A stretch of DNA of 46,193 nt from a virus (IMGVR_UViG_3300035698_000602:1-46193), one strand, 5' to 3'; positions 1 to 46,193 are shown, counted from the stretch's first letter. A program made the numbers and translations. Notes: generated by a model from the letters alone, not told the origin.

Positions 1-127
1 AGCTCGTCTTACAGCCCGTAGACGCCGGAACTCTCGATAACACTCTGATCGAGGGTGACATCCGAGACGTCAACGGAACGCTCCATGCTATCGCAGAGAT
101 TGCATGGGCACAGGGCTGGCGCCCCCG
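1..127. repeat. 127-bp terminal repeat, left copy (contig overlap)
   Basis: These bases are identical to 46067-46193. A gene reads through the joined ends without a break, so the contig closes into a circle of about 46,066 bp. An overlap of exactly 127 bases equals a common assembler k-mer size, so it is more likely an assembly overlap of a circular graph than the phage's physical terminal repeat. True T7-like direct terminal repeats would be collapsed in such a circle and cannot be located here. Confidence 0.9.
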
Positions 128-191
128 TGCACTTGCGGCGACCATGGCACGACAGATCGAGGTCTTCAAAATTCCTCCGATCCAGTCCTAA
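1..191 (+). CDS. 3' part of junction-spanning late gene, unknown function
   Basis: This is the C-terminal part of a 94-aa protein whose start lies at 45973 on the other side of the contig break. The reading frame uses codons beginning at position 3 and ends with TAA at 189-191. The visible part includes VDAGTLDN and WAQGWRPRALAATMARQI and ends IPPIQS. No family is recognised. The gene follows the terminase, in the position of T7's small 19-series genes. The gene is real in my view because the frame stays open exactly across the joined ends. Confidence 0.75.
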   Translation, partial: LVLQPVDAGTLDNTLIEGDIRDVNGTLHAIAEIAWAQGWRPRALAATMARQIEVFKIPPIQS

Positions 192-215
192 CCCCAAACC
201 ACCACATTCGCGGAA
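191..215. repeat. 25-bp repeat, copy 1 (possible attachment or recombination core)
   Basis: The sequence begins ACCCCAAACCAC and ends ACATTCGCGGAA. It overlaps the last base of the stop codon of the junction gene. A second copy, in the same orientation and differing at one base (C203 against T7102), lies inside the integrase gene at 7090-7114. The match is confined to 25 bp and flanks differ on both sides. The role is unknown. Candidates are an attP core, an integrase arm site or a protein-binding site. Confidence 0.6.
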
Positions 216-237
216 GGGGACCTTAGGTATAACCTAT

Positions 238-304
238 GGTGACACCTCTGGTCCCACTTACCGCATCACTTACAGTGTCACCTTCAGCACACCTGAAGTG
301 TCAC
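238..304. promoter_or_regulatory. GTGACAC/GTGTCAC repeat cluster upstream of the 335 gene
   Basis: The 143-bp spacer between the genes ending at 191 and starting at 335 contains GGTGACACC at 238-246, its inverted form GTGTCACC at 275-282 and another GTGTCAC at 298-304. A 6-bp hairpin, CTTCAG/CTGAAG with loop CACAC, occupies 282-298. The first two elements could pair as an 8-bp stem. An operator or an RNA processing site is possible. No clear sigma70 promoter or 28-bp palindrome is seen. Confidence 0.35.
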
Positions 305-334
305 TTGTCGTATACATCTATAGAGGAGAAGACT

Positions 335-889
335 ATGAGCGAATACGTGACACCCACAGACGAGGAGCTGGCTGAGATCATCGCCAAGCTCGACATCAAG
401 ACAGGCGTAGGCGACCCGTCCAGTCCCTACTTCGGGCAGACACTCTCAGCCGAAGACGAGGTCCGCCTTGATCCCAAGGGTGAGAAGATCGTCAATGGTA
501 AGCCGTGGGGAGAAGCGGGGACGGGGCTGTACCTGTCTCTGTTGGTTGTCCAGAACAAAGACCTCGGGTGTGACCGGAAGACCTTAGGTGGCTCCGTGTT
601 CCCTGTAAGTCTGGCACTGTCGCCTTTGGGTCTCTACATGGCGGTTATCACAACGGAAGATAAGCCTGTCTTCTCTGTCCCCAATGCCGGTGCTGCTCTG
701 GAGGTTCCCTCTGATCTGGCACAGGACGAACTCAAGCGCAAGTACGTGGTTGAATGGATCAGGGACACCGCGGCTGAAGCCCTCGCTCTCAACGGCGTGG
801 ACCTGTCCTCGAACAAGGCAGCATATCAACACCTCGGGCTCACTGTAGCCATGGCGGCTGAGAAAGCCATCGTTGGTACAGGGCTATAA
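335..889 (+). CDS. Hypothetical protein, last late gene
   Basis: This encodes 184 aa of unknown function. The start at 335 is chosen for the GAGGAG ribosome site 8 bases upstream. A longer upstream reading frame would run through the repeat cluster and lacks such a site. The protein starts MSEYVTPTDEELAEI, has no obvious membrane segment or signal peptide, and contains a hydrophobic middle (FPVSLALSPLGLYMAV) suggesting a globular fold. It is the final gene before the noncoding region and is probably transcribed with the terminase operon. Confidence 0.7.
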   Translation: MSEYVTPTDEELAEIIAKLDIKTGVGDPSSPYFGQTLSAEDEVRLDPKGEKIVNGKPWGEAGTGLYLSLLVVQNKDLGCDRKTLGGSVFPVSLALSPLGLYMAVITTEDKPVFSVPNAGAALEVPSDLAQDELKRKYVVEWIRDTAAEALALNGVDLSSNKAAYQHLGLTVAMAAEKAIVGTGL

Positions 890-916
890 TCCATTTGTAG
901 GGGGTAAAGAGCGTGT

Positions 917-970
917 TGTGTGAGCGAGAGGGGGGTCTAGGCTATGCCTGTAGCTCTCCACCCTCACACA
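917..970. other. Imperfect long hairpin after the last late gene
   Basis: TGTGTGAG (917-924) pairs with CTCACACA (963-970), and GAGAG (926-930) inside it can pair with CTCTC (954-958). A G-rich loop follows. There is no T-run after it, so it is not a standard intrinsic terminator. It may be a processing or transcript-end structure, or a feature of the genome end. Confidence 0.35.
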
Positions 971-1320
971 GTGCCTCCTGCGCGCTCTCTGCTTGGGGGT
1001 ATCGGCTCACACACACAGGGGGTGTTACTTGCCCGCGCGCGCCAGCAGGCTCCCCCGGCCCCGAATTGGACCGAAACGGCAGAAATCCGCCAATCTGGAG
1101 TCACCTACCCCAAGTTTATTCAACAGTTTCAATGGGTTAGCACTGATTTGAATTAGACAGTATATCTAATCGCATGACCTACGGCATTCGAGAGTATCAG
1201 GACACACAATCAATCACACCGGCCGACTGAGCTATGGCCTATCCTCGCTTGTGTGTTCAATGGCTTACCAGTGACGGCATTACGTGCCGCACTGTTTTTG
1301 CGCTCCCCCGGTGACATTGC

Positions 1321-1360
1321 TCGCCACGCCTATCGCCACGCCTATCGCCACGCCTATCGC
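1321..1360. repeat. 12-bp tandem repeat, 3.3 copies
   Basis: The unit TCGCCACGCCTA repeats exactly at 1321, 1333 and 1345, followed by TCGC. It sits 4 bp before the palindrome copy at 1364. Iteron-like repeats next to an AT-rich region fit an origin, but the number of copies is small and replication slippage is an equal explanation. Confidence 0.8.
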
Positions 1361-1363
1361 GTA

Positions 1364-1391
1364 TCATATTGGTCACGCGAGACCGTTTTGA
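1364..1391. promoter_or_regulatory. 28-bp palindrome family, site 1
   Basis: The core is GGTCACGCGAGACC followed by GTTTTGA, one of two family members with ACGCGA rather than ACGCGT at the centre (the other lies upstream of the capsid gene). It is in the noncoding left-end region, far from any start codon, comparable in position to T7's left replication promoter. Its function as phage promoter or operator is inferred from the multicopy pattern. Confidence 0.6.
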
Positions 1392-1499
1392 TACCCGTCG
1401 CGTCACCAAGGGTGGAATTAAATGATCACCATAAACGGCAGAATACTAGGCTTTATGTACCACAAGTGAAAAAAGATTGGCCTAAAGTGAAAATAATTG

Positions 1500-1528
1500 T
1501 TGACTGAGTTTGCACCTATCCCTATATT
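1500..1528 (+). promoter_or_regulatory. Sigma70-type early promoter
   Basis: TTGACT (1500-1505) and TATATT (1523-1528) are separated by exactly 17 bases. Two AAGTGAAAA blocks just upstream (about 1466 and 1486) give an UP-element-like A-rich stretch. This is the best host-type promoter in the noncoding region and is suitably placed to drive the early genes from 1778 on before the phage polymerase is made. Expected transcription start is near 1535. Confidence 0.6.
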
Positions 1529-1535
1529 CAATTTC

Positions 1536-1582
1536 AGTTACTCGACACCGCAAGCGCTTAAGGAAGCCCCGGACGAGTAACT
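1536..1582 (+). other. 5' stem-loop of the predicted early transcript
   Basis: AGTTACTCG (1536-1544) pairs perfectly with CGAGTAACT (1574-1582) around a 29-nt loop. It would lie at the very 5' end of RNA started from the promoter at 1500-1528. A stability or RNase-processing structure is a reasonable guess, and a small regulatory RNA is possible. Confidence 0.4.
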
Positions 1583-1717
1583 CAGCCCTGAAGTGCTAGC
1601 CGTTGTAATGACGTGAACATGGTAATAAGGTGGAAGTGTAGCGCAGGACACTTATAAAAAAAGCAACAGGGGGGCGAGCAGACGTTAAGGAGCTTGAACC
1701 AATTCCCTGAATATGTA

Positions 1718-1736
1718 CGGCACTATTCAAGTGCCG
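1718..1736 (+). other. Short hairpin upstream of the first early gene
   Basis: CGGCACT (1718-1724) and AGTGCCG (1730-1736) form a perfect 7-bp stem with loop ATTCA. There is no T-run after it. It lies in the leader of the first early gene and may be a processing site, as T7 early RNAs are cut at hairpins by RNase III. Confidence 0.4.
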
Positions 1737-1777
1737 CTGACGATTGCCAGTAAGCATGAAACATATGGGATTTGATT

Positions 1778-2281
1778 ATGACCAGCAAGAATGAAAACGC
1801 TGAGACCGACGCCAACGCAGACGACGCCACGCCTGATTTTGCGGATCATGCGGTACGTGTCAAAGCGTGCATCCTCAAGGCCAAGACGTACGGGGATAAG
1901 GCCATCAACATGGAAACAACGGCGGCGGTCACGCTGATTGAAGTCAAGGCGGGATTGCCTCACGGGACATATCAAGCATGGCTCAAGGCCAACGAAATCA
2001 ACGCTCGAACGGCTTCACGGCTTGTCGCTGAACATATCACGCCTAAGAAGCGCGAAGCGCGCCGCGCCAAGGCGAATGAAAAGGCCAAGACGGAGCGGGA
2101 AAAGGCCGAAGCCAAGACGGCAAAGGAAGCTGCTCAGGCCGAAGCCGCAAAGGGGGCGGCTGAAGGTAGGCCTGACGACGTACGCACCGAAGTGCTGCGG
2201 ATTGTCGGCCGTCTCGACGCTGAGAAGATCGCAGCGGTCTACGGCTTCTTGGTAGCTGAAGGGATGGCGAAGCGTGACTAA
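1778..2281 (+). CDS. DUF3102-like early protein with coiled coil
   Basis: This 167-aa product is the first gene of the early region. The ATG at 1778 is preferred over the TTG at 1772. Residues about 45-85 read LIEVKAGLPHGTYQAWL then RTASRLVAEH, which resembles the DUF3102 pattern (large chance of similarity by motif only; function of that family unknown, often on plasmids and phages). A Lys/Ala/Glu-rich segment from about 90 to 130 should form a charged coiled coil, followed by a short conserved-looking end. Its place directly behind the early promoter suggests a host-takeover or regulatory role, but that is inference. Confidence 0.7.
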   Translation: MTSKNENAETDANADDATPDFADHAVRVKACILKAKTYGDKAINMETTAAVTLIEVKAGLPHGTYQAWLKANEINARTASRLVAEHITPKKREARRAKANEKAKTEREKAEAKTAKEAAQAEAAKGAAEGRPDDVRTEVLRIVGRLDAEKIAAVYGFLVAEGMAKRD

Positions 2282-2337
2282 GCGAGCGCTTAACGGTGGC
2301 TCTCAGGTGACAATGGGAGCCACAATTAAGTCCTCGT

Positions 2338-2365
2338 TCAAATCGATCACGCGTGACCGTTATCA
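2338..2365. promoter_or_regulatory. 28-bp palindrome family, site 2
   Basis: Contains TCAAATCG on the left and TCACGCGTGACCG at and right of the centre, so here the left arm is the better preserved. It lies in the gap between 2281 and 2383 and ends 18 bases before the next start codon. Confidence 0.6.
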
Positions 2366-2382
2366 ACAGAAAGGAATACGCT

Positions 2383-2541
2383 ATGTCCTCACCATATCTC
2401 GACCTACCGCTTCGCACTGAAGCGGAGTATGCATTCGAACGTGCTAAGAAGCGTGAAGTGGCACGCAGACGGCGCGAGCTTCGGGAGTACAAGGCGTACC
2501 TGTCTCGTCTGGTGTTCAATCTCGAACGGTCTCACGCGTGA
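2383..2541 (+). CDS. Small Arg-rich early protein
   Basis: This encodes 52 aa with many Arg and Lys residues (KKREVARRRRELREYKAYL), predicted to be one basic helix. The ATG at 2383 follows an AAAGGA site. It heads a chain of four small genes joined by 4-8 base overlaps (2383, 2538, 2750, 2994), which argues for one translationally coupled operon under palindrome site 2. No family recognised. Nucleic acid binding is possible from charge alone. Confidence 0.6.
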   Translation: MSSPYLDLPLRTEAEYAFERAKKREVARRRRELREYKAYLSRLVFNLERSHA

Positions 2542-2753
2542 ATAGTTATAGACCGCTGTGCGAGTGCGAGACGAACCGCACATGCCACACCTGTCTCGAT
2601 AGCTGTGTAGACCGTCAGCGCGCTGACCGTAACACTTTCGGTCCAATGGTTCTGACCAGCGGCATGAACCGGGAGCAGGGCTCGGAGGATGCAATCAAGC
2701 GTAGGCCGTTACCAAATGGATCGGCGCGCACAAACTTAGGGCATTTCGCATGA
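2538..2753 (+). CDS. Small Cys-rich early protein
   Basis: This encodes 71 aa from a GTG start that overlaps the previous stop by 4 bases. The N-terminus has five cysteines within about 16 residues (CECETNRTCHTCLDSC), a spacing that could bind zinc. The rest is polar. No family recognised. The GTGA and ATGA junctions on both sides support it as a real coupled gene. Confidence 0.5.
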   Translation: MNSYRPLCECETNRTCHTCLDSCVDRQRADRNTFGPMVLTSGMNREQGSEDAIKRRPLPNGSARTNLGHFA

Positions 2754-3001
2754 AGATCGACCCGGCGACAATCCCGCGTACAAAGCCAACGCGGAAAGTA
2801 CACGTTGACAATTCACCCTATTCGCTGAACACCGGCAGGAAGTCTGGCGGTCGCGTCCACGGTCGCGCCGACGATGGCTCTGCCCTACCCATTACCGTTC
2901 ACTATTCCGACGGTCGTGATCCCGTTATTCGCCAGCAGGGACCACGGCAACGCGTCACATCAAAAGCGCTGGCGGACCTGAAGGAGAAATTCGATGGCTG
3001 A
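2750..3001 (+). CDS. Small hypothetical early protein
   Basis: This encodes 83 aa beginning MKIDPATIPRTKPTRKVHV. The ATG overlaps the previous stop (ATGA), and its own stop overlaps the next gene by 8 bases. It is basic and rich in Gly, Arg and Asp (GRKSGGRVHGRADDG). No family, membrane segment or signal recognised. Confidence 0.6.
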   Translation: MKIDPATIPRTKPTRKVHVDNSPYSLNTGRKSGGRVHGRADDGSALPITVHYSDGRDPVIRQQGPRQRVTSKALADLKEKFDG

Positions 3002-3329
3002 AGGAAAGTCAAAGTTTATTGACGACTCATACCGGGCTGAAGCCGCCCGGCGTTACATCAACCGTGTTGGGTCTTTTGATAGCGCCAAGTTAAAGTTTAT
3101 TGACGACTCATACCGGGCTGAAGCCGCCCGGCGTTACATCAACCGTGTCGGGTCTTTTGATAGCGCCAAGTTAAAGTTTATTGACGACTCATACCGGGCT
3201 GAAGCCGCCCGGCGTTACATCAACCGTGTCGGGTCTTTTGATAGCGCCAAGTTTCGGCTCTCTCAGGAGTTCCGCGACTACCGCTCGCGCTTCAAACCGT
3301 ACGCCAATCAGCCTTGGGATCACGCCTAA
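2994..3329 (+). CDS. Early protein made of three near-identical 27-residue repeats
   Basis: This encodes 111 aa. After a 6-residue start, a 27-residue unit (KFIDDSYRAEAARRYINRVG then SFDSAKL) occurs three times in a row, followed by a unique tail ending YANQPWDHA. Each unit looks helical and amphipathic (AEAARRYINRV). The unit is encoded by an exact 81-bp tandem repeat, so the expansion keeps frame. Function unknown. The repeats could form a small solenoid or simply be a recent slippage product tolerated in a flexible protein. Confidence 0.7.
   Translation: MAEGKSKFIDDSYRAEAARRYINRVGSFDSAKLKFIDDSYRAEAARRYINRVGSFDSAKLKFIDDSYRAEAARRYINRVGSFDSAKFRLSQEFRDYRSRFKPYANQPWDHA
3012..3254 (+). repeat. 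81-bp in-frame tandem repeat, three copies
   Basis: Units are 3012-3092, 3093-3173 and 3174-3254. Unit 1 differs from unit 2 by one base (T against C in the GTY GGG stretch). Units 2 and 3 are identical except that the last codon of unit 3 is TTT instead of TTA. Near-zero divergence means the duplication is very recent or kept uniform by recombination. Confidence 0.97.
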
Positions 3330-3332
3330 GAA

Positions 3333-3360
3333 CTAAAGCCGTCACGCGTGGCTCAGTCCA
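3333..3360. promoter_or_regulatory. 28-bp palindrome family, site 3a (weak)
   Basis: Only the core GTCACGCGTG is conserved and the arms are degraded. It lies directly before a much better copy at 3358-3385 in the same gap, so it may be a secondary binding site or a decayed duplicate. Confidence 0.4.
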
Positions 3361-3385
3361 AATCGGTCACGCGTGACTCTTTTCC
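3358..3385. promoter_or_regulatory. 28-bp palindrome family, site 3b
   Basis: The left half CCAAATCGGTCACGCGTGAC is nearly perfect and the right arm is decayed (TCTTTT). It ends 19 bases before the ATG of the 653-aa gene at 3405. Confidence 0.6.
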
Positions 3386-3404
3386 CTCAAATTAGGAGAC
3401 CGTT

Positions 3405-5366
3405 ATGTCCTACATGAAAACCTTTAACCTGGAGGAAGCTCCGCGTGAGTACGCAGAATGCCAATGGCTGTCGTGTTATGCGTTCGGTGACGCCAAGACC
3501 CAGAAGATCAGGGGTCTGAAAGCCGTCGAAGAACTTCGTCAGTATATGCAGCGTGGCATCACCCATATGCACAGTTGGTATTATCAGTCGGCGCAGGTCG
3601 TGCTGGATAATCCGTGGCTTCTTGACAAGCCAACCATGGAGCTGAACTTTCCGGTGTTCTTGCGACCTTGCCCGGTGACGCCGCGTCACGGCTTTGTTGA
3701 TAGCCGACTGGTCAACACGAAGCAGGAAGTTCTGGCGATAGCCGAGGAAGCCGTTGAAGCTGACCCGGACGCAGAGCTGCTGATCACGCCGTTCATTGCG
3801 TCGCGCAGTTCTGCGGTCTTAACGCCGACCACGTTCTCAATGGGTGAAGGTCACGATGGCGCCACCAGTGGTAAGTCTGTCACGACTTACGGGCCGGGGG
3901 TAGATCAAGACTGCCTTGACCAAATCAAGAAAGTCGCAACCATTACGGGTGACGACATTCCGTATGTGGAACTGGTCTCTGCCAATATGTACCCGGTTCA
4001 GGTCCGTGGGGGTCCGCAGCTTGAAAGCGTACAGGACTACGTGCCGCAGGACGTGACGGTCAAGGAGGTGTTGGTTGCGACTGCTGACACTGATCTGCTG
4101 GTCTGGGAGAAACAGATCGCAGAAGCGAAAGCCGGGACCGTCGTTTATGCTGACGGGCTGAGCCTTGCGAGTCACTTCTGCGTCCATGCGGTCGTCCACA
4201 AGGTTCCGGTATTCACGACATATCGGCCACGCGTGACCGATTTCGTCCTCAAGACTGACGTGCCTGTCTGGGGTGCGCGGGATTGGCGCAAGCTGGCGCG
4301 GTACATCACGGAGGCTGACCACGTGTTAGCTACCACCGGCTTGGACCAGTCGTGGGCGACGCTGGGAGTGTTCTCCCTCCATTGCGCCGGGACGCCAGCA
4401 CCAGCTACGGACCCGCAACTCCGTATGCTGGCCTACGGGGCCACGTCGGCCCTGAAGTGCATCGGGTCCACCTGTATGGGTGAGGCACGACATCTGAACG
4501 GCTCCTCGTATCCTGCGATGGACATAAAGCGTCAGCAGCTCGGTGAAGGGTCGTCAATCACGATGCAGCGTTCGGTCGCTGACCGGGGGCCTGATAGCCG
4601 CCAGAGCTACTATGAGCGTGGAAGCACGTTGAGCGTTGAAAGCTGGCGCTTGGTACTCCGCGCTACTGGCTCCATCTACCGCCATCGGGACTGGGGCTCG
4701 GGGTACGGCGGCGCAAAGTGGGCGTCGATCAACTCTGGGTGTCGCAAGATGGCTGACGCCATCAGCGCGTTCCGCAAGAGCCCCAGCCAGCGTGGATGGG
4801 CACGGGTGGTAACGGAGTGGAACCTTGTGATCCACAAGGAACACAACGGCAATGCTCCGGCGCTCAACAAGTTCAATGTTGGTAGGGTCGACATGACAGA
4901 CCTCTCACTGTTCCCACTCGCGGGGATGGTGCGTATGTCCGCAAAAGGACGTGCCATTGTGATGAACGGTCCGACGGGTTCGCTCGTTAAGAGTGGCGCC
5001 TCACAACTGTGCATCCCAGCACGGCGCTCGAAGTCGGCATCACGCGTCCGCCATATCAAGACGATGGGGATCATGAACGCAGACGGATACCTTCGGTTGT
5101 ACGTCTGCGACGAGAGTATCCTGAAGTTCCACGTCGAGGACGAGCGTGTCCGCGTGAAGCTGGAAGCGGAGTACGAACTCCACCCAGTCTTGACGGTCCA
5201 CGAGCGTGTGGATAACACGATCATGACGCAGTCGGTGGACACACTCGCCAAAGTACTGTCAGTTCCGGCAGTCACGGGGCGTGGGTCTATCGCGATCAAC
5301 CTGACGGTGATGGGGCAGTCGTTCACCCTTACTGCAAGCAACCACGAGGTCATGGGCAAGCTGTAA
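3405..5366 (+). CDS. Putative PEP-utiliser/ATP-grasp-like phosphotransfer protein
   Basis: This encodes 653 aa, behind TAGGAG and palindrome site 3b. Residues 244-269 contain GLSLASHFCVHAVVHKVPVF, which aligns with the mobile (swivelling) domain signature of PEP synthase, pyruvate phosphate dikinase and rifampicin phosphotransferase (G-x-x-x-SHxAIxAR-x-x-x-IP). H257 matches the phosphorylated histidine. Upstream, residues about 80-155 (LNFPVFLRPCPVTPRHGF, EADPDAELLITPF, GHDGATSG) recall the end of an ATP-grasp nucleotide-binding domain. The C-terminal 380 residues (GYGGAKWASI, many Arg/Lys) match nothing I know. It lacks the length and full domain set of a metabolic PEP synthase. A phosphotransferase acting on a host target is the inference. 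The family assignment rests on motif reading only. Confidence 0.55.
   Translation: MSYMKTFNLEEAPREYAECQWLSCYAFGDAKTQKIRGLKAVEELRQYMQRGITHMHSWYYQSAQVVLDNPWLLDKPTMELNFPVFLRPCPVTPRHGFVDSRLVNTKQEVLAIAEEAVEADPDAELLITPFIASRSSAVLTPTTFSMGEGHDGATSGKSVTTYGPGVDQDCLDQIKKVATITGDDIPYVELVSANMYPVQVRGGPQLESVQDYVPQDVTVKEVLVATADTDLLVWEKQIAEAKAGTVVYADGLSLASHFCVHAVVHKVPVFTTYRPRVTDFVLKTDVPVWGARDWRKLARYITEADHVLATTGLDQSWATLGVFSLHCAGTPAPATDPQLRMLAYGATSALKCIGSTCMGEARHLNGSSYPAMDIKRQQLGEGSSITMQRSVADRGPDSRQSYYERGSTLSVESWRLVLRATGSIYRHRDWGSGYGGAKWASINSGCRKMADAISAFRKSPSQRGWARVVTEWNLVIHKEHNGNAPALNKFNVGRVDMTDLSLFPLAGMVRMSAKGRAIVMNGPTGSLVKSGASQLCIPARRSKSASRVRHIKTMGIMNADGYLRLYVCDESILKFHVEDERVRVKLEAEYELHPVLTVHERVDNTIMTQSVDTLAKVLSVPAVTGRGSIAINLTVMGQSFTLTASNHEVMGKL
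4218..4245. promoter_or_regulatory. 28-bp palindrome family, site 4 (inside a gene)
   Basis: Contains CACGCGTGACCGATTT with part of the left arm (ATCGG). It lies within the 653-aa gene and encodes RPRVTDF. The same 15 bases occur in the integrase gene. Confidence 0.5.
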
Positions 5367-5390
5367 AAGAGCCACGCGTGACCGATTTGA
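5363..5390. promoter_or_regulatory. 28-bp palindrome family, site 5
   Basis: The right half CACGCGTGACCGATTTGA is perfect and the left arm is poor. It starts at the stop codon of the 653-aa gene and ends 27 bases before the phosphatase start. Confidence 0.6.
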
Positions 5391-5417
5391 CCTCAACCTC
5401 TTAAATGGAGAGACAAG

Positions 5418-6530
5418 ATGGCTACCAAGAGACAGCGTAAGAACAACCGTTCCGCAACAAACCCGGAGAGCAAGGGAAAGCAGAAGAAGGCCAAGGCCAA
5501 GACGACCGCCAAGTCTACGCGCTATGACACTGGCTGTCACTCCCACGACTGCCAGTTGGTAGCGGAAGCCAACGGTGGTAAGACCAAGATATATGCGGGC
5601 AGTCGCTGTGGTATCAGAGACGCCGTGTCCTCGGGTTGGATCATTCCCACCCTTGCGGTAGACCTGAGCGGTGGCCCCGTGTACGGCTTCAGGAAGGCGT
5701 TTCCCGTATTCACGAACGAGGCGGCGATGAAACTCCTCCCGCTTGCGCTCCAACGGGACGCTGACGCGGGAGAGGTGGCGATCATGAAAATGGACTGGCC
5801 GGATGGGAGTATCCCGCTCGGGCTTGACGCGGCATGGTGGAAGCTCATGGCGAACACGATCATGTCCACTGAAGGCGACATCGCCATCTGCTGCATGGGC
5901 GGACACGGACGGACTGGCACGTTCCTGTCCATCATATTTGCTCACAGCGGCGCCATGAAGAACGAGGACGGTGATCCCGTCAAGTTCATGCGCGAGTCAT
6001 ACTGTGACGCCGCAGTCGAGACCAAGTCTCAGGTCTCGTATATCGAGCGCATGACAGGGAGGATCGTCGGTGAAGCTGCCTCTGACGCTAGTCTGGTTTC
6101 ATACGGCTCCTACTACGGGGAGCGCAATCGCGTCTCGGAGAAACTTACACCCGTGGGCGGCAAAAGCAAAGGCTGGGCTCCGCCAGCAGCGAATGAAGGA
6201 ACGAGCCCCGGCCAAGCTGAGTACGATCTTATGCAGGAGGGCAACAGCACCTCTGGTGGCATACCTGTCAGCAACACCCAAGAGGCGTACATGGCTCAAT
6301 TGGAGCAGGAGAAACTCACCGACCGCGTGAATGAAGCGAGCAACGAGGCAATGGTCACGATGAACGCGGCTGGTGACATCGTGCTGACGGCGGACCGGGA
6401 TGATCACACCTTCATGATGGACGGGGTGCGGTATCGCAGTGAGGAAGACTTCATCGCGAACGAGGACCATCACAACTACCTGCGGGACGAGGGGCTTCTC
6501 CTCCCGTGGGCTGAGGACGGGGGGGCGTGA
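5418..6530 (+). CDS. Protein phosphatase-like protein (Cys-dependent PTP/DSP)
   Basis: This encodes 370 aa. Residues 159-167 read CMGGHGRTG, the CX5R-T-G P-loop of tyrosine and dual-specificity phosphatases, with C159 as nucleophile and R165 binding phosphate. The usual preceding His is Cys here. W127-P128-D129 forms a WPD loop, which supplies the general acid in this superfamily, 30 residues before the P-loop as expected. The first 35 residues are Lys/Arg-rich, suggesting nucleic acid or acidic-target binding, and the C-terminal 170 residues are polar and unassigned. The substrate could be phosphoprotein, phosphoinositide or RNA 5' triphosphate. It lies directly after the phosphotransfer-like gene and before the integrase. 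Confidence 0.7.
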   Translation: MATKRQRKNNRSATNPESKGKQKKAKAKTTAKSTRYDTGCHSHDCQLVAEANGGKTKIYAGSRCGIRDAVSSGWIIPTLAVDLSGGPVYGFRKAFPVFTNEAAMKLLPLALQRDADAGEVAIMKMDWPDGSIPLGLDAAWWKLMANTIMSTEGDIAICCMGGHGRTGTFLSIIFAHSGAMKNEDGDPVKFMRESYCDAAVETKSQVSYIERMTGRIVGEAASDASLVSYGSYYGERNRVSEKLTPVGGKSKGWAPPAANEGTSPGQAEYDLMQEGNSTSGGIPVSNTQEAYMAQLEQEKLTDRVNEASNEAMVTMNAAGDIVLTADRDDHTFMMDGVRYRSEEDFIANEDHHNYLRDEGLLLPWAEDGGA

Positions 6531-6533
6531 GCG

Positions 6534-7367
6534 ATGAATACGCTTAAAGAGGCAATCCACGCAACGGAGACTGTCGAGTGGGCTGGGTCTGCGTGGGGCA
6601 AGACTGCGGCTCGGTACGCGTGGGACCTTCAGGTGTTCACCAGTGACGACTACAACAACGTCCTACTGGCGGACATCAGTACACAGAACTTGGACCGCTG
6701 GCTCGCTGAGTACCCGAACGCCTCACCGGCCACGCAGAACCGGCGCCTCGCGGCAATCTCCAAGTGTTACACTGTCGCGAAGCAGCGGGGATACGATGGC
6801 CGGGTGCCATACTTCCCACGTAAGAAGGAGCCACCCCATCGCGTCCGGTGGGTCTCACGGCAGGAGGAGTTCCGTATGTGTAACCTCCTCAGGCTCACGT
6901 CAAACGAAATGCCCGCGATCTTCATACTCCTCGTGGACACTGGGATGCGGTACGGTGAGCTGAAACGGCTACGCGTGACCGATTTGAACTGGGACACCGG
7001 AATGCTGACGATCCGTGAGGCCAAGGGCGGTAAGCCCCGCTCAGTTCCAATGACCGAACGCGTTAAAAACATAATGAATGTGGTGAATGACCCCAAACCA
7101 CTACATTCGCGGAACCTAGCCGCATTCCCTCGTGCTTGGAAGAAGGCGCGGAGTGCTATGGGGCTGCGGAAGGACATGGCGTTCGTGCCTCACGTCCTCC
7201 GGCACACCTACGCATCGCGGCTGGTCTCAGCCGGGGTGCCACTCAAGGTAATACAAGAGCTGCTCGGACATGCCGACATCAAGATGACGCTGCGCTACGC
7301 TCATCTTGCCCCTTCCAACTTCGACGTGGCGCTCAACGCTCTGGAGGATTTCAACAATGGCGATTAA
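6534..7367 (+). CDS. int: Tyrosine site-specific recombinase (integrase)
   Basis: This encodes 277 aa, close to XerC/D size. An N-terminal SAM-like DNA-binding region (1-100) is followed by the catalytic domain with all expected residues: R139 (GMRYGEL), a Lys in the beta-hairpin (K164 or K167, AKGGK), H220-x-x-R223 (HVLRH), H246 (LLGHAD) and the nucleophile Y255 (LRYAHL). It would catalyse integration or resolution at a pair of sites. It is placed just upstream of RNA polymerase, as in integrase-carrying marine T7-like phages. The gene contains palindrome site 6 and one copy of the 25-bp repeat (codons 186-194). No excisionase or repressor is recognised nearby. Confidence 0.95.
   Translation: MNTLKEAIHATETVEWAGSAWGKTAARYAWDLQVFTSDDYNNVLLADISTQNLDRWLAEYPNASPATQNRRLAAISKCYTVAKQRGYDGRVPYFPRKKEPPHRVRWVSRQEEFRMCNLLRLTSNEMPAIFILLVDTGMRYGELKRLRVTDLNWDTGMLTIREAKGGKPRSVPMTERVKNIMNVVNDPKPLHSRNLAAFPRAWKKARSAMGLRKDMAFVPHVLRHTYASRLVSAGVPLKVIQELLGHADIKMTLRYAHLAPSNFDVALNALEDFNNGD
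6960..6987. promoter_or_regulatory. 28-bp palindrome family, site 6 (inside integrase)
   Basis: Contains ACGCGTGACCGATTTGA in codons for LRVTDLN of the integrase. The left arm is weak. It is 370 bases before the next gene start, so it could act on the small genes downstream or on int itself. Confidence 0.5.
7090..7114. repeat. 25-bp repeat, copy 2, inside the integrase gene
   Basis: It matches 191-215 at 24 of 25 bases in the same orientation, with the single change at 7102. It encodes DPKPLHSRN between the catalytic Lys and the HxxR box of the integrase. Strand exchange here would cut the integrase gene in two. Confidence 0.6.
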
Positions 7368-7632
7368 GGAGAAAGACATACAGGCGCTCGCCACGGCATA
7401 CCGCAGTCGTAAGTCTGTGGTGTCGCTGTTGGCGATACTGGGTGACAAGCATATTAACTGGGTGGCGATCACCGTCGCGCAGAGCGAGCATCACTTAGAT
7501 GTGAACAGCTCCACACGTCGCGGGTACAATACGACGTTGTCCCCGGAGGTCGTCCAAACGCTGCGGATCATGTGGGAGAACGAAGTTGTGGCTCTCAACC
7601 TCAAGATCGTCCTGTTGGGCGGGGAGGTATAG
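7357..7632 (+). CDS. Small hypothetical protein
   Basis: This encodes 91 aa from ATG 7357, 11 bases inside the end of the integrase gene, with GGAGG 8 bases upstream. The protein (MAIKEKDIQALATAYRSRKS...) is predicted helical and may contain a helix-turn-helix-like pair (KSVVSLLAILG then WVAITVAQSE). No firm family. Because it directly follows the integrase it is a place to look for a DNA-binding accessory factor, but this is speculation. Confidence 0.65.
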   Translation: MAIKEKDIQALATAYRSRKSVVSLLAILGDKHINWVAITVAQSEHHLDVNSSTRRGYNTTLSPEVVQTLRIMWENEVVALNLKIVLLGGEV

Positions 7633-7935
7633 ATGCGTCGCGCTGGGTTTCTCCCCGGTCAGCGCTTCATGCATGAGCTGGAGGCTGACCAAGAGATTGA
7701 CAAACAATTGGCGCAGACGCGTGGTGCCTACATCCCCGAGGAGGCTTTGATGAGGGCTAGCACGACTGACATTAACAACATGGCGGACCGATGGACTGCC
7801 ATCGCGGACAAGATGGACGCCGTACAGAGTGGCGTTGACGCCGACACCGACCAGCGTACGGTGTACCGTATCAAGGGCACGCTCAAGTATATGGAAATCC
7901 TTATGAGGGAGTTAGAAGTAAATGGCAAGGTTTGA
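7633..7935 (+). CDS. Small hypothetical protein
   Basis: This encodes 100 aa starting immediately after the previous stop, with a strong GGGGAGG site. It is acidic to neutral and mainly helical (ADQEIDKQLAQTRGAY, TVYRIKGTLKYMEILMREL). No family recognised. It is coupled to the next gene by a 14-base overlap. Confidence 0.65.
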   Translation: MRRAGFLPGQRFMHELEADQEIDKQLAQTRGAYIPEEALMRASTTDINNMADRWTAIADKMDAVQSGVDADTDQRTVYRIKGTLKYMEILMRELEVNGKV

Positions 7936-8104
7936 TCTACGGAAATCCCCAGTGGACGGAATGATCCGCAAGTGGGAGAAGGTGATGGCGTCCTCTATAG
8001 CGGGGATGCTGGATGAACCCGAAGACGCGGAGCATGGTTGGGACTACGAAGTCTGGGTCGTGACGGGTGTATTCAAGACGCGGAAGGAAGTGTTTCGCAG
8101 GTGA
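7922..8104 (+). CDS. Small hypothetical protein
   Basis: This encodes 60 aa, MARFDLRKSPVDGMIRKWE to KTRKEVFRR. ATG 7922 lies 14 bases inside the previous gene behind GGGAG. No family or membrane segment seen. The position just before RNA polymerase is typical of variable small early genes. Confidence 0.55.
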   Translation: MARFDLRKSPVDGMIRKWEKVMASSIAGMLDEPEDAEHGWDYEVWVVTGVFKTRKEVFRR

Positions 8105-8277
8105 CCACGACCTACAGTATATGCTACCACACCGCGAACCGCCCAAGGACGGAGCCGATTCTAGCGATGATGGAGTGTGAGGATCACGTGGGTCCAGAGA
8201 AGGTGGTCGCGGACTTCCTTCAGGCCGGGGCTCACGTGATATGGCTGATGAAGATGCCGAACCCGGTATCACACTAG
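8101..8277 (+). CDS. Small hypothetical protein
   Basis: This encodes 58 aa from a GTG that overlaps the previous stop (GTGA). The sequence starts VTTTYSICYHTANRP and ends MPNPVSH. The start is chosen on the overlap alone, and the frame also stays open further upstream. No function can be assigned. Confidence 0.45.
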   Translation: MTTTYSICYHTANRPRTEPILAMMECEDHVGPEKVVADFLQAGAHVIWLMKMPNPVSH

Positions 8278-8288
8278 AGGAGAATAAG

Positions 8289-10748
8289 ATGGACAACCGC
8301 GCACGACAGAGAGACCTTGAGATCACTTCGGTTCAGATCGGAGTCGATAGGTACAATGCTGGCCTGACCACGTCTCGTGACAATGGGACGGAGTGGGATG
8401 GTGGCGCTGGTGCCGAGTTGATTGCCCGCATGATGATCAAGATGATCCCGGCGGTAGCGGAACACCAGAAGTCTGCACGCAAATACATTGTGTCCGCGCA
8501 GACTTCTGGTCGTAGGCTGAGCGGTTGGGAGTTACCGATGGCGCTCAGTGACCCGGCAGCGATGGCGTACATCGCCATTCGGACCGTACTGACCCCGGAC
8601 ACCCGTGGGCTCGTCGGTCAGAAGCACGCGACAGCGCGTCGCATCGGTCACGTCGCCAATCAGGAGCTACGCTGGAAGGAACTCCGCTCCGCAGAGCGGG
8701 AACGTGCCGCAGCGGCTCCTCCCAACCGGCTCGCCTACATGAAGAAGTCCGTCAAGAAGATCAACCCCAAGTCGCTCGCCAAGTGGCTGCGACGGATGGA
8801 CGATCTGACGACGACTGTCTGGACCTCGGAACAAACACTTCGCCTCGGTCTGGAATTGATGGGGCTGCTCGCTCAGTCTTGTGACGAGTTCGTCACCGTT
8901 GAGAAGACCATCACCCATGCTGGACAACGTAGCGCAGTCCGCACGGTGACGACAGTCGTCCTCCGCCCTGAAGTCCTCGCCGGACTAGATGATCAGTATC
9001 AGCGTCGTGCCTTATCCAGTCCGTGGATCAGGCCGATGGTGTGTCCTCCTGATCCGTGGGTCCGCATGGAGGATGGGTACGTCGGCGGATTTCTGTCTAC
9101 CCCGACCACGCTGCTGAAGGAAGGCGTCGGACGGGGGGCTGACCCTGACGGGACCTCCTCGGTCCCTTCGGTGTGTCTTGCTGCGATCAACGCTGTAGCT
9201 GGGACAGCGTGGCGCATCAATGACGGTGTGCGTTCCATAGCCACCATCGCTGTTGATAAGGGGGTGGAGGAGGTACTGCCAGTGACCCCGGTTAAACCTC
9301 TACCCCCCAAGTTGAGCCCTGACGTCTGGGCCACCATGGCTCCGAAGGCTCGCGTCAAGTGGAGCGGAAGCATTCGCGAGATACACGACTCCAACAATCG
9401 AGAGGCAGCGAAGCGGGGTGCGCTCGCTCGTGTCCTCCTGATTGCTCACGACTTCAAGGACGAGGAGGCAATCTACTTTCCCCACGCGTTCGACTTCCGG
9501 GGCCGTATGTATCCCCTCCCGCAAGACCTACACCCTCAGGCCACTGACTTCGGTAAGGCACTGCTCACGTTCGCTGACGCTGTCCCCCTCGGGCCGACGG
9601 GGCTGACGTGGCTGGTGTACCATGTGGCGGGGACGTATGGCATGGATAAGATGTCACGGGATGACCAGCGGGCGTGGCTCATGGAGCATCTGGACGAGAT
9701 CGCCAGCGTGGCGCAAGACCCGTTCGGTGCTGGCTTTGAGTTCTGGTGTGCGGCTGACTCTCCGTGGCAGTTCCTCGCAGCGGCTCGGGAGATCGAGGCG
9801 GCGTTCGCGTACGCTGATGGCCCGACTGCGTACCCGTCGTCCCTGCCTGTCGCAGTGGACGGCTCGTGTAACGGCATCCAGCACCTCTCCGCGATGGGGC
9901 TGGACCCAGTGGGCGCCGAAGCTACGAACCTGACGTGTGACCCGGAACGCCGGGACATCTACCAGATCGTGGCGGACAAGGTGGACGAGCATGTGAAACT
10001 CAAGGCACACCCTGACTTCAAACATCACGACAATCACGTGGTGGCGCAAGGCTGGGTGGGCAAGGTCACTCGCAAGACTGTGAAGCGCGGGGTGATGACA
10101 ACACCCTACGGCGTGACCCGGATCGGGATGCGTGATCAGTTGATGGCGGAGAAGTTCACCACTGATGTCAAGGAGGCGAACTACCTCCGCGACCTGATGT
10201 TCGACGCCATCGCAGATACGGTGGTCAAGGGCCGGGAGATCATGGACTGGTTGCAGGACAACGTGACCATCATCGCTGCGAACGACCGACCTATCTCATG
10301 GACGGCACCCTCGGGCTTCCGGGTGTTCCAGCATTACCTGACCCCCACACGCAAGCGGCTCTACACGCTGATCGGATCAACCTACCTGTGGGAACTCACA
10401 CCCTCGTCAGCAATCAACAAGGGAAAGATGAAGACGTCCATTGCACCGAACGTGATTCACTCGTTCGACGCGGCGCATATGGTCTTAACAATTGAGGAGG
10501 CGCACAAGGTCGGGATCAACTCGTTCTCGATGATACACGACAGCTTCGGCTGTCATGCGGCGCACATGGAGCAGTTCTTGTTCATCACGCGTAATGAGTT
10601 CGTTAAGATTTACCAAGAGGACTGGTTCAGTACCCTGCAATGGGAGTTCCAGCAGTCAGCGGGCGTGGGCGTACCGCTGATCTCACCACCCGAACGAGGC
10701 GACTTCGACATCACTGAAGTCAACGACGCCGAGTTCTTCTTCGCCTAA
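8289..10748 (+). CDS. T7-type single-subunit DNA-directed RNA polymerase
   Basis: This encodes 819 aa (T7 gp1 is 883). ATG 8289 is taken because GAGGAG lies just upstream. An earlier in-frame ATG at 8241 overlaps the previous gene. Conserved blocks match T7 gp1: FDFRGRMYPLPQDLHPQ, D524 in DGSCNGIQHLSAM (T7 D537), K599 and Y607 in RKTVKRGVMTTPYGV (T7 K631 and Y639, same spacing) and D751 in MIHDSFGCHA (T7 D812). It ends AEFFFA, the equivalent of T7's C-terminal FAFA foot. It transcribes the middle and late genes from phage promoters and defines the phage as T7-like. The specificity loop region is divergent, so T7 promoters are not expected. Confidence 0.98.
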   Translation: MDNRARQRDLEITSVQIGVDRYNAGLTTSRDNGTEWDGGAGAELIARMMIKMIPAVAEHQKSARKYIVSAQTSGRRLSGWELPMALSDPAAMAYIAIRTVLTPDTRGLVGQKHATARRIGHVANQELRWKELRSAERERAAAAPPNRLAYMKKSVKKINPKSLAKWLRRMDDLTTTVWTSEQTLRLGLELMGLLAQSCDEFVTVEKTITHAGQRSAVRTVTTVVLRPEVLAGLDDQYQRRALSSPWIRPMVCPPDPWVRMEDGYVGGFLSTPTTLLKEGVGRGADPDGTSSVPSVCLAAINAVAGTAWRINDGVRSIATIAVDKGVEEVLPVTPVKPLPPKLSPDVWATMAPKARVKWSGSIREIHDSNNREAAKRGALARVLLIAHDFKDEEAIYFPHAFDFRGRMYPLPQDLHPQATDFGKALLTFADAVPLGPTGLTWLVYHVAGTYGMDKMSRDDQRAWLMEHLDEIASVAQDPFGAGFEFWCAADSPWQFLAAAREIEAAFAYADGPTAYPSSLPVAVDGSCNGIQHLSAMGLDPVGAEATNLTCDPERRDIYQIVADKVDEHVKLKAHPDFKHHDNHVVAQGWVGKVTRKTVKRGVMTTPYGVTRIGMRDQLMAEKFTTDVKEANYLRDLMFDAIADTVVKGREIMDWLQDNVTIIAANDRPISWTAPSGFRVFQHYLTPTRKRLYTLIGSTYLWELTPSSAINKGKMKTSIAPNVIHSFDAAHMVLTIEEAHKVGINSFSMIHDSFGCHAAHMEQFLFITRNEFVKIYQEDWFSTLQWEFQQSAGVGVPLISPPERGDFDITEVNDAEFFFA

Positions 10749-10772
10749 AAGGGTCACGCGTGACCGATTTGA
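10745..10772. promoter_or_regulatory. 28-bp palindrome family, site 7
   Basis: GGTCACGCGTGACCGATTTGA is a complete right half and centre. The site begins at the stop of the RNA polymerase gene and ends 18 bases before the SSB start, where T7 has class II promoters. Confidence 0.65.
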
Positions 10773-10790
10773 AACTATCAGGAGAGACGA

Positions 10791-11429
10791 ATGGCTAAAA
10801 CGAAATTGCCGATTGAAGTTTCCGTCAAGGGCGTAGCTGCGTACTCGTGGGTGTACAAACCCGATACGAAGTTCGCCAAGAAGGGTGAGGATGGCAAGTA
10901 CAAACTGTCGGTCGTCTTTCAGAAGGATGACATCGACGATCTCGTCGCCCGCATCAACGGAGGCTCTGACGCAATCAGCGGACGTGAGTGGATGGAGCGC
11001 ATCATGCGTGCCCATGAAGACGCGGACGGTGATGCGAGTAACGCGCCCATCAAGGACGGTGACAAGCCGGTTGATAAGAAGGGTAAGGCGAAGGACGTCG
11101 TCGAGGAGTTCCGTGGTACGTACATGGCGAACTTCAAGTCCGGGTATCAGCCGCAGACGGTTGACTCCAAGAAGAACGACCTCCCGGCCAAGGTGAAGAT
11201 CATGTCCGGCGATGTCGTGAAGGTTGCTTTCCGCCCGAACGTGTTCGACGGCGGCGTCAATCTGTACATGAATGCGATCATGCTGATCGAGAAGAACGCC
11301 TCAGGCGGCGGGGCAGACGCATTCGGTGACGACGAAGAAGGCTACGTGGCTGACGCCAGTGCTGCCGACGCGTTCGGTGGCGACGACGGTGACGACGACG
11401 GCAAGTCTTCGAGTAATGGCGACTACTAA
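10791..11429 (+). CDS. Single-stranded DNA-binding protein (T7 gp2.5-like)
   Basis: This encodes 212 aa (T7 gp2.5 is 232) with an OB-fold-like N-terminal region (about 1-165: VKGVAAYSWVYKPDTKF, YKLSVVFQKDDID) and a strongly acidic tail (FGDDEEG to GGDDGDDDGKSSSNGDY). Such tails contact the polymerase and helicase, and T7's ends in an aromatic residue as this one does (Tyr here). It lies directly after RNA polymerase and begins the replication operon. Recognition rests on tail, size and position, and on general similarity to gp2.5-like proteins of related phages. Confidence 0.85.
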   Translation: MAKTKLPIEVSVKGVAAYSWVYKPDTKFAKKGEDGKYKLSVVFQKDDIDDLVARINGGSDAISGREWMERIMRAHEDADGDASNAPIKDGDKPVDKKGKAKDVVEEFRGTYMANFKSGYQPQTVDSKKNDLPAKVKIMSGDVVKVAFRPNVFDGGVNLYMNAIMLIEKNASGGGADAFGDDEEGYVADASAADAFGGDDGDDDGKSSSNGDY

Positions 11430-11874
11430 ACTGGTCGAGCAGACGGACGAGGGGTGGGACATCACTGTCCCACTCCCGCCTGTCCCCGCGTCTCGACCGC
11501 GAGTAACACGATGGGGAACGTACTACCTCAAGACGTATGCCACTTGGAAGGAAGAAGCCGAGCGTCTGTTAGAGGAGTTCTCCGTTCCCGATTTGTTCAC
11601 CGGCCCAGTTTTTACGGTGACGGCCTTTGAGGTCAAGCGCCCGAAGAAACTGACACGACCACACCCTCACCCTGATCTGGATAACTTTGAGAAGGCTATC
11701 TTCGACGCCGTCTCCAAGTCCGAGTGCCTGTGGCACGACGACGACCAGATCGTTGCGGCTCTGTCGTATAAGAAATACGCTGATCCGGGTGAGGAACCAC
11801 AGACGAAGCTACATGTTCAAGAGTTCCTTGGGTTCAAGCCCATGGTCCACACCTTGATGCAACGGTACGGATAA
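11416..11874 (+). CDS. RusA-like Holliday junction resolvase
   Basis: This encodes 152 aa, starting 14 bases inside the SSB gene. The core HPDLDNFEKAIFDAV gives D87, D89, N90 and K93, and the downstream HDDDQI gives D108-D110, matching the three catalytic aspartates and lysine of RusA. The N-terminus (VPLPPVPASRPRVTRWG) is also typical. RusA resolves branched DNA. In T7 the same map position holds endonuclease I (gp3), so this is a functional replacement by an unrelated nuclease. It should debranch replicated concatemers before packaging and aid recombination. Confidence 0.9.
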   Translation: MATTKLVEQTDEGWDITVPLPPVPASRPRVTRWGTYYLKTYATWKEEAERLLEEFSVPDLFTGPVFTVTAFEVKRPKKLTRPHPHPDLDNFEKAIFDAVSKSECLWHDDDQIVAALSYKKYADPGEEPQTKLHVQEFLGFKPMVHTLMQRYG

Positions 11875-11891
11875 CCCTATAGGAGAGAGAC

Positions 11892-12101
11892 ATGAGAACC
11901 ATTATTGAATTTATCTTCGGCGTAAAAAGCACAGCCACCGTGTTGGTGAAATTTGAGCGCGCCATCCGCGATCTTCGGGCCATCGAGACTCGGTCTGAAG
12001 CGAACATCGCACGGCTCGAAGGCAAGCTCGCTGAACAGATCGCTGAGAACCGTCGCGCCACGGCTGTCGCTGACAGTATCTCCGCGCTTATTGACGCGTA
12101 G
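11892..12101 (+). CDS. Small coiled-coil protein
   Basis: This encodes 69 aa behind a strong AGGAGA site. The first 20 residues are hydrophobic (TIIEFIFGVKSTATVLV), followed by a heptad-like helix (IRDLRAIETRSEANIARLEGKLAEQIAENRR). No family recognised. It sits between the resolvase and the primase-helicase. Confidence 0.65.
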   Translation: MRTIIEFIFGVKSTATVLVKFERAIRDLRAIETRSEANIARLEGKLAEQIAENRRATAVADSISALIDA

Positions 12102-12104
12102 TCT

Positions 12105-13703
12105 TTGAGCCAGTTCTCTGAGACGCACCTCCCCTGCCCCGACTGCAATAGCTCGGACGCCCTGTCAGTTTATGATAGCGGCGTCCGTCAGTGCTTTGCG
12201 TGTGGGGTGATCACTCCACCTGAGGGGAGTGAGCGGGGAGAGCGCGAGGAGTCGTCAGGAACGCCACTACTGACACACCTTGACTTCATCCCGCTGACCA
12301 AGCGGAAGTTAACGCAGGAGACGTGCAAGAAGTACGGCTACGGTATCTACGGCGGGGATCAGGTTGCCCCGTACTACGACGACAGCGGGCGCATGGTAGC
12401 CCAGAAGGTGCGCCGGGCGAACAAGTCCTTCGCATGGACTGGGGACTCAAGCAACATCGGTCTGTTCGGCCAGCAGTTAGCGCGAGTGGCGGGCAAGATG
12501 ATCGTGATCACTGAAGGTGAGATCGACGCCATGTCTGTGTTCCAAGCGATGGGCTCAACGTGGCCGGTCCTCTCTGTCCCCAACGGGGCACAGTCAGCCC
12601 GGTCAGCGCTCAAGGCGCAGCTTGAATTTCTAAACGTCTACGACAAGGTGATCCTCTGCTTCGATAACGACGAGGCTGGACAGAACGCCGTCGCAGAATG
12701 TACCGAGCTGTTCACGCCGGGCAAGGTAGCCATCGCCAACCTCGGTGGCTTCAAGGATGCGAACGACTTGTTGCTCGACGACCCGTCGGCACTGCGGACT
12801 GCGATCTGGGAAGCCAAGGTGTGGCGCCCTGATGGTGTGATCAACATGGCTGACATGAAGGAGCGTGTGAAGAAGCCGCTCAACATGGGACATCCGTACC
12901 CATGGGCCGGACTGAACGACATCCTCTACGGGTATCGTGAAGGTGAGCTGATCACGTGGACTGCGGGGACGGGCGTCGGGAAGACAGCCGTCGTCTCCGA
13001 GCTGGTCTACGACATGGTACTGAATGACGTGCCAGCCGGGATCATCTACCTTGAGGAAGGGATCGACCGCGCTGGTAAGCGCATCGTCGGGCTGCACCTC
13101 AATCAGCCGCTCCACCTCCCCTCCGCTGAGTACACGGACGAGGAGTTTGATACAGCGTGGGACGAAACGCTGGGCAAGGGAACGCTCTTTGCCTACGATC
13201 ACTTTGGCTCGCTGGACGAGGAAGTCCTGACGAACCGGATACGCTACATGATCAAGGGGCTGGGATGCAAGGTCATCATCCTCGATCACGTGAGCATGGT
13301 AGTGTCAGGCGCCGACCTCGACTCTGACGAGCGTCGGATGCTGGATCACATCGTCACCACGCTGGTGTCCATCGCGCAGGAGACAGGCACCACGATCCAT
13401 ATGGTGTCCCATCTGCGTCGGCCACAGGGGCAGGGGTCACACGAGGAGGGGCGACAGGTTTCGTTGTCCCATCTACGTGGTACTCAGGCCATCGCTCAAC
13501 TCAGTCACGCGGTCATCGCTCTTGAGCGGGACCAGCAAGCGGACACTGAGGAGGAGCGGAACATGACGACCATCCGGGTGCTGAAGAACAGGTACGCGGG
13601 GATCACAGGGGTGGCGTGCAAGCTGCGCTACCACCAAGACACTGGCAGACTGTCCGTCGTGGACGAGGCGGTTGATGCTATGTCATCTGAGGAGGACTAC
13701 TAA
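12105..13703 (+). CDS. DNA primase-helicase (T7 gp4-like)
   Basis: This encodes 532 aa (T7 gp4A is 566). The start is TTG, 3 bases after the previous stop, and the first ATG is too far in to keep the zinc motif. Domains in order: zinc-binding C-P-D-C and C-F-A-C (residues 11-33), TOPRIM primase with VITEGEIDAM and LCFDNDEAG, then the RecA-like hexameric helicase with Walker A GTGVGKTAVV, YLEEG, Walker B VIILDHVSMVV and the GRQVSLSHLRGTQAIAQLSH block. It ends SSEEDY, an acidic aromatic tail like T7's polymerase-binding end. It unwinds DNA and primes the lagging strand. Confidence 0.96.
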   Translation: MSQFSETHLPCPDCNSSDALSVYDSGVRQCFACGVITPPEGSERGEREESSGTPLLTHLDFIPLTKRKLTQETCKKYGYGIYGGDQVAPYYDDSGRMVAQKVRRANKSFAWTGDSSNIGLFGQQLARVAGKMIVITEGEIDAMSVFQAMGSTWPVLSVPNGAQSARSALKAQLEFLNVYDKVILCFDNDEAGQNAVAECTELFTPGKVAIANLGGFKDANDLLLDDPSALRTAIWEAKVWRPDGVINMADMKERVKKPLNMGHPYPWAGLNDILYGYREGELITWTAGTGVGKTAVVSELVYDMVLNDVPAGIIYLEEGIDRAGKRIVGLHLNQPLHLPSAEYTDEEFDTAWDETLGKGTLFAYDHFGSLDEEVLTNRIRYMIKGLGCKVIILDHVSMVVSGADLDSDERRMLDHIVTTLVSIAQETGTTIHMVSHLRRPQGQGSHEEGRQVSLSHLRGTQAIAQLSHAVIALERDQQADTEEERNMTTIRVLKNRYAGITGVACKLRYHQDTGRLSVVDEAVDAMSSEEDY

Positions 13704-13927
13704 TGTCTGAACTACAACGTATCGTAACCCCGGACTACTTCGAGCAGCTCACGGAGGATGAAATTAAAATCGCTGACGAGCTGTTCAACCTGATCCGGCT
13801 CGCGGAGCTGACGGCGGAGCGGACAGCAATGTCTGCCATCGCTGTGTTCATCCGAAACTTCTTGGCTGACGACGAGCGAGACGCGACCGTCGCAGCTCAG
13901 GCAACCATGCGAGAACTCGATCTATGA
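13703..13927 (+). CDS. Small hypothetical protein
   Basis: This encodes 74 aa. The start overlaps the primase-helicase stop (TAATG) and its end overlaps the HNH gene (ATGA). It is acidic and mostly helical (ELQRIVTPDYFEQLTEDEI, LIRLAELTAERTAMSAI). No family recognised. Confidence 0.7.
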   Translation: MSELQRIVTPDYFEQLTEDEIKIADELFNLIRLAELTAERTAMSAIAVFIRNFLADDERDATVAAQATMRELDL

Positions 13928-14571
13928 GCGTACGTCAATCCCCTGACAACCCCGGTCGCGCTCGTGCCCGTTTGCGGTTCACTGCCGAGCGAGCTGCCGC
14001 GATGCGGAAGTTCAACCTGTCGTCCATCGACTTCCAGAACTTGACAACCGAGGAGCGCAAGGAGTGCCGTGACGAAGTGCGTGAAGCGGGGAACGTGATC
14101 ACCTTTCCCAAGCCCGCCTACACTCCGGGCGCCGCACCCGTGACCACCAAACGACATGGCGTCACCACCACCACCCGCCCCGGACAAGCGGCATTCCGCC
14201 GTGCTGTCCTCAAGCGGGACGAGCGGTGCGTCGTGACGGGAACGCCGACCGGCTCCTACATCTACGCGAAGGGGAAGCGTCGCTCGCTGATCCACGCGGC
14301 GCACATCAAGCCCGTCATCAAGTGTAAGGACGGCCAGTACTGGGACTTGAACAACGGTCTCACCATGCGGGCTGACATCCATCAAGCCTTCGACGCCGCG
14401 CTGTTCACTATCGGGGAACACGGGCAGATCATACCGTCCCGGTACGTGGACCCGGACCACTACCCGGAGAGCCTCGACGGAGAGCTTGAGATCACTGGCG
14501 GGATGCGGTCGTACCTCGCAGATCACCGAGCGTGGGCCATGAAGAACTGGAACCGCTGGGCGTTTTCGTAA
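13924..14571 (+). CDS. HNH endonuclease (HNH_2 type)
   Basis: This encodes 215 aa. The N-terminal 90 residues are basic and Pro/Thr-rich. Residues about 91-160 form the nuclease: FRRAVLKRDERCVVTG, then HAAHIKP (H124, H127), NNGLTMRADIH (N144, H153) and FDAALFTI. This is the AAHI-NGL-H-FD pattern of the restriction-type HNH_2 family, which uses a metal to cut DNA. It could be a free-standing homing nuclease, a host DNA-degrading enzyme or a nickase. It sits in a coupled operon, which argues for integration into the replication programme rather than a lone invader. Confidence 0.88.
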   Translation: MSVRQSPDNPGRARARLRFTAERAAAMRKFNLSSIDFQNLTTEERKECRDEVREAGNVITFPKPAYTPGAAPVTTKRHGVTTTTRPGQAAFRRAVLKRDERCVVTGTPTGSYIYAKGKRRSLIHAAHIKPVIKCKDGQYWDLNNGLTMRADIHQAFDAALFTIGEHGQIIPSRYVDPDHYPESLDGELEITGGMRSYLADHRAWAMKNWNRWAFS

Positions 14572-14592
14572 CATCAACACAGGAGAACTAGC

Positions 14593-15009
14593 ATGCGAGT
14601 CATCAAAGAGAACCCGCCGAACTACGCAGCGATCATCGAGCGTTTCCCCGTGGTGATTGGCTTGAAGTGCCTGTTCGCGTGGGGCGACGACGTGTACAAC
14701 CCGGCTGACGTGACAATCAGCGCCCCACTGCGGGCGCACGAGGCGATGCACGGCAAGCGGCAGCTTGAGTTTCCGATGGGGGTTGAGGGGTGGTGGAACC
14801 AGTATCTACTGAGCGACACCTTCCGTCGCGACGAGGAGATCGTGGCTCACCGGGTCGAGTACCTCGTGACCATGGGTTCCGGCGTGAGTAACCGCCACGC
14901 CCGACGGTCATGCCTCAAGACCACCGCCGAACGATTGGCACACCCGATGTACGACATGGGGCTGACCAAGCGCTCAGCGCTTCCACTGCTGCGGGACAAC
15001 CCGTCGTGA
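14593..15009 (+). CDS. HExxH motif protein, possible metallopeptidase
   Basis: This encodes 138 aa behind CAGGAG. Residues 49-53 read HEAMH, and a second acidic pair lies at E81-E82 (FRRDEEIVAHRVEY), about 30 residues later. This is the gluzincin-style layout in which two histidines and a distant glutamate bind zinc and the first glutamate is catalytic. A Trp/Tyr-rich segment (GWWNQYLLSDTF) lies between. Phages of other groups carry similar small HExxH proteins of unknown role. No signal peptide is present, so it would act in the cytoplasm. Confidence 0.55.
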   Translation: MRVIKENPPNYAAIIERFPVVIGLKCLFAWGDDVYNPADVTISAPLRAHEAMHGKRQLEFPMGVEGWWNQYLLSDTFRRDEEIVAHRVEYLVTMGSGVSNRHARRSCLKTTAERLAHPMYDMGLTKRSALPLLRDNPS

Positions 15010-15146
15010 AGGCGTTCATGTGTCGCATCTTCGGCCATCGCTGGCGGTGTCTGTTGATGCACGTGGTACACGAGCGGTCGTGCTTGACCGCGCATAAGTG
15101 TACGCGGTGTGGTAAGCAAGAGTCTGACCAGTGGGACTTCGCATGA
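15006..15146 (+). CDS. Small zinc-ribbon-like protein (DUF1660-like)
   Basis: This encodes 46 aa. The GTG at 15006 overlaps the previous stop (GTGA). An internal ATG at 15018 would give the tighter form MCRIFGHRWRC. The CRIFGHRW motif and a late CTRCG box are the pattern of short phage DUF1660-type proteins, where paired cysteines likely bind zinc. Role unknown. Confidence 0.6.
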   Translation: MKAFMCRIFGHRWRCLLMHVVHERSCLTAHKCTRCGKQESDQWDFA

Positions 15147-15367
15147 GGCTTATCATCAACGCTGAAACCCCCAGCGAATTACGTGTAGCCTTTCGTGTCG
15201 CCCAGACCATGGGTGACCAAGGAGCGCGCCCGGTGGGAGACATCTGGGGCTTCGTCACCTTCGCCCGTGAGGGTGGCAAGGCCACACATGACACGAGCTG
15301 TCGCAAGATTAAAACTGGGTACTCAATCAAGACGAGGGAGATCAATGGCGGAAAGCAAACCGATTGA
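15143..15367 (+). CDS. Small hypothetical protein
   Basis: This encodes 74 aa, starting in an ATGA overlap with the previous stop and ending 23 bases inside the DNA polymerase gene. It begins MRLIINAETPSELRVAFRV and has no recognisable domain. Confidence 0.6.
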   Translation: MRLIINAETPSELRVAFRVAQTMGDQGARPVGDIWGFVTFAREGGKATHDTSCRKIKTGYSIKTREINGGKQTD

Positions 15368-17234
15368 ACTGATCGCAGACATCGAAGCTGATGGTCTGCT
15401 GCATACAATCACGATGCTCCACCAGATCAGCATCATCGACCTCAAGCATCCGGGGATGGTGGAGAGCTACAACGATCACAACCCTCACGCCGCTGGCAAC
15501 CTGAACGAAGGGTTGAAGCGGATGGTTGAGGCAACCCTGCTGATCATGCATAACGGTATCGGGTATGATCTTCCAGCCATCAACATCGTGTACGGCATGG
15601 ACCTCGGCTGGGAGAAAGTCCTCGACACACTGGTACTCAGTCGGCTTGGCAATCCTCCACGTCTTGGGGGACACTCGCTGGAGTCATGGGTGCCCCGGCT
15701 GGACATGGACGTTTCCAAAATCCAGAACGAGGACTGGTCCAAGTGGACGTGGCTCATGGAGGAGCGGTGCGGTGCGGATTGCAAGATCACCTTGGGTGTG
15801 TACAACCGGCTCAAGGGGATGGTTGACCTTATGCCTGTGGCGGTGGAGATTGAACACGCCACGGCTGAGGAGACCCGCAAGACTATCGAACGGGGGTTCA
15901 TGCTGGACCTCGCACACGCTCACACACTGCTGAGTGAACTGCAAGCCGAACAGGAGGCACAGCTTGATGACTTCATGACCCGCTTCCCACCTATTCTCGT
16001 ACCAGTTAAATCAAACGAGGTCGAGAAGGTGCTTAAGGTTATCAACAAGAACCACCCACTCAAGGGCATACTTGATCCGGGGGTCTCGTTCTGCCCCGTC
16101 AAAGTCCAAGAGTTCAACCCCGGCAGTGAGCTCCAGATAGCCCTGAGGCTGACGCGTAAGTACGGGTGGAAACCAACGGTGTTCACGAACACGGGGATCG
16201 CGTCGGTGACTGAGGAGATACTTCGGGAGCTGCCGTACGAGGAAGCCGCGGCTATCGCTGACTACCTCAAGACCCACAAGATGGTGGAGCAGATCAACGC
16301 CGCGCCCAAGAAGAATGGGCAGGGCGGAGGGTGGCTCCATCACGTACACGCTACCGGACTCGTGCATCCCTTCCTCAATCCGTTGAAGACTATCACGGGA
16401 CGGCTGTCATGCAGTGCGCCGAACTTGCAGCAGGTATCGAAAGACCCCCGTATGCGTCGAGCGTGGATCGCCCGTAAGGGTTATGTCCTCCTCGGGAACG
16501 ATGCGGAGGGGCTAGAACTACGCTGCCTCGGCCACTACCTTGAGCCGCACGACGGTGGTGCGTACATCAGGATGTTGCTCGAAGGTAACAAGTCCATAGG
16601 CACTGACGTTCACAGTGTCGTCATGCGATTGATCGGGTTCTACGATAGGGACCAGACAAAGCGGGTTGAGTATGGCTGGCTCTACGGGGCTGGTGATGCG
16701 AAGCTCGGACGCATCGCGATGCAGGACGCGCAGAAGGCCAAGAAGGAAATCAACTATGAGCATCTTGGGATCACAGTCAAGGGCTCGCGTCGTCCTGCCG
16801 ACTCCGTTGTTGGCAAGGCGATCCGTGAAGCTCTACAGGAAGGACTGGATGGACTTGACTTTCTTGCGAACGACGTCAAACGGCTATCCAAGTCGAACGG
16901 TAAACTCCGTGGTCTTGACGGTCGCACGTTGTGGTCGCGTAGTGATCACTCTGCACTCAACCTACTACTACAGTCAGCGGGCGCGATCCTCGTTAAGAAA
17001 GCTTGGACGCTGGTGCCGGGACTGCTGGACGAGGTTGGTCTGGTAGAGGGTGACGACTACGGCTGCGTCATCCAAGTGCATGACGAGTTCCAGTATGAAG
17101 TGCGACCCCACCTCGTAGACGTCGTGGGACCTGCGATCTCGAAAGCCATCGAGCTGGCGGGACAACAACTGAACTTCCGCTGCCCGTTGGCAGGGGACTA
17201 TTCGTCTGGCCCGTCGTGGGCGGACACTCACTAG
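15345..17234 (+). CDS. DNA polymerase, family A with 3'-5' exonuclease (T7 gp5-like)
   Basis: This encodes 629 aa (T7 gp5 is 704). ATG 15345 with GAGGGAG is chosen because the exonuclease motif begins at residue 12. The longer open frame from 15195 has no site. The exonuclease has D12-I-E14, HNGIGYDLPA and DCKITLGVY. The polymerase domain has TGRLSCSAPNLQQV, motif A at D386 (DAEGLELRCL), motif B (K...YGWLYGAGDAKLG) and motif C H579-D580-E581. The region corresponding to T7's thioredoxin-binding loop is shorter by roughly 30-35 residues. It replicates the phage genome with the gp4-like helicase. Confidence 0.96.
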   Translation: MAESKPIELIADIEADGLLHTITMLHQISIIDLKHPGMVESYNDHNPHAAGNLNEGLKRMVEATLLIMHNGIGYDLPAINIVYGMDLGWEKVLDTLVLSRLGNPPRLGGHSLESWVPRLDMDVSKIQNEDWSKWTWLMEERCGADCKITLGVYNRLKGMVDLMPVAVEIEHATAEETRKTIERGFMLDLAHAHTLLSELQAEQEAQLDDFMTRFPPILVPVKSNEVEKVLKVINKNHPLKGILDPGVSFCPVKVQEFNPGSELQIALRLTRKYGWKPTVFTNTGIASVTEEILRELPYEEAAAIADYLKTHKMVEQINAAPKKNGQGGGWLHHVHATGLVHPFLNPLKTITGRLSCSAPNLQQVSKDPRMRRAWIARKGYVLLGNDAEGLELRCLGHYLEPHDGGAYIRMLLEGNKSIGTDVHSVVMRLIGFYDRDQTKRVEYGWLYGAGDAKLGRIAMQDAQKAKKEINYEHLGITVKGSRRPADSVVGKAIREALQEGLDGLDFLANDVKRLSKSNGKLRGLDGRTLWSRSDHSALNLLLQSAGAILVKKAWTLVPGLLDEVGLVEGDDYGCVIQVHDEFQYEVRPHLVDVVGPAISKAIELAGQQLNFRCPLAGDYSSGPSWADTH

Positions 17235-17245
17235 AGGAGAGAACT

Positions 17246-17614
17246 ATGAGTAATCACAGTAAAGACCCGAGCCCGTTGAAAGGGTTCCTTATTGGCCTCG
17301 CGATGGCTCTCACGTTCGGTCTGATGTTGTTAAGCATCCCCAACCCTGCCGCGTCAGAAGTCATGGTGACTCAACAGCCGAACGGGACGCTCATGATGGG
17401 CAACCCGGAGCTGGGAGAGAAGTGCGCGTTCATCGTCGCCAGCCCTGCGGCGGCGGAGCGAACGAACCTTCTACTCAGCGGGCTGATGAACTTCGACGCG
17501 TTCATCGACAGTGTCCGTGAGCAGTACGGCAAGACTCCTGAGGGGTTTAAAGCGTGGGAGGCGAACCTGCGGTCGTACTGGGAAGCGAACTGTATCCCCG
17601 GACCCACCATTTGA
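17246..17614 (+). CDS. Secreted or membrane-anchored small protein
   Basis: This encodes 122 aa after GAGGAGAG. Residues 13-32 (GFLIGLAMALTFGLMLLSI) form one hydrophobic segment followed by PNPAASE, so it is either cleaved as a signal peptide or kept as an N-terminal anchor. The rest is soluble with two cysteines (about 57 and 116) that could form a disulfide outside the cytoplasm. No family recognised. Its end overlaps the exonuclease start. Confidence 0.7.
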   Translation: MSNHSKDPSPLKGFLIGLAMALTFGLMLLSIPNPAASEVMVTQQPNGTLMMGNPELGEKCAFIVASPAAAERTNLLLSGLMNFDAFIDSVREQYGKTPEGFKAWEANLRSYWEANCIPGPTI

Positions 17615-18438
17615 CCGCGCTGATCGACGCCGATGTGATCGTGTACCGGGCTATTGCGGTCACGACCTCGGAAGTTAACTGGGATGGGGAGGGGGCAGAG
17701 TCTCTCCACAATCTCCCAGCCGCCAAGAAGATCGCAGACCAGTTGGTCAATGAGTGGACCAAGATGGCGAAGACCAAGAAGCATCGTCTGATCTTCTCGG
17801 ACCGAACCAAAACGCAAGCGTCCTTCCGCCACAACATCCATCCCGACTACAAGGGGAACCGGGGTGGCGCCAAGCCGCCGATGCACGACGCGATCCATGA
17901 CTACCTGTTTGACTCCTACCCCTCCTCGTTCATGAAGGACTTGGAAGGCGACGACATGATGGGACTCATGGCGACTGACGACTCCAAGTATGTGATGGTG
18001 TCCATCGACAAGGACATGACCACACTCCCCGCCAAGCTGGTCAACCCGATGGACAAGGAACCCCGCGTCCGCAAGATCAGCTTACGCGAGGCGAACTACA
18101 ATTGGATGTATCAGACGATCTGCGGAGACAGCGTCGATAACTTCAAAGGCGCACCGGGGGCTGGGCCCAAGGCGGCGGAAGCTGCGCTGGCTGGCTGCTC
18201 GAACTTCGGAGACCTGTGGCTGGCAGCGAGCGATGTGTTCTACACACAGGCTGAGAAGAAGCCGGAGAAGTTTGTCCATGAGAGCCCGTTCGACGAGTTC
18301 CTGATGAACGCCCGGTGCGCTCGCATCTTGCGGGTCGGTGACTACAGCCGCGCCAACCACGAGGTCAAGCTGTGGCACCCTGATCAGGACCAGCAGCGCT
18401 GGGTCAGCCCGCACTATGAGGGGCCCGCTGATGCTTGA
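17611..18438 (+). CDS. 5'-3' exonuclease (T7 gp6-like)
   Basis: This encodes 275 aa (T7 gp6 is 300) from a TTG that overlaps the previous stop (TTGA). The FEN/PIN-type active site is visible: DADVIVYRA at the N-terminus, FSDRTKTQASFRHNI and YKGNRG (helical clamp basic residues), EGDDMMGLMA, VSIDKDMTTL and GDSVDNFKGAPGAGPKAA (the helix-hairpin-helix DNA-binding part). It degrades host DNA and removes RNA primers during replication and recombination. It follows DNA polymerase as in T7. Confidence 0.93.
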   Translation: MTALIDADVIVYRAIAVTTSEVNWDGEGAESLHNLPAAKKIADQLVNEWTKMAKTKKHRLIFSDRTKTQASFRHNIHPDYKGNRGGAKPPMHDAIHDYLFDSYPSSFMKDLEGDDMMGLMATDDSKYVMVSIDKDMTTLPAKLVNPMDKEPRVRKISLREANYNWMYQTICGDSVDNFKGAPGAGPKAAEAALAGCSNFGDLWLAASDVFYTQAEKKPEKFVHESPFDEFLMNARCARILRVGDYSRANHEVKLWHPDQDQQRWVSPHYEGPADA

Positions 18439-18655
18439 CATCGTAGCTGCCATCTTCACGGTGACTGCGGTCTGGCGATATGCACAGGAGGACGCTATCG
18501 GTGGCGGCGTCCTCCAGATCATCGGCAGTATCCTCTGGATCATCGTTGGCTTCCAAGTCCACTTGGGGTCCATCATCATACTCAACGCCGTCCTCGGCTG
18601 TATTGCCGCGAAAGGATTAACATGGAAACTTATACTCGGCTCAAGCAACAAATAA
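18431..18655 (+). CDS. Small membrane protein
   Basis: This encodes 74 aa. The ATG lies 8 bases inside the exonuclease gene. Nearly the whole protein is hydrophobic, with two or three membrane helices (LDIVAAIFTVTAVW, VLQIIGSILWIIVGF, SIIILNAVLGCIAA). Function unknown. Small inner-membrane proteins in this region can be inhibitors or lysis helpers, but nothing here distinguishes them. Confidence 0.7.
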   Translation: MLDIVAAIFTVTAVWRYAQEDAIGGGVLQIIGSILWIIVGFQVHLGSIIILNAVLGCIAAKGLTWKLILGSSNK

Positions 18656-19326
18656 CGGAACGCGGTCCGTGGCAACAGGTCCACAGCGGCGAGGCGTTCT
18701 TCCTTCAGGACCCCCGCGCATCTGAGGTGTCACTGAAAGACATTGGTGTGGCCCTTGGGAACCAGTGCCGATACAACGGGCACGTCAGGCAGTTCTACTC
18801 CGTGGCGCAGCACGCCGTGTTCGTGGCTCGGTGGATGGAGGAGGACGGATACCCTGCCCTGTGGTGCCTCGCCGGTCTACATCATGACAGCGCGGAGGCG
18901 TACACTGGTGACATCATTTCTCAGGTCAAACACATGGTCCCTGAGTTCAAGGCGCTGGAGAAGTCAGTCGAGGCTGTGATCGAAGAACACTTCGGTCTTC
19001 CCAACACCGCGCACATCCGAAGCGTCATCAAGGAGTACGACTTCATCGCACTGGCGACTGAGGTCCGTGACGTCCTTGAGCCCAACCAGACGAAGTACTC
19101 GTGGGGCGATATGTCAGACCCCCGCCCGAACATGCGGCTGGACCCATGGTCCCCGGTCTACGCCCGCGATCAGTTCGTTGATCATCACGCACACCTTGAA
19201 GCAACTATTGAAAGAGAGAACGAGAATGGCAAATTACGCATTGACGGGTTCAGGCAAAGTCGGGAAGCTCGCGAACGAGCCGACACAGCTAGAATTATTC
19301 GCCACGCCTTCGACACCATTCGGTAA
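18622..19326 (+). CDS. HD-domain phosphohydrolase (YfbR/DatZ-like nucleotidase)
   Basis: This encodes 234 aa. Residues 53-98 (GHVRQFYSVAQHAVFVAR then GLHHDSAEAYTGD) give the metal-binding H64, H88-D89 and, further on, D140 of an HD hydrolase of the YfbR type. Such enzymes remove phosphate from deoxynucleotides, and the cyanophage DatZ, a dATP hydrolase, has the same fold. The start lies 34 bases inside the previous gene. The last 33 codons overlap the next gene by 101 bases, which is unusual. Role is probably control of the dNTP pool. Confidence 0.85.
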   Translation: METYTRLKQQITERGPWQQVHSGEAFFLQDPRASEVSLKDIGVALGNQCRYNGHVRQFYSVAQHAVFVARWMEEDGYPALWCLAGLHHDSAEAYTGDIISQVKHMVPEFKALEKSVEAVIEEHFGLPNTAHIRSVIKEYDFIALATEVRDVLEPNQTKYSWGDMSDPRPNMRLDPWSPVYARDQFVDHHAHLEATIERENENGKLRIDGFRQSREARERADTARIIRHAFDTIR

Positions 19327-19858
19327 AAATAACAGGGCGCCGCTCCCTGAGGACACGGTGTTTGACCCGATGAACGGGATCACCAAGACCAAGGACGGGC
19401 TGCGCCAGTTCAATGACGCTTCCGGTCGCTGGGATGACTGTCCCCCTGCCCGCCCACCTGTGGACGCAGACATGAAGGCGTCACTGGACGAGGCGCTGGG
19501 CGCTATCCCCGAGGACGCGGGAGGTGTGTTCAAGGATGACAGCGCCAAGGCTCCGGTGTACCAAGGGTTCCTCGCGTACTTCCCTCGGGCCATCAAGGAA
19601 GTCTCGCGGGTCTCTGCCTTTGGCAAGGACAAGTACAAGGCTGAGTTCTCAGACAAGGGCTTCCTGAAGCTGGAGAGCTTTCGGTACGCTGACGCTGGCG
19701 CTCGGCATCTGCTGGACGAGATCATCGACGGCTCTGTCTACAATGAGGCTGACGGTGGCCTGAGGCACGACGCGCAGGTCGCGTGGGACGCCATGGCCCG
19801 GCTCGAAATCCGCTTGATGGAGGAGGAACGCGCCGTCACAGTGCCTACCCCTGAGTAG
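19226..19858 (+). CDS. dATP/dGTP diphosphohydrolase-like protein (DUF5664 type)
   Basis: This encodes 210 aa from ATG 19226 with AGAGAG-type site. The C-terminal half (FKDDSAKAPVYQGFLAYFPR, VSAFGKDKYKAEF, DAGARHLLDEIIDG, NEADGGLRHDAQVAWDAMAR) follows the pattern of the phage family annotated as dATP/dGTP diphosphohydrolase N-terminal domain, related to MazG-type helical pyrophosphatases. The N-terminal 95 residues are low-complexity and Pro-rich. It is the last gene before the terminator and follows an HD nucleotidase, so both likely shape purine deoxynucleotide levels. Confidence 0.7.
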   Translation: MANYALTGSGKVGKLANEPTQLELFATPSTPFGKNNRAPLPEDTVFDPMNGITKTKDGLRQFNDASGRWDDCPPARPPVDADMKASLDEALGAIPEDAGGVFKDDSAKAPVYQGFLAYFPRAIKEVSRVSAFGKDKYKAEFSDKGFLKLESFRYADAGARHLLDEIIDGSVYNEADGGLRHDAQVAWDAMARLEIRLMEEERAVTVPTPE

Positions 19859-19883
19859 ACGTCTGACTATACGCATATCTAAT

Positions 19884-19928
19884 GCCCCGGAGAATGAGGT
19901 TAACCCCTTGTTTTCCGGGGCTTTTTTT
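19884..19928 (+). terminator. Intrinsic terminator closing the replication block
   Basis: GCCCCGGA (19884-19891) pairs with TCCGGGGC (19914-19921) and is followed by seven T. The pairing can extend by two A-T pairs inside. It separates early and middle genes from the structural operon and would limit read-through by host-type polymerase. Confidence 0.85.
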
Positions 19929-19975
19929 GTATCACCACATTTGCTAAGGACCACCCATCGTCGAGGAGGACGATT

Positions 19976-20335
19976 ATGACCTATGATGCTGACGACCTTA
20001 AAATTCCACGGTTCTCGTACGACCTCGTTGAGTGGCTGGACGCCAATGTTGCTGTCCCAAACATGCCAAACTCTGCGAACGGGTTCGCTAACCTTGACGC
20101 TGCCGGAGTTCGCAGCGCTGCCTTCACGGCTGGCGCACGTTCAATCGTAGACATGCTCAAGCTTTGGGTTGTTGAGTGGGAGGAAGACTATGACGACACT
20201 GCAAAAACAGAAGGTCTACCTGACGAAGCCACACCAGTCTTCCCACAGCTCTTTGGCCCGTCGGGCGAAGTTCGTGACGTTGCATCATCCCTATCGGTGG
20301 GCACAACTCCACTTGGACATGAGCTGGGCGATTGA
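19976..20335 (+). CDS. Hypothetical protein
   Basis: This encodes 119 aa behind a very strong GAGGAGG site, the first gene after the terminator. It begins MTYDADDLKIPRFSYDLVEWL, is acidic and mostly helical in the first 90 residues, and its last 49 codons overlap the GNAT-like gene in another frame. No family recognised. A similar short acidic protein often precedes the portal cluster in related marine podoviruses, but I cannot assign a role. Confidence 0.65.
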   Translation: MTYDADDLKIPRFSYDLVEWLDANVAVPNMPNSANGFANLDAAGVRSAAFTAGARSIVDMLKLWVVEWEEDYDDTAKTEGLPDEATPVFPQLFGPSGEVRDVASSLSVGTTPLGHELGD

Positions 20336-20693
20336 AGTTGAGCGTGACGGCGAGCTTGAAGCTGTCGTCTGGTTCAGCCCAGTCTATGATGACGTGATCG
20401 AGTGTCACGCCGTATCCCGCCCTGACGTCCGAGGGCGCTGGATGTCCCGTAATCTGGTTCATCAAATTTCAGACGTAATTAAACGCGAGACGGGGTGCAG
20501 TGCGTGCATCGCCCAAATCCATAACCCGGCTATTGAGAGACTGTGGTCACGATTGGGGTTTGACATTTACCCCTCGTTCGCCGTACTCAATATAAAGGAA
20601 CCCAAAGATGGGACTATTCGGGGGGTCAGACCCAGCACCGATCATCAGTACGCCGATTGCCCCAGTCGAGGGGCCGAAGACAAACACGCTTGA
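20190..20693 (+). CDS. GNAT-like acetyltransferase-fold protein (T7 gp13-like)
   Basis: This encodes 167 aa. ATG 20190 with GGGAGGAAG is preferred over 20169. The middle (MSWAIEVERDGELEAVVWFS, RPDVRGRWMSRNLVHQI, CIAQIHNPAIERLWSRLGF) follows the GNAT fold, with RPDVRGRWM at the acetyl-CoA loop position and the NPAIERLWSRLGF end typical of the family. T7 gp13, needed for internal core assembly, has a related fold but lies after the tail genes. Here it precedes the portal. The last 29 codons overlap the next gene. It may be a true acetyltransferase or an assembly factor. Confidence 0.65.
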   Translation: MTTLQKQKVYLTKPHQSSHSSLARRAKFVTLHHPYRWAQLHLDMSWAIEVERDGELEAVVWFSPVYDDVIECHAVSRPDVRGRWMSRNLVHQISDVIKRETGCSACIAQIHNPAIERLWSRLGFDIYPSFAVLNIKEPKDGTIRGVRPSTDHQYADCPSRGAEDKHA

Positions 20694-20832
20694 TCCCAAC
20701 CACGGAGAAGGGGTCGAAGCTGCCCGTCGTAAGCGCCTAGCGCTATCTAGCCGGTCGAGCAGAAGCAACCTCCGTATCAAACTCGCAACAACTGACGAAG
20801 CTCCGCAGCGTGCGGGCATCGCAATCTCTTAG
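20608..20832 (+). CDS. gp7.3-like small virion protein, paralogue 1
   Basis: This encodes 74 aa after AAAGGA. It begins MGLFGGSDPAP and has the tail EAARRKRLALSSRSSRSNLR followed by QRAGIAIS. The A-A-R-R-K-R box, a Ser/Thr/Gly linker and a small hydrophobic end recur in the next two genes, so the three are tandem duplicates. T7 gp7.3, at the same map place before the portal, ends with a comparable GRKKARAGG...GGGINI arrangement and is ejected into the cell. The relation to gp7.3 is inferred from pattern and location. Confidence 0.7.
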   Translation: MGLFGGSDPAPIISTPIAPVEGPKTNTLDPNHGEGVEAARRKRLALSSRSSRSNLRIKLATTDEAPQRAGIAIS

Positions 20833-20840
20833 GAACTCAC

Positions 20841-21113
20841 ATGGGCACCGTATTAAAAACACTGACCGGGGGTTTACTCGGAGGCTCTGATAAGAAGTCC
20901 AGCCCCGCTCCGCAATCTAAAGCGGCGGTTGAGTCCCCCCGATCAGACATCGGTGCGAACACGGACGCACAGGCAGCAGAAGCCAAGCGCAACGCTGGCG
21001 CCGCTCGCCGTAAGCGCGTTCAGGCACAGACGCAGACGGGTAAAGCCACCGGGCAGGGGCTCCGCACCCAGCTATCCTCAGCTCCCACCCGTTCAGGGGT
21101 GTCCATCCAGTAG
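20841..21113 (+). CDS. gp7.3-like small virion protein, paralogue 2
   Basis: This encodes 90 aa, starting 8 bases after paralogue 1. The N-terminus (MGTVLKTLTGGLLGGSDKK) is hydrophobic and Gly-rich, the middle is disordered, and the tail GAARRKRVQAQTQTGKATG ends RSGVSIQ. It is the paralogue closest to T7 gp7.3 in length (99 aa) and ending. Confidence 0.75.
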   Translation: MGTVLKTLTGGLLGGSDKKSSPAPQSKAAVESPRSDIGANTDAQAAEAKRNAGAARRKRVQAQTQTGKATGQGLRTQLSSAPTRSGVSIQ

Positions 21114-21122
21114 GAGACCCCC

Positions 21123-21365
21123 ATGGGTAAAGATACATTTTCACGACTCGTCGATCCGCTGGACCTCTTTGGTCTGGGTGAAGACGACGAGCCCACAGCT
21201 CCGCCCGTCCCCGAACCTGTCGCACGTCCCGACGAGGTTGACCAGTCACAAGCCGCGTTTGAACGGGGCAAGGCAGCGGGTGCCGCACGCCGTACGCGCA
21301 TTACGGGCCAGACCAATCTCGGGAAGGCTACGACCACTCGCGTCGGGCTATCCCTGAAAGACTAG
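21123..21365 (+). CDS. gp7.3-like small virion protein, paralogue 3
   Basis: This encodes 80 aa beginning MGKDTFSRLVDPLDLFGLG. An acidic, Pro-rich middle (EDDEPTAPPVPEP) leads to AGAARRTRITGQTNLGKAT and a short VGLSLKD end. The GKAT and AARR boxes align with paralogue 2. It starts 9 bases after paralogue 2 and is followed by the portal 8 bases later, so the cluster is one transcript. Confidence 0.7.
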   Translation: MGKDTFSRLVDPLDLFGLGEDDEPTAPPVPEPVARPDEVDQSQAAFERGKAAGAARRTRITGQTNLGKATTTRVGLSLKD

Positions 21366-21373
21366 AGGACATC

Positions 21374-22912
21374 ATGGCTGCTGATACAACCCTTAAAGCG
21401 ATCTATGATCGACGCGCTTCTGACCGGACACAGTTCCTTCAGCGTGCCAGACATAACGCCCTCTTGACGCTCCCGTCACTCATGCCCCTTGAGGGACAGA
21501 CGGGCACGTCACACCTAATTGAGCCCTATCAGGGCATTGGCTCAGCGGGCACGGTCCACCTGTCCTCACGGGTCACCATTGGCCTATTGCCAGCCGGTCG
21601 GCCCTACATGCGGCTCGACCTGCCCCCACAGGTGAAGCTACAGAACAACGGCGAAGTCCCCGTCGAAATGCAGAAGCAGCTTTCGATGGTTGAGCAACTG
21701 ATCCAGAGCGAAGTCGAAAGTTCCGGCTGGCGCACGGTGACCTTGCAGTCTATTCAGCAGTTGATCGTCGCCGGTAACGTCGTCGAGTATATGCAACCCA
21801 ATAACACCATCCGTCTTTATCGCCTCGACCAGTACACTGTCCGCAGGGATCACCTCGGGCGACTGCTTGAGCTGATCATCATGGAGAAGTTCCAACGCGA
21901 CGAAGCCCCCCTCGATACCCAAGCCCCTTCGAAAGAAACTGTGGTGGACATGGACGAGAAGGTCGAGCTGTACACGATGATCAAGTTGGTCCGTGAAGGC
22001 GAGAGAGAGTTTTACCAGCGGACCCAGCAGTGGGGAAGCGGTGATGCGACTGGCGGCGTGACGAACTGGGAACTTGAAGATATGCCCTACATCGCCCTGC
22101 GCTGGGCGGCAACTCCCGGCGAAGATTACGGGCGTGGCAAGGTTGAAGAACACATCGCGGACCTCCGGTCCCTTGATGGTCTCGACAAAGCTGCGCTTGA
22201 AATGGCGGGCATGGGCTCACGTAACTTTGTGATGGTTCGACCCGGCGCCAACGCGTCGAGTATCAAGAACCGTCTTGTCCGGGCTATCAATGGTGACATC
22301 GTCGTTGGTGATCCAGACACCGTGGAACTGAAGTCGTTCGTCAACTCGGCGGGCTATCAGATCACCGCGACACAAGCAGACACCCTCCGTGCGTCACTCG
22401 CTCGGGCCTTCCTACTGTCCTCAAGTGGACAACGGGACGCCGAACGGGTCACAGCCACAGAGATCGAACGCGACATCCAAGAGCTTGAAGCAGCCCTTGG
22501 CGGAACTTTCAGTGCCTTGGCGCAGGAAATGATGGAGCGGCGTACGCAACTCCTCATGACCAGCATGAAGGCCCAAGAGAAGTTGCCACCATTCCCCAGC
22601 GGGGCACTCGTGCCCACCATCCTGACTGGACTTGAAGCTCTCAGCCGCGAACGTGACGTGAGTCGCGCAATGCAGGCAGCTCAGGTCACTCAGGCGTTCG
22701 GCGACGGTGCCACTGACGTTGTAAAAACAGACGTCATTCTTGGGCGAGCCTTCATCGGTCTCGGCTTCCCTGACGCAGTCAACTCCCCACAGGAGACGGC
22801 GGCAATCAGGAAGCAGAAACAAGACGCGGCAATGCAGCAGTCTGTAATGGATAAGGTAGTACCGGGCGTGGCGAAGGAAGTCACCCGGCAAGCAGGAGAC
22901 GAAGGTAAGTAA
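21374..22912 (+). CDS. Portal (head-tail connector) protein, T7 gp8-like
   Basis: This encodes 512 aa (T7 gp8 is 536). The sequence has the conserved start (LKAIYDRRASDRTQFLQRAR, LPSLMP) and blocks such as GSAGTVHLSSRVTIGLLPAG and LRWAATPGEDYGRGKVEEHI, which are typical of T7-type portals. It forms the dodecameric ring through which DNA is packaged and ejected and on which the internal core and tail assemble. It is followed by a TAATG overlap with the next gene. Confidence 0.95.
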   Translation: MAADTTLKAIYDRRASDRTQFLQRARHNALLTLPSLMPLEGQTGTSHLIEPYQGIGSAGTVHLSSRVTIGLLPAGRPYMRLDLPPQVKLQNNGEVPVEMQKQLSMVEQLIQSEVESSGWRTVTLQSIQQLIVAGNVVEYMQPNNTIRLYRLDQYTVRRDHLGRLLELIIMEKFQRDEAPLDTQAPSKETVVDMDEKVELYTMIKLVREGEREFYQRTQQWGSGDATGGVTNWELEDMPYIALRWAATPGEDYGRGKVEEHIADLRSLDGLDKAALEMAGMGSRNFVMVRPGANASSIKNRLVRAINGDIVVGDPDTVELKSFVNSAGYQITATQADTLRASLARAFLLSSSGQRDAERVTATEIERDIQELEAALGGTFSALAQEMMERRTQLLMTSMKAQEKLPPFPSGALVPTILTGLEALSRERDVSRAMQAAQVTQAFGDGATDVVKTDVILGRAFIGLGFPDAVNSPQETAAIRKQKQDAAMQQSVMDKVVPGVAKEVTRQAGDEGK

Positions 22913-23130
22913 TGGCAGAATTTGGTAGTGGATGGGACTCGAAACCATTCAATGAGGATAAGCCATTCGGGCACGGGACGGTCGTGGGTGGTGATAATAT
23001 CACGCACTCCGCCGTCCGCTGGACAGCGATCAAAGCCATGAAGGCTGGCACCGCTACCCCGGAGCAAACACTGTTGGTTCACGACGCCGACATCTGGATG
23101 CAACACGCACTTGAGCAGAGAGAGGAATAA
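22912..23130 (+). CDS. Small hypothetical protein between portal and scaffold
   Basis: This encodes 72 aa starting MAEFGSGWDSKPFNEDKPFG. The start overlaps the portal stop (TAATG). The N-terminal half is Gly/Asp-rich and the rest helical (AVRWTAIKAMKAGTATPEQ). Probably coupled to portal expression. No family recognised. Confidence 0.65.
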   Translation: MAEFGSGWDSKPFNEDKPFGHGTVVGGDNITHSAVRWTAIKAMKAGTATPEQTLLVHDADIWMQHALEQREE

Positions 23131-23134
23131 TACC

Positions 23135-23992
23135 ATGGCCGATGTAATCGTTCAGAACACGCAGGGAGGACAGTCCGCTGACGTACAAGTATCACTCGCC
23201 GAACAGGAAGCCGCAACTGCCGCAGCCGCAGCCGCAGGGCTCCCTTCCGCCACCAACTTGGGGGTCACCGACGCCCAGTTCGCGAAGTACTACAACCCCG
23301 CAACCGGATACAACTGGCAGGCCCATGCGACAGAAGCGTCCTTCCGCGCCGACAAGGGCGCAGCCGATGCGCCGACTGCCGCTGCCCCCAAAACAGCGGG
23401 TGATGTGGTTACGCCGATTGAACCGGCGACTGACGCCGCGGCGGAGAACGCTATTTCTAAAGCTGGTCTGGACTTCGGTACGCTCGAAGATCAGGTGGTC
23501 AACACTGGTACGATTGATGACGCTTCGTTCGCCGCGCTTGAAGGCATCGGCATCCCGAAGGAAGTCGTAGCTGATTACCTCGTGTCCATCACGGACCGTG
23601 CCGCAGCTCAGGTCGCATCAGTCATTGACGCCTTCGGTGGCGACGACAACTTGAACAAGGTGAAAGCCTACGCTCAGGAGAAGTACACCGACGCTGAAAT
23701 GCGGGAACTTGATGGTAAGCTCGCGGACCCCCTGACGTATCAGGCGACCGTGGACATGCTCCGTCATGGCGCTGGCATCCTGCCGGGCAGCACTGGCACC
23801 ACCGTCACTGCCCCGAACGCTTTCGGCGGTGCTGCTGATGGCGTCGCGGGCTACGCGAACGATGCTGAAATGCAGGTCGATATGCGGAACCCTCTCTACA
23901 AAACTGATCCGGTCTTCCGGCAGGGCGTAGTCCAGAAGGTCGCCGCGTCCACATACGGCAACAACCCCCGCGCTCACTCGGGCGGTCTGTAA
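23135..23992 (+). CDS. Capsid scaffolding protein (T7 gp9-like)
   Basis: This encodes 285 aa (T7 gp9 is 307) from ATG 23135. The composition is Ala/Asp/Thr-rich with an Ala-run (EAATAAAAAAG), an acidic centre and a helical middle (DDNLNKVKAYAQEKYTDAEM). The end, NPLYKTDPVFRQGVVQKVA, matches the conserved C-terminal helix of T7-type scaffolds that binds capsid protein. Position between portal and capsid fits. It guides procapsid assembly and leaves before packaging is finished. Confidence 0.88.
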   Translation: MADVIVQNTQGGQSADVQVSLAEQEAATAAAAAAGLPSATNLGVTDAQFAKYYNPATGYNWQAHATEASFRADKGAADAPTAAAPKTAGDVVTPIEPATDAAAENAISKAGLDFGTLEDQVVNTGTIDDASFAALEGIGIPKEVVADYLVSITDRAAAQVASVIDAFGGDDNLNKVKAYAQEKYTDAEMRELDGKLADPLTYQATVDMLRHGAGILPGSTGTTVTAPNAFGGAADGVAGYANDAEMQVDMRNPLYKTDPVFRQGVVQKVAASTYGNNPRAHSGGL

Positions 23993-24685
23993 GTGGCGGC
24001 GAAAGCCGCACCGAAGAAAAAGAATACGGCAGGTAAAAACCAGCCAGCGTACCTACTCCACGACCCGTTCCCGACTCATGTGATCCAGCGTGACTGGACT
24101 GAGATCGACGCGTTGAACGACTCCCTCCGTGACCAGCTCTGGCGCAAGCGTGCGCTGGACCCCACGGGGTTGTACCGCTCCAACGCCGCAGGGACGTGGC
24201 ACTCCGACGATACGCTCCTTGAGACCTCCGGGCCTGAAGGCGCTAAGCTCAAGAGTATGTTTGCCCAAGCTATTATGCAGTGGGCGAGCGCTCAAGGGCT
24301 GAAGAAAGATGCGTCTGTTCAGATGAAGATGTCCGCGTGGGCAATGATCTATTCTGACAGGGGCTACGCGACGGTCCACACCCACCCAAACTGTCACGTC
24401 AGCGCCGTCTACTACGTGGATGATACGACTGAGGACACAGAAAAAACAATGGCAACGGGTGCCTCAGTGAAAGCCGGAAGTATCGAGTTCGTCAACCCCA
24501 CCCCTAATGGTCTACAGACCTCGGTGTTGAACCTCCATCCGTCCTTCATCATGCCCTTTAAGCGGGGCCGGATGCTGGTGTTCCCATCAGCACTCGCTCA
24601 CTTCGTTCACCCGATCAGCGGATCAGGCGAGCGTATTTCCATTGCGTGTAACGCATCATTCTATCCTCCGAAAGTAAACACATGA
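23993..24685 (+). CDS. 2OG-Fe(II) oxygenase-like protein (TIGR02466 type)
   Basis: This encodes 230 aa from a GTG that directly follows the scaffold stop. The first 20 residues are Lys/Ala-rich. The double-stranded beta-helix core shows H129-x-H131 (ATVHTHPNCHVSAVYYVDD), LHPSFIMPFKRGRMLVFPSA and H203 (ALAHFVHPI) with R214 in GERISIACN. This matches the putative 2OG-Fe(II) oxygenase family found in phages and bacteria, where two histidines, an acidic or third histidine and an arginine bind iron and 2-oxoglutarate. An oxygenase inserted between scaffold and capsid is unusual. It may hydroxylate a capsid protein or a host target. Confidence 0.85.
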   Translation: MAAKAAPKKKNTAGKNQPAYLLHDPFPTHVIQRDWTEIDALNDSLRDQLWRKRALDPTGLYRSNAAGTWHSDDTLLETSGPEGAKLKSMFAQAIMQWASAQGLKKDASVQMKMSAWAMIYSDRGYATVHTHPNCHVSAVYYVDDTTEDTEKTMATGASVKAGSIEFVNPTPNGLQTSVLNLHPSFIMPFKRGRMLVFPSALAHFVHPISGSGERISIACNASFYPPKVNT

Positions 24686-25188
24686 CCCTCACCAACAACG
24701 TAAAGCTCGCCGTCGAACAGTCGAATGGTGTCGTTCCTGAAGCGGCTCTGGTTGAGCCCGGCGCGAACCTTGTCGAGTCTGTCCCGGTCACCATGACCGC
24801 CGTCACCGACGCTCCTGACTGGACCTACAGCGCGACTGCCGAAGACAATGGCACCGCAGGTAACCTCGACGGACAGCCCGGCCTGACTTACTCGGGACCG
24901 GCGACCAACCACTTCCGTGTTCAGGTCAAGAACTTTGACGTCATTGAACATGCGATCACGCCCCCGGAAGCAACGGACAAGGCTGTCATGGCTCTGTTCA
25001 AGAACTCCGAGATTATCGACTTCGCGGACGAGGGCTTCAGCGCCGTCGCGTCCGAAGCCGCTGTCGAATTTAACGTGGACACTGTGGCCGTTCTCGCGCC
25101 CAACGATGTCCTCCGCGTCGGCGTGGTCTTCACTGGCGAAGTTAACGGTGACCTCGATTTGGCACCGGGCGAAATCTCTATCACGTAA
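24682..25188 (+). CDS. Possible capsid decoration or head protein
   Basis: This encodes 168 aa with an ATGA overlap to the oxygenase. It is acidic, Val/Thr/Ala-rich and alternates in a beta-strand-like way (ESVPVTMTAVTDAPDWTYSA, VEFNVDTVAVLAPNDVLRV, GVVFTGEVNGDLDLAPGEI), which suits a beta-sandwich or Ig-like decoration protein. No firm family. Location directly before the capsid gene supports a virion role. Confidence 0.55.
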   Translation: MTLTNNVKLAVEQSNGVVPEAALVEPGANLVESVPVTMTAVTDAPDWTYSATAEDNGTAGNLDGQPGLTYSGPATNHFRVQVKNFDVIEHAITPPEATDKAVMALFKNSEIIDFADEGFSAVASEAAVEFNVDTVAVLAPNDVLRVGVVFTGEVNGDLDLAPGEISIT

Positions 25189-25216
25189 TCAAATCAGTCA
25201 CGCGAGACCGTTTTCA
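25189..25216. promoter_or_regulatory. 28-bp palindrome family, site 8 (capsid leader)
   Basis: Both arms are present: TCAAATCAGTC on the left and GACCGTTTTCA on the right, around ACGCGA. It shares the ACGCGA centre and CCGTTTT right arm with site 1. It begins 1 base after the stop of the gene at 24682 and lies in the leader of the capsid gene, where T7 has its strong late promoter. Confidence 0.65.
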
Positions 25217-25223
25217 AGGTAAC

Positions 25224-25244
25224 GGGGGGCACCTCAAGCCCCCC
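25224..25244 (+). other. GC hairpin in the capsid mRNA leader
   Basis: GGGGGGC (25224-25230) and GCCCCCC (25238-25244) pair perfectly around ACCTCAA. No T-run follows, so it is not a normal terminator. It lies 8 bases after palindrome site 8 and could protect the 5' end of the capsid transcript or slow ribosomes. Confidence 0.5.
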
Positions 25245-25306
25245 CCACTCTCAACAATTCGTAAGGCGTCAACGACCTGATGGACCCTCTGAGGAGGATA
25301 ATCCTA

Positions 25307-25324
25307 ATGACAATCATTGATTAA
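25307..25324 (+). CDS. Five-codon leader reading frame before the capsid gene
   Basis: A very strong GAGGAGG (25291-25297) sits 9 bases before ATG ACA ATC ATT GAT TAA. It would make the peptide MTIID. It is 53 bases upstream of the capsid start. The combination of strong site and immediate stop suggests a leader peptide or a ribosome loading site, though a relic of a lost gene is possible. Confidence 0.35.
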   Translation: MTIID

Positions 25325-25377
25325 CCGGAGAGCAGTTGTGTTCCTAAACAAAAACACTTACTCAATAGGAGCCCATC

Positions 25378-26409
25378 ATGGCTTTATTCGTAGGCGATCC
25401 GTCTGCACCGACTCGTTTCGGTACTGACGTCGCTGATACCTCTGACGCTACCGGCCTTTTCCTTAAGCTGTTCGGTGGCGAAGTCTTCGCCGCGTTCGGT
25501 GAGGAAGTCCACACCATGGACAAGCATTTCGTCCGTGAGATTTCGAGTGGCAAGTCCGCTCAGTTCCCGAAGACGTGGAAAGTTTCCGCAGCCTACCACT
25601 CTGCTGGTCAGGAACTTCTGGGACAGGACACCGATGAAACCGAGCGCGTCATTTCGATTGACGGTCTGTTGGTCTCGCATATCGGCATCTACGACCTCGA
25701 CGAAGCAATGAGCCACTTCGACATCCGTTCCCGCTACACGCAGGAACTCGGTCGCGCACTGGCTCGTGTGTTTGACACCAACGTCTACCGCACCATCATC
25801 AAGACGGCTCGTGCCGATAGCACCCTCGCGGGCGCCGCATCGACCAGCCCCTTCCCTGATGGTTCCGTCATCCTCTCGTCCAACACGGCTGTTGGTGGCA
25901 CTCTCGCCTCGACTGCGGTTGGTGGTGTCTGGCATGACGCACTCCGTGTAATGCGGGTTGAAGCCGGTACGGCCAATATCCCGGCTAGTGATCAGTTGTA
26001 CGTCGCTATTCCGTACGACACGTTCGACAGCTTGCAGTACGGCTACGTCAACGACGCCGCTGTCAATGGTTATCTGTTCGCTAACCGCGACGTTACCTTT
26101 GGCGCACAGGTTGGTCCCGGCGTTACGCCGACGCTGACCGTCGGTGGCATCACGGTCTTCCCCACCAATCTGCTCCCGCAGGTTGACGACAGCGCCAACG
26201 GCGACGTCAAGGCGAAGTACCGTGCGGACTACAGCGGAACTCTCGGTGTCGGTTGGCATGGAGACGGAGTTGGCACGACCAAGTTGGTCGGCATGGGTCT
26301 CGAACAGACTCGCGACGTCCGGCGTCAGGAAGACTTCATCGTGGCGAAAGTCGCGGTCGGTCACGGTCCTGTCCGTAACGAAGGCACGTGGGAAGTCCGC
26401 GACACGTAG
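25378..26409 (+). CDS. Major capsid protein (T7 gp10A-like)
   Basis: This encodes 343 aa (T7 gp10A is 345) with a TAGGAG site. Recognisable T7-type blocks are GKSAQFPKTWKVSAAYHSAG, RVISIDGLLVSHIGIYDLDE, FDIRSRYTQELGRALARVFD and VAIPYDTFDSLQYG. It has the expected HK97-type sequence layout and is the most abundant virion protein. It stands alone between the leader with palindrome site 8 and the terminator at 26461, the same unit as T7 phi10-gene 10-Tphi. Confidence 0.95.
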   Translation: MALFVGDPSAPTRFGTDVADTSDATGLFLKLFGGEVFAAFGEEVHTMDKHFVREISSGKSAQFPKTWKVSAAYHSAGQELLGQDTDETERVISIDGLLVSHIGIYDLDEAMSHFDIRSRYTQELGRALARVFDTNVYRTIIKTARADSTLAGAASTSPFPDGSVILSSNTAVGGTLASTAVGGVWHDALRVMRVEAGTANIPASDQLYVAIPYDTFDSLQYGYVNDAAVNGYLFANRDVTFGAQVGPGVTPTLTVGGITVFPTNLLPQVDDSANGDVKAKYRADYSGTLGVGWHGDGVGTTKLVGMGLEQTRDVRRQEDFIVAKVAVGHGPVRNEGTWEVRDT

Positions 26410-26460
26410 GTCGCTAACCTCCTAAGGAATGTTGCGCTCTCCTCCTCCTCTAGCGCAGCC

Positions 26461-26499
26461 GGGGAGTCATCAGGTAAAACTGGTGGCTCCCCATTTTTT
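26461..26499 (+). terminator. Intrinsic terminator after the capsid gene (T-phi analogue)
   Basis: A 13-bp stem (GGGGAGTCATCAG with CTGGTGGCTCCCC, two G-U pairs) around GTAAAA is followed by CATTTTTT-type sequence (T-run 26494-26499). T7 has its late terminator at exactly this place. It should partially stop polymerase and lower expression of tail genes relative to capsid. Confidence 0.88.
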
Positions 26500-26516
26500 G
26501 CATTTAAGGAATACAC

Positions 26517-27176
26517 ATGGCCGTTCTTGAAGGACATCTTACCAAGCTCCAAGCTGTCAACGACATCTTGTGGAGCATCGGCGAGCTTCCGGTCCAGTCC
26601 CTCGCCTCCGGGCTGGGTGACGCTGAGATCGCTGAAGCTATCCTCGACCGGGTCTCACGTGAAATCCAACTGAAGGGCTGGCAGGTCAACACGACCTACG
26701 CCACAACCCTCACCACGAACGACGCGAACCAGTTCGCCCTTCCCATCAACGTGCTGCGAGTAGACACCGCGAACCCCGTCAGTGGGCGCCAGCAGTCCTC
26801 GCCGCGCCACAGTCGGCATATCAACGCGAGCATGAAGCGCTCGCAAGATAACACCAAGTGGATCATGTACGACAACGACAACAACACCCCGACGTGGACT
26901 TCCGAGACTGAGCTGACGGTGGACATGGTGCAGCTCATTGAGTTTGCCAACCTGACCCCGTCACTGCAAGTTTACGTGTGGACCGCCGCTGCCCATAGGT
27001 TCCAAAAGGGTGCCATGGGGTCTAAGGTTCTCCACGAGTACACCATCGAAGACGTCGTGCAAGCTGAAATGCAAGCCGTCCAAGAGGACTCGATGAACGA
27101 AGACCTCAACATGATCGCAGACAATCCACACGTACGCAGCATTGCGTATCGCTACAACCCCGGCTTCAATACATAA
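26517..27176 (+). CDS. Tail tubular protein A (T7 gp11-like)
   Basis: This encodes 219 aa (T7 gp11 is 196). The opening AVNDILWSIGELPVQSL and the REIQLKGWQVNT block are typical of the family that forms the adaptor ring between portal and nozzle. C-terminal region: TAAAHRFQKGAMGSKVLHEY. AAGGA precedes the ATG. It is the first tail gene after the terminator. Confidence 0.92.
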   Translation: MAVLEGHLTKLQAVNDILWSIGELPVQSLASGLGDAEIAEAILDRVSREIQLKGWQVNTTYATTLTTNDANQFALPINVLRVDTANPVSGRQQSSPRHSRHINASMKRSQDNTKWIMYDNDNNTPTWTSETELTVDMVQLIEFANLTPSLQVYVWTAAAHRFQKGAMGSKVLHEYTIEDVVQAEMQAVQEDSMNEDLNMIADNPHVRSIAYRYNPGFNT

Positions 27177-27184
27177 GGTGACCC

Positions 27185-29905
27185 ATGGGACGCATCGTTG
27201 AACAACCTATCGCTACCATCTTCGGTGGCGTCTCGCGCCAGCCCGCGTCCGTACGCCGTCCGAACCAAGTAGAGACCATGGACAACGCGCTCGCCTCCGT
27301 CGTCACTGGCGGTTTCGAGAAGCGCCCGGCCACCCAGCTCCTCTCGTGGCTGGACTACATCGCGTCTAATAAGACCTACGCCGTCCATGCCATCGACAGG
27401 GACGCCACTGAGCAGACCTTCCTGATGGCGAACGCTGACGGCATTCAAGCGATCAACGCGATCACGGGCGCACAGATCACCGTCAACATCGGTGACTCCC
27501 AGAAGTATTACCTCGTAGAACAGGACGCCCTCGACTCCACGGGTATCGTGCAGATCGGTGGTGCCAACATGAGTACGTTCACTCAGTTCGCTGGTGCCGA
27601 GACGACGTTCGACTGGACGTGGGCGATGTCCGACGCCGCCACCGGGGTCTTCAAGCTCGAAGGTTCCATTGACGGTGTCACGTGGAATGACCTACAAACT
27701 GGTGAGACTGGTGCGTCTGGTACGTTCTCAACGACCATTGGCGCCGCCGCGACTGGTGACCACAACTACCTCAGGATCAACATCACGACTGGTCTCGCGA
27801 CCGCCGCTGACTTCCTGACGATCTCCGCGGAGTTTGCAGACACGACGTACCTCGCCTCCGCCGATCCTGATGACCTCCGGTTCGCAACGGTGGCTGACAC
27901 CACGTTCATCGCCAACCGGCTGATCACCACACGTATGGCCGAAGCTGACGCTGGGTCGATCACTGCCAACTATCAGGACTTCGACGCCCTCGAAGCGGCG
28001 GTGACGCCCTCGGGGACTGGTAACGTCTACAAAATCCTCGGCAACAGTATCGACGGGTTCGACTCTTTCTACGTCGTAGACAACGCCGTCTCCAACCTCT
28101 TTACGGAGACCGTCAACCCCACCGCGCACAACACCTTCGACGCATCGTCCATGCCGTATGTGATTACACGCGGCTCTGACGGGACGTACACGTTCGCCGC
28201 TGGTGTGTGGGTTCCCCGTGAGATCGGAGACGAAGACATCACCAAGGCGCCCCCGTTCATCGGGAGTGTCGTGCAGGACGTATCGTTCTACCGTAACCGT
28301 CTGGCGATCATCGCGGACGAACACACGTACACCTCACGCGAAGGCAACGTCTTCACGCTGTGGCCTGAGAAGGCCGTGGACGTGCTGGACACTGACCCGG
28401 TCTCCCGGTCGGCCACCAGTACGGACATCAACATCCTGAAGTTCGCCACTGTCTTCCGCAAGATTATGTTCACCACCTCAGAGCGGGCTCAGTTCGAGCT
28501 GTCGTCCTCAGGTGCGTTCACGCCTACCTCCGCTCTGTTCGACCTCGCCACCTCGTACGCCGCCTCGCCTATCGCGAAGCCGAAGGCGGTCGGTGACGTT
28601 CTCTACTTCCCCGCGAAGACCGAGAGCCACGCCATCTTCTACGAGTATTTCTTCGATGACACCTCGCTGTCCAACACGGCAGCAGACGTCTCCAAGCACG
28701 TGGTCGATTACATCCCCAACGACGTCTTGTCTATTACGGGTGACCCTGCGACCAACACCCTGTTTGTCCTGACGACCGGGGAGCAGAACAACGTCTTTAC
28801 CTATCGGACCTTCTTCGACGGCGCTGAAAAGCTCCAGTCGGCTTGGTCCAAATACACCTTCGGTGCAACCGAGACTGACGCTTTTATTCACGGTCTTGCG
28901 GTGATGTCCGGCTTCCTCGTAATGATCGTGGAGCGTCAAGACGGAGCCGTGTACCTAGAACAAGCGCCCATTGAGAGGGAGCAGCAGAACGCCGTCGTTG
29001 GCTTCTCGCCGTTTCTCGATCAGCGGGAGGTTGTCACCGGGACGTACAACTCGACCTACAATGCCACCCACTGGGACTTGTCGTTTGAACACGACGACGA
29101 CGCGCAGATCATCCTCGGCCCATCGTTCTCTGAGCCGGGCCGTCAGCCGCGAGCTTTCTATCCAGATCGCTACGTGGCGACCCTTGTCTCAGTTACGGCA
29201 GGGCAGACGATTATCGTCGATGACCTCACCTTCACGGCTCACGCGACCGTCACGACTGTGGCGGACCGGGAGTTCGAGATCAGTGGGAATGACGTGGCTG
29301 ATGCGGCGGAACTTACGACCGTACTCAACGACGCCACCTACGGCATGACCAACGCCACAGCCACAGACCTCGGTGGCGGGCTGGTCCAGATCGAGATCGA
29401 CAACAAGGCTACCGCACCCGGAACCCTCGTCTCGCCTACGGGCACGGCGGTATCTGGTGGGACGGTCACTATCTCTGAACTGAAGGACGTGGTCGCCGCT
29501 GTTGGTGACCTCGACACGAACTCCTCGTGGATCGGACGCCCCTACAATATGTCCGTGACGCTGTCCGAGCTGTTTGCTCGCGGACAGAAGGACGAAGCGA
29601 TCATCACTGGTCGCCTCCAACTGCGGGACATTTCGTTCCTCCTTAACGACACCGGGTTCCTAAAGGTCACCGTGACCCCACTGGCCCGACCCGACCAAGT
29701 CTACACGTTTGAGGGTAAGACCCTCGGTGAAGCGACGACGGTCATCGGGGCGGCATCTATCGCATCCTCAGCAGTGATCCGCGTCCCGATCTGGACGCGA
29801 TCAACCCAAGCGACAATTGTAATCAGTAACGATCAGCCGGTGCCCAGCATCGTGGAGTCTGCCTCATGGCGTGGCTTCTTTAATGAAATTTCAAGACAGG
29901 AGTAA
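27185..29905 (+). CDS. Tail tubular protein B, nozzle (T7 gp12-like)
   Basis: This encodes 906 aa (T7 gp12 is 794). The N-terminus GGVSRQPASVRRPNQVETMDN and central blocks FVSGVVQDV-like (FIGSVVQDVSFYRNRLAIIADE), FTTSERAQFELSSSG and FPAKTESHAIFYEYF are typical of the nozzle protein. Two beta-rich inserts stand out: about residues 120-220 (FDWTWAMSDAATGVF, GSIDGVTWNDL) and about 660-770 (VTAGQTIIVDDLTFTAH, TISELKDVV). They look like Ig-like or carbohydrate-binding-style additions and would explain the extra length. The protein carries tail fibre attachment sites and the DNA gate. Confidence 0.92.
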   Translation: MGRIVEQPIATIFGGVSRQPASVRRPNQVETMDNALASVVTGGFEKRPATQLLSWLDYIASNKTYAVHAIDRDATEQTFLMANADGIQAINAITGAQITVNIGDSQKYYLVEQDALDSTGIVQIGGANMSTFTQFAGAETTFDWTWAMSDAATGVFKLEGSIDGVTWNDLQTGETGASGTFSTTIGAAATGDHNYLRINITTGLATAADFLTISAEFADTTYLASADPDDLRFATVADTTFIANRLITTRMAEADAGSITANYQDFDALEAAVTPSGTGNVYKILGNSIDGFDSFYVVDNAVSNLFTETVNPTAHNTFDASSMPYVITRGSDGTYTFAAGVWVPREIGDEDITKAPPFIGSVVQDVSFYRNRLAIIADEHTYTSREGNVFTLWPEKAVDVLDTDPVSRSATSTDINILKFATVFRKIMFTTSERAQFELSSSGAFTPTSALFDLATSYAASPIAKPKAVGDVLYFPAKTESHAIFYEYFFDDTSLSNTAADVSKHVVDYIPNDVLSITGDPATNTLFVLTTGEQNNVFTYRTFFDGAEKLQSAWSKYTFGATETDAFIHGLAVMSGFLVMIVERQDGAVYLEQAPIEREQQNAVVGFSPFLDQREVVTGTYNSTYNATHWDLSFEHDDDAQIILGPSFSEPGRQPRAFYPDRYVATLVSVTAGQTIIVDDLTFTAHATVTTVADREFEISGNDVADAAELTTVLNDATYGMTNATATDLGGGLVQIEIDNKATAPGTLVSPTGTAVSGGTVTISELKDVVAAVGDLDTNSSWIGRPYNMSVTLSELFARGQKDEAIITGRLQLRDISFLLNDTGFLKVTVTPLARPDQVYTFEGKTLGEATTVIGAASIASSAVIRVPIWTRSTQATIVISNDQPVPSIVESASWRGFFNEISRQE

Positions 29906-29908
29906 CTG

Positions 29909-30472
29909 ATGGGCATTGAAGTAATGGTCATGATGGCTATCTCCTTGGCGATGGCTGCAAAGGCAGCGCAGGAGCAGAAGAAAGCCCTGCGTGAGCAGAC
30001 CAAAGCTGCTGGAATACAGGCTGAGCTAGAGATCGACGAGCTTGACCGTCAGCGTGACTTTGTTGATGACGAGGCTGAGACTGCGAAGTCGGCCCGTGTA
30101 CGTGAGTCTGATAAGATGCACGCAGCGATGCTGGTTGGCATGGCAGACATGGGCGGTGAAGGCACAGCCAACTCTGAGCGCCTCTCGAACGAGGTAGGGT
30201 ACTACGAGGGGATTGACCTCGCACGTCTGGAAGGAAACCGGACGCGTCAGGCTGAGTCACTCAAGGCCAAACAGACCGTCGCCAAGAACCGCGCACTCAA
30301 CATCGGGACGCAGAACCGTTCCACGAGTAAGCAGGTCACGTACAACTTCCTATCCTCCGAAGCTAAGACCGGGGCTTCCGCCTTCGGTGGTGGCGCTGGG
30401 GCTGGGGCGACGACAACTAGCTCCACCACCCCCAGCTTCGACGTAAGTGATCGCAGCAACATCGGTCTATAA
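29909..30472 (+). CDS. Internal virion protein (T7 gp14-like)
   Basis: This encodes 187 aa (T7 gp14 is 196). The hydrophobic start (MVMMAISLAMAAKAAQ), long Arg/Glu/Gln helix and Gly/Thr-rich end fit the smallest core protein, which inserts into the outer membrane on ejection. Order before two giant proteins matches gp14-gp15-gp16. Sequence similarity alone is weak. Confidence 0.8.
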   Translation: MGIEVMVMMAISLAMAAKAAQEQKKALREQTKAAGIQAELEIDELDRQRDFVDDEAETAKSARVRESDKMHAAMLVGMADMGGEGTANSERLSNEVGYYEGIDLARLEGNRTRQAESLKAKQTVAKNRALNIGTQNRSTSKQVTYNFLSSEAKTGASAFGGGAGAGATTTSSTTPSFDVSDRSNIGL

Positions 30473-30483
30473 AGGAAACCACC

Positions 30484-33400
30484 ATGGCACCAGTTAACGT
30501 CACTGACGCGACAGGGCAGCGCCGATCTCGCTCAGGCCGGTCCCAGACCGCGCAGATCAGCCAGCCCAAGGCTACCGTTCAGCGCCGGGACTTCGCACGC
30601 CCCCAACTAGCCCTCGATCCTGAGGGTGTGTCCGACGTCGGGATGCTCGCTGGTGTCCTTGGTGATTTCTTCTCCGATCAAATCCCCGCGCAGATCAAGC
30701 GTGATGAAGAACGTATGCAGGAGGAGAACCGGACCGAGGCGATGCGTATCGAGGCTGCGGTCCTCAGTGATCGGGAAGGCGCTCGCGCCGCCGTACTCTC
30801 TGGGGACCTCACAGGTTTCGTCTCCCCGTCTCTCGCGGAACGTAAAGCCGTGGTTGAAACCTTCCAATCCATCACTGCCCAGACCATGGCAGACGATGAC
30901 TTCAACACCACGCTCAAGGACGGCATCGGAAACCTCGACCCGATGGCCGACCCCCAGCAGTTCGTTGAGCAATACGTTAAGCAGCAGACCGAAGGTGGCT
31001 CCCCCATCTTCGCGAGCAACTACGCCAAGTCAATCTTCAAGCGGGCTGGCCCTCAGATCGAAGCGTTCCGCAAGGGGCGCGTCAAGGTTATGGAGAAGGC
31101 GTCTGAAGACGCCGCCTCGATGTCCCTGAAGAACGAACTACAGGCCGGGGACATCCCCCTCAGCGCCGCAGGTATCTCTGCGTCACGCTCCAAGATGGTC
31201 GCTGCCCTCCCTCACTTCGGGCCTTCCAAGTTCCTTGAAGCCGACGCCATGTACGACAGCGCTGTCATCAAGCAAGCCGCCGAACAGGGTGGCGCAGCTC
31301 TGGCCCTCATGCAGATCAAAGAGCCTAACGTCTTCGATAAGAATGGCGTCAAGATCAGTGGCCGTGACGGCACCTCCATCGCTGACCGGAACCCCGGCGC
31401 GTACGAGAAGGCTGTCGCCGTATCTATCTCCAACTTCCAGCGCGAGACGGGCACAGGCGCCTTGATCGCGTTCAATGACATCCGAACCCGCATCCAGTCC
31501 ATTGAGGACGGAAGCGCCCCTGCTGAGGAGAACGTCGCCAAGCTCATGACGGACCTCCAGATCAGTGGTGACGTCCACGGTCGCAAGGGATTGTACAACG
31601 CACTCCATGCAAAGCTCGTCGCAGTCCGCAACGGTCTCGCACTCAACGAAGGGACCATCGACAGCGTCGTCCTCGGGAACGCCTCCAACGTAGGTGACTC
31701 CGACTGGAACAAGCTCGCTCCCTCTATGCTCGACCCCGCCGCCCACAAGGCAGCGTCAGTCCGGCAGGGCGTGCCCGTAGCCGTAGCCACACAGCGTATG
31801 CGGAACGAGTGGGCCCGACGCGGCGCCGGTAAGAAGGGCGTCGAAGCTGCGAGCGCAACCCTCATGACCTCTCCCAATGGGCAGCAGGTCTCCAAGCTCT
31901 ACAACGATCTCTTGTTCGCTGATGGCGTGCGGCGTGTACCTATGGACTCGAAAGAGACCGGGCACATCAACCGTGAGTCCATGGCGATGTACCAGCTCAT
32001 GCGGTTCTCGCATCGGGCGTACGGTGATCCCCTCATTGCTCGCCAGCGGTTGCTGGACGCGATGGCGAAGGACCCGAACGCGATCAAGCTGAACAACCAT
32101 TACAAGGATCAGGTCATCGACTCCAAGGGTAAAACCAACGGGACCGAAGGCATGGCTCAGATGGCGAAAGACGTCTGGGACGGAATGGAACTTGATGGGG
32201 CCGACGGTGGTCACGGCAACTACATGCACCTCTCCCCGGCTGTCAAGGCAGCACTGGACGACGCAGTCAACTTGTCCAGCGCCACGCTCTCCGCAGACGC
32301 AGGGCGCAACAAAGCCTCGATCCAAGGGATGGCTGTCGAGCTACTCAAGAACAACTTCTCTCTGTCCAAGACGGCAGACGGAGACCGCTTCTGGTCTATC
32401 GCATCATCCCCGGCCAACGTGCTGGACGCTCAGGGCAACCTTGTCCAAGGCTCCAAGTTCGATGAAGCCGCAATGGATCGCCATGACGAAGCCATGAAGG
32501 ACCCAGTCAACGCTGGTCTTGACTCGGTGCTTGGCGGAACTGGGATCGTCTCAGACCGTATGACCTCCGCTGGTCACGGTGCCGCTGTCACGAACAACGC
32601 CAAAGGCTTTGACGAGCCAACTCGCTTCAAGGCAGGAAAGAGGTTCGGTGTGGCTTTCGATAGCATTCCCCCCGATTTCCCAAAGGCTCTGTTTGAGTTC
32701 GTCATCGCGACTGACGAGGGTGATCAGAATACCTTCAAGATGCCCGGACCACCCGGTCCCGGTGAGGGTCCTCGCAAGGCCGTAAGCGACAACTTCTTCC
32801 TCCTCTACGACAAGGAGTCCGACACGTGGGCTCTCCGTTACAAGGACACTGGACCGCCCAGTACGACCCTTGATGAAGTGAGTAGGAAGCAGCGTGAACG
32901 GATGAAGCTGGCCCGCACCAACCTCGGTGACACGTCCAACAAGGCTTTCCGCAAGACCCTAGATGAAATGGGTGCGCTCCCCGGCGACGATCCGGGGGCA
33001 CATCGCCCGCCCGTATCTAGTCAAGTCCTCGACCTTGCGCCTCCGACAGCTCGGAACATAAGCCGAGTGTCCGAGGGTAACATCGGCGCGGAGCCACCCC
33101 CCGAGAACCACGCCACGCCTGTCAACGCCTCGCAGATGCGGTCGTCGCAACGGTGGGTACAGCAGATGGTTGACCAGATGAAAGCTGACCAAGTGGTCAC
33201 TGCCTCCGCAGTCCATGAGGAAGCCAAGATCGAAGCAGCATCAGTTGACGGCGCGAACGGTGACGACCGCATCAACACTGTCGTCGCCATCAGTAAGGCC
33301 CAAGGTAACCGCGTCGAGAAGGCAGGGGAGAACCCCAACAACACCTTCGACATGCGCCTACAGAACTTCGTCATCGGCGAGGAGGGAGCGTCCCTCACGG

Positions 33401-33960
33401 CGTACGATGACTACAAGGGCAAGGGCTCCAAGTGGGTCGCTGGGTCTCCCGGTAACCCGACCGTCGGCTATGGGTTCAACCTCAACCGACCGGATGCCCG
33501 CAAGCTGATCGAAGGTCACGGGCTCAACTACGACAAGGTCCGCGCAGGTAAACAGGCTGTCCCCACAGGGATCGCCCGTGCGCTGTTGCAGACTGTACTC
33601 AAGCGAAGCGAAGGGTGGCTGAGAACCAAGTTCAAAGGCACGCCCATGGACGACCACGAGTGGCTCGCCCTGACCTCCATCGTGTACAACTCCACATGGA
33701 ACAAGTCAGGTCCCACCCTTATCGGACCCCAAATCACGAAAGCGATTGCTGAGGGCCGGAAGTTCGACGCCGCGTTTGAAATCGCGTGGCGTTCGGAGAA
33801 GGTTGATCCTTCCGTTAAGCGTGGAATCCACGCACGACGCATCAAAGAAGCGACGCTGTTCCTCGGCTCTGAGGCGGCAGCGCAAGCGGACTTCTTGCAA
33901 CAGGGATACGTCCCGCCCGAGAAGAACGGGTCTGTACCCCCACGTAACCAAGGAAACTAA
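30484..33960 (+). CDS. Internal virion protein with C-terminal lysozyme domain (T7 gp15 position)
   Basis: This encodes 1158 aa, against 747 for T7 gp15. The first 950 residues are helical, charged core protein. Residues about 955-1130 form a GH24 (T4-type) lysozyme: E967 in GEEGASLTAYDD, D975/D976, then PTVGYGFNL with T993, LIEGHGLNYD, ALTSIVYNSTWNKSGPTLI and an Arg-rich end. The E-D-T triad is intact, so it should cleave cell-wall peptidoglycan during DNA ejection. In T7 the wall-cutting domain is a lytic transglycosylase in gp16, so the activity has moved here. The domain might also serve lysis, since no separate endolysin is seen. Confidence 0.88.
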   Translation: MAPVNVTDATGQRRSRSGRSQTAQISQPKATVQRRDFARPQLALDPEGVSDVGMLAGVLGDFFSDQIPAQIKRDEERMQEENRTEAMRIEAAVLSDREGARAAVLSGDLTGFVSPSLAERKAVVETFQSITAQTMADDDFNTTLKDGIGNLDPMADPQQFVEQYVKQQTEGGSPIFASNYAKSIFKRAGPQIEAFRKGRVKVMEKASEDAASMSLKNELQAGDIPLSAAGISASRSKMVAALPHFGPSKFLEADAMYDSAVIKQAAEQGGAALALMQIKEPNVFDKNGVKISGRDGTSIADRNPGAYEKAVAVSISNFQRETGTGALIAFNDIRTRIQSIEDGSAPAEENVAKLMTDLQISGDVHGRKGLYNALHAKLVAVRNGLALNEGTIDSVVLGNASNVGDSDWNKLAPSMLDPAAHKAASVRQGVPVAVATQRMRNEWARRGAGKKGVEAASATLMTSPNGQQVSKLYNDLLFADGVRRVPMDSKETGHINRESMAMYQLMRFSHRAYGDPLIARQRLLDAMAKDPNAIKLNNHYKDQVIDSKGKTNGTEGMAQMAKDVWDGMELDGADGGHGNYMHLSPAVKAALDDAVNLSSATLSADAGRNKASIQGMAVELLKNNFSLSKTADGDRFWSIASSPANVLDAQGNLVQGSKFDEAAMDRHDEAMKDPVNAGLDSVLGGTGIVSDRMTSAGHGAAVTNNAKGFDEPTRFKAGKRFGVAFDSIPPDFPKALFEFVIATDEGDQNTFKMPGPPGPGEGPRKAVSDNFFLLYDKESDTWALRYKDTGPPSTTLDEVSRKQRERMKLARTNLGDTSNKAFRKTLDEMGALPGDDPGAHRPPVSSQVLDLAPPTARNISRVSEGNIGAEPPPENHATPVNASQMRSSQRWVQQMVDQMKADQVVTASAVHEEAKIEAASVDGANGDDRINTVVAISKAQGNRVEKAGENPNNTFDMRLQNFVIGEEGASLTAYDDYKGKGSKWVAGSPGNPTVGYGFNLNRPDARKLIEGHGLNYDKVRAGKQAVPTGIARALLQTVLKRSEGWLRTKFKGTPMDDHEWLALTSIVYNSTWNKSGPTLIGPQITKAIAEGRKFDAAFEIAWRSEKVDPSVKRGIHARRIKEATLFLGSEAAAQADFLQQGYVPPEKNGSVPPRNQGN

Positions 33961-33961
33961 A

Positions 33962-36900
33962 ATGGCAGAGACACTTCTGGATGGCTCCGACGACATCAGC
34001 ATCGGTCAAGGTGCTGCGGTCCAAGTCGGGCTCGAACTCGACAAACAGCGCCAGCCAGCGGTGTCTCAGCCCCTTGAGGATAACTTCAACGAACTGACTG
34101 AAGACGTGCGTGACGACGGAGACGACGTCGCGTGGTATCAGTCGTTCGGGGAAGCATTCGCTGACGCAGAAATCGTCGGCATCGGAGTGCAGGCTCTCGA
34201 CGCGATCCCTGTCGCTCCCAAGATTGATCCCGATTACAATATCGAGGAATACTTTAAGGCCAACCCCGAGCGACTGAAGACCCTTCAGCCGTTCATGGAT
34301 GACCTGAGTGACCCGGCGTCTGGCAGCATCCTGTCCTCGGTGAACGACACCGTGAACGGTGACCAGCTCGGCCAGTTGCTTGACGAGATTGAAGACACGA
34401 AGCAGAAGATGAAGAACGCTGGGGTCAACCCCGGTTGGTCCCTCGCTGGCACCCTCAGTGGTGTGGGCGTGGACATCGCTGCGGCGGTCGGAGCCTCCAT
34501 CGCGACTGGTGGTGCCCCCTTGGGTCTCGCCGCGATCTCCGTGGCTCGTGGACAGCGCCTCGTCGCTGCCAGCCGGAGCGCCGCTGTCGGTGGTGTGTTC
34601 GCTGGCACTGAGCGAGCTGTGTCCTCTACGTTCAATCCCATGATCTCCAACACAGACATTCTTGAAGCGGCTGGTCTCGGTGGCGCCTTCGGTGCTGCCC
34701 TTGGTCTGGCCTTCCCTACCGCTGTCGGCAACGTACGCAAAATAAAGGAAGACCTTGATGCACGCCCTCTCACGGACGAACTTATTGACGAGGCTAAAGC
34801 AACTCGTGGCAGTGGCGACGCCACCGATGCTGGTGCCGCCCGCTCACCAGACGCCCACGAGACTATCGTTCCAGCAGTCGGTGCTGGCAGCGTCCTCGTA
34901 GGGCGGAAGCCGTTCCGTAAAGTCATCGGCCCCACGATCCTACAGAACCCCAAGCGGTGGCTCGTCAACGTCGGGCGCCGCGCTGCGAAGGAGTTTAAGG
35001 AAAAGGGCTACACGGGTAACCGCAAGTTTTTCGACACTATGGCCCGTACGCTCCATTTCTCCACGATCAATGAAGGAGAAGTGAGAGGCGCAGCGGCGCG
35101 TGCAGCGACCATCGACAAACATATCGGTGATCTACGCGTCAATAAGATTGCCCGCGAGCAGGTAGTCAAGACTGAGTACAAGGCGGCAATGACCGAGGTC
35201 TTCGGCTCTGCCCCCATCCCCGGCGTTGGTCGCTTTATTAACGAGCAGGTCGGACGCACTCACATCACGACTGAGCAGTACGAAGCTCTGGCTGATGAAA
35301 TGGCAATCGCCTCCGGTCACGCTGAACGCCACGCGTGGGAACTGCCTGAGGAGTTTCGGAACAAGCTCGATCCGATCCAGCAGCGGAACCTGATCAATCA
35401 CCTTGAGTCCACAGCGGCGAAGGATGACGCGTATTACCAAGCCCTCGGGCAGAAGGAAGTCGATCTCGGCATCATCACGCAGGAAGAACTCATTCCCGGC
35501 TACCGCCCTCAGCGGTGGAACAAGGAGGAGATCGCTGCGAACAGCCCCGAGTTTGACCAGTTCCTCCGGCAGACCTTCAGCAAGAACCCCTCTGACGAGT
35601 GGGTCCGCGCTAATTGGTTGACCCGTGGGGCAGACGACGTAGAGGAGTCAGTGCTTGGCGCTGACGAGACCTTCGCCGATCTGGTCCGCCGTGACCCCGA
35701 ACTCGCAGACGAGATCGTGGACGAGTGGTCCGTTGGTATCCGTAGGGACGCTGAAGACCAAGCCTTTGACGCCATGAACCGGCTGAAGGCTGAGGAAGCG
35801 GCGATCCGCAAGGGAACCTCAGACGACATCGAAGCACGCATGAACCGGGATCAGACCCGGCTCAACGCATTTGCGGAGCGTATTCAGGATTGGCTGTCCA
35901 AGCTGCCCAAAGATACCCCGCTCGCGCAGCGTCAAAAGCTGGCTGACCAACTGGCCCGCACTGAGAAGAAGTTCTACGATCTCGACCTCCGCCTCGACAA
36001 TCTCCGTAAAGCTCGGCAGAACGTCGATGAACTTGACGCCTTCATCCGTAAGTTCGGCAACGCCGGACAGACGCGGACGCTGGGTGTAGCCTCCCGTAAG
36101 GCCAATGCTGCGTCCCGCAAGGACGCCGCCGTCGCCGCACGGAAGCTCGTCAATCAGGAGATCGCGTCAATCAGAGAGGCAATCGTGGACGGGAAGAACC
36201 CCTTCGGGTTCATCGGTGGTGACTTCAAAAATCACTCCTCCCGTTTCAAACGGCGTACCATCCACCTCGGCACTCAGAGGTATACCCCCGCCGCACGGAA
36301 GTTCCTCCTGACGAACTCTCATGACGCCCGCGCTTCCTACTCCGCCTCGGTCGATCCTCAGATCGGCATTCGGTCCACCTTCGGGAAGGACGCGAAGATC
36401 GAGGACATCAGGAAGAAGGCGCTCGAAGGCTTTGAAGAAGACAAGCGTAAAGCCTCAACTGTCAAGGGGCGCGCAGCGATTGAACGGGATCGCAAGGACG
36501 CAGAGAAAGTGTTCGACGCGATCTTCAGGGAGATCACTCATGAAGACGTCACTGGGCTCAATCAAATCCAGCAGAACATCAGCGATCTGGCGACTATCGC
36601 GAACACTGCGACAGCGGCTATGTCGCTTGGTGGTGTGGTACTCGCTCAGATCGGCGACATTGCGCTACAGGCCGTAGCTGGTGGTCGGATGGGCACGGGC
36701 TTCAAGTCCCTGTTCAACCCGAACATGCGGCGCGAGCTGAACGCTATCATGGAGAGCGATGCGGAAATCGCCGTGCTACTCAAGGGTCCTTCGGTCGTCG
36801 ATGGCTCGCGCTTCAAGGCGCTGGCTGAACTCGACCAAGCTGGGTTCGATGTGGCTGGTGGTCGCTTCAAGCGTATCATGCGTGGCACTGATAAGGTCGC

Positions 36901-37834
36901 AGTCATCGAAGGCTGGGCCAACCTCATGCACGTGTGGAACCATTGGGTCCGTGGGTCCTTCGGTCTCGACTTCGCTCGTAAGCTCAACGACGACATGGCG
37001 AACTACGACAGCCTCTCACCCGTCCTCAAGTCCTACTACGCCAAGCACGGCATGGACGCAGACAGCGCAAAGCGTTTCGACGCGATGATGAAGTCTGACG
37101 GTCTCGACGTGGTGGATGGGAATATGCGTATCCCTGTCCAGAGCGCGTGGCAGAACAAGGACCCGATGCTTCTCTCGAAGTACCGGATGCTCCTCAAGTC
37201 TGCTGGTGACGAAGCTATGATCGACCCCGGTATCGCGGACCGACCCTTCTTGCGGTCGTTCCCCGGTGGTCGTATGGTTCTCCAGTTCCAGTCCTTTATG
37301 TTCACTGCGGGCGAGCGTTTCATTGCCCCCATGGTTCAGGAAATGCGTCTCCACCCGACATCGACCCGGCCCTACTGGGGCGCCCTGATGGGCGTCATGA
37401 CGGGCACTATCACTGACGGCTTGAAGGAGAGCGTCAAGGGTAGAGGCGGTGAGTGGCTGGATCGCTGGGAAACGGATGAAGGTCGCAGAGACAATCTGTG
37501 GGCTGGTATCCTCCGGTCTCCCATGATGGCTGGACCATCCTCTATGTTAACTGATCTCGCCGTGACCACGTTCGGTCGCGACCTGAACTCAGGCTTGTCT
37601 GCCGTTGGTGGACCTGAGGTCTTCAAGGAAGCCACCACGCGCTTCCAAGAGAACCAAGGGCTCTACTCCCTGATGGGACCATCGGCTGGCTTCGCGCTGG
37701 GCACTGCCCCGTCTATCGTCAAGAAGTTTACCTCTGGTGACCTCGAAGCAGCGACGGATCAGGTGTCTCGCAAACTACCCATCATGAACACGTTCTATCT
37801 CCAAACCCTCAAACGACTCTGGGAGCAAAACTAA
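33962..37834 (+). CDS. Giant internal virion protein (T7 gp16-like)
   Basis: This encodes 1290 aa, close to T7 gp16 (1318). ATG 33962 with AAGGA follows the previous stop by one base. A longer open frame into the preceding gene is a shadow. No N-terminal transglycosylase domain is visible. A hydrophobic Gly/Ala stretch lies at about 165-205 (GVDIAAAVGASIATGGAPLG), and long charged helices fill the middle (RLKAEEAAIRKGTSDDIEA). A C-terminal region (VLQFQSFMFTAGERFIAPMVQ) is typical of DNA-ejection core proteins. It should form part of the channel that carries DNA across the cell envelope. Confidence 0.85.
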   Translation: MAETLLDGSDDISIGQGAAVQVGLELDKQRQPAVSQPLEDNFNELTEDVRDDGDDVAWYQSFGEAFADAEIVGIGVQALDAIPVAPKIDPDYNIEEYFKANPERLKTLQPFMDDLSDPASGSILSSVNDTVNGDQLGQLLDEIEDTKQKMKNAGVNPGWSLAGTLSGVGVDIAAAVGASIATGGAPLGLAAISVARGQRLVAASRSAAVGGVFAGTERAVSSTFNPMISNTDILEAAGLGGAFGAALGLAFPTAVGNVRKIKEDLDARPLTDELIDEAKATRGSGDATDAGAARSPDAHETIVPAVGAGSVLVGRKPFRKVIGPTILQNPKRWLVNVGRRAAKEFKEKGYTGNRKFFDTMARTLHFSTINEGEVRGAAARAATIDKHIGDLRVNKIAREQVVKTEYKAAMTEVFGSAPIPGVGRFINEQVGRTHITTEQYEALADEMAIASGHAERHAWELPEEFRNKLDPIQQRNLINHLESTAAKDDAYYQALGQKEVDLGIITQEELIPGYRPQRWNKEEIAANSPEFDQFLRQTFSKNPSDEWVRANWLTRGADDVEESVLGADETFADLVRRDPELADEIVDEWSVGIRRDAEDQAFDAMNRLKAEEAAIRKGTSDDIEARMNRDQTRLNAFAERIQDWLSKLPKDTPLAQRQKLADQLARTEKKFYDLDLRLDNLRKARQNVDELDAFIRKFGNAGQTRTLGVASRKANAASRKDAAVAARKLVNQEIASIREAIVDGKNPFGFIGGDFKNHSSRFKRRTIHLGTQRYTPAARKFLLTNSHDARASYSASVDPQIGIRSTFGKDAKIEDIRKKALEGFEEDKRKASTVKGRAAIERDRKDAEKVFDAIFREITHEDVTGLNQIQQNISDLATIANTATAAMSLGGVVLAQIGDIALQAVAGGRMGTGFKSLFNPNMRRELNAIMESDAEIAVLLKGPSVVDGSRFKALAELDQAGFDVAGGRFKRIMRGTDKVAVIEGWANLMHVWNHWVRGSFGLDFARKLNDDMANYDSLSPVLKSYYAKHGMDADSAKRFDAMMKSDGLDVVDGNMRIPVQSAWQNKDPMLLSKYRMLLKSAGDEAMIDPGIADRPFLRSFPGGRMVLQFQSFMFTAGERFIAPMVQEMRLHPTSTRPYWGALMGVMTGTITDGLKESVKGRGGEWLDRWETDEGRRDNLWAGILRSPMMAGPSSMLTDLAVTTFGRDLNSGLSAVGGPEVFKEATTRFQENQGLYSLMGPSAGFALGTAPSIVKKFTSGDLEAATDQVSRKLPIMNTFYLQTLKRLWEQN

Positions 37835-38787
37835 TGGCCTTCGCACGTGACGTTGAAACAGCGTCAGCATCGCAGACTGACTTCACGATTAGCTTCCCGT
37901 ATCAAGCAGAGGTAGACGTGCTGGTCTACGAGGACGGTACTCTGAAAGTTCAGGGCGCCCTCAATGACTATGTCTTCTCTGACTCCACCACCATCCAGTT
38001 CAACTCCGGGCTGGTTGGTGGTGAGGTCATCATCGTACAACGATCCACCTCACAGAGCGCACGAGCTGTCGATTACACGGCTGGTGCCCTCTCAGAAGCG
38101 GACCTCGACAACGACTCTATCCAAGCCTTCTACATGGCGCAGGAGTCTATCGACGTCGCGGCTACGGCCCTCGGGCTCGACGCCACGGACAACTGGGACG
38201 CTGTGTCCAAGCTGATCAAGAACGTCTCAACCCCGGTCTCTGACAACGACGCCGCCACCAAGGCGTACGTGGACCTCGTGGCTCTGGGTGCCCTCCCCGG
38301 CCCCCTCAGTGTCGCCAGCGGTGGCACAGGAACCACGACCGAAACGGCCATGCGTACCGCCTATGACCTCCGCACACTGACGCTCCAAGACGCCACCGTT
38401 GGTGTCTCGGTCCAAGGATACGACGCTGACACCGCCAAGACGGACGTGAGCCAAGCGTACACTGCGAATCAGTATTTCACCCCGCAGGCTGACGCCTCGG
38501 CTTCTGCCGTACTCACCGTTGACTTTGACGGCGGAAACTACGTGGAGGTCACCCTCACTGAGAACGTCACCACCGTGACCCTCAGTAACATGAACGCGGG
38601 CGGCACCTACAAGCTCCGTCTCAAGCAGGACGCAAGCGTGGCACGCACCGTCACCGGGTTCTCTGGTATCACGTGGATGGGCGGCAACGTTGCTCCCACG
38701 ATGAACACGACTCTCGGTGGCTACACGATCATCACCATCGAAGCTGGCAACACGACCCATCTAGGATTTTATACGGACGCAGGATAA
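37834..38787 (+). CDS. Tail fibre protein, T7 gp17-like N-terminus
   Basis: This encodes 317 aa (T7 gp17 is 553). The first 150 residues (DVETASASQTDFTISFPYQ, VDVLVYEDGTLKVQG, GGEVIIVQRSTSQSARAVDY, SEADLDNDSIQAFYMAQESID) match the phage T7 tail fibre attachment domain. The repetitive stem and the tip are short, with a GPLSVASGGTGTT motif and a beta-rich end. The ATG overlaps the previous stop (TAATG). Much of the receptor-binding function may lie in the next gene. Confidence 0.88.
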   Translation: MAFARDVETASASQTDFTISFPYQAEVDVLVYEDGTLKVQGALNDYVFSDSTTIQFNSGLVGGEVIIVQRSTSQSARAVDYTAGALSEADLDNDSIQAFYMAQESIDVAATALGLDATDNWDAVSKLIKNVSTPVSDNDAATKAYVDLVALGALPGPLSVASGGTGTTTETAMRTAYDLRTLTLQDATVGVSVQGYDADTAKTDVSQAYTANQYFTPQADASASAVLTVDFDGGNYVEVTLTENVTTVTLSNMNAGGTYKLRLKQDASVARTVTGFSGITWMGGNVAPTMNTTLGGYTIITIEAGNTTHLGFYTDAG

Positions 38788-41700
38788 TGACATTCAATTT
38801 AGGCATCAGCAGCTACGGAACCAATTACCCCTCTACGGGACAGGGCGGCGTCTTTGACGGCAGTCAGTACCTCGAAGAAACCTTCGCGGGGGCTGACGCC
38901 AACTTGGACACGTGGTCCTGTTCCTTCTGGGTCAAGCGCATTGCACTGGCGGCAGAGCAGTGGATCATCCACGCGGGGACGGCGAACACTGACGTTGAGT
39001 ACCTCCGGTTCACCTCGGGTGACAAGCTGGAATACAAGCTCATTACCTCAAGCACGACGCAGATCAATTACATCACCACGCAGGTGTTTCGTGACACGAC
39101 CGATTGGGTCCACATCTACATGGAACGGGACGAGGACGTCTTCGCCCTCTGGGTGAATGGTGCGGCGGTCACTGCGTTTGACACTTCCACCACCACCGGG
39201 ATCACGACGGACAGTCTCTTTGCAACCGCTATCCGTCACCGGATTGGTACGGACCTTTTAGCCGCGAACGACTTGACGGCCATCTTGTCACAGTTTGAGT
39301 TCGTCAGCGGAACGGCTACTGGCGCGGCGGTCTTCGGGTCATTTGATGACCTGACCCCCACGTACTGGCGGTACCTCGCGTACGTGGGTGCCTACGGGAC
39401 CAATGGCTACAAGCTGACGTTCGAGGACACAGGTGACTTCGGGCGTGACTTCGCCAATGACGAGAACCTTCTCATTTACCCTGACTCGTGGTATCACTCG
39501 TCGTGGAACGCTATCCGCTGCACCAAAGGGGACGCTGGGTCTGAACTGTCCAGCAATACGTCCACGCTCGTAGAGAGCGGCGACACCGGAACTCACTTGA
39601 CTGAGGCGAACTTCGCCTGTGTCTCGGGGGAGACGTACATCGCGTCTATGCTCATTGAGGCTGTTGATCGTGATTGGGTCTACTTCACGACCAATGGTGT
39701 CACGACCAGCCGGACCTTCTTCGACGTCGGGACGGGCGCTCTCGGAACCTTTGGTGCCAACCACGACAGCTACGCGATTACGCAAGAAGGCGCAGATGTC
39801 TATCGCTGTGACATCGTCTGGACAGCGAACGCCACCGGCAATAAAACTTTTGATATTGGTATCGCGTCTGCGGACAACACCCACTCGTTCACAGGCACCG
39901 ACACTCAGGTCGCCCTCCGGCTCTACAAGGCGCAGGTCTCCAACGGCTCTATCTTCAAAGGATGGGCTATTCCTGACGTCAACCTCGCTGAGTACAGCCG
40001 ACAGATCGACCAGACTGGCTCATGGACTGAGAGTACCCATTGCGATGTTACAGCAAATGTCGCTGTCGCACCTGATGGGGAAACCTCGGCTGATGAAGTC
40101 GAAGCGCGGATCACTGGTGGTGGACAGGGTGGCTACGCCGTCCAGACCATCGCTACAGGCAATTCAGAGTTGATGAACTTTAGCTGCTTCATGAAGGCAG
40201 GCACGTCGGGAGACTGGGCTGAGATTGGCTTGTACTTCTCTGGGACGACTGACGCTTGTCGCCTCTGGGCGAACCTTACGACAGGAACGCTAGGGACCAT
40301 TCAGAACCGTGGGTCCGGCGTTGGTTCAGCCGCCACGCTGACCTCCATCGGCAGCGGGTGGTATCGCCTCTCGCTGACGATGACCTCCCTCAGCACCTCA
40401 GCGACGTTCCAGCTTCGGAGCGCCGATAGCGACGCGTCGAACGACAGTGTCATTGGGTACAATCACTACGTCTGGGAGCCACAGCTTGTCTATGGTATCG
40501 CGCCGCGTGTGGCGTACACAGAGACACTGGCAACGGCCAACCTCTACGCTGCGGTTGCCGCTAACGACTTTGATGACTCAGGGTTCACTACGGCCTTCAC
40601 GACCAAGGACACCCCGACGAACAACTACGTGTCTCTCAATCCCGTAGGACCGCTGGTCCAGTCAGGAACCTTTACAGTCTCCAACGGCGGTAACACCCTC
40701 GCGGGTGTGGCTGACAACGTGTGGGACACTGCCTACGCTACCGTGGAACTCGACGCCTCAGTCGGCGGGAAGTGGATTTACTGCTCCAAGCCTCTCTTGT
40801 TTGGGCAGGGACATTCACAGCCTTTCGTCACCAATGAGGAGTTCGACACCAACGCTGGTGACACGATCTCGGGCAGTTCCAACGCGTGGGGCTGTGCTGC
40901 TAACTCCTCCTCAAGTTTCCTCGTGTGGAACGAAGGGACAAGCACGGGCTACACGATGTCTCCCATTTGGGAAAGCGCGGCAGATATGTACGTCGTCGCC
41001 CTCGACCTCGACAACATGAAAGTGTGGTGGGGCCGGTGGGATGACAGTACGTCAACCCTTGAGTGGGCCAATGCTACGGACACTGCGTGGACTGGCGATC
41101 CCACTGACGGCGGGACCACCGGGGAAACGATTGATGGTAACTTCATCAGCCTTGGTTTCCATACGTTCAACGCCAGTCGCGGCGGAGACGTTGACTTCGG
41201 TCAGCGTGCCCTCCTTGACCAGTTGACGCTGCCCACGGGGTTCAGTCACCTCAACGCTAAGACGCTTGAGACAGCGACGGGGGCGCCGGGTATCCCTGAT
41301 GCGTCCGCGCATTTCCAGACCTCCCTGTACCTTGGGGACGACACCTCTCCACGAAGTATCGCACAGTCAGAAGCATCAACGTTCTCTCCGGGTCTTATCG
41401 TGGATAAGGCGTATGACGCGGTCATGACGTGGACGATGTATGATGTCCTTCGGGGTGTCAACAACGGGCTGTACCCAGACCAGAGTGCTGCGGAGGTCGC
41501 GAGTGACGCAGCAGGCTATATCTCCGCCTTCGACGCTGATGGGTTCACGGTCACCGCTGGTGGCACGAGCGATCAGTACGTCAATGATAGCTCCCGCAAC
41601 TACGGTGCGTGGCAGTGGAACATGGGCGCGTCGAATGAGTCTGGTAACATGGACGGCTCTATCACGGATAACACCGTGCGAGCCAACGTCGAAGCCGGTC

Positions 41701-42338
41701 AGAGCCTCATTGAGTTCTCTGGAACGGGCGCCAACGCGACAGTCGGACACGGGCTGGACGAGGCTCCCGAACTGTGGATACTCAAGAACGCGGGCACCAC
41801 GAACTCGTGGATGGTTGGCAGCACCAGCTTTCTGGCAACGCAGTATATGGAAGCCAACGGCACTGCTGCTGTCGCAACGAGCGCTGCGGTGTGGAATAGC
41901 ACGTACCCCTCGGCCACGGTCCTAAGTCTCGGCTCCAATGCCGGGTCGAATGGCTCGGGCACGGACAACATGATCGCTCAGTGCTTTCATAGCGTTCCGG
42001 GGTATTCCAAGATTGGGGTCTATATCGGTAACGGTAACATCAACGGTCCCTACGTGTACTGCGGCTTCCGAGTTGCACGCCTCCTGCTTCGACGCATGGA
42101 TGGTATTCAGGAATGGCAGACCTACGATAACAAGCGGTCTCCTATAAACGAGGTGCAGGATCGGCTGGTCCTCAACACCACCGCCGCGCAGACTACGTCC
42201 ACCACTGACAACAACATTGATTTCACCTCCAATGGCTTTAAGATTAGAGAAGACAATCAAAGTCTGAACGCGTCAACTGGTGACTACCTCTTTTACGCAA
42301 TCGCGGAAAGTCCCTATCTCCGCTCCAACGCAAGGTAA
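38787..42338 (+). CDS. Giant tail adhesin with LamG/concanavalin-like domains
   Basis: This encodes 1183 aa, starting in a TAATG overlap with the tail fibre. It has several lectin-like beta-jelly-roll segments: WSCSFWVKRIALAAEQWII and VHIYMERDEDVFALWVNG (LamG style, residues about 40-130), further modules around 450-620 and 640-900, and a C-terminal block (TVGHGLDEAPELWILKN, YVYCGFRVARLLLRR) common in tail proteins of marine podoviruses. It probably binds host surface glycans. The protein lacks an obvious attachment domain and may join the short fibre or the nozzle. It is nearly four times the length of the fibre gene. Confidence 0.75.
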   Translation: MTFNLGISSYGTNYPSTGQGGVFDGSQYLEETFAGADANLDTWSCSFWVKRIALAAEQWIIHAGTANTDVEYLRFTSGDKLEYKLITSSTTQINYITTQVFRDTTDWVHIYMERDEDVFALWVNGAAVTAFDTSTTTGITTDSLFATAIRHRIGTDLLAANDLTAILSQFEFVSGTATGAAVFGSFDDLTPTYWRYLAYVGAYGTNGYKLTFEDTGDFGRDFANDENLLIYPDSWYHSSWNAIRCTKGDAGSELSSNTSTLVESGDTGTHLTEANFACVSGETYIASMLIEAVDRDWVYFTTNGVTTSRTFFDVGTGALGTFGANHDSYAITQEGADVYRCDIVWTANATGNKTFDIGIASADNTHSFTGTDTQVALRLYKAQVSNGSIFKGWAIPDVNLAEYSRQIDQTGSWTESTHCDVTANVAVAPDGETSADEVEARITGGGQGGYAVQTIATGNSELMNFSCFMKAGTSGDWAEIGLYFSGTTDACRLWANLTTGTLGTIQNRGSGVGSAATLTSIGSGWYRLSLTMTSLSTSATFQLRSADSDASNDSVIGYNHYVWEPQLVYGIAPRVAYTETLATANLYAAVAANDFDDSGFTTAFTTKDTPTNNYVSLNPVGPLVQSGTFTVSNGGNTLAGVADNVWDTAYATVELDASVGGKWIYCSKPLLFGQGHSQPFVTNEEFDTNAGDTISGSSNAWGCAANSSSSFLVWNEGTSTGYTMSPIWESAADMYVVALDLDNMKVWWGRWDDSTSTLEWANATDTAWTGDPTDGGTTGETIDGNFISLGFHTFNASRGGDVDFGQRALLDQLTLPTGFSHLNAKTLETATGAPGIPDASAHFQTSLYLGDDTSPRSIAQSEASTFSPGLIVDKAYDAVMTWTMYDVLRGVNNGLYPDQSAAEVASDAAGYISAFDADGFTVTAGGTSDQYVNDSSRNYGAWQWNMGASNESGNMDGSITDNTVRANVEAGQSLIEFSGTGANATVGHGLDEAPELWILKNAGTTNSWMVGSTSFLATQYMEANGTAAVATSAAVWNSTYPSATVLSLGSNAGSNGSGTDNMIAQCFHSVPGYSKIGVYIGNGNINGPYVYCGFRVARLLLRRMDGIQEWQTYDNKRSPINEVQDRLVLNTTAAQTTSTTDNNIDFTSNGFKIREDNQSLNASTGDYLFYAIAESPYLRSNAR

Positions 42339-42342
42339 CAAT

Positions 42343-42966
42343 ATGTTTTGCAAACTCACTAAGACAGGCGAAACGTGGGACCTCCCGATTACCAAGACAG
42401 TCAGTGCTAATACGCTCAAGCATCGTACTGAGACACTTGACGGTCGGAAGGTGAACCCATATCTCCTCCTCCCCTCCGACCGCCAGTCCCTCGGCTGGTA
42501 CAACTACACCGAGGATGTCCAGTCCGTCAAGCTCTATGACGCTGGTGCCCCTCTGGATACGCTCGACGGGGGCACCGTGACGCGGTCGTTCCCCAATGAG
42601 ACCCTCAAGTCCGACAGTGTCCTCAAGGCGCACCAGTGGCGCTCCCTCGCCATCCTCCGCTCCAATAAAGAGGCCGAAGGTATCAGCCTCGGGGGTGTGG
42701 GCGTGGGGACAGACGATAAGTCTCAGGCCAAGATCACTGGGGCTGTCGAACTCATGAAGCGCAACGCTGTCGCCGTTGTCTACTTCAAGGGCGCTGACGG
42801 TGCCCCTGTGGCTATGAACAAGGCGGCGATGAACGGCGTGTTTGACGCGGTCTCCACGCACGTACAGAACACCTACGCTGTCTACGCCACTCACTACAAC
42901 GCCATCGACGCCCTCACAGGTCAAGCGATCCTTGACTACAACTTCAGCACTGGATGGACCGCATGA
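42343..42966 (+). CDS. Tail-associated protein (DUF4376-like end)
   Basis: This encodes 207 aa. ATG 42343 is 5 bases after the adhesin stop, with a modest AAGG site. N-terminal residues (MFCKLTKTGETWDLPITKT) and the C-terminal AAMNGVFDAVSTHVQNTYAV to IDALTGQAILDYNFSTGW recall the DUF4376 module, often attached to or near tail fibres. A fibre chaperone or accessory tip is likely. Its stop overlaps the holin start. Confidence 0.55.
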   Translation: MFCKLTKTGETWDLPITKTVSANTLKHRTETLDGRKVNPYLLLPSDRQSLGWYNYTEDVQSVKLYDAGAPLDTLDGGTVTRSFPNETLKSDSVLKAHQWRSLAILRSNKEAEGISLGGVGVGTDDKSQAKITGAVELMKRNAVAVVYFKGADGAPVAMNKAAMNGVFDAVSTHVQNTYAVYATHYNAIDALTGQAILDYNFSTGWTA

Positions 42967-43160
42967 CTACCTCGGCGCAAGACCTTCAGCCGATCACGGA
43001 TAGTCTCCTCGCGTCGGGGGCGATCACGAGTCCGTGGTGGCTCACGCTTATTGAGAGTGGCTTAGAGCATTACTTCATCTTTGGTGGAGCGATCCTCCTG
43101 TCCCTCCGTCTCTATCTCACAATTGCTGACGTCGTACGGAAACGTCGAAAGGATAAGTAA
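42963..43160 (+). CDS. Holin candidate with one membrane helix (T7 gp17.5 position)
   Basis: This encodes 65 aa. The ATG overlaps the preceding stop (ATGA). One strong membrane helix (HYFIFGGAILLSLRLYLTIADVV, broken only by polar ends) is followed by VRKRRKDK, the positive tail typical of small phage holins. T7 gp17.5, at the same place just after the fibre genes, is the type II holin of 67 aa. It would permeabilise the inner membrane at lysis. Confidence 0.75.
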   Translation: MTTSAQDLQPITDSLLASGAITSPWWLTLIESGLEHYFIFGGAILLSLRLYLTIADVVRKRRKDK

Positions 43161-43600
43161 TGTCGTTTGGTATCCCCCTCGAACTGATCACCATGCTCGG
43201 CTCCGGTATCTTAGGTGGAGTAATGACGCTCTGGGGCCAGTCATTAAAGGCGAAGCGGGAACACCACTCCCAGCTTCTTGAGAAGGTCGGTCAGCGCAAC
43301 GCTGCCGTCTCCGAAGCACGACGCTACAACTCACCCGGTTTCCAGTTCACCCGGCGTGCCATCGCCCTCGCTGCCGTTGGTTCCATCATCGTATGGCCCA
43401 AGGTCGCGGCGGTGCTGTGGCCGGAAATCCCGATCACCATCGGCTGGACCGAATGGAACCCCGGCTTCCTGTTCTTCGAGGGAAGCAATGAGACAGCTTG
43501 GAAGACAGCCAAGGGTCTCGTATTGACTCCGCTGGACACGCACCTGATGTCATCCATCATCGGGCTGTACTTCGGAGCGTCTGTCGTTAAGAACTCGTAG
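43160..43600 (+). CDS. Three-helix membrane protein (3TM holin type)
   Basis: This encodes 146 aa beginning in a TAATG overlap. Three hydrophobic segments: ELITMLGSGILGGVMTLWG, RAIALAAVGSIIVWPKVAAV and LMSSIIGLYFGASVV, with a coiled, charged linker (KAKREHHSQLLEKVGQRNAA) between the first two. This arrangement resembles the 3TM holin family that includes gene transfer agent release proteins. In T7 this position holds the small terminase, and no terminase small subunit is recognised here. Confidence 0.65.
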   Translation: MSFGIPLELITMLGSGILGGVMTLWGQSLKAKREHHSQLLEKVGQRNAAVSEARRYNSPGFQFTRRAIALAAVGSIIVWPKVAAVLWPEIPITIGWTEWNPGFLFFEGSNETAWKTAKGLVLTPLDTHLMSSIIGLYFGASVVKNS

Positions 43601-43611
43601 AGGAGTCGTCT

Positions 43612-45825
43612 ATGGCGAAGAAGCCCCCCACCACGCGCCGAAAGCTCAACCCGATTGCTCGGGCGGAGATCGGCCAGATGCGTGACTGTGATCGCTGCGG
43701 TGAAACCAAAGAGGTCACGAACAAACACTACGCGACGTTCAACAAGGGACTTCGCGGGTGGCACACCACGTGCCGCGTCTGTCAGGGGTTGGAGAAGGCC
43801 GAGCAGGGCGCGTACGCAGGGCAGCGTACCGCCAGTGACTTCGTGCCTGAGTCCATAGACGACACCGACGACAAGATCAACGAAATGTATATGCTCGCAG
43901 AGACGCAGCGAAATCCCGGTAGGACCGACGAGATCGCTACGGAGCTGCGGGAGGAGATCGTACGCCTGCACGACGCGGGTGACGACCTCGGGTCCTTCCG
44001 CCTGTTCATCAGGGTCATCAAGCCCCTCATGGGTGGCTGGAAAGAACCGGGTGCAATCCACGACGACATCATCGACGGCCTGCTGTCACAGCATCGTCGT
44101 CGCCTTATCATCGCGACCCGCTACTCGGCGAAGTCAACCATTACGTCCATCTACTGCGCGTGGCGGATCATGCTCGATCCCCTGCTGAAAGTCATGGTCG
44201 TCTCACGGGGGGCCAAGCTGTCTGGCCGGATGCTCAGAACGGTGCGGCGTATCTACTTCGCCAACTGCCCCATGCTAAAGCACCTAGAGCCCACCGAGGA
44301 CTGTCTCGACAACGCCGAGCAGTTCCAGACCCCCCAGTCAATGGCGGTGGTCACAGGTGGCGCAACCCTTTCCTGCTTCGGTATCACCTCCGATCTTCCG
44401 GGGTATCGTTCAGACCTGACCATCGGTGACGATGTCGAGGGTCCGAAGGACGACACTCCCGAGAAGGTGGCTGAGCTGATCGAGAAGCTCAACGAACTCC
44501 ACATGATCAACCCTACAGGCGAGAAGATCATGCTGGGCACGTACCAGTCTGAATACTCCTCCTACGCACAGCTCGCGTACCTAGAGGACGATGAAGGCAC
44601 TCCTGTGTGGGAACACCACCGGGCGTGCATGTTCGAGGAGGACGAAGACGGCAAAGGTATCTGCTCGCGGTGGCCTGCAATGTTCAGTGACAAGGATGGC
44701 GTCGATTGGCGCCGGTCGGTTACTGCACGTGGCTGGCGCCTGCACGCCATGCTTATCGCTGACCCCTCTATCCTCAACGAGCGCCCCCTCAAGATCAGCG
44801 ATCTACTGCTGGTCCCGTGGGACGCCAAGGCTGTCTCCTTCCCGGTCCATGTGGCCCGAGGGACAGCTCAAGCCACACAGGTCCCGACGTGGGGCGCACC
44901 CAAGGGTGACGTGTGGTATCACGGTGAGCCCTCAGAGGAGAAGGCTGACTACGTCCAGACCATCGCGTCCATTGATCCCGCCTCCGGGCTGGCTGGCCGT
45001 GACGCCATCGGTGTCGCGATCCTGTCTATCCTACCCTCAGGCATGGGTGTCATCCGACACCTTGAGGGAGTCCGTGGGCCAAACAAGGCGACGAACATGA
45101 GGCGATGCGCCACGATCCTCAAGGAGTACAGCGCGTCCCACCTCGTGGTTGAGGAGACCGTTGAAGGCTTCTTCGGGGAGACATTGGAAAACGAATTGAT
45201 CCACCTTGGGTATCCAATGACAGTCGAGAAAGTCACCTCCGGGGGACAGAAGAAGGGACAACGCATCATCGAGTCCCTCGCCCCGCCGATGGGCGCAGGC
45301 CGTTTGGTGCTGCTGGAGTCTGTTGCCTACAGCGATCACGGGGGTGACTTCGTGACACAGCTCGTCAAGGTGTCCTACGACGGGCGCACTGGCGCGGCGA
45401 AGGATCATGACGATATTGTTGATGCGCTCGCACACGCTGTCGCGAAGTGTAAGGGCTCATTGATCTCCGACCAGTCCGAACTCATGGCTGACTTCCAAGC
45501 TGAGAAGCTGGAACACCTCCGGTTTGTCCCACTACGCAGCGGTGGGCTCGGCGGAATGGATCACGGATCGCGTAACATCCGTGGCGGAATGGGGGAACAT
45601 GGTATACCGGAACCCGGAATGGGGCCCGAGAACAGCATGTCTATGGGCGAGCTGCTGGTTGAGGAGGACGAAGTTCTCACCAAGATGATCGCCCGTCGTG
45701 ACGTCCTACAGCACCACGTCCGCGACGACGTCACCCATGGCCGACAGGTGGATCAATCAATGGTTGCACGTGTTAAGGCTATGACAGCACAGATCAAGGA
45801 GCTGAAGGAACACCAATGTCTCTGA
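43612..45825 (+). CDS. Terminase large subunit (T7 gp19-like) with N-terminal zinc motif
   Basis: This encodes 737 aa (T7 gp19 is 586). Residues 26-57 carry CxxC-x24-CxxC (CDRCGE, CRVCQG), a likely zinc-binding addition. The ATPase has a Walker A variant near 162-178 (RLIIATRYSAKSTI) and Walker B (LTIGDDVEG, near residue 269). The RNase H-like nuclease has D455 (IASIDPAS), VVEETVEGFFGETLE and D600/D601 (KDHDDIVDALAHA). It packages DNA into the procapsid through the portal and cuts concatemers. The length excess is mainly the N-terminal part and polar inserts. Confidence 0.96.
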   Translation: MAKKPPTTRRKLNPIARAEIGQMRDCDRCGETKEVTNKHYATFNKGLRGWHTTCRVCQGLEKAEQGAYAGQRTASDFVPESIDDTDDKINEMYMLAETQRNPGRTDEIATELREEIVRLHDAGDDLGSFRLFIRVIKPLMGGWKEPGAIHDDIIDGLLSQHRRRLIIATRYSAKSTITSIYCAWRIMLDPLLKVMVVSRGAKLSGRMLRTVRRIYFANCPMLKHLEPTEDCLDNAEQFQTPQSMAVVTGGATLSCFGITSDLPGYRSDLTIGDDVEGPKDDTPEKVAELIEKLNELHMINPTGEKIMLGTYQSEYSSYAQLAYLEDDEGTPVWEHHRACMFEEDEDGKGICSRWPAMFSDKDGVDWRRSVTARGWRLHAMLIADPSILNERPLKISDLLLVPWDAKAVSFPVHVARGTAQATQVPTWGAPKGDVWYHGEPSEEKADYVQTIASIDPASGLAGRDAIGVAILSILPSGMGVIRHLEGVRGPNKATNMRRCATILKEYSASHLVVEETVEGFFGETLENELIHLGYPMTVEKVTSGGQKKGQRIIESLAPPMGAGRLVLLESVAYSDHGGDFVTQLVKVSYDGRTGAAKDHDDIVDALAHAVAKCKGSLISDQSELMADFQAEKLEHLRFVPLRSGGLGGMDHGSRNIRGGMGEHGIPEPGMGPENSMSMGELLVEEDEVLTKMIARRDVLQHHVRDDVTHGRQVDQSMVARVKAMTAQIKELKEHQCL

Positions 45826-46106
45826 AACCACGCATCGTCCTCGACGGTAAGAAGGTCGAACCTACCGAGAAGCCCCCAGCGAAACCCAAGGGCTATCTCA
45901 GTGCGCTCGCAGACAAGCAGCGCTTTCAAGTAGCGAACAAAGTAAAACGTAATAACAACGAGGAGAAGATGAATGAAACTCAACGAACACTTGGTAGATC
46001 GGCGCGGGGACAGATTGACAGTCCAAGCGAAGTTCACGGATCATCAACGGAGACCCCGGAGCGTGAAGCTCGTCTTACAGCCCGTAGACGCCGGAACTCT
46101 CGATAA
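45816..46106 (+). CDS. Small basic protein overlapping the terminase end, low confidence
   Basis: This frame gives 96 aa starting MSLKPRIVLDGKKVEP, with AAGGA before the ATG, 10 bases inside the terminase gene. The first about 50 residues are Lys/Pro-rich and look gene-like. The rest (TLGRSARGQIDSPSEV, ARRRRNSR) overlaps the next gene by 134 bases in another frame and looks like shadow translation. It may be real with an extended tail, or the true product may be short. Confidence 0.45.
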   Translation: MSLKPRIVLDGKKVEPTEKPPAKPKGYLSALADKQRFQVANKVKRNNNEEKMNETQRTLGRSARGQIDSPSEVHGSSTETPEREARLTARRRRNSR

Positions 46107-46193
46107 CACTCTGATCGAGGGTGACATCCGAGACGTCAACGGAACGCTCCATGCTATCGCAGAGATTGCATGGGCACAGGGCTGGCGCCCCCG
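45973..46193 (+). CDS. 5' part of junction-spanning late gene, unknown function
   Basis: The ATG at 45973 follows GAGGAG by 8 bases. The frame (MKLNEHLVDRRGDRLTV...) runs off the window end and continues in frame at position 3 to the stop at 189-191, giving 94 aa in total. The sequence has alternating charged and hydrophobic residues with no recognised domain. It fits a short 19-series gene after the terminase. Confidence 0.75.
   Translation, partial: MKLNEHLVDRRGDRLTVQAKFTDHQRRPRSVKLVLQPVDAGTLDNTLIEGDIRDVNGTLHAIAEIAWAQGWRP
46067..46193. repeat. 127-bp terminal repeat, right copy (contig overlap)
   Basis: Identical to bases 1-127. It falls inside the coding sequence that starts at 45973 and continues in frame at the start of the window. 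Its position in the middle of a gene argues against a natural genome end here. Confidence 0.9.

Follow-up and report, generated by a model that had tools for sequence, protein, structure and literature searches.

The question raised by this locus is what a short palindrome that recurs at nine places in a phage genome is for, and whether it marks promoters, operators or something else. The window, by which we mean the whole stretch of viral DNA analysed (46,193 nucleotides; IMGVR_UViG_3300035698_000602), carries an identical 127 bp at both ends (1–127 = 46067–46193) and is a complete genome, circularly closed or circularly permuted, with a unique length of 46,066 bp. Its main genes all lie on the + strand and comprise an early region, a tyrosine integrase (6534–7367, +; PF00589, 4.9e-28), a T7-type single-subunit RNA polymerase (8289–10748, +), a Gp2.5-like ssDNA-binding protein (SSB), a primase-helicase, a DNA polymerase, an exonuclease, portal, scaffold, major capsid and tail proteins, and a gene at 43612–45825 that, judging by its location and by homologues in relatives, was taken as the terminase large subunit (terL); non-coding DNA makes up 3.7% of the genome. 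The phage is a temperate-looking, integrase-carrying relative of T7. Its RNA polymerase shares only about 30% identity with the enzyme of any annotated phage, with Pasto and LUZ100 (T7-like phages with an integrase) among the best matches, and no close DNA relatives were found among annotated phages. The nearest relatives are uncultivated: G001 (IMGVR 3300035698_000419; 52% polymerase and 79% capsid identity), whose contig is without the early region, then G002, G003 and G007 (44–45% polymerase identity), followed by G008, G009, G014 and G005. The capsid's only cellular match, in Marivibrio halodurans (46%), hints at an alphaproteobacterial host.

All nine sites named by an earlier sequence-only reading are present where it placed them, and the collection of matches with a position weight matrix that it had proposed gave scores of 26.9–41.5 at these sites and 14.5 for the next best elsewhere. 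Eight strong sites and a weak one at 3333 fit AAA-N3-GTCACGCGWGAC-N3-TTT far above chance. The degenerate pattern AAA-N3-GTCACGCGNGAC-N3-TTT, with up to three mismatches, matched the nine sites and nothing else in the genome (18 strand-matches against 0.13 expected from shuffles), and a de novo search for palindromic families returned one family of eight members in the window, where shuffles gave at most three. That the motif is real is beyond reasonable doubt. The sites are 24–28 bp long and are centred on ACGCGT, itself palindromic. Their description as palindromes stands as regards symmetry, the information profile being mirrored so that strong positions match on both arms, but the symmetry is imperfect, with 8–10 of 14 positions pairing in the strong sites and 6 of 14 at 3333. 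Since positions 6 and 23 are non-complementary in seven of the eight strong sites, each site can be regarded as a strong arm (GACCGATTTGA) joined to a weak arm.

Seven of the nine sites fall within non-coding DNA (binomial p ~1e-9). Site 1 (1364–1391) lies about 110 bp ahead of a sigma-70-like promoter (1500–1528), within a long non-coding stretch of the early region, and three copies of a 12-bp tandem repeat, CGCCACGCCTAT, stand just ahead of it (1322–1357). Site 2 (2338–2365) occupies the gap directly after a gene for a DUF3102-like protein, 17 nt before the ATG at 2383. The weak, degenerate site 3 (3333–3360) is 25 bp upstream of site 4 (3358–3385), which is in a gap 19 nt before the ATG at 3405; the protein encoded at 2994–3329 contains a 27-residue repeat, the product of three tandem 81-bp units in frame (3006–3253). 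Site 5 (4218–4245) lies inside the coding sequence of orf653, site 6 (5363–5390) overlaps the orf653 stop codon 27 nt before the ATG at 5418, and site 7 (6960–6987) lies inside the integrase coding sequence. Site 8 (10745–10772) overlaps the stop codon of the RNA polymerase gene, 18 nt before the ATG of the SSB gene, and site 9 (25189–25216) begins immediately behind a stop codon, with a G/C hairpin and then the capsid gene downstream of it. Five gap sites had been said to end 18–27 bases before a start codon; four do so, at 17–27 nt (2338, 3358, 5363 and 10745), whereas site 9 ends 161 nt ahead of the capsid gene.

The G/C hairpin, GGGGGGCACCTCAAGCCCCCC, is at 25219–25246, between site 9 and the capsid gene, is without a T run and is the same in G001 (L132). 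Beyond it, the leader of the capsid gene (25250–25378) is conserved in about 15 relatives (L109–L132) as AAGGCTTCA ... GTCAACCAANGATAACC with a variable stretch between; Rfam gave no match in the window, and the leader is a possible structured RNA or translation element.

The earlier statement that two sites are embedded in genes was borne out, sites 5 and 7 being wholly coding. When each was compared with 100,000 synonymous recodings generated with phage codon usage and scored leave-one-out, none scored as high as the observed sequence; both sites are fixed at the DNA level and are no coincidence of protein sequence, the synonymous codons at site 5 being chosen for the site. Homologues of the integrase and of orf653 align without gaps across the sites, which indicates that these evolved in place and were not inserted, and a mobile palindromic repeat (REP/RPE-like) inserted into older sequence was rejected on the same ground. 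The orf653 gene (no family match) adjoins one for a tyrosine-phosphatase-like protein (PTP), the two spanning 3405–6530, and the pair was found only in G009 among the relatives, with a phosphatase fragment in G001. Residues ~244–270 of orf653 look like the swivelling domain of PEP-using enzymes, and orf653 and the phosphatase may form a phosphorylation module used in host takeover.

In G001 the same architecture recurs three times, always in a gap: the polymerase gene is preceded by AAACGTACCACACGTGGTACCTTT, the primase gene is followed by AAAAGTACCACACGTAGCACATAT, and the capsid gene is preceded by AAAGGTGCCACGCGTAGCACTTTT, which is orthologous to site 9 and has the same hairpin after it. Between the window and G001 the spacing, the outer AAA/TTT and the CACRCGT core stay the same, whereas both arms differ, and in this comparison with one close relative the two arms change together, as expected of a co-evolving two-fold-symmetric protein–DNA contact. 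A dimeric operator should be a symmetric site whose arms change together between relatives, and this is the pattern found in the window and G001; the symmetric information on both arms and their joint change support the dimeric DNA-binding protein suggested earlier. The palindromes are quite probably protein-binding DNA operators rather than promoters, RNA elements or recombination sites. At a probability of about 60%, we read the nine sites as the dispersed operators of a putative phage-encoded dimeric regulator, most likely a lysogeny repressor, and infer both the protein and its dimeric state from the DNA. No recognisable repressor was found among the phage proteins scanned. A DUF3102-like protein (167 aa; 1778–2281, +), encoded between sites 1 and 2 and identified by a sub-threshold Pfam match, is a weak candidate for the binder of the palindromes; its model is helical, with a possible HTH and a long coiled coil at low confidence (pLDDT 55), and no phage homologue of it was found.

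An unrelated dispersed palindrome, GTGTCCCANTNGGGACA, occurs in G009, at 23187 and 33996 in gaps and at 26845 and 28693 inside genes (gene-strand coordinates), and dispersed palindromes with other sequences may recur in the clade. Apart from this smaller family, the palindromic-family scan of the other genomes examined found no comparable short dispersed operator-like family. It returned none in G002, G003 or G007, two of which (G002 and G007) carry an integrase, and the palindrome family is therefore not general to the clade. In RHEph21 a palindrome occurred in four copies, and in S2B there was a GC-rich family in coding sequence, close to the background given by its own shuffles. Searches of IMG/VR with a single polymerase sequence or the exact motif pattern found no phage with the same motif.

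Dispersed symmetric sites, some of them within genes, are also typical of KorB and ParB proteins, and the palindrome might be bound by a protein, of the phage or of the host, that does something other than repress: one that acts at centromere-like or DNA-compacting sites (ParB/KorB type), or a host global regulator. We regard this as unlikely: the scan of the proteins showed no ParA/ParB-like gene, and the genome encodes an integrase, the near-exclusive placement in gaps ahead of ribosome-binding sites points to gene expression, and the changed arms of G001 speak against a conserved host protein, unless the hosts differ.

It is rather improbable that the phage RNA polymerase uses the palindrome as its promoter, whether bidirectional or with an overlapping operator, as its placement had suggested to the sequence-only reading. 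The palindrome fills most operon-leading gaps, including the polymerase–SSB gap where relatives carry promoter-like motifs, its left half (AAA-N3-TCAC) loosely resembles the T7-type upstream half, and no other repeated motif in the genome that is palindromic or intergenic is larger. However, single-subunit polymerases need promoters that face in the direction of the genes, and the polarity of the palindromes is random although the main genes share one strand. When all sites were aligned in gene direction, 0.33 of random orientations did as well; the best orientation flips three of the eight strong sites (4218 being nearly neutral) to give the strong and weak arms, and this mixed-orientation fit had p 0.017 for the eight strong sites and 0.075 with site 3333 included. 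Moreover, the centre is GC-rich, the flank columns show no conserved +1 region or start sequence, and most of the palindromes lie upstream of the polymerase gene. No sigma-70-like promoter was found overlapping any palindromic site.

The promoter claim is further undermined by a separate directional motif, CACYACATTYGC, which occupies the promoter positions common to the relatives. It occurs in three exact copies, all on the + strand (200, 7099 and 19933), against 0.02 expected, a flattering figure in that the consensus was drawn from the same three copies. The corresponding promoter candidates are CAAAC-CACCACATTCGC (195–212, +) in the first gap after terL, CAAAC-CACTACATTCGC (7094–7111, +) inside the integrase gene, and CACCACATTTGC (19925–19944, +) directly after the intrinsic terminator of the lysis region. 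Directional promoter-like motifs of the relatives are all on the gene strand, namely the CCCCTAAGCC type in G002 (n=5), CCCCCTCTGCC in G007 (n=5), GGGGGGTAAAGCCCCCTATGGG in G008 (n=5), GACCAATAGACTGGGACTATCG in G014 (n=3) and CCCTCTYGCCAA in G001 (n=2), and they recur after terL, inside the integrase gene or before the polymerase gene, in the polymerase–SSB gap, and immediately downstream of the terminator that separates the lysis gene from the portal. The candidate at 19925 is in the same place as the motifs of G001, G002, G007, G008 and G014, and that in the integrase gene shares its codon position with the motifs of G002 and G007 (CACYACATTYGC at alignment column 194, the other two at column 193). 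These integrase-internal motifs lie at 16291–16316 in G002 and 40654–40679 in G007 (gene-strand coordinates), and the motif sequence differs among the window, G002 and G007.

The proposed comparison with the promoters of related phages thus gave a divided answer: the palindrome shares the polymerase–SSB gap, where the window has no CACYACATTYGC, while the integrase, early-start and lysis–portal positions hold CACYACATTYGC. Both kinds of element, palindromes and a promoter-like motif, are also present in G001, at different places. A T7-type promoter should have a single orientation relative to the genes, which the palindromes do not have, whereas CACYACATTYGC is on the + strand in three of three copies; from synteny, CACYACATTYGC is likely the phage polymerase promoter. 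The repeat CCCCAAACCACYACATTCGCGGAA has two copies in promoter positions and a partial third. The palindromic promoter was at first favoured by synteny as the main reading, and was weakened once the CCCCAAACCACYACATTCGCGGAA repeat was recognised in promoter positions.

It is very improbable that the palindromes are tyrosine-recombinase core sites (Xer/dif-like 11-6-11 or integrase attachment sites): of the earlier Xer/dif suggestion the arm geometry stands, the 28-bp length and arms fitting a recombinase core in a phage that encodes an integrase, but dif-type sites are single per replicon and have a non-palindromic overlap, and nine copies with the same palindromic overlap ACGCGT in one replicon would permit deletion or inversion of essential genes. 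Hardly credible, too, are RNA hairpins that would serve in the processing of mRNA or the control of translation (like T7 RNase III sites), which hairpin-like sequence between genes and just ahead of ribosome-binding sites might suggest, given that the pairing analysis showed no compensatory changes, 31% of cells unpaired and fewer pairs than shuffles, that only one of eight sites folded better than all shuffles, and that the kept feature is the sequence and not the pairing.

If the palindromes are the operators of a dimeric regulator, their placement bears on how such a protein would act. The 17–27 nt between sites 2338, 3358, 5363 and 10745 and the next start codon hold the ribosome-binding site. 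A protein bound at these four sites cannot act on a downstream promoter, and would most simply serve to halt polymerases that are already on their way through the operon. With no promoter that fits at the four pre-start sites or the two in-gene ones, we infer an elongation block, in which the regulator on the palindromes would halt elongating polymerases in the manner of a stoperator. Early transcription (sigma-70-like promoter at 1500–1528) would be the target of the six sites from 2338 to 6960, the middle genes that of site 10745, and the capsid and late genes that of site 25189. This stoperator-like mechanism is conceivable, although we would not presume it. Equally tentative is the fuller proposal of a symmetric, orientation-free system in which one dimeric repressor would silence the prophage, its roadblocks stopping two polymerases, that of the host in the early operon and the phage's single-subunit enzyme in the middle and late operons, with operator arms and repressor changing together between relatives.

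The stoperators of cluster A mycobacteriophages (L5, Bxb1, TipsytheTRex) are present in many genome-wide copies, mostly in short intergenic spaces, with a consensus that differs between related phages, and are proposed to silence the prophage at elongation; they are asymmetric 13-mers, bound by a monomer and oriented with transcription, and reversal abolishes their function (PMC9283540, PMC6550527). The palindromes likewise occupy short intergenic spaces across the genome (seven of nine in the 3.7% that is non-coding), but they are 24–28 bp long rather than 13 bp, two-fold symmetric, and of mixed polarity, in a T7-like phage. As they have neither the asymmetry nor the orientation of stoperators, they could be said to work like stoperators, not to belong among them. 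With the lambda OR/OL operators they share two-fold symmetry and the combination of one consensus and one weaker half-site per operator, whereas they are longer, spread over 24 kb and not at recognisable promoters, and no lambda-like repressor was found.

MarR-based lysogeny control has been proposed for the temperate T7-like phages LUZ100 and Pasto, which like the present phage are integrase-carrying Autographiviridae, and in which a DNA-binding regulator is thought to control the polymerase (PMC10134795); in contrast, no MarR gene was recognised in the window, and the site is dispersed and of another sequence. Pasto (L009) has a six-copy motif, ATGGTCACTCTTAGGTGACT, at 392, 695, 1298, 8684, 11855 and 12367, on both strands and apparently outside annotated genes, which is separate from a directional GATTACCCCGCACACTAGGA motif and is possibly the MarR operator. 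Promoters of T7-like phages (LUZ100 AATTACCACACAG and others) resemble the palindromes in standing downstream of the polymerase gene and upstream of the capsid gene, but they are asymmetric and one-way where the palindromes are symmetric, and their equivalent in the window appears to be CACYACATTYGC.

For how integrase-carrying T7-like phages silence a powerful polymerase and their operons, the published proposal that we found is MarR-based (PMC10134795). The exact, dispersed and symmetric sites described here are a direct bait for finding the regulator, and they make it possible to test whether an operator can halt a single-subunit RNA polymerase. They also illustrate that in a T7-like phage the intergenic motif with the most copies need not be the promoter, an assumption that is easily made in annotation.
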